A DNA stretch of 64,000 nt. Origin: Phytophthora quininea. Lineage: Eukaryota; Oomycota; Peronosporomycetes; Peronosporales; Peronosporaceae. Position numbers and translations under genes: made by a program. Location: NCBI GenBank assembly GCA_011947345.1, contig JAAVTG010000538.1, positions 496,001 to 560,000 of the forward strand, written 5' to 3'. The notes beneath the pieces were generated by a model that saw only the letters and a program-made list of their open reading frames with translations, did not search any database and was not told where the DNA came from. Below, one piece after another: positions 1 to 64,000 of the stretch; the stretch's first letter is position 1, and each line of letters begins with the position of its first letter.

Positions 1-633
1 ACGCTTCCACTCCATGGTCACCGCAGGTAAATGTGCATTTTGGCGCCCTGCTGACAGCAGCTGGAGGCGGATCAATGCACACCCGATCCGACCAAGTACA
101 CGCGTGGTTGGCTTCGGCGATGGCATCTGTGCCGGGACGACCCACTGGAAGAGTTCTGACAGGGCCAAACACATCGATCTCCTTGACGAAAACCTTCACC
201 ACCTGCACCGAGCGCTGGTCACATCTTGCTGAGACTGCTGAGACCAGCCACACCGTACGATCAGCGAAGATTGTTCGGTGGCAACAGCTGGTATAGGCGG
301 CGCCCTACACTGCAACTTGCGCTGTTCTCCGAGGCCGCCAAAGCCTTTTGGTTGGTGGCAGACTGGCGGATGTAGTCCTGCATGACTCTAGTCATCCACC
401 ACATGGGTCACGATAACATCTTTAAGCAGCTCCACGAAACCAGCGGCCGACGTGTACCGGCAAAAACGCATAGAAAGCGTATGCGATCCACAGAATTGCA
501 GCACGAGCACGCTTCGTTTCCGCGAGTGCTGACAGCACCGACGGATGCTATTGACATTGAACGCGTTGTATTTGACACTCAGCATGTACACACATCCTGT
601 TGGGTTACCCGCCGAAAACTTCTACACTCAAAT
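1..633. other. Intergenic, nothing recognised
   Basis: Only short overlapping open frames occur here, none with a signal peptide, a recognisable domain or a plausible promoter. I see no RNA gene or repeat. It is the downstream flank of the minus-strand LPMO gene that ends at 634. Confidence 0.5.
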
Positions 634-1545
634 CTAGCTGCGGCGGCGATTGCACTTTGACGCGGTCGCAGGGGCGTCCGTCTCGGTAGTAGTGGTGGGG
701 GCCGTCGTGGTGGTTTCCGACGCGGCAGACGGTGTTCCATCGGCAGCAGTACTGGCCTCATTGGCTGTGCTAGCTTCGTTAGCCGTGCTAGCTTCCTGAG
801 TCGATGACGATTTCTCTGTAGAGCCTGAAGACGTTGACGTCGACGGAGCAGTAGTAGTCGTTGACTTCGAGGTCGACGTCGAAGGAGTGGCGGTAGTAGT
901 GCTTGTTGTAGTCGTTGACTGCGAGGTCGACGACGTTGTGGAACTACTGGATGACTTGGCGCCAGTGAGAGGGGCGCAGTTGGTAAACACCTGCCATGGA
1001 GGGCTGTGCAGCGCCAGCCAAATCGATGTCAGCATCGACTTGCCCTCACACGCGGCCTTGTCGTAGGGAAACTTAGCGGGGCTGTCGGGGTAGTTGACGG
1101 CGCAGTTCTGGTCCGAGAAGACGAGAGTGTCATCACACCAAATCTCGCAGGGGCCGTCGTGGCCGGTTGTGAGCTTGTCCCATTGCACCTCGTCCGGCAG
1201 GTCGCGGGCCGTGCCGTTGGTCCACGAGTAACCACATTCGATCGTGGCGGTGCCGTATAGCGAGTCAGTCGCGACGACCTCGTTTTTCCACACGAGTTCC
1301 TTCAACGACTTGTACTTGCTGGCGTTGAAAGCCGTCCAGTAGGCCTCTGTGTTGGACAGCGGGTCGCCCTCGTAGCCCATTCCATCGGGCACGGGCAGCA
1401 CGTTGGAGCTATCCACGGTGCCGGAAGGACTGTTGGTACCATCCTCGTAGATCCAGGTAGGTTTGGGCAGCGTCATCTTGCTGTGCGCTTCGGCCGTGGC
1501 TGCGATGACGGCCGCTGCCAAGACAGCAGAACGAGCGTATACCAT
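634..1545 (-). CDS. Secreted AA17-type LPMO with short Cys-Arg tail
   Basis: The 303-residue product is a secreted copper-dependent lytic polysaccharide monooxygenase of the oomycete AA17 type; characterised members oxidatively cleave pectin. A signal peptide of about 20 residues ends at AEA, so the mature protein begins with His21, as the copper histidine brace requires. A second candidate brace His is His129 in the conserved HxGPCE[VI]WCD block. His180 and Phe186 lie in the ALHxxPWQV[YF]xNC block that closes the catalytic domain near residue 195. A low-complexity Ser/Thr linker of about 100 residues follows, with tandem EASTAN units, ending in a single Cys and RRRS. It lacks the CGSL repeats and GTVAPQ end of most neighbours. 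The start is the only Met that gives a signal peptide directly before His. The frame is intact. Family and secretion are firm; the exact substrate is inferred. Confidence 0.9.
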   Translation of the reverse strand: MVYARSAVLAAAVIAATAEAHSKMTLPKPTWIYEDGTNSPSGTVDSSNVLPVPDGMGYEGDPLSNTEAYWTAFNASKYKSLKELVWKNEVVATDSLYGTATIECGYSWTNGTARDLPDEVQWDKLTTGHDGPCEIWCDDTLVFSDQNCAVNYPDSPAKFPYDKAACEGKSMLTSIWLALHSPPWQVFTNCAPLTGAKSSSSSTTSSTSQSTTTTSTTTATPSTSTSKSTTTTAPSTSTSSGSTEKSSSTQEASTANEASTANEASTAADGTPSAASETTTTAPTTTTETDAPATASKCNRRRS

Positions 1546-2478
1546 CGCGACTTGGAAATCTGAAGAACCCTTCCGTCAAACAAACTCAAAGAGATTTGCA
1601 GAGTGCGAAGCAACAATCAATGTTTGCCAACAAGGCATTGGAAGTCCTCGGTAGGAGAGGGGCAGAATGGCTCTACGGCTGGGACCGAAGAGCGCTGTTC
1701 GATTTGAAAAGAACGCGTGCTGCACCTGAGACGAGATCGCGTTGGCCGTTGCTGTCCGCAATCAAGTGATTCATGGTTCATGAAGCAACAATTGAACTTG
1801 ACTTGATCGTCGCGTGGCACCTGTTCAGGCGATGCAACGACCGACAATGTACCGATCCCGGTACACGAAAAATGCAGATGGATTCCAAGCAAGTAAACTT
1901 CGTGTGATCGTTATCCGCTCCCATACAGAACCACGTGAAGTTCTGACGGTCCTGTTGCAGCGACGACGACGCTTTCTTTCCACCGGTCTGGTAGTTGCAG
2001 CCCTGCCACCCCTGCTTTACGATGAATGTTGGAGAACAAGGTTTTCCAAGAGGAGTCGAAAACGACTCAACCATAAGTCATTGTTCTGTACCAACGTTCC
2101 CATCGCAAAAGAGAAATGTTTCCCGGCGCGCTTTGTAGGCAAATCCCGAGATGCGAAGATGATCTGATCGACTATTGACATGGAGACACTCCCCTCGCTC
2201 AGGACACTCCAAATGCTCCTGCCTGGAACTGAGGTGCCAACGAATATGCTGTTCGACACGGGACCAGTTCCCGGTGGTAGGACTCAATGGAGTGCTGATC
2301 ATATCTCGAGTTAATCGGTCGCTCCAAAATGAACGTAGCGATTCCAAGCACATCGAGCGTTAGTCAAAGAAAGCATTCTTATCTTCCATTCTGTTCTACG
2401 AGGAAGGTTCGGACAACAAAGCACTACACTACAAGTCCTCCAAGCTGCTACCCAACACTGCTGGAAACGATACACAGA
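1546..2478. other. Intergenic between two minus-strand LPMO genes
   Basis: This stretch holds the promoter of the 634-1545 gene and the 3' flank of the next. No coding sequence is supported. A weak Inr-like stretch lies about 60-80 bases upstream of the start at 1545 on the minus strand, but it is less convincing than the core promoters of the other cluster genes. Confidence 0.45.
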
Positions 2479-3357
2479 CTATTCACTCTCACCGCATTTA
2501 GTCACGGCGACGACGACGCACTGAGCACTTGTCCGTGGACGGCGACGACGTCGTGGGCGTCGTGGCCGGAGCGTCGGTGCTGGCACTTGAGCCCCTCCAC
2601 CATTGGATCCAGACGATGTAGTCGTAGGAGCATCCGTGGTCGTCGCGGGGGCCGATGTCTTCTTCGTCGTCGTCGACGGTGCGGTGGTGGTGGTTTGCGA
2701 AGTGTCGCTGGAGCTGCTCGTAGTGGTTGGCGAAGTACCGCTGGAGCTACTCGTCGTCGTGCTGGAGCTCGATGAGCCTCCCTTTATCGGAGCGCAGTTG
2801 GTGTATACCTGCCATGGGGTCGCGTGCAGTGCAATCCAGTAGGACGTCAGCACCTTCTTGCCCTCGCACTTGGCCTTGTCGTACGGCAGGCTGGCGGGGG
2901 TCTTTGTGTAGTCGGCGGCGCAGTTCGAGTCCTCGAACACGAGCGTGCCGTCGCACCAGACCTCGCACGGTCCCTGGTGGGAGGACGTGAAGAAGTCCCA
3001 TTGCACTTCGGCGGGGAGGTCGCGGGGCGTGCCGTCGACAATCGAGAAGCCGCACTCTTTCGAGGCGCCGCTGGCCAGCGTCTGCGAGTCCCAGGCCAGC
3101 TCCTTGAGCGATTTGTACTTGCTGGCGTTGAACGCCGTCCAGTACGCCTTTGTGTTGGAGGCCGGATCCGTGTTGTACGACATGCCGGACGGGACGGGCA
3201 GCACCTTGGTGGGGTCGATAGTTCCGGACGGACTGTTCTGGTTGTAGACCCCTGCAGGCCACGTCGGTAGCGGCAGAATCATCTTGTTGTGCGCCTCCGT
3301 GGTGGCGGTCAGCAGGGTGACGGCGAGCGCTGCGGTCTTGACGAAGAAAGCGACCAT
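2479..3357 (-). CDS. Secreted AA17-type LPMO, frameshift in linker
   Basis: The start at 3357 gives a 22-residue signal peptide ending TEA and a mature protein beginning at His23; the longer open frame to 3444 would bury the signal peptide. Candidate brace His127 lies in HxGPCEVWCD, and His178 and Tyr184 in the ALHxxPWQVY block. The catalytic domain ends near residue 190 and is followed by a Ser/Thr linker. After a GGGG/CCCC run at 2592-2595 the open frame becomes Arg-rich and stops at 2479. The adjacent frame instead gives a Thr-rich tail containing TDAPAT and ending in DKC followed by an Arg cluster, with a stop at 2498. That matches the tail of the 634-1545 paralogue. One missing base in the run would restore it, and similar shifts occur across the window, so I take this as a sequence error. 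The catalytic domain is complete. Confidence 0.88.
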   Translation of the reverse strand: MVAFFVKTAALAVTLLTATTEAHNKMILPLPTWPAGVYNQNSPSGTIDPTKVLPVPSGMSYNTDPASNTKAYWTAFNASKYKSLKELAWDSQTLASGASKECGFSIVDGTPRDLPAEVQWDFFTSSHQGPCEVWCDGTLVFEDSNCAADYTKTPASLPYDKAKCEGKKVLTSYWIALHATPWQVYTNCAPIKGGSSSSSTTTSSSSGTSPTTTSSSSDTSQTTTTAPSTTTKKTSAPATTTDAPTTTSSGSNGGGAQVPAPTLRPRRPRRRRRPRTSAQCVVVAVTKCGESE

Positions 3358-3405
3358 GTTTACGGTGCAAAAGCAGTTTATGCGTGCGCTGCTGGGTTGG
3401 CCGGC

Positions 3406-3421
3406 GAATTCGGGAATGAAC
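3406..3421 (-). promoter_or_regulatory. Oomycete core promoter (Inr-FPR)
   Basis: Read on the minus strand this is GTTCATTCCCGAATTC, which matches the oomycete Inr (TCAYTYY) followed by the flanking promoter region (CAWTTT) with few mismatches. It lies about 50-65 bases upstream of the start at 3357. Function is inferred from sequence and position. Confidence 0.6.
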
Positions 3422-5454
3422 AGGAAATCGGGAGCGACTTGCAAGGCTAGTATACCAACCGCAGACCAGAGAAGCCCGGTCTCGGGTCCTTGCAGCGGAG
3501 ATCAAGGAGCCTTGGCAAAGGCGGGGCTGCTGCACGTTGACTGTGCTGTCACCGTAACGTCATTGGTTTGGTGGCTCGACTGGTGATTAACCGTCTGGGT
3601 TCCTGGCAATCGGATGGCGGTGTGGAAAGCCGCCGGACAGCAAGACCCAATCACTTTGTCGCCTCGGATTCTTCATCCATCGGCGGCGCTGTGCTATGGT
3701 TAAAGGCCCGATCCATTGCTGCGGATGTGTACACAACAAGTTTACTATGGTTTGGTAATGCAGGCTAGCGATGGCCATACTGTACGTATCGAACGGCAAA
3801 CTCAAGTGCTCGGCGTGAATTGCTAGCCAAGGTCAACTCTATCACGCCAGTCGAGTGGAGGAGCTCAACAAATACTTGCACATGTAGGAGATCATCGATT
3901 GCATGTGTCAGCCACAGTGGCAGTGTGTTTCGACACGGCGACCGAATGGTTTACTAGCACTAGCAGCAATCATCACTCTCCGGCGATGTGGAGCTCGTCG
4001 GAAAGCGAGTTCTCTCTGGAGAGGACCTGACAGCGACGCATTGTCAACGAGTGCTATACACGCCGAACAACGCCGTTTGACAGCTGACGGATGAAAGCTG
4101 AAGAAACCTCCACGGTGACTGACCTGGGGACTTAATCGACACACACATGTACGATAGCGCTGTTGAAACAGCCGCCCAAAAACGATATATGTACGTACGA
4201 ATGGCATCACTTCTCATGCTGTTCAGCTGTATTTGTCGATCTCGCGGGGTTGTTCAGTTTCGAGATGAATTGGTTGCCACAGCTGTGTTGAAACCATCAC
4301 CGCAAAGCAGATGACGATGAAGATTGTTTTGAGATCGCGTATTCCAGTTGGCAGGCTGAGTTCTCGCGACAAGTACGAAGATACTTGCGATCTCCTGACT
4401 GGCGCAAGCGCGGCACTCAAATACGCATTGCCCAGGGCGTGTGGGCTTGGTTCGTCGGTATTGGTTCGGGCGTGACTTTCCTTGCCATTCTCGGTGTGGA
4501 CTCGCGAGCCCCAAAAGCAGGAACTGGCAGGAAGTCATTCTGGCAGATGGGATAGAGCAGTGATTTGGACGTTGAACGCCTGCATCTCGAGACGCCAATC
4601 AATCTGTATCCTGTGCAGACTGCACAAGCTGGCGTGCTGGCGTATTCTACATTGTGCTTTTGTTCGGGTTGTCGGGCTCTTTGAGTTCTGTGGGCAGGCA
4701 TGTTACCATGGCTGTAACTTGCCGAGGCAGCAATGCCGCACTTCACGTTTACAGGCACAATGACTAAGCCGAGCGCCTCTATCAATGCGTTCATCTGTCA
4801 AGGGCCATCCAGTCTTCAACGGTCGTCGCTGTTCGAACTTCAGGGCTGTCCACGCTTATGTTCGTACATCCAACAGTGCCCGTCCGCGATCAACGCACCC
4901 CTATGAGTTTGTGACGGCCCAAGTTTTGAGCCTCCCTTTTACAGTGCAATCGATTCCTGGTTGCCTCCTCCAATTACTTCGAGAGCCGCTATCCGGCCCA
5001 TACGTAGCTACACCGGTAGCTTCGTTCTCCTCATCTTTTGCACACGCTACAACGTAGCTGTCGGACTGTACGAGTTCACGAACTTGCGCGGTGGCGGTGG
5101 TGCCAGTACCGTCAGCAACAACTGATGTATACAGTACTTCCACTCAAATACGTAAAGGCCGCTCTAGCAGCCAGGTGTCCCCCAGAAGTCGAGACCTTCG
5201 AGCAACGGCACGTTTTATTGGCTAACACCGAGCCCAGCCTAGGGCTTTATCATGGCCCCATCCAAAGTTTCCTGCGCCTGTATTCGCGGTCTCCACGGGC
5301 TGGTGTCTGTCTAAAGTTCACTATGGCCCCGACCTGGACAGGACCGACAGCAAAGGAGTGACAGGGATTTGCCACCATCGCTTAATCTCGACAGTAACAT
5401 TCGTCTGTTCGAAGCTCGAAGCCCTGCGCGGGCAGACACTCAGATTGTTGAGAC
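3422..5454. other. Two-kilobase intergenic, nothing recognised
   Basis: Short unrelated open frames only. I found no domain, signal peptide, RNA gene or clear repeat. It separates the minus-strand LPMO gene from the plus-strand tail-only gene, so it may contain both promoters. Confidence 0.4.
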
Positions 5455-5470
5455 GTTCATTCGTCAACTT
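5455..5470 (+). promoter_or_regulatory. Oomycete core promoter (Inr-FPR)
   Basis: GTTCATTCGTCAACTT resembles the Inr-FPR consensus (TCATTY then CAAnTT) and lies about 55-70 bases before the ATG at 5524, a typical distance for oomycete genes. The assignment rests on sequence and spacing only. Confidence 0.55.
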
Positions 5471-5523
5471 GCTTGTCTCAAAAGCTGCCGTCTTGTTGCT
5501 TTGTTGGGACTTAGAGACGAAGG

Positions 5524-6498
5524 ATGATCACCCCTTACAAGACCTTGATCGTGTCCGCCGTGGCGGTCGCACTGGCCACGGTCGGGGCGAATGCCGATGG
5601 CTACGGCGCAGCGGTGGCGACCGACTCGACTTTTGAAGCGAAAAGAATGCTGCGCCTCGAAGCCGCCGAGATCGAGGAAGCTTTCGAAGCCGACATGGCC
5701 GACGACTCGGAGTGCGGCTCGCTCGAAATGGCGGAGGACTCGGAGTGCGGCTCGCTCGAAATGGCGGAGGACTCGGAGTGCGGCTCGCTTGAAATGGCGG
5801 AGGACTCAGAGTGCGGTTCCCTCGAGATGGCCGAGAGCAGCAATGGAGACCAGAACAACGGTGGCAACCAAAACAATGGTGGTTCCTCCAATACTTGGAA
5901 CTCAGGCGGTTCAGCCAACACGTGGAACTCGGGTGGTTCGACTAATAGCTGGAACAATGGAGGTAACAACGGTGGTAACACGTGGAACACTGGGGGTGGA
6001 AACACGGACAGCTCGACGAAGACCACTAGTGGTTCAGATAACACGCAGAAAGTATCTCAAGGCGAGGTAGGCGGTGAAGCCAGCACTAAGGTCGCTGGCG
6101 AGGCCGACTCGGAGTGCGGATCTCTTGAAATGGCCGAAGACTCCGAGTGCGGTTCCCTCGATATGGCCGAAGACTCCGAGTGCGGCTCGCTAGAGATGGC
6201 TGAAAACGACTCGGAGTGCGGTTCTCTCGAGATGGCCGAGAGCAGCAATGGAGACCAGAACAACGGCGATCAAAACAACGGTGGTTCGTCCAACAATAAG
6301 AACAATGGCGGTTCTTCCAACAACCACAACAATGGCGGCAACACCTGGAACACGGGGAACACTGGAAGTTCCACCACTCATCAGGACTCTGGGAACACAG
6401 GCGACAACCAGAAGTACACTGGGTCGCAGACGGACATCGATTTCAGCACGTTCCAAGGCCAGGGGGATACGAACGCGGGTACGGTGGCGCCTCAGTAG
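5524..6498 (+). CDS. Secreted CGSL-repeat protein with RMLR motif, no LPMO domain
   Basis: The 324-residue product has a clear signal peptide (residues 1-24, ending NA). RMLR follows at residues 41-44 with an acidic stretch containing EE, the position and order of the RxLR-dEER region of oomycete secreted effectors. The rest is repetitive: four tandem SECGSLEMA units, an Asn/Gly/Trp-rich spacer (NTWNSGG-type), four more SECGSL[ED]MA units, a second Asn/Gly spacer, and a C-terminal segment YTGS...IDFSTFQG...GTVAPQ. Each repeat has one Cys, eight in all. The same repeats and end occur on neighbouring AA17 LPMOs, so this looks like an LPMO tail without an LPMO head. Its function is unknown; surface or wall attachment, multimerisation and host targeting are all possible. 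A broken copy lies at 30612-32640. Confidence 0.85.
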   Translation: MITPYKTLIVSAVAVALATVGANADGYGAAVATDSTFEAKRMLRLEAAEIEEAFEADMADDSECGSLEMAEDSECGSLEMAEDSECGSLEMAEDSECGSLEMAESSNGDQNNGGNQNNGGSSNTWNSGGSANTWNSGGSTNSWNNGGNNGGNTWNTGGGNTDSSTKTTSGSDNTQKVSQGEVGGEASTKVAGEADSECGSLEMAEDSECGSLDMAEDSECGSLEMAENDSECGSLEMAESSNGDQNNGDQNNGGSSNNKNNGGSSNNHNNGGNTWNTGNTGSSTTHQDSGNTGDNQKYTGSQTDIDFSTFQGQGDTNAGTVAPQ

Positions 6499-6760
6499 AG
6501 ACCTGAACCCGGGCCCCTCCAATTTTACGTGAGTGTAGCGTACACGTGACAAAAGACCAAGCACCGCACGGCGGGCGATTAACGTCGAATATCTGTTGCT
6601 GTAACGTCGCCGTAGCTCATGTGTTCCATGCCTTTAGACCAGTGTGAAGTGCTCGATTTGCCAAGGGTAGTAACTCGAACATACAGCTTGTCATGATGTT
6701 AGTCGTGGTGATCCGCTGGCCATGACTAGCAAGGCTCAAAGTGCTCTACCTAATCAATAG

Positions 6761-7574
6761 CCTGGTTCTCCTCTCCTAACTGGGTAGACTCTGAGCTTGC
6801 TAGCGTCGGTGTATGGGGCAGGGCAGACTGGTACACGTGCCCACAAGTAGGTACAGTATCGGTACATTTGCCTTTTCCCTATTCGTCGGGAATGTGTGGC
6901 TCTCCGCGCTCCCCTCCCTCGCCTCCCGTTCCTTGGTGAATAATATTCATATTATGCTGCTCGCTGCGTCGCTCTCCTTCTCTGGTCCCTTCCTCCGCTC
7001 TGGCAGTCGTAGGCTCTTCCGCCGATCGGCCTAACATGGCCACGTGCCTTGATCTGTAGTATCTGTTCTTCTGTTTGCACGAGTTCGGCCACCGATCTGC
7101 GGCAGCCCTGGCGCCTCGAAGCTTGATCTGTAGTATCTGTTCTTGTTCCTTGCGCTTCCCCAGCCGGGACTTTCGTCCGCCGTCCTTGAGTCTAGGGCCC
7201 TGAGTAGGAGTCCGCCACGCCTTGGTCTCGTTGTGCATCCAGTACATCTTCCTGGACCATGCCGTTAGCAGCCCACCCGCTACGGTGAGCCCGGTCACAG
7301 CGCGCAGCGAAGCTGTCTGCGCGGCGAGTCCTTGGCCGCAACTAAGAGCTTTCCAATGCTCCTTCAGTGCGCTTATCGAGGTGCTGATAGTCGATCCGTA
7401 AGAGGTATCTCGGAAAGGACGATGAGCGGTGCACCACCACGCCACACTGCCCGCGAAAACACCAGCGACACGCATTTCCGCAAGGGACTAGGCGCCGCCC
7501 TCACCCGGCCGCCGAGAAGCGTTGGGCTCAGCCCTCCGCTTCCCCGGAGGACGTCACTCCATCCCAACCAGAAA
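6761..7574. mobile_element. 814-bp insertion with 10-bp target duplication
   Basis: The segment is bounded by the direct repeat TAATCAATAG at 6751-6760 and 7575-7584. The duplicated block near 30.34-30.36 kb appears to carry the empty site (TATTGATCAGGTAG on the plus strand), which supports a true insertion. A target duplication of 9-10 bases suggests a Mutator-like element, but the terminal inverted repeat is very weak (only CTGGTT near each end). A minus-strand open frame at 6879-7475 (198 codons) has no recognised domain. A short direct repeat containing GATCTGTAGTATCTGTTCTT occurs near 7050 and 7130. Class is uncertain; the insertion itself is well supported. Confidence 0.6.
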
Positions 7575-7594
7575 TAATCAATAGGGAATGCTCC

Positions 7595-8650
7595 AACCGG
7601 AAAGGCGTCCCGGCAAAAATGAAAATGGAGTTTGGGTATGTTTACCTGGGACACGAGGACTATGGTGCCATCGACAGAAGATCGAAGTACGAGGCTCAAA
7701 GCAGTTCTAGATCCGGTGCCTTAAATCCAATTAGACGACACCGGCTGCACTGGCACTGATGATAAGGCTCCGAAGTGGTATTGAAACACGCGCTCTGACG
7801 AAACGATCGTAAGCCTCTGGAACCAAGACCAAGACAGCAACTATCGTAGTTCTTCAGACACCCACATATATTGGATTCAGCTGGGCTCACCTCAACGCTC
7901 CATGCCACGATGCTTCGTACGCTACGCTACTCAAAAAGGGGGTCTGGTTCTCCGATACATCTACTTTTGCGGGGACACAGTTCCGGGGTCCAGTTGTTGT
8001 TCTGGTTTGAGATCGAGTTAAATCCAATGTTCGAACCCGTGTACTGCTGCTGCTGCGAGGTATCGACACCCTGGTTGGTAGTGCCAGTGTTAGTGTTTCC
8101 ACCCCAGTAGTTATTGCCGGTGTTTCCACCCCAATAGTTGTTGCCGGTGTTTCCACCCCAATAGTTGTTACCGGTGTTACCAGTGTTGCCGGTGTTACCA
8201 GTGTTACCAGTGTTGCCGGTGTTACCAGTGTTGCCGGTGTTACCAGTGTTGCCGGTGTTACCCTGGTTGGTGTTGTCGTCGCCCTTGCCACCAGCGACAT
8301 CTAATGAGCCGCAATCAGACTCAGTTCCGCCAGTACTAGGAGTATTGTTGTTGTTTTGGTTGGTGTTGCCGCCATTGTGCTGGTTTTCGTCGCCCTTGCC
8401 ACCAGCGAAATCTAATGAGCCGCAGTCAGACTCGGTTCCGCCAGTGCTAGGAGTACTAGGCGTAGATCCGCCCGTTGACGGAGGCGAACCTCCTGTCGAC
8501 GGGGTAGAAGGAGTCGATGGAGAACCCGCCGACGGACTGGTCGTAGTAGATGGTGCAGTAGTCGTCTGCGTCGACGGGGTTGAACCCCGGACGAAGGCGT
8601 TGACGGGGAGGAACCCGATGAAGGGGCCGAGGTGACCGTCGGGGTATCGG
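7595..8650 (-). repeat. Inverted segmental duplicate of 29.25-30.34 kb
   Basis: This block, covering the tail and 3' flank of the LPMO gene at 7961-9296, matches the tail and 3' flank of the plus-strand LPMO gene at 28633 in inverted orientation, with a few indels. The match continues about 370 bases past the stop codons. Beyond it, both loci carry the 3' end of a tail-only gene (5524-6498 here, the broken copy there), so the duplicated unit is a convergent gene pair. Confidence 0.8.
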
Positions 8651-9296
8651 CGCCGCCACCAGTGGACGATCCCGCCGAGCTGGTTTGCGTGGCGCCACCA
8701 CCGCCGCCCGAGCCGCCCTCCAGTGGGGCGCAGTTGACGTACACTTGCCAGGTGGACGAGTGCATGGCCATCCAGTAGAACGTGAGCTGACTGGCACCAG
8801 AGCAGGAAGCCTTCTTGTACGGCAGCTCAGCCGGAACCATCTTGTAGTTGGCGGAGCAGTCGTCGTCGTGGAAGGCCATGGTGTCGTCGCACCAGACCTC
8901 GCAGGGGCCTTCGTGGGAAGGTGTAAAGCCCTCCGAGCTTGAGTGCGACCACTCGACGGTAGTCGGGAGTGGCTGCGCGGTCTGTTTCGGGTCGCAGGAG
9001 CCACACGTGAGTGTGGCACCAGTAACAGTGACCTTGGCCTTGTCGTCGATGAAAGCCTTGAGCGACTTGTACTTGCTCGCCTTGAAGGCCTTGGTGTAGG
9101 CGGCCACATTGTCTGATGGCGCGCCGTTGAACGTGCCCGAGAGACCGGAGGCCGATGACTCGATGGTGGCGATGAACTGAGTCGGGTCACCGGCGGTGGC
9201 GGTGAACTTACACGCCGGCTTAGTCATGTAGCCGTGACCACTGACGGTCGTGACAGCCACAGCGGCAGCGAGCAGACACTGGAAAGGGACGAGCAT
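7961..9296 (-). CDS. Secreted AA17-type LPMO, mosaic gene with CGSL tail
   Basis: Start 9296 gives a 20-residue signal peptide ending SG and mature His21. His128 (HEGPCEVWCDD), His179 and Tyr186 are the candidate active-site residues. The catalytic domain, to about residue 198, is identical in protein sequence to that of 12904-13992. The linker open frame runs on to 8412 with an Arg-rich end. A one-base shift at the CCCC run 8585-8588 instead opens a Ser/Thr/Pro linker, two ESDCGSLD[FV]AG repeats, ten Gly-Asn-Thr units, NYWGG repeats and a YTGSN tail. A second one-base shift at 7985-7988 restores an ending in PGTVSPQK with a stop at 7961-7963. That tail is the tail of the 28633 gene, so this is a head-tail mosaic. 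Both shifts fit the homopolymer-loss pattern of the window, so I annotate one gene; a real pseudogene is possible. Confidence 0.75.
8173..8262 (-). repeat. Gly-Asn-Thr coding minisatellite, 10 units
   Basis: Ten consecutive 9-base units encode Gly-Asn-Thr, mostly alternating GGTAACACC and GGCAACACT, so the effective period is 18 bases. The homologous tract at 29647-29754 has 12 units, showing length change since duplication. Confidence 0.85.
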
Positions 9297-9890
9297 GTTC
9301 CCTGAGAGCTCGAATACTAAACGGACGCACAGCAAATTGATGAATGCCTGGACCACTTCGAACAGCCAAAACAAAGCAACCTCTGTGGATGACAAGTTGG
9401 CAAATCCCTCGCTTGGAAAACAGGACAGTCTCCTCTCCTTTTCACGTTCTTCGTGCTCGGCCAGCCTTTCCCAGGATCCCACAAAATGCTAAGACCAACG
9501 GCTGTACGCCATCAAAACCTGCATCACTAACACGCTGCTGCAAGTCTTTTCGAGCCTCTCGTCACCTGACGTGGCCCTGGGCTCGCTGTAGAACGACAAT
9601 AACTCTAGAACCGGACCAAAACTAGCTACGCACGATACTTACAATACGAAAGACCCGAGGCGAGCTACCAGGACAGTAAGGTATCGTGTGATTTCGGTAA
9701 CCCACGCCATCGATTACTACTGCAGTGTCCACACAGATAATTAGAGACAACTTCAGAAGGATTCAGCACAAGTCTTGAGCTTCTGGTGCTGGTTGTGCAC
9801 TATTGATCTCGCACAACACCCTGATCAATTTTAGGCTGTTTTTCGCCAAGGAATTGGCGAATGACAAAGAGTAAGGAGAAACGTGCTTGG
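8715..9890 (-). repeat. Left arm of large inverted repeat
   Basis: This arm covers the catalytic half and upstream region of the minus-strand LPMO gene. It is the inverted copy of 12190-13490, identical or nearly so across the coding part and recognisable with indels upstream to about 9.89 kb. The arms are separated by about 2.3 kb. Confidence 0.85.
9334..9349 (-). promoter_or_regulatory. Oomycete core promoter (Inr-FPR)
   Basis: On the minus strand this reads AGGCATTCATCAATTT, matching CATTYYNCAWTTT with one mismatch, 38-53 bases upstream of the start at 9296. The same 16-mer precedes the paralogue at 12904. Confidence 0.6.
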
Positions 9891-12189
9891 TGGCTCCCGT
9901 CAGATTGCGCCATCTGGTCTGTGGCATAGCAACCGCAAACACAATCCAAGTGATCATGAGGACAGGGTGTTGATGAAGGGTTGACGCTCGTAAACCAAGC
10001 TACAGTTCATGTACAATCGTCGTACATGGCGAGCTTCTACGTCGTTCATCGCAGGTTTAGACGAGCTTCTTCATGCACGAGGCAACCGAAGTTCGGTTGC
10101 CTCGGTCCGAAGGCCATTGTTATTTTCCAGAGCATAAATTGCCATGATGCAGTCGAGAACGTATATGTAGCGAGAATCTGTTAGTGCGCTGAGTGTGAGC
10201 GACGACTTGTGAAGATCAAGCGACTAAGCGCAGCGCGACGATGGCGGTCAAGGGCGGAGGAGATGATGGTGCTCAAGGGCAGGAGGTGACGGCCACGAAG
10301 CGCAAGGTGATGGCGGCGACGACATGCTGAGCTGGCCAGCGATCTTGACGACCAACCAAGTGCACGCTGTGGAAAACGATGTCGTCTGGGCCTGCAGGTT
10401 GCAGTCCACGAGTGGTGCTGGCAGAGGGATTGGAACAACGTGTTCAAAGTGTCCCGTCGCCGCGGCAACAAGTCCCAACGTCCGGCAACATTCTGAGCCT
10501 GACTCGGTTGTCCGCGTCTTATGCCTACCACTGTTGGGGCTCAAACGACCAACTGCGTGTGCGACCTGCCGTCGTTCCCGGTCATGCAAGCGATCAAGGA
10601 GATGGACGAAGCGTCGACCACGCCAACCCGCAGAGCCGACCAAGATCAAACAAGTACTACAGACGGCTAAAACCGCAAGAGCTGCAAGGACTTCGACGAC
10701 AGACAAGCGTTAGTGTAGGTAAAACGAGATGTCATCTACAAATGGTTGTAAATGATACCATCGCAAAGTGTTTCTATCAGCTCCTTACCTTCATCTTTGT
10801 GCCAGCAGCATTCGTCGAGTGAACTGCAACTCGTAGACAAGTGCGGTAATGAGTTGTGTGACTGTGGCTGATGGGAGTTTTATTCTGTGTCAAACCTGGA
10901 TAGATAATTTTTTCCGGCGACTACTAGTATAAACATTTTTTTAAGATAACATAAAAATTTGTGCATTTGTCCGCGCCAAAGTTTTGGTACAAAAGCTGTA
11001 TACAAATTCAAGAGAATGGACTTTAGCCGGGGCCAAATTTGCCTGAAAGAAAGATCATGTATTTTAACCATAGTCTAAGACCGGCAAATACGCGGGATGG
11101 GTCAGATACAAAGCGATCGGTTAATAATTTCTACTAGAATCGGTTTTCACAATCCATACAAACTCGTAATGAAGTCCGATAAACTTAACTCGCACAACTC
11201 TCCGTCGAAAAGATTTCGTTGCAATCTTTGCCGATGCTGTGATTCATTCCACTTCAGCGCCCAATGCCAGTTTGATCAAGAAAAGTTGGCAAAGTGGCTG
11301 CACATGCTTCGTATTCTGTGTTAAAACACGAGTTACTACCCATGGTTGACGCATTGTACATACTGGAGGTCACTCTACCCCTTTAGGCGTATCGGGACGA
11401 ATAAATCACTGCGGCACTACCGACGTGGATTCGTGTGTTGTCGATGCAGCATCCAGTTAGCTGTCGCGCAGGGTTGAAGCTGTTGAAGCGGAAATCAGCT
11501 GTCTGGGTGACCAAGACTGCTTGTTCGCAAAAAGCAGTCACCACCTACCAGTCCGCGTCGGCCTTCAAGTTTGAGTATCGGTCGTGTAAAGTTGTAAAGG
11601 CTGCTACCGGTAGACATTAGGCAAACATGACCCTTGACTGGAATACGAATGAAAGATCGCCTCGAGCCGTGTCCTGCTTTAGGTAAAGTGTTTGCAGAAA
11701 GAAAACGACGCCACAAAAGTTAACTGCAAGAGCAGTATTTGATTGTGCTTGAAAACAGAATCCCGCAGATTTGAGACGAGGTGTCTGGATAGGCCTTGGC
11801 GGATGTAAAGGTCGCTACAACTCACGCACGATTATTGCTTTCTTGAGCTTCCACGAGGGCGGTTGCTTTAGACGCGAGCATACTGTACTACACGGCTTCA
11901 ATTTCCTTTGAGGTGGTTCGTTCTCAAATGCAAGCTTGGAACGAGCTCGTCCAAACCCGCAGAAAACGCTGTAGAGGCTCGTCACGTCGGTGTGCAAGCT
12001 TGGTTTACGGCGGTAGCCCATGTTCATAATTTCCCCATCGTCATGATCGCAGGACTTGAGTTGGGTATGCTGCATACCGTATGCAGATGGATTGCAGCCG
12101 CGCGACACATTCAGGCGTACCGATCCTAGGATGTGCCTGTATACCATCTGGCGCAATTTGACGGGAGCCCCCAGGCACTTTTAACCTTA
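9891..12189. other. Spacer between inverted LPMO genes, no supported gene
   Basis: This is the loop of the large inverted repeat. Around 10200-10720 on the plus strand, stretches in different frames look protein-like (for example a CVCDLPSFPVMQAIKEMD segment) but are broken by stops and shifts, perhaps a decayed gene fragment. 10870-11330 is AT-rich with small open frames of no known family. 11340-12189 shows nothing recognisable. Confidence 0.4.
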
Positions 12190-13490
12190 CTCTTTGTCAT
12201 TCTCCAGCTCCTTGACGAAAAGTAGCCTAAAATTGATCTACGTGTTGTGCGAGATCAATACAAGCAGCACCCGAAGCTCAAGACTCGTGTTTGAATCCTT
12301 CAGAAGGCTCTATCATTGTTGGAGAAGCTCTCTCTAATTGTCTACTGCAGCAGTAATCGATGGCGTAAGCTCTTCATCTCCTACCGAAATCAAACTTGAC
12401 TTAGTCGTCCCGGTAGTGCGCTTCGTGTCTTTCGTATTGTAAGGAACATGCATACCTGTTAAATCTGGTGGTGCAGACTTCAGCATTTTATCCAGGAACT
12501 TCGGCATTTTCAAACGCATAAACACCCAGGACCACGTCAAGTTGACGCGGTTTGCCTAGTCGTGGAATCTATACAGGTAAAGGATCCCTTCCGGATCCAG
12601 CTGGGACGCTAGAAGCCCGCAAAGACTTGCAGCGGTGTTGTAGTGGTGCTGGGTTTGATCGCGTACTTCGACCACGTTCGTTTGCCTTACTATTTTGTGG
12701 ATCCTGGGAAAGGCTGGTCCAGCACGAAGAACGCGAAGAGAAGAGAGAGAGAGAGCTGACCCTCCAAGCCTGTTTTCCGAGAGAGGGATTTGCCTGGCAC
12801 AGCCACTTAATCCAAAGAGTGCACCTTGTTTGTGGCGTTCGAAGTGGTCCAGGCATTCATCAATTTGCTGTGCGTCCGTTTAGTATTCGAGCTCTCAGGG
12901 AACATGCTCGTCCCTTTCCAGTGTCTGCTCGCTGCCGCTGTGGCTGTCACGACCGTCAGTGGTCACGGCTACATGACTAAGCCGGCGTGTAAGTTCACCG
13001 CCACCGCCGGTGACCCGACTCAGTTCATCGCCACCATCGAGTCATCGGCCTCCGGTCTCTCGGGCACGTTCAACGGCGCGCCATCAGACAATGTGGCCGC
13101 CTACACCAAGGCCTTCAAGGCGAGCAAGTACAAGTCGCTCAAGGCTTTCATCGACGACAAGGCCAAGGTCACTGTTACTGGTGCCACACTCACGTGTGGC
13201 TCCTGCGACCCGAAACAGACCGCGCAGCCACTCCCGACTACCGTCGAGTGGTCGCACTCAAGCTCGGAGGGCTTTACACCTTCCCACGAAGGCCCCTGCG
13301 AGGTCTGGTGCGACGACACCATGGCCTTCCACGACGACGACTGCTCCGCCAACTACAAGATGGTTCCGGCTGAGCTGCCGTACAAGAAGGCTTCCTGCTC
13401 TGGTGCCAGTCAGCTCACGTTCTACTGGATGGCCATGCACTCGTCCACCTGGCAAGTGTACGTCAACTGCGCCCCACTGGAGGGCGGCTC
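12190..13490 (+). repeat. Right arm of large inverted repeat
   Basis: Inverted copy of 8715-9890. It includes about 700 bases upstream of the LPMO start at 12904 and the whole catalytic domain. Similarity ends at the Gly-rich start of the linker, after which the two genes carry different tails. Confidence 0.85.
12851..12866 (+). promoter_or_regulatory. Oomycete core promoter (Inr-FPR)
   Basis: AGGCATTCATCAATTT matches the Inr-FPR consensus with one mismatch in the core. It lies 38-53 bases before the ATG at 12904, giving a short leader. It is conserved at 9334-9349. Confidence 0.6.
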
Positions 13491-13992
13491 GGGTGGTTCC
13501 TCGAACACCACACAAACCGGCTCCAGCGGCTCCACCCCGTCTACGGGCACTTCGTCTCAGGGAGGCTCTACTCCTGCTACGCAAGCACCCTCTAGTGGGG
13601 GTTCCACGCCTTCGACGAGTGCCCCTTCAAGTGGTGGCTCGACTCCATCTACGGATGCACCAGCGTCGACCCCGGCCCCGCAAACTCCTTCGACGCCGTC
13701 GACCCCGTCCACTGGATCCGGATCGGACTGCGGTTCGTTGGACGTCGCCGGGTCGTCGGACTGTGGCTCTTTGGATGTCGCTGGAAGCGCGTCGGACTGC
13801 GGTTCTCTCGATGTCGCCGGAAGCGCGTCGGACTGCGGTTCTCTTGACGTTGCCGGAGGTGCGTCGGACTGCGGATCCCTCGACGTTGCTGGGTCTGGTG
13901 ACGGCAACCAGGCGTACTCCGGCTCCAAGTCGAACATTGACTTTAGTACCATTCAGGGAACAACGAATGCCGGAACGGTGGCTCCTCAGTAG
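12904..13992 (+). CDS. Secreted AA17-type LPMO with five CGSL repeats, intact
   Basis: This 362-residue protein is the best intact example of the full architecture in the window. Residues 1-20 are a signal peptide ending SG, and mature His21 begins HGYMTKPACK. Candidate copper ligands are His21 and His128 (SHEGPCEVWCDD), with His179 and Tyr186 in the AMHSSTWQVY block. The catalytic domain ends near 198. A Ser/Thr/Pro linker with repeated SSGGSTPST units follows, then five SDCGSLDVAG repeats and the terminal segment YSGSKSNIDFSTIQG...GTVAPQ. The longer open frame from 12826 includes the core promoter, so the start at 12904 is preferred. As an AA17 member it should oxidatively cleave a plant cell-wall polysaccharide, probably pectin, outside the cell. 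The role of the tail is unknown. Confidence 0.92.
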   Translation: MLVPFQCLLAAAVAVTTVSGHGYMTKPACKFTATAGDPTQFIATIESSASGLSGTFNGAPSDNVAAYTKAFKASKYKSLKAFIDDKAKVTVTGATLTCGSCDPKQTAQPLPTTVEWSHSSSEGFTPSHEGPCEVWCDDTMAFHDDDCSANYKMVPAELPYKKASCSGASQLTFYWMAMHSSTWQVYVNCAPLEGGSGGSSNTTQTGSSGSTPSTGTSSQGGSTPATQAPSSGGSTPSTSAPSSGGSTPSTDAPASTPAPQTPSTPSTPSTGSGSDCGSLDVAGSSDCGSLDVAGSASDCGSLDVAGSASDCGSLDVAGGASDCGSLDVAGSGDGNQAYSGSKSNIDFSTIQGTTNAGTVAPQ

Positions 13993-15155
13993 AAGTTCTG
14001 GAGAGGAAACAAACTTTGATGTAGTAGCGTCAATCGTGAGCCCATAGAGTGGAAACGGAATGCACCGGGTATATGAGTGTTACTAGTAGTATAAGAAAGT
14101 CTTGCGCTATCGGAAACACTCGTTTTCACGTATGCACGTCGTTCCTCGGCTCCTGTCGTCCACCATCTAACAGCAGAAGCACCATAACATCACGTCCTTG
14201 GAACAACAAAACATCAATTGTTTTTATCAATAACACTACGTGGTTTCGTGGCACACCGTCAAACATCTACAACATCGCCGATGGGTTCTGTCGACAAGAG
14301 TCTCCTGTGTATGCTACTCAAACAAGGGGTCTGCTTCGCCGAGGAATCTAGTTGGGGGTCACGGGTCCGGCGTTCCAGTTGTTCTAGTTTTGGAGCTGGT
14401 CGAAACCAATGTTGGTGTTGGAGTTGGTAGTGCCTCTGTTGGTGTTTCCACCCCAGCCATTGTTACCGCCTTGGTTTGTGTTTCCGCCCCAGTAGTTGTT
14501 CCCATCTTGGTACGTGTTTCCACTCCAGTAGTTGTTACCGCCATAGTTGCCGGTGTTACCAGTGTTACCGTTGTTGCCCCAGTTGTTATTTTGGTCGGAG
14601 TTATCTTGGTCGCCCTGGTTGGTGTTGCCGCCATTGTCCTGGTTGTCGTCGCCCTTTCTACCAGCGGCATCTAATGAGCCGCAGTCAGACTCAGTTCCGC
14701 CAGTGCTAGGAGTACTAGGCGTGGATCCACTGGTTGACGGCGTGCTAGGTGTAGATCCGACCGTTGACGGAGTCGAACCCCTGTCGACGGGGTAGAAGGA
14801 GTCGATACGGAACCCGCTGACGAACTGGTCGTAGTGGATGGTGCAGTAGTTGTCTGCGTCGAAGGGGTGGACCCCCGGACGAAGGCGTCGACGGGGAGGA
14901 GCCCGAGGACGGCGTACTCATCGTTTGCCCATCAGTCGCACTACTCCGCGTAGCTGGGCTAGGAGTATTGGTTGTGCTTTTCTTCGTAGTCGTCTGCTTG
15001 GTCGTTGTGCCACTGGACGAACCACCACTCAAAGGAGCACAATGGTGTACACCTGCCCCGGCGTCGCGTGCAGCGCAATCCAGACGGACATCAGCACCGA
15101 TGAGCTTTGGCATTTAGCCTTGTCGTACGGAAGACTGGCCGGGGTCTTGGTGTAG

Positions 15156-18100
15156 GAAGGAAATTGAATTGATTAACTGTTTAGCGGATTTCTCGTCTCA
15201 AGGTGATAAACTATTTATCCGTGAGAGTTACGTTCGTGTCGTCCACAAGTGGTGCATAGGTTCCGGGATATTATTTTCTGGCGGATCAAAGCCAAGTTGT
15301 TGCAGCACGCAAACCACAGTAGCGCGGTTGCAATGAAGCTCCTGTGCGTGTTGGTAGAGGAATTGGTAGTGCATCTTGAACGAGTTCAGCAGATTGGGAA
15401 TACTTGGCACTTCAGCTATTGTTTCCTGGAAATGAATGTCGTTCCTGAGCCGCCATGTTGCATGAAACACAATCGCTGTGTAGATCCTCCATAGAAGTAT
15501 CAGTTCTTTGTGCTCACTTCTCCAGTTCCTACGGAGGTCTTGCAATCTTGGGAAGAGTAGCAACCTCCAGCTTAGGTCGACGCAAAGAGCTTCGACCACC
15601 GGCTCCATAGTTCGCTCCACATTGGTTCTAATGACGGGCACGTGAAAAACAGTGTTCTACCGTTTCGATCTCCTGGCATTCCGGACGAACGCAGTTTTGG
15701 ATGGTAGGATTTAGTTCTCTGAGGAAGTATAGTCGTGAACCGACTGTGAGGTCTCCGAAGCACATTCGTACTATCACATCATGAATTACCGGCAGTAGAT
15801 ATCCACGTAGAGAAATCACACTGGACAAGGTCTCATGAATCCTTTGTCGAGGACACCCCAGGTCTTCCATCGGATGATGCATCAACTCCGGAACTTGCTG
15901 GAGAATCACCTTCCAATCTTGCGATCGCAAATTTGGGAAGAATCGCGTAGTTGGTTCTGTTGGGAGACAGCTGCTTAGCTTGATTCCAAATATCGGTGGT
16001 GACTTCGTATTTCTTACTTCCTGCATTCCTCCTTCGTCCGGATGCGGTAGTAAGCGATGAAATAATCGGCTCATTTGATGGTAGAGCACGAAAATGTCAT
16101 GCGGAAGCACTTTCGTCCCAAGTATTGGATGAATCTCGGAGCAGACGTCCGTGAAAAATGCCGTTGACGACGGCCAGCTAGTCGCGATTGGCACCCAGAA
16201 AGTCGGCAAAACATAACTTTTTATGATTTACCAGTTCCCGACAGAGCGCCCGAAAGGCGTTTGACCCTGACACCAGGGGCTTCGCCGGACTTGCTGGGCT
16301 TCATATATCCAGTACCTGAAATTCATCAACTTGCTCCACCAAATTGGGGTGAATAACACTTTCTGCAGTGTTTTCCTTCTGTTGTAGTGAATCGACTCCG
16401 GGACTGGCCATTTAATTCTGTTACACTCCCATAGCAAGTGTCTCCACCACAAAGGTAGCATGCTCGACCTGCAGCCTACTGGTTTCGGTGGGTAAGAAAT
16501 CACTCGATCGCGGGCGGGCGAAGTTGCCATAGCGTAATTGGATCATGTAGAGCATTGAACGGTACCATACGTTGTCATCTTTATCTGGGTGTGTAGTACT
16601 CGGTAATACAAATATCTGGAGAAGTTGAAAGTGCTGGCGACGAATAACAGTAGCTACATCAGGAGCCCCGATGCCGTCTACTTCGCGTGGCCTCACAGCC
16701 AGTCCTTTTGAACGATACTTATCCCAGATTTTCTGGTGCTTACGCGGTTGTATAACACGTACCGATTCACAATGTCTTGTCAGCGTTTGATGAACCGGGT
16801 CGGAATCGTCACAGAAGCTGTGAAATACCACAGCAATGACAAAATCTCTGCTTGGGCGATCAATCTTCGGCCGATTAGGGTTCTCGCTCGGCCTTTCCAA
16901 AGTTGGAGCCGCTTAATCAATTTTTTGTCGAGTTGATTCGCCACCAATGTTGAAGTATCACCATTGCCGAACGGAATGCCAAGATATCGCGCGGTTTCGC
17001 CGCGCTTCAGTGATTTTAGCGGTGACACTCGCGGAGCAGAACGTTTACTGTTGAGACTCATTATCGCACTTTTGTTATGGTTCAGCCGAGCTCCAGATCC
17101 TCCACAATAGTCATCAACAATTTGAAGCTTCCCTTCTAGCTCCCTCTTTCCCTTTGAAAATAGTGTAACGAACTCTTGAGGTCCTCCCGTTCCTGGAGTA
17201 GCCGCTAGCCCGTGTGCTAAACCTGCGTTGGATCCGATGGGCCGTCCGTCACTAACGTCAACACCTTTAACAACTACTGGCCGACAGAGAACCAGCTGGG
17301 TTCCCTGTGCCGGTGCGTGCCCTGGCCGACACTGCCACCTATTCATTATCCTTTCTCGACAACAACTGCCCTGCCTGCTCTCAACCTTGCAGCCCTTGGC
17401 ACCTCGCGAAGCGAATTCCTGCACGCCTGTCGTTACCACTTGGAACACACTGGCCCCTTACATCGCAGTACGGAGACTCGAAGACACACTGGACTCCTCC
17501 CGTTCGTTCGGTCCACGTTAGCACCGTTCTGCACAGCCACCGCTGGCATCAACAACACCAACCGTCCTTCCTGCCTGCACATCACCTTGCAGTCCTTGAC
17601 AGTATCAACTGCCGCAACGCCGGTCACGGGTCGGTCGACTGTTGCCGCTTCAGCGTCCACCGTCGAGACTACCACCGTCGTTCACTGTTGGCTTCCAACT
17701 GCTGCTTCCGTCTGACGTCCACCGTTGTCACCACTGTCGACGTCCACCGAGTCCTCACATCCGATGTCCACCGACAACTTCCTGCTTGCTGTCGTCGGTT
17801 GCCGCACCTCTGTCGTCACCTTCTGCTGCTTGCCCTTGTCGCTGCCGATTGGAGACTGCCTGTTCTCGTCGCTCAAACCCAACGTGACCTTCACCATCGG
17901 TCGCCCCCAAGTCGCAACCGCCCAACAATTATTGATTGTCGTTCAGACGCACCTCGGCGTCGCTACCACCAGGTCTATTACAATAGCACAGTGTCGTCAG
18001 CAAAGAACCCCACTGGGACTCGTAATGTTTGGCCCACCAAGACACCTAAATCTCTTTGAGCGCGTAACAAATGTCCTAGTGGTTCCAACGAGAGAGCAAA

Positions 18101-18514
18101 CAGATACGAAGACAATGGATCTCCCTGTTTCACTCCTCGAGTTGGTGTCAGCGAGTCCTGCGCCCATCCGTTGATCATTAATGAACATTTAGAGTCGTTG
18201 TACAATAGACGTATCCACGCCAAAAATCGAGGCCCAAATCCTTGTCGTTCCAAAACTCGAAGAGGTACGGACGATTAACGCGGTCGTAAGCCTTAGCGAA
18301 GTCCAAGAACGTGGCTAGTCCTTTGCGTTTTTGGAATGTTTCTAAGTGCTGGAGATCGCGGACTAGCATTACCTGCTGGTCAATCCGACGCCCCGGTATA
18401 AAGCCCTTTTGATCCGGATGCACTAACTTAGAAATGTGTGGTCTAAGGCGATTCACTAATACTCGCGATAATATCTTGACCTCAACGGGCATCAGTGCGA
18501 TCGGCCGAAAGTTT
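15156..18514 (-). mobile_element. 5'-truncated LINE retrotransposon in AA17 pseudogene
   Basis: A 17-bp perfect target duplication (CCGGGGTCTTGGTGTAG) lies at 15139-15155 and 18515-18531. The minus-strand product begins inside the reverse transcriptase at NFRPIALMPVEVK and continues through QKGFIPGR, the FLDFAKAYDRVN motif, TRGVKQGDPLS and the catalytic FFADDTVLL. Further downstream come the RT thumb-like region (GARLNHNKS...YLGIPFG) and a C-terminal Cys/His segment (C-x4-C...H-C), with a last stop near 15228. The 5' truncation and long target duplication are typical of target-primed insertion. Several frames are broken, so it is inactive. An unrelated stretch at about 17200-17970 interrupts it. 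Confidence 0.9.
17200..17970. mobile_element. Nested insert within the LINE
   Basis: The LINE frame stops just after FFADDTVLL at about 17970 and resumes near 17200 with LFSKGKRELEGK. The 0.75 kb between is unrelated, C/T-rich on the plus strand, with imperfect GTCCACCG/GTCGTC-type repetition. A minus-strand open frame at 17682-17897 is Lys/Ser/Gln-rich. It could be a fragment of another retroelement. I could not find a clean target duplication, so exact ends are uncertain. Confidence 0.45.
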
Positions 18515-18963
18515 CCGGGGTCTTGGTGTAGTCTGCAGCGCAGTTCCAATTCTCAAACACAAGCGTATCGTTGCACCAGACCTCGCACGGCCCCTGGTGG
18601 GATGCTGTGAAGAAGTCCCATTGCACTTCGTTGGGTAAGGCCCGAGCTGTGCCGTCGACTACTAAGAATCCACATTCCTTGGATGCACCATCTGCCAGCT
18701 TTTGGTTATCCGATGCGAACGCCTTGAGCGACTTGTACTTGCTCGAGTTGAACGCCGTCCAGTAGGCTTTCGTGTTGGAGGTCGGGTCCGTGTTGTATGA
18801 CATGCCGGACGGAGCAGGTAGGGCGCTCGTGGGGTCAATGATTCCAGACGGACTGTTCTGGTTGTAGACCCCTCGGGCCACGTAGCGTCATCTAGTTGTG
18901 CGCCTTCGTGGTGGGGGCCACCACGAAGGCAGCACCAGCGACAACTTTAATAGCGAAACCCAT

Positions 18964-20032
18964 TATCGTCACCGTTTTGTAGGCAGCTTCGTGGGTTGGT
19001 AGCGAATTTAGGAATGAGGACTGACAAAAGTAGTTTGGTTGGGACCACAGATGTTTTTATCCGATGCACCGAGTCGGGATGAGGAGGGCCCAAGGAAACG
19101 GCAAGGAAGGAAAGTACGCTCAAATGGAGAAGGATTGGATCGGTGGCGGTGGGAAAGCCAACCTTTTCTGCGGATTGGTGACGCTACAGCCAGCAAATAT
19201 TGCATTTGTTCATCACTACCTAACCTTGACAGACCATCAGGTTTTTACCATCTTCCCGGGATCGCTCGGACAGCACACAAAGCAAACGACTGTTATTGGA
19301 GAGCCGTCGGTTTCAGGATGTAGCGTCGCAGTAAAGTCCGTGAAGTGAGAGTTATCTAATTGCAAATTGACCGAAGCTTCGTTGAAAATGAATGCAAAGA
19401 ATCAAAGCCGGCTCAACCAAAGGGTAGCTAGGAAAAGTTAACGATGGGCAAACGTCGATACGAGTTCTAGAGACAAACAATATCGTAGGTATGTGCTGTA
19501 TAATACCATAGAAGCAAGGCTGTATGGCTGGCTACTTGTGGATAGATTGGCAACAACGTGATATCTACGTGGGGAAGCGTAAAGCTCGCTCGAGGCGTGC
19601 TGCACGACGCGCTATGATAATTTTGATCAAATTGAATCTACTGGTACTATAGAAGAGCTCTTTCGTTGAACGGGCTGTCATGGGCATCTTCTACGCCAGT
19701 GCTGTTCGTGTCATACGGCACCGCGTTTGCTCCTTTGGCTTCAACAAATACCCTCAGTGTCCTTTGATAGGGCGCGGCCCCTCGATCACTTGTGCTATCC
19801 CATCGGCTGTCCCCTACGTTCTTCTTGGTGTGTAAAGACCACTTTGGCATGTGTTGGTTAAAACTCTGCAAGGCTCAAGCCCCATTGTCTGGAGTTACCT
19901 ATACAAGGGAGAAAACTAAATCGCGATTTCGGTGTGGGATCACACATCGCCATTACATGTAGTACTTTACAGATCCTTCTTTTACCGAGCGGCTACTTGT
20001 GTTCGCTGTCCGAAGACACGAGGAGTTGAGCA
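18964..20032. other. Intergenic between AA17 pseudogene and tail-only gene
   Basis: No supported coding sequence. It contains the old promoter region of the pseudogene and the upstream region of the plus-strand gene at 20077. Open frames at 19039-19348 and 19647-19871 have no recognisable features. Confidence 0.4.
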
Positions 20033-20048
20033 GCTCACTTTCCAATTT
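20033..20048 (+). promoter_or_regulatory. Oomycete core promoter (Inr-FPR)
   Basis: GCTCACTTTCCAATTT is the closest match in the window to the oomycete core promoter (TCAYTYY followed by CAWTTT). It lies 29-44 bases upstream of the ATG at 20077, implying a leader of roughly 40 bases. Confidence 0.75.
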
Positions 20049-20076
20049 ACTTTGCTTGCGATTTCCCGACGGTAGA

Positions 20077-20601
20077 ATGCTAGCCCTGTCCAAGGTTCTG
20101 GTGGTGCTGGTACTGGCCGTGGCGCTAGTGGCAGGCGAAGAGTACAACACGGGCTACACGTCCGGCAGAATGCTGCGAACTGAAGAAGCCGATGCTGCCG
20201 AAGAGGAGATGGCAGACTCGGAGTGCGGCTCACTTGAGATGGCTGAAGACTCGGAGTGCGGCTCACTCGAGATGGCCGATGAGCAGAATCAAGGAAACAC
20301 TAACACCGGCGGAACCCAACAAAACAATGGGGGCACCGGAGGTGACACGTCCAACACCTGGGGGACTGGTGGTGGCACGACTCAGAACTACGGTAGCGGA
20401 ACCACGCAGAACACCGGCGGAGACACGTCCAACACATGGGGCACCGGTGGTGGCACGACGAAACACACCGGCGGGGACACGTCCCAAAACAACGTGTACA
20501 CGTCCAACATTAACCAGAACACTGGAGGCGGCTCACAGGCGGTCGACTTCAGCACGCTCCAAGGACAGCAAAACCCATCGGGGACCGTGGCGCCGCAGTA
20601 G
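20077..20601 (+). CDS. Small secreted RMLR / CGSL-repeat protein
   Basis: The start at 20077 follows the core promoter and gives 174 residues; the longer frame from 19999 would include the promoter. A signal peptide (residues 1-20, ending AG) is followed by RMLR at 31-34, then acidic TEEADAAEEE, a near-classical RxLR-dEER layout though without the final Arg. Two SECGSLEMA repeats come next, then a Gly/Thr/Asn-rich spacer with NTWGTGGGT-type repeats, and the terminal SQAVDFSTLQG...GTVAPQ. It has no catalytic domain and only two Cys in the mature protein. It is the smallest member of the tail family shared with the LPMOs. RxLR-like status is inferred from motif and position only; its function is unknown. 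Confidence 0.85.
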   Translation: MLALSKVLVVLVLAVALVAGEEYNTGYTSGRMLRTEEADAAEEEMADSECGSLEMAEDSECGSLEMADEQNQGNTNTGGTQQNNGGTGGDTSNTWGTGGGTTQNYGSGTTQNTGGDTSNTWGTGGGTTKHTGGDTSQNNVYTSNINQNTGGGSQAVDFSTLQGQQNPSGTVAPQ

Positions 20602-21779
20602 GCTTTTACGTGTTCGTAGCGTAACTCGAGAACCCCACGTGGCTAAGTGTCAAATATCTGTCGTTTGAAAGTCAAAATCATAAAGTTATTGTTTTCATCA
20701 GAGCAGCGTCATGACTCAGAGTAGGGGCAAATTGACAACTTCATTTGCTCGGAAGCTGGAGCGAGTACCTGTGCTCGCTTTGCAGGGAGAGGTAGTGGTG
20801 GGTTTGCTTCTCTTGGAAAAAGGCTAAATGAGCCTTTTCACCCTTTGCTACCGCTACGGAGGTTGCTAACTAGAGAATTTAACCGGTTCCATCAGGATTT
20901 CCGGTTTGTCCCTTTTCGCACATCCAGTTACAACCGGTTTTTATGACGTGATAATCGGTTTAAACCGACTGAAAATCGAATCAATTCGACTCGACTCGGA
21001 TTCAATTATGGGGTTTTTACTGTCATTATGCATGCCATTAGTCATGCGTTTTAGAAGTTCATTGCTAAATACAGGGTATGAAAAGCATATAATTGGTTGA
21101 TTTGCGCCAATCAGCTTGATTTTGCAAGATTTTATATAATCAAGCAATGCAAATATATTTGTTGTCGAGGAGATCACCCAGTATCGCGAGTCGCGACGAA
21201 AACTCTGCACTGCAGAACTTCCAGCAACGCCGCGCACCGTGAGCGGCGTACCTCATGTTGGACGAGCTGGCTCCGTCTTCCAAGAACATCATCGTCATCG
21301 ACAAGTCCTCCTCGGTGGGGAACTAGATACTGGCGCTGGTGGGGTCCTCTCATGGACGAAGGCTGGCTTTCACCTTGACGGCAGAAGACGACAAACACGG
21401 ACCCTAAGTCGCGATTTGCTTCTCGACGACGGTGCTGGAAGTCCAGGAAAACTAGGAGCTTGCTGCTCTCATGGGGATGAAGCCCGCGTTGGTAGATACT
21501 GGTGCTTGGGAATCACCCGGATCACTTCGAGCATTGCGGCTTTGACTGTCCACCTGCACTTGCAATGCAAGTCACCGAGATTTGCCAGCTCGAAAGGAAG
21601 CCATCTCGAGTTCTTGACAACTCCACCACTGCGATGCTGTGATGCCGCTGTTCCCATCTCGCCACACGATGGCAAGCTCAGTGGTCCATTTCATTTACAA
21701 AATCGCCGGCGTCAACGCAAGTGGTAGCGATCGTTGGTTGCCGTTCGAGTGATCGGAGACGTTGAGCGCCACTTCAACG

Positions 21780-22585
21780 ATGCCGCGAGTGACCACTATC
21801 CAAGCCTCTCGTGATCATGCCAAAGAGGCCACCCCTCTGCTGCCGAGGTCGGATTCCCTCGTCCCCAAGGACGGCAATCCTCTCTACATGTACCTGCTCA
21901 CTCTGTGCTCCACGATCGGCAGCTTCCTCTTCGGCTACGACACAGGCGTCATCTCCGGAGCTCTGGTGCTGCTCAAGAGCCCCGACGTGTTCGATCTCAG
22001 CGACCTCCAGAGCGAGAGCGTTGTGTCTGCTGCTGTCGGCGGCGCAATCGTCGGTGCAGCGCTCAGTAGCTGCGGCAACGACATGTTCGGCCGCCGTCGC
22101 GTGATTCTCTTGTCCTCGGGGATGTTCGTGTTTGGCTCGGCCCTCATGGCCCTGGCCGGCTCCTTCACGAAGCTGCTCGTCGGTCGACTTGTCGTCGGAA
22201 TCGCCATCAGTTTCGCCTCCATTACTGTCCCGCCCTACATTGCTAAGGCCTCGCGCCAAATATCCGCGGCCAACTCCTGTCTCTGAACAACCCGTGCGTC
22301 ACCGGCGGCCAGTTTTTCGCCTGTGTGCTTGATGCGTTCCTCGCCAACTTGGACGCCGGGTGGCGATACATGCTCGGCTTCGCTGCTGTCCCCGCTCTCG
22401 TGTAATTCCTCGGCTTTCTTGCGCTGCCGGAGACCCCGCGCTTCCTCATGAGCAAAGGACGGAAGGAGGATACTTGGAATTCACTCGCAAAGACTCGCGG
22501 GACGATGGACGTGTCTGCTGAGTTCAGCAACGTCGAAGCGGAGGTAAAGCGCACCGATGACCACGACACCAATCTGCGTACTCCT
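21780..22585 (+). pseudogene. MFS sugar transporter N-terminal fragment
   Basis: The sequence starts MPRVTTIQAS (an upstream in-frame Met lies at 21762) and encodes the first transmembrane segments of an MFS sugar/inositol porter, including FLFGYDTGVISGALVLL and the loop GNDMFGRRRVIL. The frame is lost near 22247 and continues in another frame with GQFFACVLDAF, DAGWRYMLGFAAVPALV, an in-frame TAA, then FLGFLALPETPRFLMSKG. It ends at about 22585, fused to polymerase sequence. Roughly the N-terminal half of a transporter is present, so it cannot encode a working protein. It lies inside the hAT element. Confidence 0.85.
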
Positions 22586-22589
22586 AACT

Positions 22590-23935
22590 CACTAAGCTTC
22601 GACCCTGTACTACATGCGATGGTAAAGCGTTTGATGGAGAAGATCTTCTTGCAATTACTTGCAGAGTTTCGACGACTTGGCTCCCACATTGTGTATGCGG
22701 ACTTCAGCAAGATCATCGTCTGCACCAAGAAGAAAACCGTGCGAGATGCGCAGACGTATCTACAGTTTATCTTGCAGACTGTCCTTTCGAACGAGCTCTT
22801 CCAAGTCTTGGACTTTACACCGAAAAAGTGCTTTTCGAACCTCTTCTTCATGGACGCAGAGAACTATGGCTGTATTCTTAAAAAGCATGACAGCCGAAGA
22901 GGAGCGAGGCGACAGCGACCACGAAGGCGGCGATAAGCCGCTGGAAATTGTCTCGCACTGGAATATCGCCAACTACTTACCACGTGGAGTGGACGAATAC
23001 TTCTTGATCCTTGTAGGACAGTTCATTCGCGGATGCGCAGAGTTTCAGCGTCGACAATTAACCAAAGGTACCGATGCCAAGCCTAACGTTGCAGAAGACG
23101 CAGACGACCAACCAGTGGAGGAGGACGAAAAGCAGCACAGTCCACTCGCTTTGTACTCGCAGAAGCTCGTCTCGTCCTACTTCTCGGAGAAACTGCTGCG
23201 TTTGGTGCCGGAAATCTTGACGTACAACATGGACCGAGACAGTCTCCCTGTCTTTGCCGACTCGCATCTGCCCATGGAATCTCCCGCGCTCGAACTAGTA
23301 AAGTTTGGCTGTTCTGTGTTTAATCTTGAGCCAAGCGTAGAGACCCAAGTAGGGAAAATGCGGCGCACTCTGCTGAAGCTGTTCCGCATGAGTGAGTTTG
23401 CCAATGGCTCGCAATTCAAGAACCCGTCGCTGTCGTTCACAGTGCAGGACGTCATCTGTCTCTGCTGTAACTTGTGCCAGTCAGTGGATCTATGTCGAGA
23501 CCCACAGCTTTTCAAAGGCAGTGCAAATGGTAATGAGGACGAAGAAGAACAGAAACGATGGAAGAGACTGAAGCAGCCTCTTCATGGCACTGCCTACGGT
23601 GCTTCGCTCTTTACGATAAAACTGCATTCGAGATGCGGCTCGTGGAGATGGTTCAGGCGCAGTCTGTGGCCTACCAACTTCAAGGCTTGTACTGCTAAAA
23701 GTGCCATTTACCTGCCGAGCACAAGATGCGCGAGTACTGCCCGTGCTCCGGAACGTACGCGTTGATGCCAGGTGTGCAGGAGTCACTGCTAGAGACTCTG
23801 CGCCTGCTCAACCGAATCGCGCAACAGCACAACTTTGAATGTCTCCTTGAGACTGTCCAGCGCCTGGAGCGTCAAGCAGGCCAACATTTGCTAGGGTACG
23901 TAAGGGTCCATAGAGGTTTCTTTGACCTGTAGTCC
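22590..23935 (+). pseudogene. DNA polymerase epsilon catalytic subunit, C-terminal fragment
   Basis: The fragment begins SFDPVLHAMVKRLMEKIF and continues through LLAEFRRLGSHIVYADF, IIVCTKK, SHWNIANYLP and ALYSQKLVSSYFSEK, all characteristic of the inactive C-terminal half of POLE. The two C-terminal Cys clusters are present: CLCCNLCQSVDLCRD, and later KCHLPAEHKMREYCPCSG. It shows a one-base shift near 22880, further shifts near 23620 and an in-frame TAA before KCH, so it is dead. The N-terminal exonuclease and polymerase domains are absent. It is joined directly to the transporter fragment. Confidence 0.85.
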
Positions 23936-24600
23936 GATCTGATTCTCTTGGGCTTTGGTAAGAGTTCTGCCAGCCGGGCAATATGAAAGATGCGATGAAA
24001 ATCCTGGCGCTTACGATTGCCAATGGTTTTGGTGCCGAATTGCGCCCGACTTGCAGCGTTGGACGTTGACTTAATGGTCGCGCCTGTAGCTGCGACGCGT
24101 TTTGGGCACGCTGCATTTCGCGCATAGCGGCTTGTTGAGTGTGTGCGCCAGCGAGTTGCTCTGGCTTCACTCCGCGTTGAGCTGCTGCCGCAGCAGGCGC
24201 AGCAGCCTGGTCATGCCGTTCGTGGTAGCTGCCGTGGTCGCCGTCGAGGTAACAGCAACTTGGCCTGCTGTTGCTGCTGCGTCAGTTGTTGCTGCTGGTT
24301 CAAGTGTTGCTGGCGCAATTGCTGCGTGTCTTGGTTTTGCGTGTGCAGCAACTGGCGCTGCTGGGCTTGGAATTGCACTTGGATGCGCTGCAGCCACTGC
24401 TGCGCTTGCTGCTGCGGAGGTGTCGGCATGTTCACTGATGGCGTTGTACCGGTCGAAGTAGCTGCAGTGTTTGCGGCGTTCAACCCAGGTCGACCGTGAG
24501 GTCTGGATCAGCTCCGGATGCGTGCGCACGACCGCTCTCAGTCGCTCCATCTCGTGCGCCTTCAAGGCCCACGATTGCTAGCAGCTAACGTCGTAGCTCC
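23936..24600 (-). pseudogene. Gln-rich gene fragment in opposite orientation
   Basis: Minus-strand reading gives an initial KAHEMERLRAVVRTHPELIQTSRST stretch, then a frame change into a Gln-rich region (QQQAQQWLQRIQVQFQAQQ), then KPEQLAGAHTQQAAMREMQR in another frame. Composition suggests part of a Gln-rich regulatory protein. I do not recognise the parent gene. It abuts the polymerase fragment tail to tail inside the hAT element. Confidence 0.5.
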
Positions 24601-24889
24601 GCATCGCTGATCACCTTTGAACAGGTCCCTGGTGCTATGGATATCGATAATAGCAAACACAAACCGGTTACAAACCGGTTTTACTCGGATCGAAACCGTT
24701 CGATTTGACGAGTTAAACCGAATTAAAATCGGTTTTGAACCGGTTGTAATCGGTTGAATCGATCTGTTTGCATTCTCTATTGCTAACTACCACGTTTCGG
24801 TTTTCTGCAGATGACTTGCTCTTAGAAAACCGACGTTTTGGCGTTACCAACAACGTCCCATCTGTACTTTGGTTAAAAATTCGTACATG

Positions 24890-27400
24890 AGAGAGAGGGA
24901 GGAAGGTAGTCTATTCAACGATTAGTTATTAGTCTCCTTGATGCAGCTTCAATCGATGAAGCATCGTTGGTTCTCTCGTCTTGGGCCGCTTGAAAACGTA
25001 TGACAGTTTCCGGTCGGGAGCTTCGGGCATGCTATCCAGACAGTCCAAGACTAGTCTGAGATATATTCCTTGTATCCTGCTTTGTGGTCTGTGCTTCTTT
25101 CCGAGCAACAGCATGTATTTGCCTTAGGCATTTTCCCCGCATACTCTTTATGTGATGTTGCGCCGTCCAAGTTTTTCCTTCGTGTACTACGCTGTTACGG
25201 GTCTGCCACAGCAGGGTGAACGCCTTGCTGCACAGAGCCCACCACATTCGTTGGGCCGCCGTTTTCGTGTCCTTGTTGAATTGACCGTACATTGTACGCA
25301 TTTAACGGATGAATTCCTCGCTTACTGGAGGAGCTTTACGTTGGGCAATGTTACTGCTGAACCACTGGATCTCTTCCTCGGATACCGCGCATCCAAACCA
25401 GTGAGTTAAAAGGAATCGCCAGAATTACCGAGCTCGTAGACAGTCCCACACAATGTGCAGTATATCGACATGTCGACTGTTACAGTCCATATCTACTGGG
25501 CATCCTGGGTGCTCTTCCTTTCCTGGGTAGTACAAATTGAGTTGTTGCATGGCAACTCGGTAATTCGACCCATACCTGATAGTCGGTTAGCATTGACGCA
25601 TGCGTCCATAGCTGCTTCGGGGTTTGTCCGAGCACTTCTCTGATCCATTCATTTTTTGGCTTTCAGTTCCAACTTGGTGATTATGTGGTGTAATAGCGGC
25701 TCAGCGCTCTGTCGATATCGCTGCTTGACTTGTCGTTTCAGTTTCCACGAAATGTTGCGGTTCCTGGTTTTCGCCGGTACAGTCCACGGGATTTCGTGTA
25801 GTTCGGGGTTTGCGTCGAAAACTATCCCTGCGCCGTGTTTTGCGAGTTTCTTGGCGTCCCGTTTCGCGTTTGAAAATGATTTGACCTTCCAAAACAGTCC
25901 ATTATCCTGGCGCTCCAGTGTGATCTTACTATCCTGCTGTTGGGTCGTGCCTTCCACCGTGTCCTTTGTCAGCAGCTTCCACTGGTAATCGTTGCGGAGC
26001 CGTGGAGGTGATCGGAGTTGCAGTTTGATGGAATGCCCCATCGTTTCACCAATTTGAAGAAGAGGGAGTTCATCAATACCCAGTAGCCATCTCTGTAACT
26101 TCGCCAAGGAATGGCCCCAATCTTCCCCTTGGGCAGTAGGAATTCGAGCCGTGTAGGTGTCTTGAGACGTCCTCGTGATGCCCAAGTTTTCAATTGCTGT
26201 CACCTCAATTTTGTCGTACCTTTTTCGTGATAGACATGCGTCGGCTGTGTCCCGGATCCATGGGTTTCCTATTCATGAAAACGTCCCCCAGAAACGGACG
26301 ATGTCTTCGGGCGGCCTGCTGGGTCCGTTTAGTTCCTCCAAATCCACCGTTACCGTGGTCAATTCTCGTGATATCGGTGTGTAAGTCAGGTTTTTAGTTG
26401 TTCTGACGACCAGTTTTTCCAGCTTTGGCAGGTCCTCTATGGTCTTTCTCTCTCGTTCGAGCGCTTCTACTTTGGTTGGTGCTAACGTTCGGCTCATTTC
26501 CACTAGGAGCTCGCGTGTACCTCGTGGACAGCTCGGCATGTTGCTTTTCCGCGACGGGATCCTGGGGGATCTGCGGTTCCACTGTTTGTGCTAGTCCAGT
26601 CCAGAGTTTCCATGCACCCTTGTAGATATCTGCCTTCCCCAGGAGCCACTGCAAAGTTACTTTTATCCGTTGCACTTGAATTGCTACCGGTATCGATGCC
26701 AGTCCTAAGCCCCCCGCCTCGTGCGGTGTGAAAACCAACGCTGGGTTTATCTTGTGTCTGCTTGCTTCTTCTCGGATCTGGCCCCTCCATAAGAAGTGCT
26801 TTTGCATGCTCACGAGCTGCTTCATCGTCTGGGAGGAGGAAATATTTTCACTGTAAACAGCAGTGACGACAAAGCGATAGTGTTGAGCAGGTCCACTCTC
26901 TCTGCAAGACTGGTGGCAATTTTTTCTGCTGTCACCATTCTTCTGGCGATGTTTCTTTTCCTGACCGCCCAATTGATCTGCTGCAGATTAACCAAGCCGA
27001 TCTCGTAACCGAGATAACTAGTGGTTGATCCCTGTTGGAGAACTATCCCCTTCCAGTCTTGTCGCTGAATCGCCTTGTTCAGGAAAATAAACTTACTTTT
27101 GGCCGGTTGCACATGGAATCCTGACATTATGCCGAATTCATTGACAATAGTCATTGCTCTCGGTAATTGCCCGCTTTTCTCTAAGAACAACGTGGAGTCA
27201 TCAACGAAAGCTGTTCTTCGGTCGAGTCCTCCATCTGCACTGTTAGTCCTTTGAGCTCTTGGTCTTGAGCTATTGCTAGCGCAAGCAATTCCACCGCTAG
27301 GAGAAAAGCAGAGGCACTAACGGACAGCCTTGTCGTATTCCAGACCTGATAGACATTGGTTACGAAAGCTCACCATTTACCAGAAATTGTGTTGTAGTGT
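24890..27400 (-). mobile_element. 5'-truncated LINE retrotransposon, second family
   Basis: A 20-bp target duplication TGGTTAaAAATTCGTACATG (one mismatch) lies at 24870-24889 and 27401-27420. The minus-strand remnant starts inside the reverse transcriptase (NGELS...IRQGC) and passes FVDDSTLFLEKSG, GFHVQPAKSKFIFLN and SYLGYEIG. It continues into the C-terminal region (HFLWRG, HEAGGLGLASIPVAIQVQR, then VVHEGKTWTAQHH), with frame breaks throughout. It differs from the LINE at 15156-18514. It sits about 100 bases from the hAT element, so this spot has taken several insertions. Confidence 0.85.
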
Positions 27401-27420
27401 TGGTTAGAAATTCGTACATG

Positions 27421-28583
27421 TAGTAGGGAGCATAGCGCACGTTATCATATAGTACTCGCCGGGAAGAAATTAAAGTGTTTACTCATACCAGTAGCGGAGA
27501 ACCAAGAACTCGAAGTCCCTCCAGATGGAATTCAGGAATGGATGGACCTTGAATTCTTGGTTCTGGGTTACACACACTTCAAAGGCATCTCGGATTCCGG
27601 ATACCCACGACAACTACCGATCGATAGAGAACTTTTCTCCAACAACAAAGAGTATACATTGAGAAACCCATACAGTATCCAGTCTGGGTTTTGCAGAACT
27701 TGGTGAAAAGTTAATGGCCAAGATCTTCATCGAGATCCTCATCTCTAAATTCATGGGTCTTTTAAGCGATTTTCTCAGCGCTTAAAATCGCTGAGAAAAT
27801 CGCTTCTTGTTGTAAGCTGGCGCTGATGGACTATCGTCGATCGAACCGCAGTCTTATACGGTGTTATCGACTCAGCTTTTCCGAAGACATACAGGTCGGG
27901 AACAGATCGTAGGAATTGTAGCCGTCTGATCGCTTCATGCTTGCGGAGCCCAACCATAAACCTCATCATTCGTTCGCTCGTCGACGAATAGCAACTCCTG
28001 TGAAAACCGTAGAGGTCAGGCTTTGAACTATCCGCAACGCTTTTCAGCACGAAGAACGATGCAAACAAGCATAAACATGGTCAATGATTTCTTAGGGACG
28101 GTTACACCAAATTACATGCACCGACGGAAAATTGTATTAAAGTAGTGAGCATTTACTTGTCCGCAACACCGCTCGCCGGAATCCGGTGGCCGAAGTATAG
28201 AGATACGCTACGTGTTATGCGACTTTAGATATAGGCGGCCACGTATTTGCGTTGGAGTTCTTGGGCCCATTTGTCCTGTAAAGGACCTTCATCGCTCCAG
28301 ATGGATCTCGAAAAGCTGTCTGCACATCGTAGTGCTTCATGAGATGGGGAGGAACCCAGTACAGCACGGTAATGTACTACCAAACCTGCCAAGGCCCGAT
28401 ACGCTTTCGTTCTTGAACAGGCCTGGTCTACCACCAGAAACCATGAAAACTCTGTATCGGTACATGTAAAGGGGGCAGCCAACGTGAGCGGAGTTTCGAT
28501 TTGCCTTGCAGATCTCCCCCTCATCACAAGAGTGGTCACCAAGCTTTTGTTGTTCGAAGCGGTCATGTGCTGGCGGTCACAAA
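27421..28583. other. Intergenic with possible small coding remnants
   Basis: On the plus strand about 27470-27705 reads as a protein-like stretch (ENQELEVPPDGIQEWMDLEF...), but without a start Met. On the minus strand 27775-28068 is an open frame of 97 residues beginning MFASFFVLKSVADSSKPD. Neither matches a family I know. A strong hairpin lies at 27764-27805 and is listed separately. The rest, up to the LPMO promoter, shows nothing. Confidence 0.35.
27764..27805. repeat. Perfect 17-bp inverted repeat hairpin
   Basis: AAGCGATTTTCTCAGCG (27764-27780) and its exact complement (27789-27805) are separated by eight bases, CTTAAAAT. It overlaps the 3' end of a doubtful minus-strand open frame. It might be a transcript 3'-end structure or a remnant of a small element. 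Confidence 0.8.
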
Positions 28584-28600
28584 TCATTTTTCCTTCGTTT
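28584..28600 (+). promoter_or_regulatory. Weak Inr-FPR-like promoter
   Basis: TCATTTTTCCTTCGTTT has a good Inr (TCATTTT) and a poorer FPR, 33-49 bases before the ATG at 28633. Position supports it more than sequence does. Confidence 0.4.
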
Positions 28601-28632
28601 GCTGCTCGCACCTGCCTACCGCCAAGAAGAAC

Positions 28633-29997
28633 ATGGTCGCTTCGTACAAGTGCCTGCTCGCTTCCGCGCTGGTTGTGACCACCGTCAACGCCCACGGCTG
28701 GTTGTCTAAGCCAGCCGCCGAGTTCCCGGCGTCAGCTGGAGACAAGTCCCAGTTCATCGCCTCCATCGACTCGGCCACTTCGGGCTTGGAGGGCTCGTTC
28801 AGCACGTCGCCAGCTGACAATGTGGCGTCTTTCACGAAGGCGTTCAAGGCCAGCAAGTACAAGACGATCAAGGCCCTCATCGATGACAAGGCTAAGATTG
28901 GTGTGACGGGTGCTACACTCACGTGTGGTACGGCCAACCCCAATGCCACCCCGCAGCCGGTGCCGTCCGATTTGGAGTGGGCGCACTCCGACTCGGAGGG
29001 CTTTACACCTTCCCACGAAGGCCCCTGCGAGGCCTGGTGCGACGGCACCCAGGTCTTCAGCGACGAAAACTGCGCCGCCCATTTCACCACTGCCCCAGCC
29101 AAGATGCCGTACACAAGCAGCGCCTGCTCGGGTGCCAAGATGCTCACGTTCTACTGGATTGCTATGCATGGGCCCTCGTGGCAGGTGTATGTCAACTGTG
29201 CTCCGCTGTCGGGCTCGGGCGGCGGTGGTGGCGGCGATACTCCGACGGTCACCTCGGCCCCTTCGTCGGGCGCCACTCCTTCAACACCATCCTCGGGCTC
29301 AACTCCTTCAACACCATCCTCGGGCTCTACTCCTTCAACGCCGACGACTACTCCACCATCCACAACGACCAGTCCGTCGGCGGGATCCCCATCGACTCCT
29401 TCTACCCCGTCGACAGGAGGTTCGCCTCCGTCAACGGGCGGATCTACGCCTAGTACTCCTAGCACTGGCGGAACCGAGTCTGACTGCGGCTCATTAGATT
29501 TCGCTGGTGGCAAGGGCGACGAAAACCAGCACAATGGCGGCAACACCAACCAAAACAACAACAATACTCCTAGTACTGGCGGAACTGAGTCTGATTGCGG
29601 CTCATTAGATGTCGCTGGTGGCAAGGGCGACGACAACACCAACCAGGGTAACACCGGCAACACTGGTAACACCGGCAACACTGGTAACACCGGCAACACT
29701 GGTAACACCGGCAACACTGGTAACACCGGCAACACTGGTAATACTGGTAACACCGGCAACAACTATTGGGGTGGAAACACCGGCAACAACTATTGGGGTG
29801 GAAACACCGGCAATAACTACTGGGGTGGAAACACTAACACTGGCACTACCAACCAGGGTGGCGACACCTCGCAGCAGCAGCAGTACACGGGTTCGAACAT
29901 TGGATTTAACTCGATCTCAAACCAGAACAACAACTGGACCCCGGAACCGTGTCCCCGCAGAAGTAGATGTATCGGAGAACCAGACCTTTTTGAGTAG
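28633..29997 (+). CDS. Secreted AA17-type LPMO with CGSL and GNT/NYWGG tail
   Basis: Start 28633 gives a signal peptide (1-20, ending NA) and mature His21 (HGWLSKPAAEF). His128 in SHEGPCEAWCDG, His179 and Tyr186 complete the AA17 signature. The domain ends near 194. The tail comprises a Gly run, Thr/Pro/Ser repeats (SSGSTPSTP), two ESDCGSLD[FV]AGGKGD units, Asn-rich spacers, twelve Gly-Asn-Thr units, three NYWGGNTG units, then QQQQYTGSNIGFNSI. The open frame ends at 29997 with an unrelated end. Adding one base to the CCCC run at 29939-29942 gives PGTVSPQK and a stop at 29964-29966, matching the family end, so the true 3' end is probably 29966. The catalytic domain and most of the tail are intact as given. 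An upstream in-frame Met at 28501 would bury the signal peptide. Confidence 0.9.
   Translation: MVASYKCLLASALVVTTVNAHGWLSKPAAEFPASAGDKSQFIASIDSATSGLEGSFSTSPADNVASFTKAFKASKYKTIKALIDDKAKIGVTGATLTCGTANPNATPQPVPSDLEWAHSDSEGFTPSHEGPCEAWCDGTQVFSDENCAAHFTTAPAKMPYTSSACSGAKMLTFYWIAMHGPSWQVYVNCAPLSGSGGGGGGDTPTVTSAPSSGATPSTPSSGSTPSTPSSGSTPSTPTTTPPSTTTSPSAGSPSTPSTPSTGGSPPSTGGSTPSTPSTGGTESDCGSLDFAGGKGDENQHNGGNTNQNNNNTPSTGGTESDCGSLDVAGGKGDDNTNQGNTGNTGNTGNTGNTGNTGNTGNTGNTGNTGNTGNTGNNYWGGNTGNNYWGGNTGNNYWGGNTNTGTTNQGGDTSQQQQYTGSNIGFNSISNQNNNWTPEPCPRRSRCIGEPDLFE
29647..29754 (+). repeat. Gly-Asn-Thr coding minisatellite, 12 units
   Basis: Twelve 9-base units encode Gly-Asn-Thr, nearly all alternating GGTAACACC/GGCAACACT (18-bp period). 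The paralogous tract at 8173-8262 has ten. Confidence 0.85.
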
Positions 29998-30611
29998 CGT
30001 AGCGTACGAAGCATCGTGGCATGGAGCTGGCAGCGTTGAGGTGAGCCCAGCTGAATCCAATATATGTGGGTGTCTGAAGAACTACGATAGTTGCTGTCTT
30101 GGTCTTGGTTCCAGAGGCTTACGATCGTTTCGTCAGAGCGCGTGTTTCAATACCACTTCGGAGCCTTATCATCAGTGCCAGTGCAGCCGGTGTCGTCTAA
30201 TTGGATTTAAGGCACCGGATCTAGAACTGCTTTGAGCCTCGTACTTCGATCTTCTGTCGATGGCACCATAGTCCTCGTGTCCCAGGTAAACATACCCAAA
30301 CTCCATTTTCATTTTTGCCGGGACGCCTTTCCGGTTTTGTGCAGTTCATATTGATCAGGTAGAGCACTACGTTGAGCCTTGCTAGTCATGGCCAGCTGAT
30401 CACCACGACCAACATCATGACAAGCTGTATGTTCGAGTTACTACCCCTTGGCAAATCGAGCACTTCACACTGGTCTAAAGGCATGGAACACATGAGCTAC
30501 AGCGACGTTACAGCAACAAATATTCGACGTTAATCGCCCGCCTTGCGGTGCTTGGTCTTTGTCACGTGTACGCTACACTCACGTAAAATTGAGGGCCCCG
30601 GGTTCAGGTCT

Positions 30612-32640
30612 CTACTGAGGCGCCACCGTACCCGCGTTCGTATCCCCTGGCCTTGGAACGTGCTGAAATCGATGTCCGTCTGCGACCCAGTATACTTCTG
30701 GTTGTCGCCCGTGTTCCCAGAGTCCTGCTGAGTGGCGGAACTTTTTATTTTATTTTCTCGGTTATCACCGGTTAGCGCTCAGGGCGAGCACGGCATCAGC
30801 CCTGCTGACCGGGTAGAACCCGGCGGCTCCGGTTGCTAATCCTGCCACTCATATCCAGAGCTACCTACATGCACGAGCTAACGGGATGGCTATCTTACTA
30901 TGCACACGAGCGCGTGACTCGCTTCAGTTTCCCGTCAATACCTCGTCATACCGGGTAGCATCGGTGCGGCGAAGCTTTACAGTCAGTCCTTGGTCGGGTC
31001 GGATCCATTGCCTCATGTGAAGGGTGCTGGATCCCTTACATCGTTGGCGGCAACCTGTGACGGTGCCCCTTGGTGGGTTGCGCACTTGGTCACTCGCCAG
31101 TGCGTGCGGAACTCTTGGTATCTTGATCACTAGTTATTCGACCCGTACTTGCTGTGGTGCATTGTCGTCTTCTTGCTTCTCCCGGTAGCCCGATACGGGA
31201 ACTAGTATTGCTCAGACCACCGTTCTTGTTCCCGTCGCGTGCTCAACATCGATATCTGTGATACTTCGCCCCACAGCGTGACCAAGTTGTCTGCCGTATT
31301 CCCGGACACGGGTGCCACAGAAGTGTTTGTTAGTGATGCATTCAGTCTCTATCGGTCCGATCGCCCTTGGATGCGTGTGGGGACAGAACGATCGACCGGG
31401 TTCGTATGCACGCGTGTGCCACATCAGGTGCAGGTTGTCGTTACTGGGACCTTGATTTCCGGAGCTCCACTGATCGTTATCCTGCAAAGATCCCCTCACT
31501 GTGCCACCGTCAAAGTGGCATCTCTGCTCTTCTACTATGCTCCCGCACTTCTGTGAGGTTCTGGGGTTCCTTGTTGGCCTTGTAGTCTTTGGGATCGTTG
31601 CTTGTCCTGGTCTTGCCATTGTCCCCTGTCGTAGTCTTGAGTTGCCTGTGGTTTTGTAACGACCGGTCGCGTCCGTGTTGGCGCATGGCCCCTCCGCGTC
31701 GTGGTGCTGCTCTCCGTCGAGACTCGCTGCGGCATCCCCGGGTCACTGTGGCCCGATGTGTTCTCGTATGTCTCCATGTTCGCGCCGGGCCGAACGCTGG
31801 GCCCACGATCCTGCCCGGCCTTCGGCCTTGGTTCCTCTTGTCCGTGGATTTCTCTTGGCACACTGGGGATACAGCACCGCGGTACGAGCAGGCTTCTATC
31901 TGTCCTTAGCTTTCTCCACGGTATTCACTTCTGTACGGATGGTGTCGCTGTTGACTCTGTGTATCTCCTTCACTCGCGATCTCACGCGAGCGGCGAGGCT
32001 GCCTGCCGTGATTCCCCCTCGGGCTTAGGGCGTATCGGTTCGCACCTCTTGGTAGATTTGGGAATAGAGTGGTGGGACTTCCAGTGTTCCCCGTGTTCCA
32101 GGTGTTGCCGCCATTTTTGGTTGTTACCTCCGTTGTTCCAGGTGTTGGAGCCGCCACTGTTTTAAGGGTTGGAGGAACCACCGTTGTTTTGGTTCTGGTT
32201 GTTGGAGGAATCACCGTTGTTCTGGTCCCCGTTGTTCTGGTTCTGGTTGGAGCTACCGCTGTTCTGGTTGTTGGAAGACCCGCCTTTGTTCCAATTGGTG
32301 GAGGAACCGCCGTTGTTTTGGTCGCCGTTGTTCTGGTCACCATTGCTGCTCTCGGCCATCTCGAGGGAACTGCACTCGGAGTCTTCGGCCATTTCAAGAG
32401 ATCCGCACTCCGAGTCGGCCTCGCCAGTCACCTCAATGTTCGCTTCACCGCCTACCCCGCCTTGAGATTCTTGCTGCGTGTTATCTGAACCACCAATGTT
32501 CTGCGTCGACGAGCTGTCCGTGTTTCCACCCCTGTGTTCCACGCGTTACCACCGTTGTTACCTCCATTGTTCCAGCTATTGGCCGAACCGCCCGAGCTCC
32601 AAGTATTGGAGAAGCCCCGTTAGTCTTGGTTCCCGTGGTA
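30612..32640 (-). pseudogene. Broken copy of the RMLR/CGSL gene at 5524
   Basis: From about 32640 down to 32067 the minus strand encodes the middle of the 5524-6498 protein: NTW/NSW spacers, the GGEANIEVTGEADSECGSLEMA region, one normal CGSL repeat and one degraded SECSSLEMA, then Asn/Gln/Gly spacers. After a 1.3-kb insert it resumes at 30743 with the end of the gene and its 3' flank, ending at the stop at 30612-30614. The signal peptide, the RMLR region and the first CGSL block are missing, and the 5' break is at about 32640. With no start and an insertion it is dead. Gene plus 3' flank match 5880-6750 in inverted orientation. Confidence 0.85.
30744..32066 (-). mobile_element. Retroposon-like insertion in tail-only pseudogene
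   Basis: The insert is flanked by a 14-bp direct repeat with two mismatches (GAGTGGcGGaACTT at 30730-30743, GAGTGGtGGgACTT at 32067-32080). On the minus strand it ends in an A-rich tail (AAAATAAAATAAA), which with the long target duplication suggests a non-LTR retroposon. Minus-strand open frames (31510-31863, 31212-31619) are basic and polar but match no domain I recognise. Comparison with the uninterrupted gene at 5524-6498 confirms the insertion point. Confidence 0.65.
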
Positions 32641-33099
32641 GCAAGGGCTTACTAGCCGATCGTTTCGTCAGAGCCCGCGCTAACTTTCACATTATCACCA
32701 CGACACAGTGCCACGTTTGAAAAAAAAAAAAATGTCGTCTAGTTGAACAGGGATCTACACAGGAGACTGAACGCACCGAGTTTCAAGGCACTGATGAAAT
32801 GGACCCACAACCATCTTGGCCGCATTTTGGCCGCGATTAGCGATAGAAAATGAGCCTGGCACACTGTAGTCGGGCATCTGTTGCGGCAGAATAAAAAAGT
32901 AAATGTTGCTTGTCGTGATGTTAGTCGTGGTGATCCTTCCGCGTGCCTTTACCAAGCCGCAGCAAGCCGGCGGTAACCTACGCGGTCCGGTGTTCTCGAG
33001 CTTTCATCATGCATCTTCCTCGAGCCCAGACAGCGCAACGCCATCCACGCGCACCTTTCCCTCGGACAGTCGAGCTTTCGACTACTGCCCCGGAGCACT
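32641..33099. other. Intergenic upstream of LPMO gene at 33152
   Basis: Contains a run of thirteen A at about 32719-32731 and no supported coding sequence. An open frame running into the LPMO from 32903 is upstream extension only. Confidence 0.45.
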
Positions 33100-33115
33100 C
33101 TTCATTCCTCGATTC
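33100..33115 (+). promoter_or_regulatory. Oomycete core promoter (Inr-FPR)
   Basis: CTTCATTCCTCGATTC matches Inr TCATTCC followed by an FPR-like CGATTC, 37-52 bases before the ATG at 33152. Confidence 0.55.
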
Positions 33116-33151
33116 CCGCGGGTCCCGCAACGCCGACAAAGCTTACGAACA

Positions 33152-34518
33152 ATGGTGTCCTGCTCATTCACCGCTTTGGTGGTCGCCGCGACCCTGGCGC
33201 ACGTCAATGCGCACAGCTACATGATCGACCCGATGCCAACCTGGCCGGTGTCCTGGGCGACCAACAACTTCGCCGCCACCATCGCGGGCCAGACGTACCT
33301 GCCGTGCCCCGACGGCATGTCGTACTCGACGGCCCCGGAGCTCAACACGGAGGCCTACTGGACCGCCTTCAACGAGAGCTCGTACACGTCGCTCAAAGAT
33401 TTGGTGGACAAGACTGGAGAAGTGCAGACACTGTCCCCGTTCGGCACCGCCACACTCGAGTGCGGTTTCTCGCTCGCCAACGGCACGGCCCGTGACCTAC
33501 CGTCCCAGTACGTCGAGTGGAACCAACTGACTGAAGGCCACGACGGCCCGTGCGAGGTTTGGTGCGACGACACGCTCGCCTTCCAGGACGACAACTGCGC
33601 CGTCAACTACCCAGAGTCTCCGTCCCAGTGGCCCTACGACGTCTCCAAGTGCAAGAGTGCCTCGCGTCTCACGGCCTACTGGATCGCTCTACACGGTCTA
33701 CCGTGGCAAGTGTACATCAACTGCGTCCCGCTTACTGGCTCAGTGAATGGCACCACGGTGGCGACGGCCACCACCACGTCGTCGGGCTCTACTTTCACGA
33801 CGACAACTACCACGACGACTGCTCCGTCAACGACCACTACGGCCCCGATGGCCACTTCATCTGCTAGCACGACGACAGCCCCGCCGCCACGACGGCCACT
33901 CCGTCGGCCACTACAGCTAGTACCACCACCGCCTCCAGTACTGCTGCCGAAGCCGAGGACTCGGACTGCGGCTCACTTGACATCGCTGGGTCGGATGAGT
34001 CTGACTGCGGATCTCTGGATGTAGCCGGCTCGGATGAGTCTGACTGCGGATCACTCGACTTAGCTGGCGACGGCACCGGCGAATCCACCGGAACACCCAC
34101 CGGCACCTCGACATCAACAACTGGAACCTCGTCAACGAGCACCTCAACTACTGAAAACACTTCTACCGGAACCTCGACGACCGGAACTTCGTCAACGGGC
34201 ACCTCGACAACTGGGACATCGGCATCGACAACCGGAACCTCAACGACTTCCACCTCAACGCCAACCATTGCGTCGTCAGTGGCTGGTGATGCCGAGACGG
34301 CCAGCTACGTTCAGTCGGACTGCGGCTCTCTCGACGTGGCTGAGGAGGGTTCGGAGTGCGGTTCGCTCGACATTGCCGAGGATGACTCGGAGTGCGGCTC
34401 TCTCGATATTGCCGAGAGCTCCAGCACCGACGCCGCCTACACGGGCTCGGAAACCGGAATCAACTTCAACACGTTGCAGGGCTCCAACACCGCCGGCACG
34501 GTGTCCCCTAAAGCGTAG
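33152..34518 (+). CDS. Secreted AA17-type LPMO with two CGSL blocks
   Basis: The start at 33152 gives a signal peptide ending NA and mature His21 (HSYMIDPMPTW). His130 (HDGPCEVWCDD), His181 and Tyr188 complete the signature. The PTW motif after the N-terminus groups it with the 634 and 2479 genes. After the catalytic domain (about residue 195) comes a Thr-rich linker. The open frame then drifts into Pro/Arg and stops at 34024. One added base in the CCCC run at 33889-33892 opens the expected tail: three SDCGSLD[IVL]AG units, many TGTS repeats, three more [SE]CGSLD[VI]AE units, and YTGSETGINFNTLQG...GTVSPKA with a stop at 34516-34518. The tail is fully open in that frame, so I annotate one gene with a probable sequence error. 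Confidence 0.88.
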
Positions 34519-34637
34519 TCGAGAGCGCAGTAGAATCAGCTATCTCTCTCATGAACGTAGCGTAGCGTGAAAGCAAGTAAGCGCAGCGAGCGCGATTTGA
34601 ATGTGTATTGTGTGTACAAACTACGTCATAATTACAG

Positions 34638-36094
34638 ATGTCGCTGCTGCTGGACGAGGAGGAGGAGACGCTGGAGGCGGCGTTGGCCTTCGTAGACGCA
34701 GCTACAGAGTCCCCACCACCACCAGACGCCAGCGCCGTGCCGCCCTCTACTGGAACAGATACCTTGTCTATCTCCTTAGACCTCGGCCTAAACCAGTTGA
34801 CGGTAGACGCAGTACTCCCAGACGATACCGACGGTTCCTCTGCATTGCTGCAAGCCGTACTGGAACCATCGCCATCAAGCTCCAATGCCCCCAAAACGAA
34901 ATCATGTAAGAAGAAGACTAGACGACGACCCCAAGCCAACCCGAACCGAGCACGCGACGAACGCAAGCACGAGCTCGCTTATCTAAGAGTGAAAGTGGAA
35001 CAACTGCAGCTGGAGTTGAGACTGCTGCAACGTCGGCGTCAGGACACAAGTGTGGTCCAAGAAAAGTCGACTGCCATGCAGTCAGCAAATACGCTGAGAA
35101 CACCTCAAGTCTGGAAAGGGATTGCTGCGCGCCAGCAAAAACGAAGAGACAAATCGGAGCGAGAGAACGCCAGGCTGAAACTCGTGCTTGAGAGTCAAGT
35201 GAAAATGGCGAAAAGCATGCAAACTTTGCTGCGGAAACGGCTTCAGAAGCAGGCGGCTAAATGCTCAGAAAGTCTCCACTCGACCTCTTTCTTCAGCGTA
35301 CAGGGGTCTACTCTGTCATTATTCGACGATGTGCCGGCGTTTAGAGCTCTTCTCGAGAGCGTGGACAGAACTTACGCTGAGCTGGACAGCGTGTTCACTA
35401 CCAATGGACTCATGGATTCTGAGATTTCCCAACAAGACGCACGAATGCGTGAAGACGACAACGGAGTGTATCTTGATGTCCATGCGACCAAAATTTTCCC
35501 GTTCGGCTTTGAGGCTGTAGCAGCCGCCGTGTGGAACCACTTCAGAGGCAACGACAAGCACCATGGCCAAGTGTACGAGAACGCAACGACGGTATGTTTA
35601 GGCAACGTGTTTTCCATGCTCTTCAGTATTTCTAAGTGCAATTCTGTGTATTGCAACAGAGCGGCCTGGAGTCCGCCGACGTTGTGCTGGAAGCTTTTAC
35701 GATGGAAAACACGGACGACAGCAAGTGCGCCAAATTTCGCGAGAAGCAGGTTGTGCGGCGTTTTGTGGAGTCTGGCCGTCAGGTCGTGGTCTGGGTGGGG
35801 AGAGGACATGGTCTGCCACACAAGGACTCTCCCTTCTCCAAGTTCGGTTTTGTGGAGAAGGGCTATGTGGTGATCGCACCAGCAGAAGATAACTATTCCA
35901 TTGTACAGATGTGCACGCTGTTGCTACCGCAGATGATTGTGGGGCGATCCATTGAGCGTACTTCTGCCGGTCACTTTACCGACTTCGTGCTGAACGTGGA
36001 GGCAGCCAACGCCACTGCCAGTCAGGAGCTCATTGAGAACGTGCTTCTCGACCAGAAACTGGCAAGTAAATCAAACTTGGAACCTGTGGTCTAG
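34638..36094 (+). CDS. Oomycete coiled-coil/START-like protein (M96 type), one intron
   Basis: Two exons, 34638-35591 and 35660-36094, join across a 68-base GTATGT...CAACAG intron to give about 462 residues. The N-terminus is acidic (DEEEETLEAALAFVDAA). A basic stretch (KKKTRRRPQ) precedes a leucine-rich coiled coil RDERKHELAYLRVKVEQLQLELRLLQRR, which resembles a bZIP helix. Next is the WKGIAARQQKRRDKSERENARLKLVLESQ segment and a C-terminal START-like region (HATKIFPFGFEAVAAAVWNHF...HFTDFVLNVEAAN). This layout is common in the expanded oomycete M96 mating-specific family. A role in transcription or signalling is inferred; no biochemical function is established from the sequence. It follows the LPMO cluster by 120 bases on the same strand. 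Confidence 0.8.
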
Positions 36095-36175
36095 CCAGCC
36101 AACTCCGGCAGCAACAAGTTCGTCAAACGCTCGGCTGTCATGGGGCCACGTAACGACTCAATACAAAATTCATGT

Positions 36176-37400
36176 TTACATAAGTCTCGGGAAGAAAGTC
36201 GACGACTTAATCCTGGAGGTCTCGGCAACTAGATCGTTGACGTTGGCGCCGCTAACTGGCACCGTGCTTGACAATGGCTGCTTGCGAGCGCGCTTCCTCG
36301 CCTTCTTTGAGCTGCCACTTTTGCTTTCAGTGGTTTGGATAGTTTTGCAGCTTCTTGTGTAGCGGCTTGCTTGGCGCTTTCTCTCACTTGCTACTCTGCA
36401 AGTTTTACTGTCTTGACGGTTTCCTTCGCTTGCTTTGCTGCAAGTTTTGCTTGGTATTCTTGAAGCATGTCCGCGTAGCAAAACAAGTCGCCGCCCGACA
36501 CTTGTTCGACTACAAAGTCGCTTTTGGATCGCTTTTGATCGCGTTTGCATGTGCGGCGCTAGGATCATCTCTAGTGACAAGTGCACGACGTTCAATGTGT
36601 CCAAGTCCAGCTCAACGTAGCTTGTGTGCGAGTATCAACACGTTGCCCGTCGAAATGGGGAATCATCATCGAGTGATAGCGTAGTGTGACTGGGTTGGGG
36701 AGGGGCTGGTGCGTTCTCGACCGTGTTGTTTAGCATCACCTACATAGATAGCGAGAAAATCCCGGCATAAATCCCCGTCTTCTTTGATACAGCCCACCAT
36801 ACTCACGTTCTCGCGATCTAACGAGCGCTGTGCATTTGCTGGTATGCCTTCGGAGCAGAAAACTGGTTGATTGCAGATACCTTGAGTAGTGATGCCGGTC
36901 TCGTCGCAGTTCCACACTTGAATCGGCTTATCTGAAAGACCAAGCTTTGTGAGGGCCTCAGACAGGTTGTCGAAGTTGTACCGCACATTTTTCTCCGTAG
37001 AGTACTCAGCTCGTTTGGCGTCCAGGATACGCCCTTTGCGGTAAGAAACCACCTTGGCGTACTTAGCCAACAAGCGGCCTACCCACTTCATGTTCGGGAA
37101 GTCCGTGTAGTATACCTGGATTTTGAAGTACGGAACCTGGAGGAGCACCAGCAATGCGGGGGCAACCCGCACAAGTAGTAGCCGAAGATACTGATGTCAT
37201 AGATCCTTTGCAAATTGTATAGTGAGCGAGATCTTGAGTCTAGTCTAGCTCGCTCGTTCTCGCTCAAGGCCTGCCAGCCTCTCAATCGGAGCGACAGGCA
37301 GTCTTGGCGGACACAAAAAGATTTTGCCGGAGAGCCGCCAGCTGAAGCAGACTTTTGATACGAGTACTCTTGAAACGTTGATGCCACCAACAGACGTGAT
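36176..37400 (-). pseudogene. Decayed pogo-like DDE transposase
   Basis: Minus-strand frame 36666-37172 encodes MKWVGRLLAKYAKVVSYRKGRILDAKRA, then IQVWNCDETGI, the second-strand Asp motif of Tc1/mariner pogo-type transposases, followed by SLDRENVSMVGCIKEDGD. Upstream pieces to about 37400 and downstream pieces to 36176 are in other frames; the downstream part is Lys/Arg/Ala-rich like pogo C-termini. No complete transposase can be read. I could not find clear terminal repeats. It lies head to head with the Fanzor-like remnant and may belong to the same element. Confidence 0.65.
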
Positions 37401-37639
37401 GCACTTAAACGCAGTCAAACTCGGCACCACGCCAACATATGCTGCAAGAGCTCGGGGACTTTGCTCACGCGAAAACGTGGTTTCCAGACGACATCAAGCA
37501 TGCCGAGAAGTGTTTGGCGTTCGACACGAAGGCTGAGATCAAGATCCATCTCCAACATCAAGGGGACCATCAATGTTCTCAAATGCAATGCGGCAGCGAA
37601 CACAGACAACATCGCTTCGGCTAAGCACCTTCTCTCGAC

Positions 37640-38952
37640 AATGCAGTCCAACCACAAGCTCATGGTCTGTCGGGCGCGCAAGTATCGACTGTTTCCGAAT
37701 GCGGAGCAGAGAGAACGATTGCACGACTTCATGCGCACTTGTCGCTGGACCTACAACCAGGCGTTGCGCATTTCAGGAAGGCTAGCATGTCCAAGGCAGC
37801 CGCACTACGAGATCTGTACGTGACAGAAACTACCATTAAAAGGCGAGTGTATCCTGATGGCATGGAGCCATCTCCAGAGTGAGCATTCAACACCCCAAAG
37901 AGCTACCGGTACAACAAACTGCGCATGTGTGAGTCAAAAGTCAAGAGCGCATCCAGCTACAAAGAGAACGGCAACATTGATCACTTCAAAATGCGGTTCA
38001 AAATTAGGGAGAGTGGTGATCACTACTTCATGTTATGTGAAGATACGGAGTTTGCCAAGATCACGAACGTAGAGGGCGACCAAGAGTGATGTTGCCAATT
38101 ACAAAGTGAAGAATATCCCGATCCGGTGCGACTCAGGACTCAAGATCATCGACGAGATTCAAGAACGTCTTCTGGTACGCTGTGATCCCGCAATGCGTTC
38201 GCCCTCAAGCGAGTGTGAACCGAGGTAGAACGGTCGCACTGGGCCCTGCCGGTGTGGATCTTGATGTTAACGCACTGCACATCGGGCACGGCAATCGAGA
38301 GCACTTGGATCGACTGCGAGGTCGACCAGCAGCAGCTCAGCGGCATATATCTGGGATCAAGAAACTTCACGGACATATCAGTGGAAAGCAGTGGCGGGCG
38401 TTCGCGAGAGTCAAGCGAGCGTTCGACAGGGGCACGACCAAGATGAGGACCTGTGTCAAGGAGTTGCATTATCAAACGTCTGCATACCCCACCAAGCACT
38501 ACGACACCATTGTGCTTCCGAAATTCGTATGGTGAAGGAATCCATCAAGCGCAACCACACGCACAACAAGGCGCTTCTGAGACTCAAGCGCTTCTAGTTC
38601 CGAGAGCTGTTGAAAGCCAAGTGCGAGGTGGCGGGCCAGTCGCTGGTCGTGTCCTTGGAGACGTACACAGACGTGTGGGCGTTGCTCACGACCGCATTGG
38701 AAGATTGGCAACAAGGACGTATTCACGTGTCTGCATTGCGACTACGTAGTTGGCCGAGATGTGAATGCCGTCTTCAATAGCCTTCGGTTCACGTGTAGAG
38801 GATCGCTGGCAGGGCATGCGAATCCTTCGGTTCAAGTGTGTAGAATCGCTGGCAGTGCATGCAATTTCGCTAGAAAGCAGAAGCAACACGATCTCGTCTC
38901 GAGCTACAGCGAAGCGAATAGAACCTCTACAGGAGCTCATTTGAGAGAATGA
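37640..38952 (+). pseudogene. Decayed Fanzor (TnpB-like) gene
   Basis: The pieces are in TnpB order. At about 37650-37770, KLMVCRARKYRLFPNAEQRERL...CRWTYNQAL is the classic N-terminal OrfB/TnpB segment. DHFKMRFKIR follows near 37980. At about 38230, RTVALGPAGV corresponds to the RuvC-I ALDPG motif with the catalytic Asp apparently changed to Gly. ELHYQTSAYPTKHYDTIVLPKF lies near 38460-38530, and SLVVSLETYT is the RuvC-II Glu region near 38650. At 38671-38790, TCGRC...FTCLHCDYVVGRDVNAVFN is the zinc ribbon plus the RuvC-III Asp (38758-38760). Stops and shifts separate these, so it is a pseudogene. Fanzors are eukaryotic RNA-guided nucleases carried by transposons. Confidence 0.85.
38781..38866 (+). 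repeat. 43-bp imperfect tandem duplication at Fanzor 3' end
   Basis: CCTTCGGTTC...GGCATGCGAAT (38781-38823) is followed directly by a diverged second copy (38824-38866). It begins right after the GRDVNAVFN codons, in the region where TnpB and Fanzor loci usually encode the end of the protein and the guide RNA. Confidence 0.75.
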
Positions 38953-39239
38953 GTTCGTGTTAGCGAATCCTGTAGCGGTCGATGGCGCAGCCGCTACTCA
39001 CACGCGCCTCAGCCCAGTTTCGAGCTGAATGTGGTCGCCGCGAATGCCGCAGTGAGTCAAGAGTCCATTGGCAATGTTCTTCTTGGCCAGAATCTCAATC
39101 GAACATAACGACAAGGTCGTCAAAGTGCTGCCGACGAATTCTGGTTTCTCCTAAAACTCTACCTTTTATTTTATCAGATATTTTTTCTTAACTCTAATTA
39201 AGAAAATCGTATTCTTAAACAAGCGCCGCATTCCACCCG

Positions 39240-42128
39240 ATGGACCTCGCGAGTTGGGACGCCACCGGCGTCGTGGCACGCGCCAAGGCGTTGATCCACG
39301 CCAGCAACGTAGGTGCTCTTCTTCTCCCCTCTTTTCTGTCTGCATCCCTGCCTCTTTCTCCTCTTAACGCCCTCTATAGCCTCCACAATCTAACTCGTTT
39401 GCTGCATCCCCAGTATGAGAAGGTCGCAGACGCCCGTAAAGAAGTAGATGACACGCTCAGTCGCTGGGTGGCGGCTGCACAGACCATGAGCGACCCTGCG
39501 AATGTCGCCAAAGGCAGCACCGCTGTCGTGGCGCTCTGGCGCCAGTACGCGGCGCTGGAGATGGAGCTGCGCCAGTTCAAGCAGGCCACCAAGGTCTTTG
39601 AGAGGGCTGTAAGCTGCCCCGTGGCCGGCTCCAGCACGGCTCTGTGGCTGCAGTATGCAGACTTCTGCGTGCAGCGCAAAAAGTTTTCCAACGCCAGGAA
39701 GATCTTTGTGCGGGCACTGAAGACGCTCCCCGAGAGGGAACACCCGCCAATCTGGCAGAGATTCTACGCTTTTGTGTGCACTCATGTGGACAACAAGCTC
39801 ACTCTTGAGATGCTGCAGCAGCAGGTCATGCCAGAGAAATTCCCACAGGGCGCTAACGCCTCAATCCCTGCTGCCTCTGCGGCACCCGATGGGACAATAG
39901 CTGCAGCTACGCCTGATAGTTCTTCTACTGCGACTGCATCTATTGGTAGTGTCCCCACGCCAGTTGCTCCGGCTGCTAGTGCTGCAGTGACTGCACCGCA
40001 AGCGATTCCGAGCTCTTTACAGCCACAGCAGGGCACTGTGAATGGAGCGAACGGTGCTGCTGTGTCCCTAGTGGACCCGGTGGTCGCATTTATTGACAAG
40101 ACAGGGAAGTCAACCCAGCACCCACGCACGCAGCATCGCCGCTAGCGGTGGAAAGTGTCGGCCGTGCAGTGGCTGGTGCTACGAAGAGAGGACCGACTGA
40201 TCCGCGTCTTTCTCGCGATGCCAAAGGCAAAAGCAGGACAATCCGAGTACTATTGTGCCTGGGTCGGTACAGCCAGCGAATGCTGCAACGTCAGAGCCCA
40301 CTGCTTTCTTCTCGCATATCCCCGAGACTTTGCCGCTGATCGCTACCTGTTCGCACCTACTCTTTGACAGCGTGGGCGACGGCGAAGCGCAGAAACAGAT
40401 TGGCAACGAGCTTCTAGAGCGGCTTTCTGATGTGCTCGGCGATAGCGCTGTGTTCGAAGGCGTGCGCGACTTACGCGACAACCAACGTGCTCGCGACCGA
40501 GAGATGCTGTATCGCTGGCAAGAACTGGTTGGCATGCAGATGAAGGAGGGCAGCGAACTATTCGCACGGCATGTGGCTCTAGAAATGCAGCATGGCTTTT
40601 CAGACCCGCGCGGGCTTATCGCGCTCAAGACGCAGCACTTGGAGCAACGGCGCGAGTTTTCTAATCGATGCCAGATGTCCCAGCAGCAATTCATCGACGT
40701 TTTTGCCATGGATCGTGCCAACGCGCTGAAAGCGCAGCAGATTTCGCTCGAGAACATGAAGATACCAGAGCTGGCGGTGACAACAGACTCGGAAGCGATC
40801 AGTTTACAGGTACGTGGACTGTTTGTTTGTAATTATCGGTCGATTGATGTCACCATGAAGGGCACTGAGAGAGTCTAACTTGTGTATGTATTGCTTTGTT
40901 TACTTTTGCTATAGCGTGCTATTGTAGGTCTGATCCTGGAAGCTGAGAAGTTGTGGCGCGAAGAAAATCAACCGAAGCCGTCTGAGGCTTCGTCTACTAG
41001 CAAGAAGGCAGCGGGTCCGTCTTCCACGGACTCTAGTCGACCTTCTCAAAGGCAACGGCGAGACAGCCAAGACTCGACTACCTCCAGTCGCTCTACTGCG
41101 CGTAGTTCTAGTGGCGGCGGTCGACAAGACCCACGGGGAAATCGAAACTGGAGCGGTAATGGCAACAACCGGCGCCGCGATCGAGACCCACGCGGCAATC
41201 CGCGTGGCGATCCTCGTGGTAATAATGTGCGCGGTGATCCGCAGGGGGACCCGCGCGATCGCTCGAAGTGGGATATTCAGCCTCAGCAAGGCGGTCCTCC
41301 TCAAGCTGCCGTTGCCCTCCCACGTTACGACTACCCTCCTGGACAACAGGCAGCTCCTAGACTGCAAGAGCAGCAGCCAATGCCCATGTATGACCGTGGT
41401 CCGCAGCGAATGCAGCCACCGTTACAGCAACAGCAGCCACGGCAGTTCCAGCAGCAGCAACCGTATGGAGTGCAAAATGCACCGCCCTACAACGATTATG
41501 GAGGCCAGCAGGGTCCTCCAATGCAAGAACAACAGGGCTACGCGCAGCCTGCCTATTATGACGGTCAACGCCGTCGCGATGGCGATCGCTTTGTAGGACA
41601 AGGTGGCCCTTCTAGAGCTGGCGGCTGGCCTCAGCAGCAGCAACCGCAGCAAGCACAATACCAGCAGCAGCCACAGCAACCCATGCGGCCGCACTCGGGC
41701 CCTCCACCTGGTGCTGCTGCTTACGATCCTTCATTGTCGCGATATGGCTCAGGTCCGGGACCTGCCTCAGGCGCTCGAGATGGCCCAGGGCCTTCTCCGT
41801 ACGGCAATTCGAATGCCCCGTACTACCAGGAACCGCCTCAGCAGCAGATGCCGTATCGTCAGCCGCAGCAGCAGCAGCAGCCTCCGCCTCGGGAAAACTA
41901 CAATGCATATGCGTATGGACCTCCTCCTGGTGACTTCCAGCAGCAACGCGGAGGTGGCAGGCCGATGGGAGGAAGCAGAGGCCCTGGTGGCTACGGTCCT
42001 GGTCCTCAGCAACAGCAGCAAAGATTCTCCGGTAGGGATCACTTGCTGCCATCCCCGCACCTGCTAACAACAACAAGGGCTACGGTGGTGGTGGCCGCAA
42101 TCGGCGTGGCGGGCGATATCGTCGATGA
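39240..42128 (+). CDS. HAT-repeat, Gln-rich protein with RGG-like end
   Basis: The first exon (39240-39308) joins by a 105-base GTAGGT...CCCCAG intron (39309-39413) to YEKVADARKEVDD. HAT-type repeats follow (ALWRQYAALEMELRQFKQA, ALWLQYADFCVQRKKFSNA, PPIWQRFYAFV), typical of RNA-processing factors. An Ala/Ser/Thr linker shifts frame between about 40100 and 40260. A helical middle region (LLFDSVGDGEAQKQIGNELLERL... to SEAISLQ) follows and ends at a second 105-base intron (40810-40914). The C-terminal part is Arg/Asp/Gly-rich, then Gln/Pro/Tyr-rich. After a CCCC run at 42053-42056 the proper frame gives GYGGGGRNRRGGRYRR and a stop at 42126-42128. It is probably a nuclear RNA-binding or RNA-processing protein; no specific orthologue is claimed. 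Confidence 0.7.
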
Positions 42129-42351
42129 TGCTTCTTCACTTCGATCTGCGCGTCACCAACAAGTCCAAGAAGCCCCGAGGACGAATGAAGGTGTCCTAGT
42201 ATGCTTCCATTGTTGAAAAACTTTCCCTATAGGCCTCGAAGCTTTGAAACTTCATTTGCATCCAGCTATGTTGTACAGTAGCGGATAGAGAGATTGCAAG
42301 ACCACGACGAAGGTCAATAAAGACGACGTATATAACGCGTCACAAAACTAC

Positions 42352-44378
42352 CTAAAGCTCTCCGACGCGGCCCGCGATCTCCATAATGTTGGACGAAATG
42401 TTTTCTGGCACTTGGTCGTACTTGCGAGCAGCTACCAGAAGCACGTCGCGGATAAGTCCGTGGTTGCCCATGATATCAACGTGGTCGGCCGTCTCGGGTC
42501 CTCCACGAGCGTCCATGAACATCGACACAGGGTTGTGTCGGTACTCACGAACACGGACGTCTACGCCGCCCGGATTGTACTTTTGAGAGCGCCAACCGCT
42601 GGCACACATGAGACCCAGAGACACCAGAGGCACGGTGCCGTCGCCGTCCGAATATCGGATGCCGTCCTTGACGTACGGCAGGTCGTCGACGTCCGTGTTG
42701 AACACGTACGGCGCCACACGCTGGCCGTTCACCGTCACATTGTCCTCCTCGGGCGGGTTCACTCCGTACGTGTATCCTCGCTCGACGGGCTTGCCCACGC
42801 CGTAGAAACAGAAAATCTTCAAACTCGGGGCCTTGGGTAGTGGAGACTCGAGAGGGTTCGTCCAGTATTTAAACTGGTCGTACTCGGACTGAGAAGGATC
42901 CTCAGCGATACCCGTGCTCATCCACGAAGTGAACTGGTGGAAGTGCGAGTCCAGCTCCCCAGCAATTTCTGCACCCCACTCGCCGTGACATTTGCGTGTG
43001 AGTTGTTGGCAAAGCGCACAATTTGTCCATTCGAGCCGAAGCGTTTGACGTGTTCGCTCACCAGCTTTGGCCCAACGGTAGCATTCTTGCCGATTTCTAG
43101 CGGGGAAGCCGCCGCCACATCATCCGGAGCAGACTCGACGCTGCCCCAAATGCGGTCACCACCGATAGGCATCATGGCGAAGACACTCGACCACGAACGG
43201 GCGAGCTGTGTGCGAGCGGAGACGCTGAAAAAGTATCCTAAGAACTTTGACAGTCCACCGAGTTCGGCCGTGTCCTTCATCTCGCCTGACATGAGCGCGC
43301 TGATGGTTTTGACACAACCCAACGTAGGTCCAGCGATGTTCACAAAGGACTCGACATTGTTCTCGACCCACTGGTCTCCTCCTTTGCCGCCGTTCTCGCT
43401 CTCGACCCACTTCAAGAAGTAGTAGATGACTTGCGTGGCGTACGAGTGGGTCACCAGCATGACTTTGCGTCCTCCAGCCGACTGTTTGGCCATCTCGATC
43501 GTGTATTTCAACTTTGTAAAGTATCCGTCGCGCTTCTCCAGCAAGTAGGGCATCAATCTCCAGTCGTACGCTGCCATGTAGAGGTTGTTGCTGTCATATC
43601 CGATCTCCGCCAGGTTCTCCACCATCTTCCCCCAGACCCAGAAGCCGCCGATAAGGTAGTCCGCAGCTTCCAGTCCTTTCGCGGCTCTCAACTTGATCCC
43701 GTCCGGATCCACGCCAGACGTCCGGTTGAGCATCATGTGCTCGAGCCAGCACTTTTGGTTCATCATGAACTGCTGCAGCATGCGGGAGGTGCCCCACATC
43801 CTCTGTCTAAAGTAGGCCTTGCTGCATTCACTGCCGTTCCAGATCTCCAGACCGGTCGACGTGAAGCCTGGGATCAAAACCACAGGCGAGTACGCCGTCA
43901 CGTTTTCTTGTTGGAACAACTCCAGACCGGGACGCTTCTCGGCCGCGCCAAGCAGCGCCGGTCTGTTGTCGAAGGCAGCCAGCAGCTCTTCCCTCACATT
44001 AACCGACCAGTTGAAGTTGTCGAACATCTCCCGGACTCGCAGCAAAGAGTCCTCTCCGATCAGAGGCTTGTCCAGGTAGAAGCTCTGGATGCTGATGACG
44101 GCTACGACGCCGATAACGACGCCGGCCAGGATGGAGTAGATGCGTTTCTTGGCCACATGTTCGGCGGCGCGTTGGTGCCAGCTCTGGGTCCGACCCAGAG
44201 ACCGTGCGGCCTGCTGGAACGTCTTCTTGGCTTCGAATTCCTTGTGCTTGGCAGCTTCCAGCGTCTTGGCCAGCGCGTCCTTGGCGGTCTTGGAGGAGGA
44301 CGGCCCGTCGTTGTCGGAGCTGTGCGGCTTGCGCTGGCGGACACCCGACGCGTTGGCGGCGTCGTCAGCCATCGTCAT
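42352..44378 (-). CDS. PDAT: Phospholipid:diacylglycerol acyltransferase-like (PDAT/LCAT family)
   Basis: A basic, Ser-rich N-terminus precedes one transmembrane segment (IYSILAGVVIGVVAVISIQSF). The lumenal domain follows: VVLIPGFTSTGLEIWNG and AYFRQRMWGT match the PDAT lid and oxyanion region. LVTHSYATQVIYYFLKWVE holds the nucleophile Ser (THSYA rather than the usual HSMG). FVNIAGPTLGCVKTISALMSGE matches PDAT. The catalytic Asp is in DGTVPLVSLG and the His in ADHVDIMGNHGLIRD. PDAT transfers an acyl group from phospholipid to diacylglycerol to make triacylglycerol. A one-base shift at the CCCC run 42957-42960 splits the frame; with it, ASGVQKLLGELDSHFHQF is continuous. Starts at 44378 (MTMADD) and 44372 are both possible. 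The gene ends at 42352. About 670 residues. Confidence 0.88.
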
Positions 44379-44695
44379 GTCTGGGTGGGGGCCTAAACGC
44401 TTGAGCTGAACTGCGCAAAGAGAGAATGACCAGTAATTTGGGGTATCCGTCCAGAAGGGAGCCATGTTGATGCCTCTGCCCTGATTTCTGCAAATGACAA
44501 GCATCAACACGCACATGGCTCATGGCTCATGGCTGTGGATCTGAGTGAGGAAGCAATGGAGGAGGACTCGTTGGTAGAGCAAACTAATAATCATCTATTT
44601 GCGCCTAAAGCTCTGGACACGCCGCCAAAACAAAGTCGCGCAGCCAAAGCTGCTCGGTGCCTTCATTCAGTCGCCACAGCTTCACAGCGGAAGAC
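44379..44695. other. Short intergenic between PDAT-like gene and HSP60
   Basis: About 320 bases holding the promoter of the PDAT-like gene and the 3' flank of HSP60. No gene or clear motif is seen. Confidence 0.45.
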
Positions 44696-46410
44696 TTACA
44701 TCATGCCGCCCATGCCGCCCATTCCGCCCATGGGAGGCATCGCCGGGGCCGAGCCAGGCTCCTCCGGGTGGTCAGCGATCAGCGCCTCGGCAGTCATCAT
44801 GAGCGACGCCACGCTGGACGCGTCCACGAGGCCCGTGCGCACGACCTTGGTCGGGTCGATGATACCGGCGTCCACCAGGTTCACGTACTCGCCGGTCTGG
44901 GCGTTGAAGCCGAACTGGGGCGAGTCGTTCTCGAGCAGCTTGCCCACGACGACGGCGCCCTCGTGGCCGGCGTTCTTGGCGATCTGCGTGGCGGGGGCAC
45001 GGCAAGCGCGCTCCACGATCTCCACGCCAACCTTCTGGTCCAGGTTGGCGCACGCGTCGTACAGGCCACTCAGAGAGCGCGAGGCCCACAGCAGAGCGGC
45101 ACCTCCGCCGGGCACGATGCCCTCGGCAACGGCAGCGCGGGTGGCGTTCAGGGCGTCCACGACGCGGTCCTTCTTCTCGCCGACCTCGACCTCGCTGGCG
45201 CCGCCGACCTTAATCACGGCCACGCCGCCGCTCAGCTTGGCCAGACGCTCCTGCAGCTTCTCCTTCTCGTAGTCCGAGGTGGTGGCCTCAATGGACGAAC
45301 GCAGCAGATTGCTACGCTCCTCCACGGCCTCAGCAGCACCTGCGCCGTCCAGCAGCAGAGTGTCGTCCTTGGTGACCGTCACCTTCTTGGCGCTACCGAG
45401 CATCTCCGGGGTAGCGGTCTCAAGACGGTGGCCCAGGTCCTCCGAGATGACGGTGGCGCCGGTAAGCACAGCCATGTCCTGCAGACTGGCCTTGCGGTTG
45501 TCACCGAAGCCGGGGCCTTGACGGCGCACACCTTGACGCCGCCGCGGATCTTGTTGATCACAAGAGCCGCAAGAGCCTCGCTCTCGACGTCCTCGGCGAT
45601 GATCAGCAGCGGGCGCTGCTGCTTGACGACCGTCTCCAGCATGGGGATGATGCTCTGCAGACTCGAGACCTTCTTCTCCACCAGCAGGATGTAGGGGTTC
45701 TCCATCTCGCAGCTCTGGGTCTTGTTGTCCGTGACAAAGTAGGGCGAGATGAAGCCGCGGTCGAACTTCATGCCTTCCACGACCTCCAGCTCGTTGTAGA
45801 GCGTCTTGCCGTCCTGCACGGTGATCACGCCTTCCTTGCCGACGCGCTCCATAGCGTCACTGATGAGGTTGCCGATCTCCGTCTCCGAGTTGGCCGAGAT
45901 CGTGGCCACCTGCGCCACCTTCTCCTTGTCGGCCACGTCCATCGACAGCTTCTGCAAACCGTCCACAACGTGGTCCACGGCCATCTGGATGCCGCGACGC
46001 AGGTCCGTGGGGTTCATGCCGGCGGCCACCGACTTGCAGCCTTCGCTGAAGATGGCGCGGGTCAGCACCGTGGCCGACGTGGTGCCGTCGCCGGCCGCGT
46101 CGTTGGTGCTGCTGGCCACGGAGCGCACCAGCTGCGCGCCCATGTTCTCGAACTTGTCGGCGAAGTCCACGGAGCGCGCGACCGTCACACCGTCCTTGGT
46201 GATCTTGGGGGCGCCGTACGACTGGTCGATGACCACGTTGCGGCCCTTAGGGCCCATGGTCACTTGCACGGCGTTGGCCAGCTGGTCGGCGCCCTTGAGC
46301 ATGGCGGCGCGGCCCTCCACGCCAAAGCGGATGTCCTTGCCCGAGGAGAAGAAGCGGCGGCCGCTGACACGCGCGGCCTTCTTGGCGGCGACAGCGAGCA
46401 ACGGGTTCAT
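44696..46410 (-). CDS. HSP60: Mitochondrial chaperonin HSP60
   Basis: The start at 46410 gives an Arg/Ala-rich presequence ending near [11 protein letters not shown], typical of mitochondrial import. GroEL-type features follow in order: [14 protein letters not shown], the ATP-binding [58 protein letters not shown], and [13 protein letters not shown]. The C-terminus is a GGM repeat ending MGGMGGMM. The frame breaks once, at the GGGG run 45512-45515. Restoring one base joins KVCAVKAP to [18 protein letters not shown], a universally conserved HSP60 segment. A break there in an essential gene is almost certainly a sequence error. The full length, about 571 residues, is normal. It folds proteins in the mitochondrial matrix. 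Confidence 0.95.
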
Positions 46411-46480
46411 GCTGGCGATGGTCTTGAGAGAGATCGGGCGGATTCGCAAATGATCGGCTGACGTTGACGGGAAGATAAAA

Positions 46481-46715
46481 GTTAGTTTACCGTGGTGTGG
46501 CACACCTCGCGGTTAGCTTACCGTCTGAAGTGGGCCGCCTTCTTCGCGAGCCGCCCTCTTCGTGTCGGAAACCCGTCCTCTTGGCGGGCCGCGCTGTTGC
46601 ATTGTGTGGGCCCCAGCTCGCGAAGAAGGCGGCTCGCGAAGCGGAAACCCGTGCATTTCGCGAGCCGGGACGCGGTTAGCTTACCGCTATCGACCAAAAT
46701 GATGTAGTTTACGGT
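46481..46715. repeat. Repeat and hairpin cassette upstream of HSP60
   Basis: GTTAGYTTACCG occurs at 46481-46492, 46512-46523 and 46675-46686, with a degenerate copy near 46704. The longer GCGGTTAGCTTACCG is at 46509-46523 and 46672-46686. Between them, GCCGCCTTCTTCGCGAG (46534-46550) has an exact inverted copy at 46617-46633, and CGGAAACCCGT is repeated directly (46567, 46642). It lies just upstream of HSP60, so it may be a promoter element array or a small inserted repeat. Confidence 0.7.
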
Positions 46716-47392
46716 ATTAAACGGGCTGAGATTGTTCTAGAAGCTTGTTGCACTTGTCCTTGTTTGACAAGGTCTTCAAGGTGGTCCAGCGCACAGTAAT
46801 CCCGGTGTTGAGATGACAAGGCCGTGCTGTGCCCGGAGAAGCTCTGAGATCTACTGTGAATGAGCTGTTGCTACAATTACAAGTTGTTTGATGGTGACGA
46901 GTTGTGGCTTTGTTTAGGTTGTGAAGGCTGCGTGCTCCGCAGCCGCATCAGTTGGTATCAATGTCAAGTTCCCGATTGTATTTGCTGCCTTGCCGTCGCG
47001 GAGTATTTGGTTGCCTTGAAAATGAATAACTACTAGCAGTTTTGCGGATTCTCTATTGGTTCTGTCGTGCAGCACAGTTGCTGTTGAATAGAGCAACAAC
47101 CAGCATTACTTTATACTTGGGATTAGCTCTGGCCATTGCAATCGTCAGTTAAACAAGTGCTGCCGATTCGGCAGAGCAACACCGGAACGCTGCTGCTGCA
47201 CGTGCGAATCTTGCTTGTCAAGAAGAGCTGTTGCCGGTGGTGCTTCAAGGCGATGGCAGTAAAGCTGTTCATTTCCATATCGCCTCATGGTTCCAGCGAT
47301 GTCTCGAGTCATCCGTTACTCAATGTCTGGTGTGTCCTTCCAGTTCGACTGATCGCAGCGACGTTCGCCACTTGGGCTTTTCGCCGACGTCG
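46716..47392. other. Intergenic between HSP60 and transporter
   Basis: No supported gene. A short upstream exon of the transporter could lie here, but I see no convincing splice pair. Open frames are short and unremarkable. Confidence 0.4.
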
Positions 47393-48915
47393 ATGACGCG
47401 CAAGAAGCTGGGCGTGGTGAGTCTGGCGCTCATCACGTACTTCAACGTGAGCGGCGGGCCGTGGGGGTCGGAGCCCATCGTGGCGGCGTGCGGGCCGCTC
47501 GTGGGCATCGCGGCGACGCTCGTGTTCCCGTTCGTCTGGTGTCTGCCGCTGGCACTGTCGTTCGCCGAGCTCTTCTCGGCGTTCCCGACCGACTCGAGCT
47601 TCTGCACGTGGGTGGGGAAGGCGTTCGGCCGGCGCATGGGCTTCCAGGTCGGCTACTGGTCCTGGGTGGCCGGGGTCATCGACAACGCCATCTACCCGTG
47701 CCTCATCGTGGACGCCGTCTACGCGGTCGTCGCCGGCCCGGAAGCGCACCCGGCCCCGGCCTTACGATCGTTCATGGTGCCGACGTGGATGTATCTCGTT
47801 CGCGTGACGGTGGCCACAACCTTCATGCTGCCGACCATCTTCAGTATCGACGCGGTGGGGCGTTTCCTACTGATACTCGGCATCGCCATGGTCGCTCCGT
47901 TCGTCGTGTTGGTCGTGGTGAGCGCGCCACAGATCGACCCGGCAAACTGGTTCGTCGTCAGTGCTAACCCGCGGTGGAGTCAACTGGTCAGCGTGCTGTA
48001 CTGGAGCTACAGCGGCTTTGATGCGGCAGGAGCCTACGCCAGCGAGATCGACTCGCCTCGAGAAACGTATCCCAGAGCAATGATGCTCACCGTGGGGCTC
48101 GTGGCGCTCACGTACTCGGTGCCGTTCCTTGCGGCGTCCGGAGTGAACAAACCAGCGTATTATCTCTGGGCGGACGGCTACTATCCGATGATCGCCGAGC
48201 AGATTTCAGGCCCAGTGCTGCGCACGTGGTTTCTGGGCTGCGCTCTGCTGGGGAATTTAGGAGTCTACATCGCCAAGATGACCAAGAACGGGTTCCTGCT
48301 GGCGGGGATGGCGGATCTCGGGCTTGCACCCAACTATTTTATCAAGTACGTTCGCCGCTGCTGCACGTTGTGCTTTTGAACTGGGTCTGATCAACTTGTT
48401 CTCCTTCCGTTAGGCGTACAGCTTCGAACGGAGTCCCGCGTCGAGCCATCCTGCTGTCGTACGGCATCATCATGTTCATGGCGCTATTCGATTTCAACGT
48501 CATTCTGGGCGTGGACAATTTTCTGTCCTCGCTGGCGTGTGTTACAGAGCTCTGTGCCATCGTGCGACTGCGGTTCACGATGCCCACGTTGGTGCGGCCT
48601 TACAAGGTCAACCTCCCGGATCACGGACTGCTCGTGGCGATGGCGATCCCATTCTGCATCGGCTCGTTCGTGATGCTCAATGAGTTAACCAAGTCGTCGC
48701 TGAGCATGACGCTCAACGTTATCGCACTCGGCAGTGGGGTGCTTTGCCAGCAATTCCTTCGCAAGCCTCCAGCTTCGGTCTACACACCTCTGGCTGCTGC
48801 CATCCAACTTGAATTGGGCACACCGCCACCTGGAGGAACTTTTGGAATTGTTACACCTGCCTCGCCTTCGGTTTTGGTCCATGGGGAACAGCAAGAGCAG
48901 CGCAAACTCCTGTAG
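47393..48915 (+). CDS. APC-family polyamine/amino-acid transporter, one intron
   Basis: Exon 1 (47393-48345) and exon 2 (48414-48915) join across a 68-base GTACGT...CCGTTAG intron, giving IKRTASNGVPRRAILLSYG and about 484 residues. The N-terminal NVSGGPWGSEPIVAACGPL, PFVWCLPLALSFAELFSAFP and WSWVAGVIDNAIYPCLIVD match the plant PUT-type polyamine/amino-acid permeases of the APC superfamily. About twelve hydrophobic helices are visible; the C-terminus is cytosolic and Gln/Glu-rich. The start at MTRKKLG was chosen because the upstream extension is unlike the family. Substrate, polyamine or amino acid, cannot be decided from sequence. It probably works as a proton-coupled importer at the plasma membrane or an organelle. 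Confidence 0.85.
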
Positions 48916-49076
48916 ATCAGCTGCTATACACGAATGCATCACGAAGAGCTATGAGCAAGTTACTTGACACGTTGTTGATCGCCATGTGATGTACACCCCC
49001 TCCTTTCATTTCAATGGTTACAAGTCCACAGCAACGTGCACACAACAAAACACGATTGCGCTGCTTCCTCTTCAGC

Positions 49077-52000
49077 TTATGCGTCTTCCTCGTCAGAGAG
49101 CTTCGTGACAACTGTTGTTGACGTCGTCGCCATCGTTGTTTCTGTGCTGGTCGTCTCACTGAGCATCGTAGCAGACGTTGCAGTGGGCGCGTCCGAGTGG
49201 AATGAAACCATGGATAAGCCATTTCGCTGTGCTCCGCGAGCTCTTGGAGCGACATCCGCGTATCGCCAGCACTCTTCGTTGAAGAGAGCATCAAATCAGC
49301 GGCGTCTTCAGCCTCGGCATCTGCCGCTGCAACTGCACTATTGCTCAATTGTAAACCCCCAAACATGTCTACGTTTGAGTCCGTTGATGTTGGTGCTACG
49401 GAAGCATCTTTGACGGCGCTACTACTGAGCTGCAAGCCACCAAACATATCCGTCGCTGACTCTTGTGAGGGTGCCGCAACGGGTGCGTCATTGACGCCAC
49501 TGCCACTGAGTTGCAAGCCGCCAAACATGTCCACAGGTACTTCAGTCGAGACGGGAGCAGCAGCCGCTTCTCCGACAGAGCTCGAGCTCAACTGTAACCC
49601 GCCGAACATGCTGCAAGCGTCGACAACGATGGTCTCATTCTCAGCAGCAACTACCTCCTCAGATTCCTCCTTGTCATCTTCCTTCTGGGACTCTTTCTCT
49701 GGGGAAGACACGTTCTGGAAACTGTCACTCATTTGCAGACCGCCGAAAAGCGACCCTGACGTCATACTGGCACTGTTGTCTGCCACTTGAGGAGTGCCGA
49801 AGAATGAGTCCTTCATGCCAGACGCAGAATACGATGTGGGAGACTCAATTTCAACCTTTGCTTCTGTCCCCACAGTGGCCTCAACAGTAGCCTCTACGTC
49901 CACATGGCGTTCAGAAGCCGCAGAAGGACCGTTGCTCATGTGCAGTCCACCAAACAGTGACGTTTGGCTAGTCGAAGGTTGCGCAGTGTCTTCTTTGGTC
50001 AGTTCGTTAGCACTGTCGTCGCTGTTACCACTCTTTTCTGGCAGCTGAACAGGCTCTTTAGGCTTCACTTCCGGCCCTCCGAACATACTCGACCCATTAA
50101 CAGGAGCATCAGCGTTTCCGGACTCTAACTGCCTTTGGATTTCTTTCTCCTCTTCCCGCAAGGACCGCAGCTCCTCGTCATATGCCGCCGCCGTATCGTA
50201 GTCCTCGTTCTCAGTCGCCAACTCGATCTGCTTCTCCAGCATCACTGTTCGAAGCTGTACTGTTTCAAGGGATTGGACGAGTTCATCGTGACTACGAACA
50301 GCACTCACAGGACTGACCATTTCCTCGTGAACGTAGTCAACCTCCTCTTCGTCTTCGACTGGAGAATACGCATTCGTTTCTTCAGCGCCCTCCTCCTCCG
50401 AGGCATCGTCGTTCTCATCGTCTTGTGCGCTAGACTCTTGAGACAGCGAAGCTTCGATCGTCTGCTTGCGGTCCTTCAAGTCTTCGATCTTCTCGTCGAG
50501 TTTAGCTGCCAATTCGTACTCTTCATTCTCAGTGGCCTTCTCAATCTGTGACTCTAACTGCAACAGCTGAGCTGAGATCGCTTCCAACGCAGAGCTACTA
50601 TCCTCACTGATCTCAACGTCGGCGTCCGATCCTTCCGCCTCGGTGGACTTACCCTCAGTCACTGGCGAATGAACGTTCTCCCCTGCTCCTCACCGTTAAT
50701 GGAGTCGTCATCCTCCTCCTCATCGTCCTCCTCTTCCTCATCCTTTGCAGGATCAGCTACATCATATTTCTTTTCAAGCGTTTCTACTTGTAGCATGCAG
50801 GCATCATACTCAGCCTGGACCAAGAGCATGGCTGAGGATCGGAAGTCGATGCCGTCGTCGGCAGCAACACCCTCACTCTTGCACTTCTCAATGCGCCGCA
50901 AAGCAGTCCGCAAATGCTTTGCTTCCTTCCACAACTCCTGCAGAGTGGCCAACTCGAGATGCTTTTCCATCTCCTTTAGCTCTTTCTTCTTCTCGTCGAA
51001 CTCAACCTGTCGCTTGTCAATTCGTTCCTTCAAGTCCTGCAACTCCATCTCCACCACTTCGACCATTTCCTCGGCAGTTCCACGGTCTTTCTCCAGAGCC
51101 TTAATGTCTTTGGAGATACGTGCAGCCTCCTTAAAGTTACGTTGAGTAGCAGCAGCCTTTTCTCCTGCTCTAGTCGCGGGATCATGGCTTCCGCCGAAGC
51201 AATCGCGTTTCGGTGGATGGACAGCGACTTTTCGAGCTCTTCGTGCTGGTTGCTTAGCATGGTGAAGCTTTGCTCGGCAACTGCAGCTGCGTCGTTCAGC
51301 GAACTAAGTTCCGCGGTTTGCTGCTTCTTCCGAATGAGCGCCTGATCGCGACGCGTCTCCTGCACCTCCAGCACGTTCGCCAGCAACGAGGCCGCACGCA
51401 TCTCCTTCTTTACAGTGACAATGCGCTTGCCAATGACAGCGATATCGTCGGCATACTGACGTAGTTGGTCCTGGAATTCTTGCTTCTGGTGCTGCAGATG
51501 TTCTCCATCCGCCTCCACTTCCGCTTTGGTTTTTCAATGCCTTCTTCACGATCAGCGATACGTTTCAATTGACGAGAGTAGCGCTTTCGAACAGTGTCAA
51601 TGTCCCGTTGAGCAGTGTCGATGGAAGATTGGATCTCCTGCACTCTTTCCAGCTTTAGCTTCAGTTTGCGCTCTAGCTCACGCACTTCTTCCTCCACAGC
51701 CTTCTTCTCCTCTATTAATTGCGCCTGAATAGCGAACTCAGAGCTGCACTGCTCCTCGATCGTTGTCTCGATCTCAGATTTTTCAGCTATCACATTCTCC
51801 AAGCTCACTGATACGTGATGCATCTCAGTGTCAATCCGTTCCGCCTCAAACTGCAGCTGCTCAGTTTGGTCCACCTCGTACTTCTTAAATTCTTGGCGAA
51901 CGTTTGTCCGCTCCGTCTCCTGGTCCTCTCGAAACTTCTCGAGCTCCCGTAAGGTCCCGCGGGTACTTTTTAGTTGATTCGCAAACGCTTTCTCCTTGGC

Positions 52001-53470
52001 CTTTACGAAAGCTACCAGTTCGCTGTCTACTTTGCGTACATCGCTTTCGGTTAACGTAATGCAATGACGCACGCTGTTGATCGTGGCGTTCAAGGCATCG
52101 GCCTTTTCGAAATCTTCCACTTCGCAAGCGTGATGCTGTTGCGCCTCAACGTCGCGCAAGTCCATTTCGTACTGCGTCAGTTGGGTTGCAAGCTGGGACT
52201 TGCGCTCAAGAAGCCGATTTTCCTCGTCATTTTGCTTGATCGTGTTCGCTCTGAAGCTTACAGCACTCGCGTGGAAATCACGGAGCGTGTTAAACAGCCG
52301 GTCTTCTGGAGTAGGAGGGGCTGCGGGTTCAGCAGGAGTTGGCTCTTCGTACACTTCAAACTCAGACTCTTCGACGGGTGCTTCTTGCGGGGTCTTATGC
52401 ACACTCTCAACAGAGACAGCAGAGCTAGGTGTTTGTCTAACATGCAGCCCAGCGAGGACGCCATTACCACTTGATTCAGATGTAGAGGATCCCAATATTG
52501 TTGGCTTAGCTGGTGACGGCGTAGTCGACGTGTGCACCGTAAGCCCAGCCAGTACACTACCGCCAGAAGACGAATTCGCCTTGTGAACCGTAAGGCCTTG
52601 CAAAACTGAGCCCGACTTCACAGGCGGCAATAAATGTGCCAAATCAGTTGGGTTCGTCGCAGTGCGCGAGCTGTCCGATCGCTCCGATATTGATGGCGCG
52701 CGTCCTTCCCGCTGCTGTTGGATCAGATCGTCTTCGTTCAGGTCTCCACGCTGCAACGCTGCAGCCGATTCATCCGACAACTGCCGTCCAAAACCTGGAC
52801 GGAAGGTTTTCTTTTTCTTCTTTTTCCCCACCTTGGAGCTCGATCGCGACGCAGTTGTCCCTGTGCTGCTCGTCGCACTCGTTCGTGAATACCCTGACGA
52901 GGCCAGCGTATTGTCCGCACTTTTCGCGACATCCTGGTAGTTAAATGACCCTGTACCCCTCGAGGGTCTCCGTTCGTATTGGTTCGGAGCGTTCACGTTC
53001 AGGCCACTCAGCAGTCCGCCTTCCTCTTGTTGTGGAGGGGCAAGAGTCATAGGAGCAGGCGCACTAGGCGCCACATCCAGTCCGCTGAACAAACTGCCGC
53101 CAGACTGAGTCGGCTGCGACGCAGCAGCCGGCGGAGGGTTATTATAACCTCCATAGCTTGGTTGTTGGTACGTCCCTCCACTGTTGTTAGCTGGAGGGGC
53201 TGCCGCACCGACATGCCGCCAAACATGTCTCCACTTGGAGCTGCTGATGCAGGGGCACTCTCCTGACTGTTACCGTAGGCAGGAGGCACTGGGTAGTTGG
53301 TGGGGGGCTGCGGTGCCTGTCGTTGACTGGCCCCCGTAAGGCTTGGACACTGGCGGCGGCAGGTTGAAGAAGCCTCCACCCGCGGGGGTTCGTCGGCTCC
53401 CCTCCGGCTTGTCGATGGCCCGGGGCCCGCTCTTACCGTCGTCCTTGTTTTTGAAGAAGCGGCCGAACAT
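49077..53470 (-). CDS. Long coiled-coil protein with UVR motifs and FGGL-type motif array
   Basis: One gene is broken into overlapping frames by one-base shifts (for example at 51530-51534, 51158-51161, 50680-50683 and near 49200). It starts MFGRFFKNKDDGKSG at 53470 and, in the best frame, ends SDEEDA at 49077. About 1,460 residues. Order: a Pro/Gly/Gln-rich N-terminus with six short motifs (DMFGGMSV, SLFSGLDV, LLSGLNV, VLQGLTV, VLAGLTV, VLAGLHV); a long central coiled coil; UVR-type motifs (LESQIEKATENEEYELAAKLDEK and LEKQIELATENEDYDTAAAYDEE); and a C-terminal region with about eight more motifs (SMFGGPEV, SLFGGLHM, SLFGGLQM, DMFGGLQL). I do not recognise an orthologue. A multivalent scaffold or adaptor, perhaps in trafficking, is a guess from architecture. 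Confidence 0.7.
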
Positions 53471-54145
53471 GATGCTGGAGTGCCTGTAAGGTGGGTGTGT
53501 CCTGATTTAAGAGCGTCTCACCTGAGCTACAGTCTCACAGCGACGACGATGAGTTGGGGGACACTTTAGGACCAATGGGGAGCTACTACACACGCTCGAG
53601 TGGGGGCGATAGCCTGTAGACGACGCGATAGAGAGCGCCGCTCGCCAGCTCCACGTGGTCTCAGCTTTCTGGACGACCTCCACTTCGATATAAGAACTAC
53701 ATTTTAGTGAGACTCACTCATTCCGATATAAGAACGGATCTTACAGCATGGTTATCCGCCGCGACTTACTCGCCGAGCCGCCACAACCACGGGACTAAAC
53801 GTTGGAGTCATCCTGGCGCCGCGATGACAAGCCGTGTGTCGTCTCTCCGGAGGTGGTTGCTAGTTCCAGTGGTCGCAGTCTGCGTGGTATGCCAAGAGAT
53901 CACTCGACGTGGGTATTGCGTGCCATGAGCTGGAAAACGGCGCTAGAAAGAGACAACAACGTCAGTGGCAGCATGAAGAACGTCGTGACAACTTGTTAGC
54001 CTCAGATCTCCTACACTGCCATCAACACCATCAGACGTAGGAGTTCTGGTAAACGCTACGGCTTACGCTCACTTCAACCGGTACTGTCGTCCGGCGATAC
54101 AACCCGCCGATCCAACACGCTAATATCCTCCACGAGGTTTCCCAA
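53471..54145. other. Divergent intergenic region before ABC transporter 1
   Basis: CGATATAAGAAC occurs twice, near 53686 and 53723, about 37 bases apart. Nothing else stands out and no gene is supported. It separates the minus-strand coiled-coil gene from the plus-strand ABC gene. Confidence 0.45.
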
Positions 54146-54165
54146 GCTGTCATTCCCGAATTTCC
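54146..54165 (+). promoter_or_regulatory. Oomycete core promoter (Inr-FPR)
   Basis: GCTGTCATTCCCGAATTTCC contains Inr TCATTCC and FPR CGAATTTCC, one mismatch from consensus, 35-54 bases before the ATG at 54200. Confidence 0.65.
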
Positions 54166-54199
54166 TGTCTACCCCTCAAGTTAACTCAAGGAACAGACC

Positions 54200-57100
54200 A
54201 TGGAGCCAAGCACGCAACCACCCCCAACTACTGAAACCAACAAACTCGGCCTCGAGTCGGGCAAGGCCCTCATGGCTGAAGGCCCGCAGGTTCTGCACGG
54301 CTATATGGCCTCCAAGTTCGGAGCTTCCATGGGTCGAGCCCTTCCGCAGATGGACGTCCGCTTCAGCAATCTGTCGGTGACGGCAGACATCATCGTTGTG
54401 GACGACCCCGGTGTGAAGCATGAACTGCCGACCATCCCCAACACCATGAAGAAAGCGTTCGTCGGACCCAAGAAGCGCGTCGTCCGCAAAGAAATCCTCA
54501 AGGATGTCAGCGATGCCTTCTCGCCAGGTAAGATCACGCTGCTGTTGGGCCAGCCTGGTTCAGGCAAGTCTGCGCTGCTCAAGATGCTCAGCGGTCGCTT
54601 CCCATGGGCAAGAACATCACGGTAGAAGGTGATATCACGTTCAACAACGTCAAGCGCGAGCAGATCATCAAGCGCCTACCTCAGTTCGTGGCGTACGTGA
54701 ACCAGCGTGACAGGCACTATCCGATGCTTACAGTCAAGGAGACTCTGCAGTTCGCGCACCAATTCTGCGGTGGCGAACTTTCGAGACGCGGCGAGGAACT
54801 GCTGTCTAAGGGATCTCCGCAGGAAAATCTAGAGGCACTCGAAGCTGCTGAGGCGATTTTTGAGCACTACCCTGACATCATCCTGCAGCAACTTGGATTA
54901 CAGAACTGCCAGGATACCATTGTCGGAGACGCTATGACTCGAGGCATCTCTGGTGGAGAACGCAAGCGGGTGACCACCGGTGAAATGGAGTTCGGCATGA
55001 AGTACATCACACTCATGGACGAGATCAGTACGGGTCTCGATAGTGCTGCGACCTATGATATCATTAAGACGCAGCGCAGTGTGGCGCATACCTTGCAAAA
55101 GACAGTTGTAATCGCACTTTTGCAACCGTCCCCTGAAGTGTTCGCTTTGTTCGACGACGTGATGATCCTGAACGAAGGCCAGCTCATGTACCATGGCCCA
55201 TGCAGCCGTGTCGAGAAGTACTTCGAAACACTCGGCTTCTCGTGTCCCCGGAGCGTGACATCGCTGACTACCTGTTGGATTTGGGTACTCACGAGCAGTA
55301 TCGCTACCAGGTGCCGACCCACCCGGTGAAGCAACCGCGCAGTGCTCGTGAGTTTGCTGACGCATTCCGACAGTCGAGCATCCATCGGGAGATGCTGATC
55401 GAACTGGAGGCCCCTCCTGACGAGGATTTACTACGAAATGTTGCGGAAGTCATAGACCCGACTCCAAAGTTCCACCAGTCATTCGTGGAGAGCACTCGTA
55501 CGCTGCTGCGACGCCAACTCATGGTGACGTACCGCAACAAGCCTTTCATCATCGGTCGCCTCATGATGATCTGTGTGATGGGGCTGATCTTCTGCACAGT
55601 CTTCTATGACTTCGACCCGACGCAAGTTTCAGTTGTCATCGGTGTCATCTTCGCGACGATCATGTTCCTGTCGATGGGCCAATCCTCGCAAATTCCGACG
55701 TATCTAGCAGAACGCGACATCTTCTACAAGCAACGCGGTGCCAACTTCTTCCGCACGGGTTCGTATGTGCTAGCGACTTCTGTAAGTCAGATCCCGCTGG
55801 CCATCGTCGAAACTATCATTTTCGGAACGCTCGTCTACTGGGTCTGCGGGTTTGTTTCGGAAGCGAAGTTGTTCATCATCTTCGAGTTTATTTTGCTGAT
55901 GTCGAACCTGGCAATGGGCATGTGGTTCTTCTTCTTGGCAGCGATTGGGAGGAATAGCAATATTGCGACGCCGCTGGGCATGGTGTCCGTGTTGATCTTC
56001 GTCATCTTTGCTGGTTTTATCGTGACCAAGAGCCAGATTCCAGACTATCTGACTTGGGCGCACTGGATCAGTCCTATCACGTGGAGTCTCAAAGCGCTTG
56101 CTGTCAACCAATATCGCTCGGATCCAATGGATGTGTGCGTATATGAAGGGTGGATTACTGCACCGAGTATGGCCTCAAGATGGGCGAGTACTACCTGGGA
56201 CTATTCGGTATTGACACGGAAAAGAAGTGGGTCGCGTACGGTATCGTCTACATGATCGCGATGTACTTGCTCTTCATGTTCCTTTCATTCCTGGCACTGG
56301 AATACGTTCGCTACGAAGCCCCCGAGAATGTCGACGTATCGGAGAAACCTATCGAGGACGAGTCGTACACGATGCTAGAAACGCCTAAGAACAAGGAATC
56401 GGCAAACAGTACCAGTAATTATGTCGTGGATGTTGACGCTCGCGAAAAGAACTTTGTTCCGGTGACGATGGCTTTCCAAGACCTGCACTACTGGGTACCT
56501 GATCCGCACAACCCCAAGAAGTCTCTCGAATTGCTCAAGGGTATCAATGGCTTTGCTGTCCCCGGATCGATCACTGCGCTTATGGGATCATCAGGAGCTG
56601 GCAAGACGACGCTGATGGATGTGATTGCTGGCCGCAAGACTGGTGGCAAGATCGAAGGCAAGATTCTGTTGAACGGCTACGAAGCCAACGACTTGGCCAT
56701 CCGTCGATGCACGGGATACTGTGAGCAGATGGATGTCCACTCGGAGGCTGCCACGATCCGCGAGGCTCTGACTTTCAGCTCCTTCCTGCGCCAAGACGCC
56801 TCCATTCCGGATGCCAAGAAGTACGACTCGGTTGATGAATGCATTGAGCTGCTGGGACTTGAGGACATCGCTGACCAGATCATCCGCGGCAGCTCGGTGG
56901 AGCAGATGAAGCGACTGACGATCGGCGTGGAGCTTGCTGCCCAGCCGAGTGTGATTTTCCTGGATGAACCGACGAGTGGCCTCGACGCTCGCTCGGCCAA
57001 GATCATTATGGACGGTGTCCGCAAGGTGGCCGACTCTGGCCGAACGATCATCTGTACGATCCACCAGCCTTCGTCGGAGGTGTTCTACCTGTTCGACAGC

Positions 57101-58314
57101 CTGCTGCTGCTGAAGCGTGGTGGTGAGACGGTGTTCTACGGCAACCTGGGCCAGAACTGCCGCAACCTGGTGGACTACTTTGAGAACATCCCTGGCGTGG
57201 CTCCGCTGCCGAAGGGCTATAACCCTGCTACGTGGATGCTGGAGTGCATCGGCGCCGGTGTGAACAACGGATCTGCTGCCAAACTCGACTTTGTCGACTA
57301 CTTCAAGAACAGTCCATACAATCAAGAACTCCAGTCGAACATGGCGATGGAAGGAATTACAACGCCATCTCCTGACTACCCGGAGATGGTTTTCGCCAAG
57401 AAGCGAGCGGCTGACTCGAAAACGCAAATGAAATTCGTGGTGGCTCGCTTCTTCGACATGTACTGGCGCACTCCGAGCTACAACTTCACGCGCTTAGTGC
57501 TCGCAGTTTTCCTAGCTTTGGTTTTCGGCGTTGTATTCGTCGACGCAGACTGCAACTCGTACTCTGGCTTGAACTCGGGCGTGGGTATGATCTTCATGGC
57601 TGCCTTGTTCAACTCGGTCGTGGCCTTTCAGAGCGTTCTACCGCTCTCGTGTTCGGAGCGTGCTTCATACTATCGTGAGCGCGCGTCGCAAACGTACAAC
57701 GCCTTCTGGTACTTTTGGGCGCTACACTCGCAGAAATCCCGTACTGCTTCTCCAGCGGGTTCCTGTTTACGTTCGTCTTTTACTACATGGTAGGCTTTAC
57801 AAACTTCGGGGTGGCGATCATTTTCTGGATGGGCATTTCGCTCATGGTACTATCCCAAGTGTATCTGGGCCAAATGTTCGCGTACGCGATGCCGTCGGAA
57901 GAAGTGGCAGCGATTCTCGGTCTGCTGTTCAACACCATCTTCATGATGTTCATGGGCTTTAGTCCTCCAGCGTATGCGATCCCGTCGGGCTACACGTGGC
58001 TGTACGACATTTCACCGCTGCGGTTCCCGCTCTCGATCATGGTGGCGCTTGTGTTCGCCGACTGCGATGAGCTTCCGACTTGGGATGAAGCAACGCAGTC
58101 GTACACTAACGTTGGCTCGCAGCTTGGTTGCCAGCCAATGCAGGGCACACCTGTGACGGTGGGCCACATCACGCTCAAGGAATACACAGAAGAGTACTTT
58201 GGCATGGAACACGACAAGATCGCCCGCAACTTTGCGATCGTCATCGCCTACATGGTCTTCTTCCGCATCGTGGCGTTGGTGTCGCTCCGATACGTCAACC
58301 ATCAGAAGAGATAG
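54200..58314 (+). CDS. Full-size PDR-type ABCG transporter 1
   Basis: The protein of about 1,370 residues has the reverse order NBD1-TMD1-NBD2-TMD2 of pleiotropic drug resistance transporters. NBD1: Walker A GQPGSGKSALLK (about residue 116), signature SGGERKRVT, Walker B ITLMDEISTGLDSA. TMD1 includes FYKQRGANFFRT. NBD2: Walker A GSSGAGKTTLMD (about 796), signature VEQMKRLTIGVEL, Walker B VIFLDEPTSGLD. TMD2 includes SCSERASYYRERASQTYNA and ends NHQKR. Four one-base shifts interrupt it, at CCC 54601-54603, CCCC 55246-55249, GGG 56148-56150 and TTTT 57713-57716; in the first two cases the tandem paralogue has the in-frame version. It should export small hydrophobic compounds, plausibly plant defence chemicals or fungicides, at the plasma membrane. 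Tandem with 59207-63323. Confidence 0.92.
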
Positions 58315-59150
58315 CGCAGCGTAATGGCAGACTCCAACCGAGCTGTTCATTCGGTTAAGGCTTACAGTTAACGAGGGCTTGTTGTTGTTGTTGCTTCTTG
58401 TCTCGAATGTTGCTTTTGATTGTGGAGCATAAACATTTGACTGTGTCGGGTGTAATAGCTGAAATCGGTAGCAGCAGCAGTGACGGATCTGAGCGAACAT
58501 AATCACATACATCCCCCACTTCTGAAGCTGCTCGAAGGGCTTTACATCACACGTTCTACTACAGGAGCGCAAGACATCGGGAACATGTTGTCCATGCTAT
58601 AGAAGCGGCGTCAAAGACAAGAGGCGCTTCGGCTAGCAGGAGTGGCGTCTGCGTCGGGTGTGTCGACTTTGGGCGCTCGACTGTGCAGACGATCTCCGTT
58701 AAAGGGCTTGCGTGGATCATCCGGAGCTGCTGTTGATGGCAGTCGCTCCGTGGATTGTAGATTCACGTGGGGTATAACGGCAATGCGTGGCAGCATCTTC
58801 AGCTCGAGATCGGCATCGCAACACGGGAATATTGTTGATGTATATGCCGTAACCCTGGCCAGCAGATTTCGCGCTCCAGACCGAGCTGTGTCGCAGTCTG
58901 CTACTAAGTGACTTTGCTCATGATGGCAAAACAATTGCCATCATCTGCAGTCATTTGTCGACGCCAAGGCTTGGTTGGAACAGGTTTTTTGGATTTGCAG
59001 CTCACCTTGAAGTAATCACGGAGGTTGAAGCCAATGAGAACGAGACGATTATCTGCTCGGTGCTCAAGACTCCAGGAGCTGAACAATCAAGCCAAACGCT
59101 GCGATATCTCGCCTTGTCGAGGCTGGTAGCTTGTCGTGCAGTCCGACAAA
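58315..59150. other. Intergenic between tandem ABC genes
   Basis: No gene supported. The open frame that reaches into the second ABC gene from 58955 is non-homologous before 59207. Confidence 0.5.
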
Positions 59151-59166
59151 CTCATTTCGATTTCCC
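59151..59166 (+). promoter_or_regulatory. Oomycete core promoter (Inr-FPR)
   Basis: CTCATTTCGATTTCCC joins an Inr (TCATTTC) to an FPR-like GATTTCCC, 41-56 bases before the ATG at 59207. Confidence 0.6.
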
Positions 59167-59206
59167 GGTCAAGTGCTCAAGTCAACTGGAAGCAACGACG
59201 AACGGG

Positions 59207-62200
59207 ATGGATAACACGGTAGAGCTATCGCCTGCCACCCGCAAACGGCTCGGGTACGAGTCTGGCGAGGCGTTGATGGCTGAAGGGCCCCAAGTGTTGC
59301 ACCAGCATATCGCTTCCAAGGTCAGCAAGGCGTTAGGTAACAGCATGCCCAAGATGGACGTGCGCTTTACCAACCTGTCCGTCACGGCCGACGTGGTGGT
59401 GGTTGACGACGACAACGCCAAGTTTGAGCTTCCGACGATCCCAAACACCTTGAAGAAGACCTTTGTGTCGCCCAAGAAGCGTGTCGTCCGCAAAGAAATC
59501 CTCAAGGATGTCAGCGGCGTCTTCTCGCCAGGTAAGATCACGCTGCTGCTGGGTCAACCTGGTTCAGGCAAGTCTGCGCTGCTCAAGATGCTCAGCGGTC
59601 GCTTCCCCATGGGCAAGAACATCACTGTAGAAGGTGATATCACGTTCAACAACGTCAAGCGCGAGCAGATCATCAAGCGCCTACCTCAGTTCGTGGCGTA
59701 CGTGAACCAGCGCGACAAGCACTATCCGGTACTTACAGTCAAGGAGACTCTGCAGTTCGCGCATCAATTCTGCGGCGGCGAACTCTCGAAGCATGGCGAG
59801 CAAATGTTCACTCAGGGGTCCCCAGAGGAGAACCAGGAAGCCCTTGAAGCCGCCAGGGCTGTCTTCGCTCACTACCCGGACATCATCATCCAGCAACTCG
59901 GCCTTAAGAACTGCCAGGACACCATTGTAGGTGACGCTATGACTCGTGGTGTGTCTGGTGGTGAGCGCAAGCGCGTCACCACCGGTGAAATGGAGTTCGG
60001 CATGAAGTACATCACACTCATGGACGAAATCAGTACGGGTCTCGACAGTGCTGCGACCTATGACATCATCAATACGCAGCGCAGTGTGGCTCACACCTTG
60101 CACAAGACAGTTGTAATCGCACTTTTGCAACCGTCCCCTGAAGTGTTCGCTTTGTTCGACGACGTGATGATCCTGAACGAAGGCCAGCTCATGTACCATG
60201 GCCCGTGCAACCAGGTGGAACGATACTTTGAGACTTTGGGTTTCTCGTGCCCACCGGAACGCGACATCGCTGACTACCTGCTGGACTTGGGCACACAGGA
60301 GCAGTACCAGTACCAAGTCCCTCAACACTTAACCAAACCTCCACGACGTGCAAGCGAGTTCGCAAATGCCTTCCGTGAATCGCCAATCTACCGAGAGACG
60401 CTGTACGCGCTGGAATCACCGTACGACCCAGAGCTGTTGAGAACGGTGGAGCAGAATATGGACCCGATGCCCATGTTCAGCCAGTCTTTCGTCGACACCA
60501 CCTTGACTCTACTGCGCCGACAGCTCATCATCACGTACCGCAACAAACCCTTCATCTTCGGTCGAATCTTGATGATTGCAGTCATGGGGCTGCTGTTCTG
60601 CACTGTCTTCTACAGCTTTGACCCGACGCAAGTGTCGGTGGTGCTGGGTGTGGTCTTTTCATCGGTCATGTTCCTGTCGATGGGCCAATCGTCCCAGATC
60701 GCGACGTACATGGCAGAGCGTGAAGTGTTCTACAAACAGCGTGGCGCCAACTTCTTCCGGACGGCTTCGTACGTATTAGCCACGTCGGTCAGTCAGATCC
60801 CGTTGGCTCTAGCGGAGACCATCATTTTCGGCACATTTGTCTACTGGTTGTGTGGCTTCGAATCGGACGCTTTCGGTTCATCATCTTTGAGCTTGTGCTG
60901 TTCGTGATGAACCTGGCCATGGGAATGTGGTTCTTCTTCCTCTGCTCGGTCGGCCCCAACGAAAATGTCGTGACTCCTTTGGGTATGTGCTCCATCCTCG
61001 TCTTCATCATCTTCGCTGGCTTCATCGTGACCAAGAGCCAGATCCCCGATTACCTCATTTGGGCCCATTGGATCAGTCCCATGACATGGAGTATCAAGGC
61101 GCTCTCCATCAACCAGTATCGCTCTAGCAGCATGGATGTGTGTGTCTACGACGGAGTTGATTACTGCTCTAAGTACAATGGGATGACGATGGGAGAATAC
61201 TACCTGAACCTGTTCGACATCGACACGGAGAAGTACTGGATCGTCTACGGTATCATCTACTCGATCGCCATCTACGTGGTCTTCATGTTCATGTCGTTTC
61301 TTGGACTGGAATACCTCCGCTACGAAGCTCCTGAGAATGTGGATGTCTCTGAAAAGCCCATCGAAGATGAATCGTACAGGATGTTGGAGACGCCGAAGGG
61401 CAAAGGAACCACCTCGACCGTCACAGAAAACTACACCGTTCACGTGGACGACCGTGAAAAGAACTTTACACCGGTGACGATGGCTTTCCAAGACTTGCAC
61501 TACTGGGTACCGGATCCGCACAACCCCAAGGAGTCTCTCGAATTGCTCAAGGGTATCAATGGCTTTGCTGTCCCCGGATCGATCACTGCGCTTATGGGAT
61601 CATCAGGAGCTGGCAAGACGACGCTGATGGATGTGATTGCTGGCCGCAAGACTGGCGGCAAGATCGAAGGCAAGATTCTGTTGAACGGCTACGAAGCCAA
61701 CGACTTGGCCATCCGTCGGTGCACGGGATACTGTGAGCAGATGGATGTCCACTCGGAGGCTGCTACGATCCGCGAGGCTCTGACTTTCAGCTCCTTCCTG
61801 CGCCAAGACGCCTCCATTCCGGATGCGAAGAAGTACGACTCGGTTGACGAATGCATTGAGCTGCTGGGCCTGGAGGACATCGCCGACCAGATCATCCGCG
61901 GCAGCTCGGTGGAGCAGATGAAGCGACTGACGATCGGCGTGGAGCTTGCTGCCCAGCCGAGTGTGATTTTCCTGGATGAACCAACGAGTGGCCTCGACGC
62001 TCGCTCGGCCAAGATCATCATGGACGGTGTCCGCAAGGTGGCCGACTCTGGCCGAACGATCATCTGTACGATCCACCAGCCTTCGTCGGAGGTGTTCTAC
62101 CTGTTCGACAGCCTGCTGCTGCTGAAGCGTGGTGGTGAGACGGTGTTCTACGGCAACCTGGGCCAGAACTGCCGCAACCTGGTGGACTACTTTGAGAACA

Positions 62201-63323
62201 TCCCTGGCGTGGCCCCACTGCCGAAGGGCTACAACCCTGCTACGTGGATGCTGGAGTGCATCGGCGCCGGTGTGAACAACTCGGCCGCTGACAGCTTGGA
62301 TTTCGTTGAATATTTCAAGAAGAGCCCCTCAACCAAGAACTGGAAGCGAACTTGGCGAAGGAAGGAATTACGATTCCGTCGCCAGACCTCCCGGAGATGG
62401 TATTTGCCAAGAAGCGAGCAGCAGACTCGAAAACGCAGATGAAGTTTGTGGTGATGAGGTTTATCCATATGTACTGGCGCACTCCAAGCTACAGCCTGAC
62501 TCGCATCTACCTCGCAGTCTTCCTTGCACTGGTTTTCGGACTCACGTTCCTGGATGTAGATTACGCGTCTTACTCGGGTCTGAATTCTGGTGTCGGTATG
62601 GTCTTCACAGCTGCACTGTTCCAGGCCATGATGACGTTCCAGAGTGTGTTGCCGCTGGCTTGTACCGAAAGAGCTTCCTACTACCGTGAACGCGCAGCGC
62701 AGACCTACAACGCGCTGTGGTACTTTGTCGGATCGACGCTGGCTGAGATCCCGTACTGCTTCGCCAGCGGCGGCATCTTCACCCTCATCTTCTACCCCAT
62801 GGTGGGCTTCTCAGGCGTTGAAACTGCCATCAAGTTTTGGATGGCGATCTCGCTGATGGTGATGATGGAGGTCTACTTTGGCATGATGTTTGCGTACGCC
62901 ATGCCGTCCGAGGAGGTGGCGGCCATCATCGGTCTGCTCTTCAACGCGATCTTCATGATGTTCATGGGCTTCAGTCCTCCGGCCTACTCGATCCCGTCGG
63001 GCTACACATGGCTGTACAAGATCTCGCCGCTGCGGTTCCCGCTGTCGATCATGGAGGCGTTGGTGTTCGCCGACTGTGACGATCTTCCCACGTGGGACGA
63101 GGCCTCGCAGTCGTACGTCGGCGGTGGTTCCAAGCTGAGTTGCAAGCCGATGAAGAACTCCCCGTCAACGTGGGCCACATCACGATCAAGGAGTACACCG
63201 AGCAGTACTTTGGCTTCAAGCACAGCATGATCGCGCTACTACTTTGTAGTGATCGGCTGCATCGTCCTGTTCCGCGTGCTGGGTCTCATCGCTCTGCGCT
63301 ACATCAACCACCAGAAGCGGTAG
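59207..63323 (+). CDS. Full-size PDR-type ABCG transporter 2
   Basis: Tandem paralogue of the preceding gene, about 1,373 residues, with the same NBD1-TMD1-NBD2-TMD2 order. The start at 59207 (MDNTVELSPATRKRLGYESG) aligns with the start of transporter 1. NBD1 has GQPGSGKSALLK and SGGERKRVT; NBD2 has GSSGAGKTTLMD, VEQMKRLTIGVEL and LDEPTSGLD. TMD2 includes ERASYYRERAAQTYNALWYF and ends INHQKR at 63323. One-base shifts occur at TTT 60871-60873, CCCC 62325-62328, CCCC 63160-63163 and near 63232. Each is repaired by a single base and all lie in conserved sequence, so they are probably errors. The NBD2 region is nearly identical in nucleotides to that of transporter 1, while the N-terminus and TMD1 differ more. 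Probable xenobiotic efflux pump; substrate unknown. Confidence 0.92.
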
Positions 63324-64000
63324 AGCAACACCGAGCAGAGCAGTTTCCAGCGGCCGTGGCATTCGCGACGAAAGCTGTAGCGCTACTACATACCTGGTGG
63401 ATTTTTCCTGCGCGTGTCTGCATTTGCATTCCTCAGTCAATACATTCATTTTTCCTCCTGACAAAGGATACCTTTTGGCATAAACTGCCGTCGACAGGGC
63501 GTGTTGATGCCTTTCAGTGTTGCTGCCTTGTCGAGGGGCAATTGTCTGAATTTCGGGGATCGGAGCCGATGATGGCAGGGTGAAGAGACCGAGCATGTGG
63601 TCGCTGCCGCTTGCCATCATCACCGAGTTTGCCTTGGCCTTTTGCTAGCAGCAGCCTTGTCATTGGTCATTAGAGGCTGTTGACCATAATCCCCTGCCCG
63701 CTGTCAAATCGAGCAGGAAGCTGTAATTCGGGACGTGCCAGGCAACCAAGCTCGCTTTCGCGACCGAGCTGGCGTCGAAAGGCGAATGCAGTCGGCGTTC
63801 CGTTCCTCTTGGTGGTATTTATTTTAGTTGTATCGATCCGATAAAAGGTATCGTCTCGCGGAAACGACTCTCCAACTTACACATCTTTTTCGAGCTCTGC
63901 AGCCCCCGAGTGCGATACACTTGATGATGCCATTTGGCCCGCGCGGTACACACGGAAAGTAATCGGTGATGATGGTCACTGCAGCGGCACGCCTTCTGAA
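63324..64000. other. Downstream of ABC genes, nothing recognised
   Basis: 3' flank of transporter 2 and upstream sequence of whatever lies beyond the window. No supported coding sequence, repeat or RNA gene is seen. Confidence 0.45.

Follow-up and report, generated by a model that had tools for sequence, protein, structure and literature searches.

AA17 LPMOs are linked to virulence. In Phytophthora the family is large, with 46 copies on average according to the available part of PMC8393829, and AA16 LPMOs average about 5.7 genes per oomycete species (available part of PMC6420742). The C-terminal ends of LPMOs have attracted attention in other families: the disordered C-terminal regions (dCTRs) of AA11 and AA15 enzymes are reported to be Cys-rich and redox-sensitive (PMC8615602, available sections), and that of the fungal CoAA9 promotes homodimers and cellulose binding (PMC13224840, in an excerpt citing Tamburrini 2024).

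LPMO genes and tail proteins of the window

We analysed a window of 64,000 nucleotides from Phytophthora quininea (the whole stretch of DNA, in which all positions are counted). It holds part of an LPMO cluster with two kinds of shared C-terminal ends. The CGSL tail (T) consists of 2-8 units [SE][DE]CGSL[DE]xA, each with a single Cys, followed by a C-terminal segment; the second is a basic end (K; KCxVRRRR). Genes are named below by their first position.

634..1545, minus strand: AA17 LPMO, PTW head, one open frame with the basic K end SKCNRRRS in frame
2479..3360, minus strand: AA17 LPMO, PTW head; letters KCSVRRRRRD in a frame other than the head's
5524..6498, plus strand: stand-alone tail protein without LPMO head; signal-like N-terminus, RMLR, eight CGSL units, terminal segment
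7961..9296, minus strand: mosaic LPMO copy with a frame difference between its head (as in 12904) and its 28633-like tail
12904..13992, plus strand: AA17 LPMO, HGY head, five CGSL units and terminal segment, one intact frame
14660..14740, minus strand: CGSL tail remnant of the 28633 type
18517..18883, minus strand: AA17 head piece of the PTW type, pseudogene
20077..20601, plus strand: short stand-alone tail protein; signal-like N-terminus, RMLR, two CGSL units, terminal segment
28633..29997, plus strand: AA17 LPMO, HGW head, two CGSL units in frame
30632..32410, minus strand: broken copy of a 5524-type tail
33152..34518, plus strand: AA17 LPMO, PTW head; the tail of six CGSL units and terminal segment lies in a frame other than the head's

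By sequence and predicted fold, the head of 12904 is an AA17 LPMO. Residues 21-196 matched the P. infestans AA17 structure 6z5y (phmmer E 1e-15), and the predicted fold agreed with it (Foldseek E 5.1e-12, TM by target 0.74); the solved chain, about 180 residues long, matches the catalytic domain of 12904 only. H21, H128 and H179 were invariant among 34 sequences, so that 12904 has the mature N-terminal His and further conserved His. The copper ligands are presumably among these three; copper binding by the head, and oxidative cleavage of pectin as in other AA17 enzymes, are predicted. A second LPMO family of the cluster, with 10 places over the contigs, has PF03067 heads that score above the cut-off of the LPMO_10 model; their best solved match is 7ze9, which we take to be an AA16 LPMO. 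Like the AA16 LPMOs of PMC6420742, they occur in Phytophthora with few genes, but the available part of that paper does not mention T or K ends, which PF03067 LPMOs of this cluster bear.

A sequence-only reading of this DNA had placed the tail on four LPMO genes. Units and terminal segments were indeed found in these places, but 12904 is the only one of the four tailed LPMOs that stays in a single frame throughout head, units and terminal segment. The frames of 33152 and 7961 (two units, 7961-8450, minus strand) change in the linker. The counterpart of 33152 on contig C375 is a single open frame of 539 aa; an intron might account for the change in 33152. The C375 copy matching 7961, however, shows the same frame difference as 7961 itself, which makes an assembly error unlikely for 7961. 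In 28633, the letters GTVSPQK (29943) sit in a frame other than that of the units and the last residues are lost; the C375 copy also reads past them. The Cys-Arg end claimed for both 634 and 2479 is in frame with the head in the former but not in the latter, and the head (18517-18883, minus strand) and tail remnant (14683, minus strand) of the supposed tailed AA17 pseudogene lie ~4 kb apart and may not belong to one gene.

The tail module and its spread

We conclude from sequence comparison that the tail is a real, conserved module, separate from the LPMO heads. Outside the core letters C-G-S-L, which belonged to the search pattern, all 85 units of 14 type-A orthologues have Ala at +6, 84 have Ser at −2 and 83 are acidic at −1. 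These near-invariant positions argue against chance occurrence of the units. Pairwise differences between 27 units of the window numbered 352, 26 and 1876 at codon positions 1, 2 and 3; the pattern picks protein letters, yet 15/15 units of three intact genes fit it. Identities of head, linker and terminal segment were 91, 44 and 72% in type A (P0022, P0028 and P0051 excluded) and 85, 49 and 69% in type C (P0024, P0035, P0037 and P0041 excluded), the excluded models being near-duplicate, truncated or odd. P0047, a chance match, was omitted from every count.

Could the tail be no more than a mucin-like stretch of low complexity that does little by itself? The linkers do vary, and AA17 C-termini are called disordered, Ser/Pro/Thr-rich and variable in the available part of PMC8615602. 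However, units and terminal segment are conserved where the linker is not, codon differences lie mainly at the third position and unrelated heads bear the same tail. We regard a mere spacer as highly improbable.

Two database searches yielded 50 proteins with the tail, spread over Nothophytophthora, Peronospora, Bremia and 19 named Phytophthora species, which rules out recent duplication within one species; with 20077 as query, no match was obtained at E≤1. In the genome of the window, all 21 tail matches were confined to a single cluster and the contig that appears to be its allele. Three kinds of AA17 heads, the PF03067 (AA16-like) LPMO and stand-alone secreted proteins carry the tail, and the PF03067 head has no alignment to the AA17 head, yet bears the same tail. 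The proposal of a separate module common to PTW and HGY heads thus stands and extends to a second LPMO family and to proteins without a head. The two outcomes that the sequence-only reading had named as refuting did not occur: the tail is neither a product of mere recent local duplication, being found across Phytophthora and downy mildews, nor an already described domain, since no Pfam or NCBIfam model reached its cut-off within it (weak matches below cut-off: Anophelin in 20077, E 0.021; New_glue, 0.022, and Sporozoite_P67, 0.04, in 33152). Literature searches by the unit letters and by Cys/Arg-rich ends gave nothing relevant by title (the unit letters led to Colletotrichum, citrus or similar).

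The stand-alone proteins raise the question of host entry. RMLR lies at residue 41 in 5524 and residue 31 in 20077, behind a signal peptide recognised by eye, in agreement with an RxLR motif. R-M/T-L-R within residues 31-44, with an acidic stretch behind it, was present in 5/5 stand-alone proteins, and in shuffled sequences the motif arose by chance in 0.1-0.3% per protein. Moreover, the downy mildew matches of both searches were all of the stand-alone form. These proteins might be RxLR-type effectors that enter the host, with a chiefly host-directed or immune-related tail that LPMOs borrowed later. But the five proteins are homologous and the motif counts as one case, the class would be assigned from the motif and acidic stretch, and LPMO-borne tails lack the motif; we give this explanation very little credence.

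Basic ends and re-pairing of heads

K ends occur on both LPMO families and also on a GH5-like enzyme. A distance of 2 kb separates two PF03067 heads that are nearly identical but carry different ends, and the 7961 copy combines a head identical to that of 12904 over 657 bp (9363-8707) with a tail like that of 28633. The joins of both the PF03067 pair and 7961 lie at the head/linker border. Because it is the head that is nearly identical in these two recent recombinants, conversion of the head is likelier than movement of the tail, and head gene conversion is probably behind both joins. The earlier notion that the tail was moved between heads is therefore better put as re-pairing, in which the head was probably the part replaced in the recent events. 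In the PF03067 pair, nature offers a comparison of two proteins that are distinguished mainly by the tail.

Net charge over 16 residues around the Cys was negative in 219/219 T units (mean −5.2), whereas K ends were net positive around the Cys (+3 to +5) in 11/11. The charge of the tail was determinable for 41/47 LPMO-type proteins. With both ends in one cluster and on both LPMO families, acidic tails and stand-alone T scaffolds might bind the basic ends of LPMOs and the GH5-like enzyme in mixed-disulphide assemblies. Opposite charges may, however, serve separate roles, for example K ends on acidic pectin, and we consider such docking very unlikely. We see the same small likelihood in its wider form, an oomycete analogue of cohesin-dockerin without folded docking domains, in which charge would guide T tails and scaffolds to capture K-ended enzymes in mixed disulphides, and ectopic gene conversion would join heads anew to T or K ends.

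A possible tether and its relation to known systems

Tentatively, and at somewhat less than even likelihood, we propose that the T tail is a secreted, disordered, strongly acidic and redox-active multi-thiol tether by which proteins would be retained or assembled through disulphides. After secretion, the one Cys per unit would form disulphides with other molecules and so keep enzymes in multimers or within the matrix of hyphal or plant walls, close to the site of attack. Stand-alone T proteins would take part in this network as non-catalytic partners, and the conserved C-terminal segment would serve as a short motif for docking or binding.

The proposal draws on features read from the sequences (the unit, its negative charge and conservation, its spread over head types and the head/linker re-pairing) and on predicted disorder. 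The occurrence of one tail on two LPMO families and head-less proteins suggests a swappable tether, and the retention of units and terminal segment beside a variable linker agrees with it. In 49/53 tails, Cys is found only in the units, and unit numbers from 2 to 8, odd as well as even, are at odds with fixed internal Cys pairs. Residues 201-362 of 12904 are a predicted disordered C-terminal region, judged by pLDDT (36-53 in ten-residue blocks, head mostly >75), without secondary structure. Low pLDDT and odd Cys numbers also disfavour a folded disulphide domain. Against the tether count the altered letters after Cys in Peronospora and Bremia proteins (CEEL, CESL, CNSL), the many LPMOs of the cluster without a tail and the AF2 model of 5524, which was built on five sequences only; the thiols could instead be internally paired, modified or metal-bound.

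The last of these may be taken further: LPMOs are copper enzymes, acidic residues and Cys abound in the units, and Met stands at +5 in 27/85 type-A units. Such units could take up copper or calcium and feed or protect the copper site or bridge to pectin. Yet each has a single Cys within predicted disorder, no known metal motif was among the Pfam/NCBIfam model matches in the tail, and the tail is also present without an LPMO. Metal binding seems to us unlikely. A conserved exchangeable tail on two LPMO families and head-less proteins would imply separate coding of catalysis on the one hand and of location or assembly on the other.

Like the dCTRs of other LPMOs (PMC8615602), the tail is C-terminal, predicted disordered and located behind the catalytic domain; that survey, in its available part, does not include AA17, and the tail differs in having a defined unit and a terminal segment, both conserved and common to two LPMO families and head-less proteins. 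The X473/X474 modules on Aphanomyces AA15 LPMOs (available part of PMC8393829) are likewise short, Cys-bearing, C-terminal and also attached to other enzymes, but have even numbers of conserved Cys (six, four) in one domain and occur in Saprolegniales only, in contrast to one Cys per tandem unit and 2-8 units here. CoAA9, as far as the available excerpt describes it, is similar as a plant pathogen LPMO whose disordered tail draws molecules together. It differs in being a fungal AA9. We know of no CGSL units in CoAA9, the dimerisation of which reportedly proceeds via a disulphide.

The tail and its genes in the window

The acidic tail consists of two to eight units [SE][DE]CGSL[DE]xA, each with one Cys, followed by a terminal segment. 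Six-frame translation located units and terminal segments where the sequence-only reading had put them. Its four tailed LPMO genes (named here by start position) stood in part: a single frame spans the head, the units and the terminal segment only for 12904, and 33152, 7961 and 28633 are frame-disrupted, the first two within the linker; in 28633 the units are in frame and the GTVSPQK letters in a different one. Likewise, the Cys plus Arg cluster said to end 2479 exists (KCSVRRRRRD), but not in the frame of the 2479 head. The frames of 5524 and 20077 are intact and lack an LPMO head.

A Pfam scan of seven window frames gave no match above cut-off. Both the sequence of the 12904 protein (E 1e-15) and its predicted fold (E 5e-12) match the AA17 structure 6z5y of P. 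infestans. In the predicted structure of 12904, the head (residues 21-196) has pLDDT mostly >75, with a single block at 56, and the tail (201-362) has block pLDDT of 36-53 and no secondary structure. The prediction for 5524 (mean pLDDT 41) used an alignment of five sequences only. Two minus-strand stretches of open frame (15628-17448 and 25649-26972) look, by eye only, like reverse-transcriptase element remnants.

We searched the 87.2 Mb genome (993 contigs; window at C527:496001-560000), which, judged from related proteins, would be that of a Phytophthora-like oomycete. With tail and head queries, a second contig, C375, yielded a second, very similar set of many cluster genes, which we infer to be the other haplotype. 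There, the 33152 copy is a single open frame of 539 aa and the 7961 copy is broken as it is in the window. The 12904 tail matched 21 places, all on C527 at 480-570 kb or on C375, and two more tail queries added no contig; the tail is therefore confined to this cluster, within reach of these searches. The AA17 head matched 122 places on 37 contigs (own count).

One tail on two LPMO families

Database searches with the 12904 tail region returned 47 proteins at E<=1 among 7992 scored candidates; the 5524 tail region returned 21, four of them new, and 20077 as query gave no match. With P0047 left out, 50 tail-bearing proteins were classified by motif.

Classes of the 50 tail-bearing database proteins
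Type A, HSYM/PTW AA17 head: 17
Type B, HGY-EVW AA17 head: 7
Type C, HGY-EAW AA17 head: 20
Type D, PF03067 head: 3 (P0031, P0032, Nothophytophthora; P0043, P. cinnamomi)
Stand-alone, no LPMO head: 3 (Peronospora, Bremia)

Their named sources are 19 species of Phytophthora, together with Nothophytophthora, Peronospora and Bremia; three of the proteins lack a species name. Absence elsewhere is weak evidence, because the search requires shared 5-residue words and similar length. Nothophytophthora carries the tail on all four head kinds (P0008, P0040, P0042, P0031). Downy mildew matches in both tail searches were all stand-alone (P0048, P0049, P0050), with units partly altered to CEEL, CESL or CNSL. 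All five stand-alone proteins, window included, have R-M/T-L-R at residues 31-44 and then an acidic stretch. This motif, the one effector feature examined, resembles an RxLR leader; we do not class the proteins as RxLR effectors.

P0042 (type C) and P0032 (type D) are adjacent by locus number on a single Nothophytophthora contig. Their heads did not align (best E 0.19), and along 130 residues their tails are 56% identical (E 9e-40, overstated because the run had no low-complexity filter or composition correction). For the last unit plus terminal segment, mean scores in chosen subsets were 138 (C-C), 134 (D-D), 121 (C-D), 65 (A-C) and 64 (A-D). By sequence, the window's own genome repeats this arrangement in the first two of these genes:

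C527:480770, minus strand, PF03067 gene with acidic tail
C527:482039, adjoining type-C AA17 gene with acidic tail
C527:483552, plus strand, PF03067 gene with basic K end
C527:485150, PF03067 gene with basic K end

Re-pairing of heads and ends

The K end, KC[STN][VR]RRRR or near variants, terminates many AA17 frames of the cluster; some (e.g. L028) have neither end. L028 (C527:489034) and L029 (C375:64342) finish in a third C-terminus, GWGTSFGFRH or GWGTSFSFRH, with an internal SGTVSPS stretch. The K-end DNA pattern matched 17 times, versus 6 for the reversed control. Inspection of eight of these 17 loci showed two PF03067 genes, 2479, three frames GH5-like by eye, an 11-aa frame and one with nothing. 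One GH5-like frame, when scanned, fell slightly below the PF00150 cut-off (E 7.5e-5, 22.8 bits against 23.5). The GH5-like frames (C561:394602, C742:66513, C742:68375) end in KCSVRRRR, as many cluster LPMOs do; because both have it, the K end may serve as a general tag on the secreted wall enzymes of this genome.

The PF03067 genes at 480770 and 483552 share 564 bp at 99.3% identity, a tract that takes in the mature head and some of the signal peptide; 3' of this tract they diverge, one into the acidic tail, the other into the K end. Similarly, a 657-bp tract of the 7961 copy, which begins 67 bp upstream of the start codon and runs into codon 197, is identical to 12904; beyond it the copy shows 93-100% identity to 28633 per 60-base block (8540 to 7641). 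Both 3' borders coincide with the end of the catalytic domain. Ectopic gene conversion of heads would fit such re-pairing, because short high-identity tracts sit in oppositely oriented genes (two cases, thus few); other recombination is possible. Two tandem ABC-transporter-like genes (54604-63230; PDR-like by eye) have a long identical protein stretch in common, perhaps a further case of conversion.

Conservation, charge and a possible tether

Mean pairwise identity in type A (14 of 17 proteins) was 91% for the head, 44% for the linker and 72% for the terminal segment; in type C (16 of 20) it was 85%, 49% and 69%. Among 85 type A units, Ala occupies +6 in all, Ser -2 in 84, and acidic residues -1 in 83 and +4 in 84. 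Cys count equals unit count (2 to 8) in 49 of 53 tails (exceptions P0023, P0028, P0044, P0048). The terminal segment has two forms: types A and B and the stand-alone proteins carry approximately YTGS..IDFSTLQG..GTVSPQ, whereas types C and D carry approximately SESSLNFDDVDG.YxSGKVQPQ. The two 12904 copies differ by 11 synonymous and 2 non-synonymous codons plus length changes in the tail, and by 8 and 2 in the head.

Net charge of acidic tails is -5 to -52 (41 proteins; the two mildest are odd models). Tails with a K end have a net charge close to neutral (-8 to +5), and their final 14 residues carry +3 to +6. Around the Cys, charge is negative in 219/219 acidic units and positive in 11/11 K ends.

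From sequence and predicted disorder, we propose that the tail would act as a redox-active tether, giving multimers or wall retention. This fits better than a folded binding domain, because there is one Cys per unit, in odd or even numbers, with predicted disorder, on different enzymes. A bolder reading, docking of acidic tails to K ends, is permitted, since the latter are opposite in charge and also Cys-bearing. Literature searches on the unit letters found no description, though the primary AA17 paper (Sabbadin 2021) or supplements could contain one; searches on AA17/LPMO C-termini turned up only general remarks on disorder or other modules. A precedent for the tether is the disordered tail of CoAA9, which a review reports to favour homodimers (PMC13224840).
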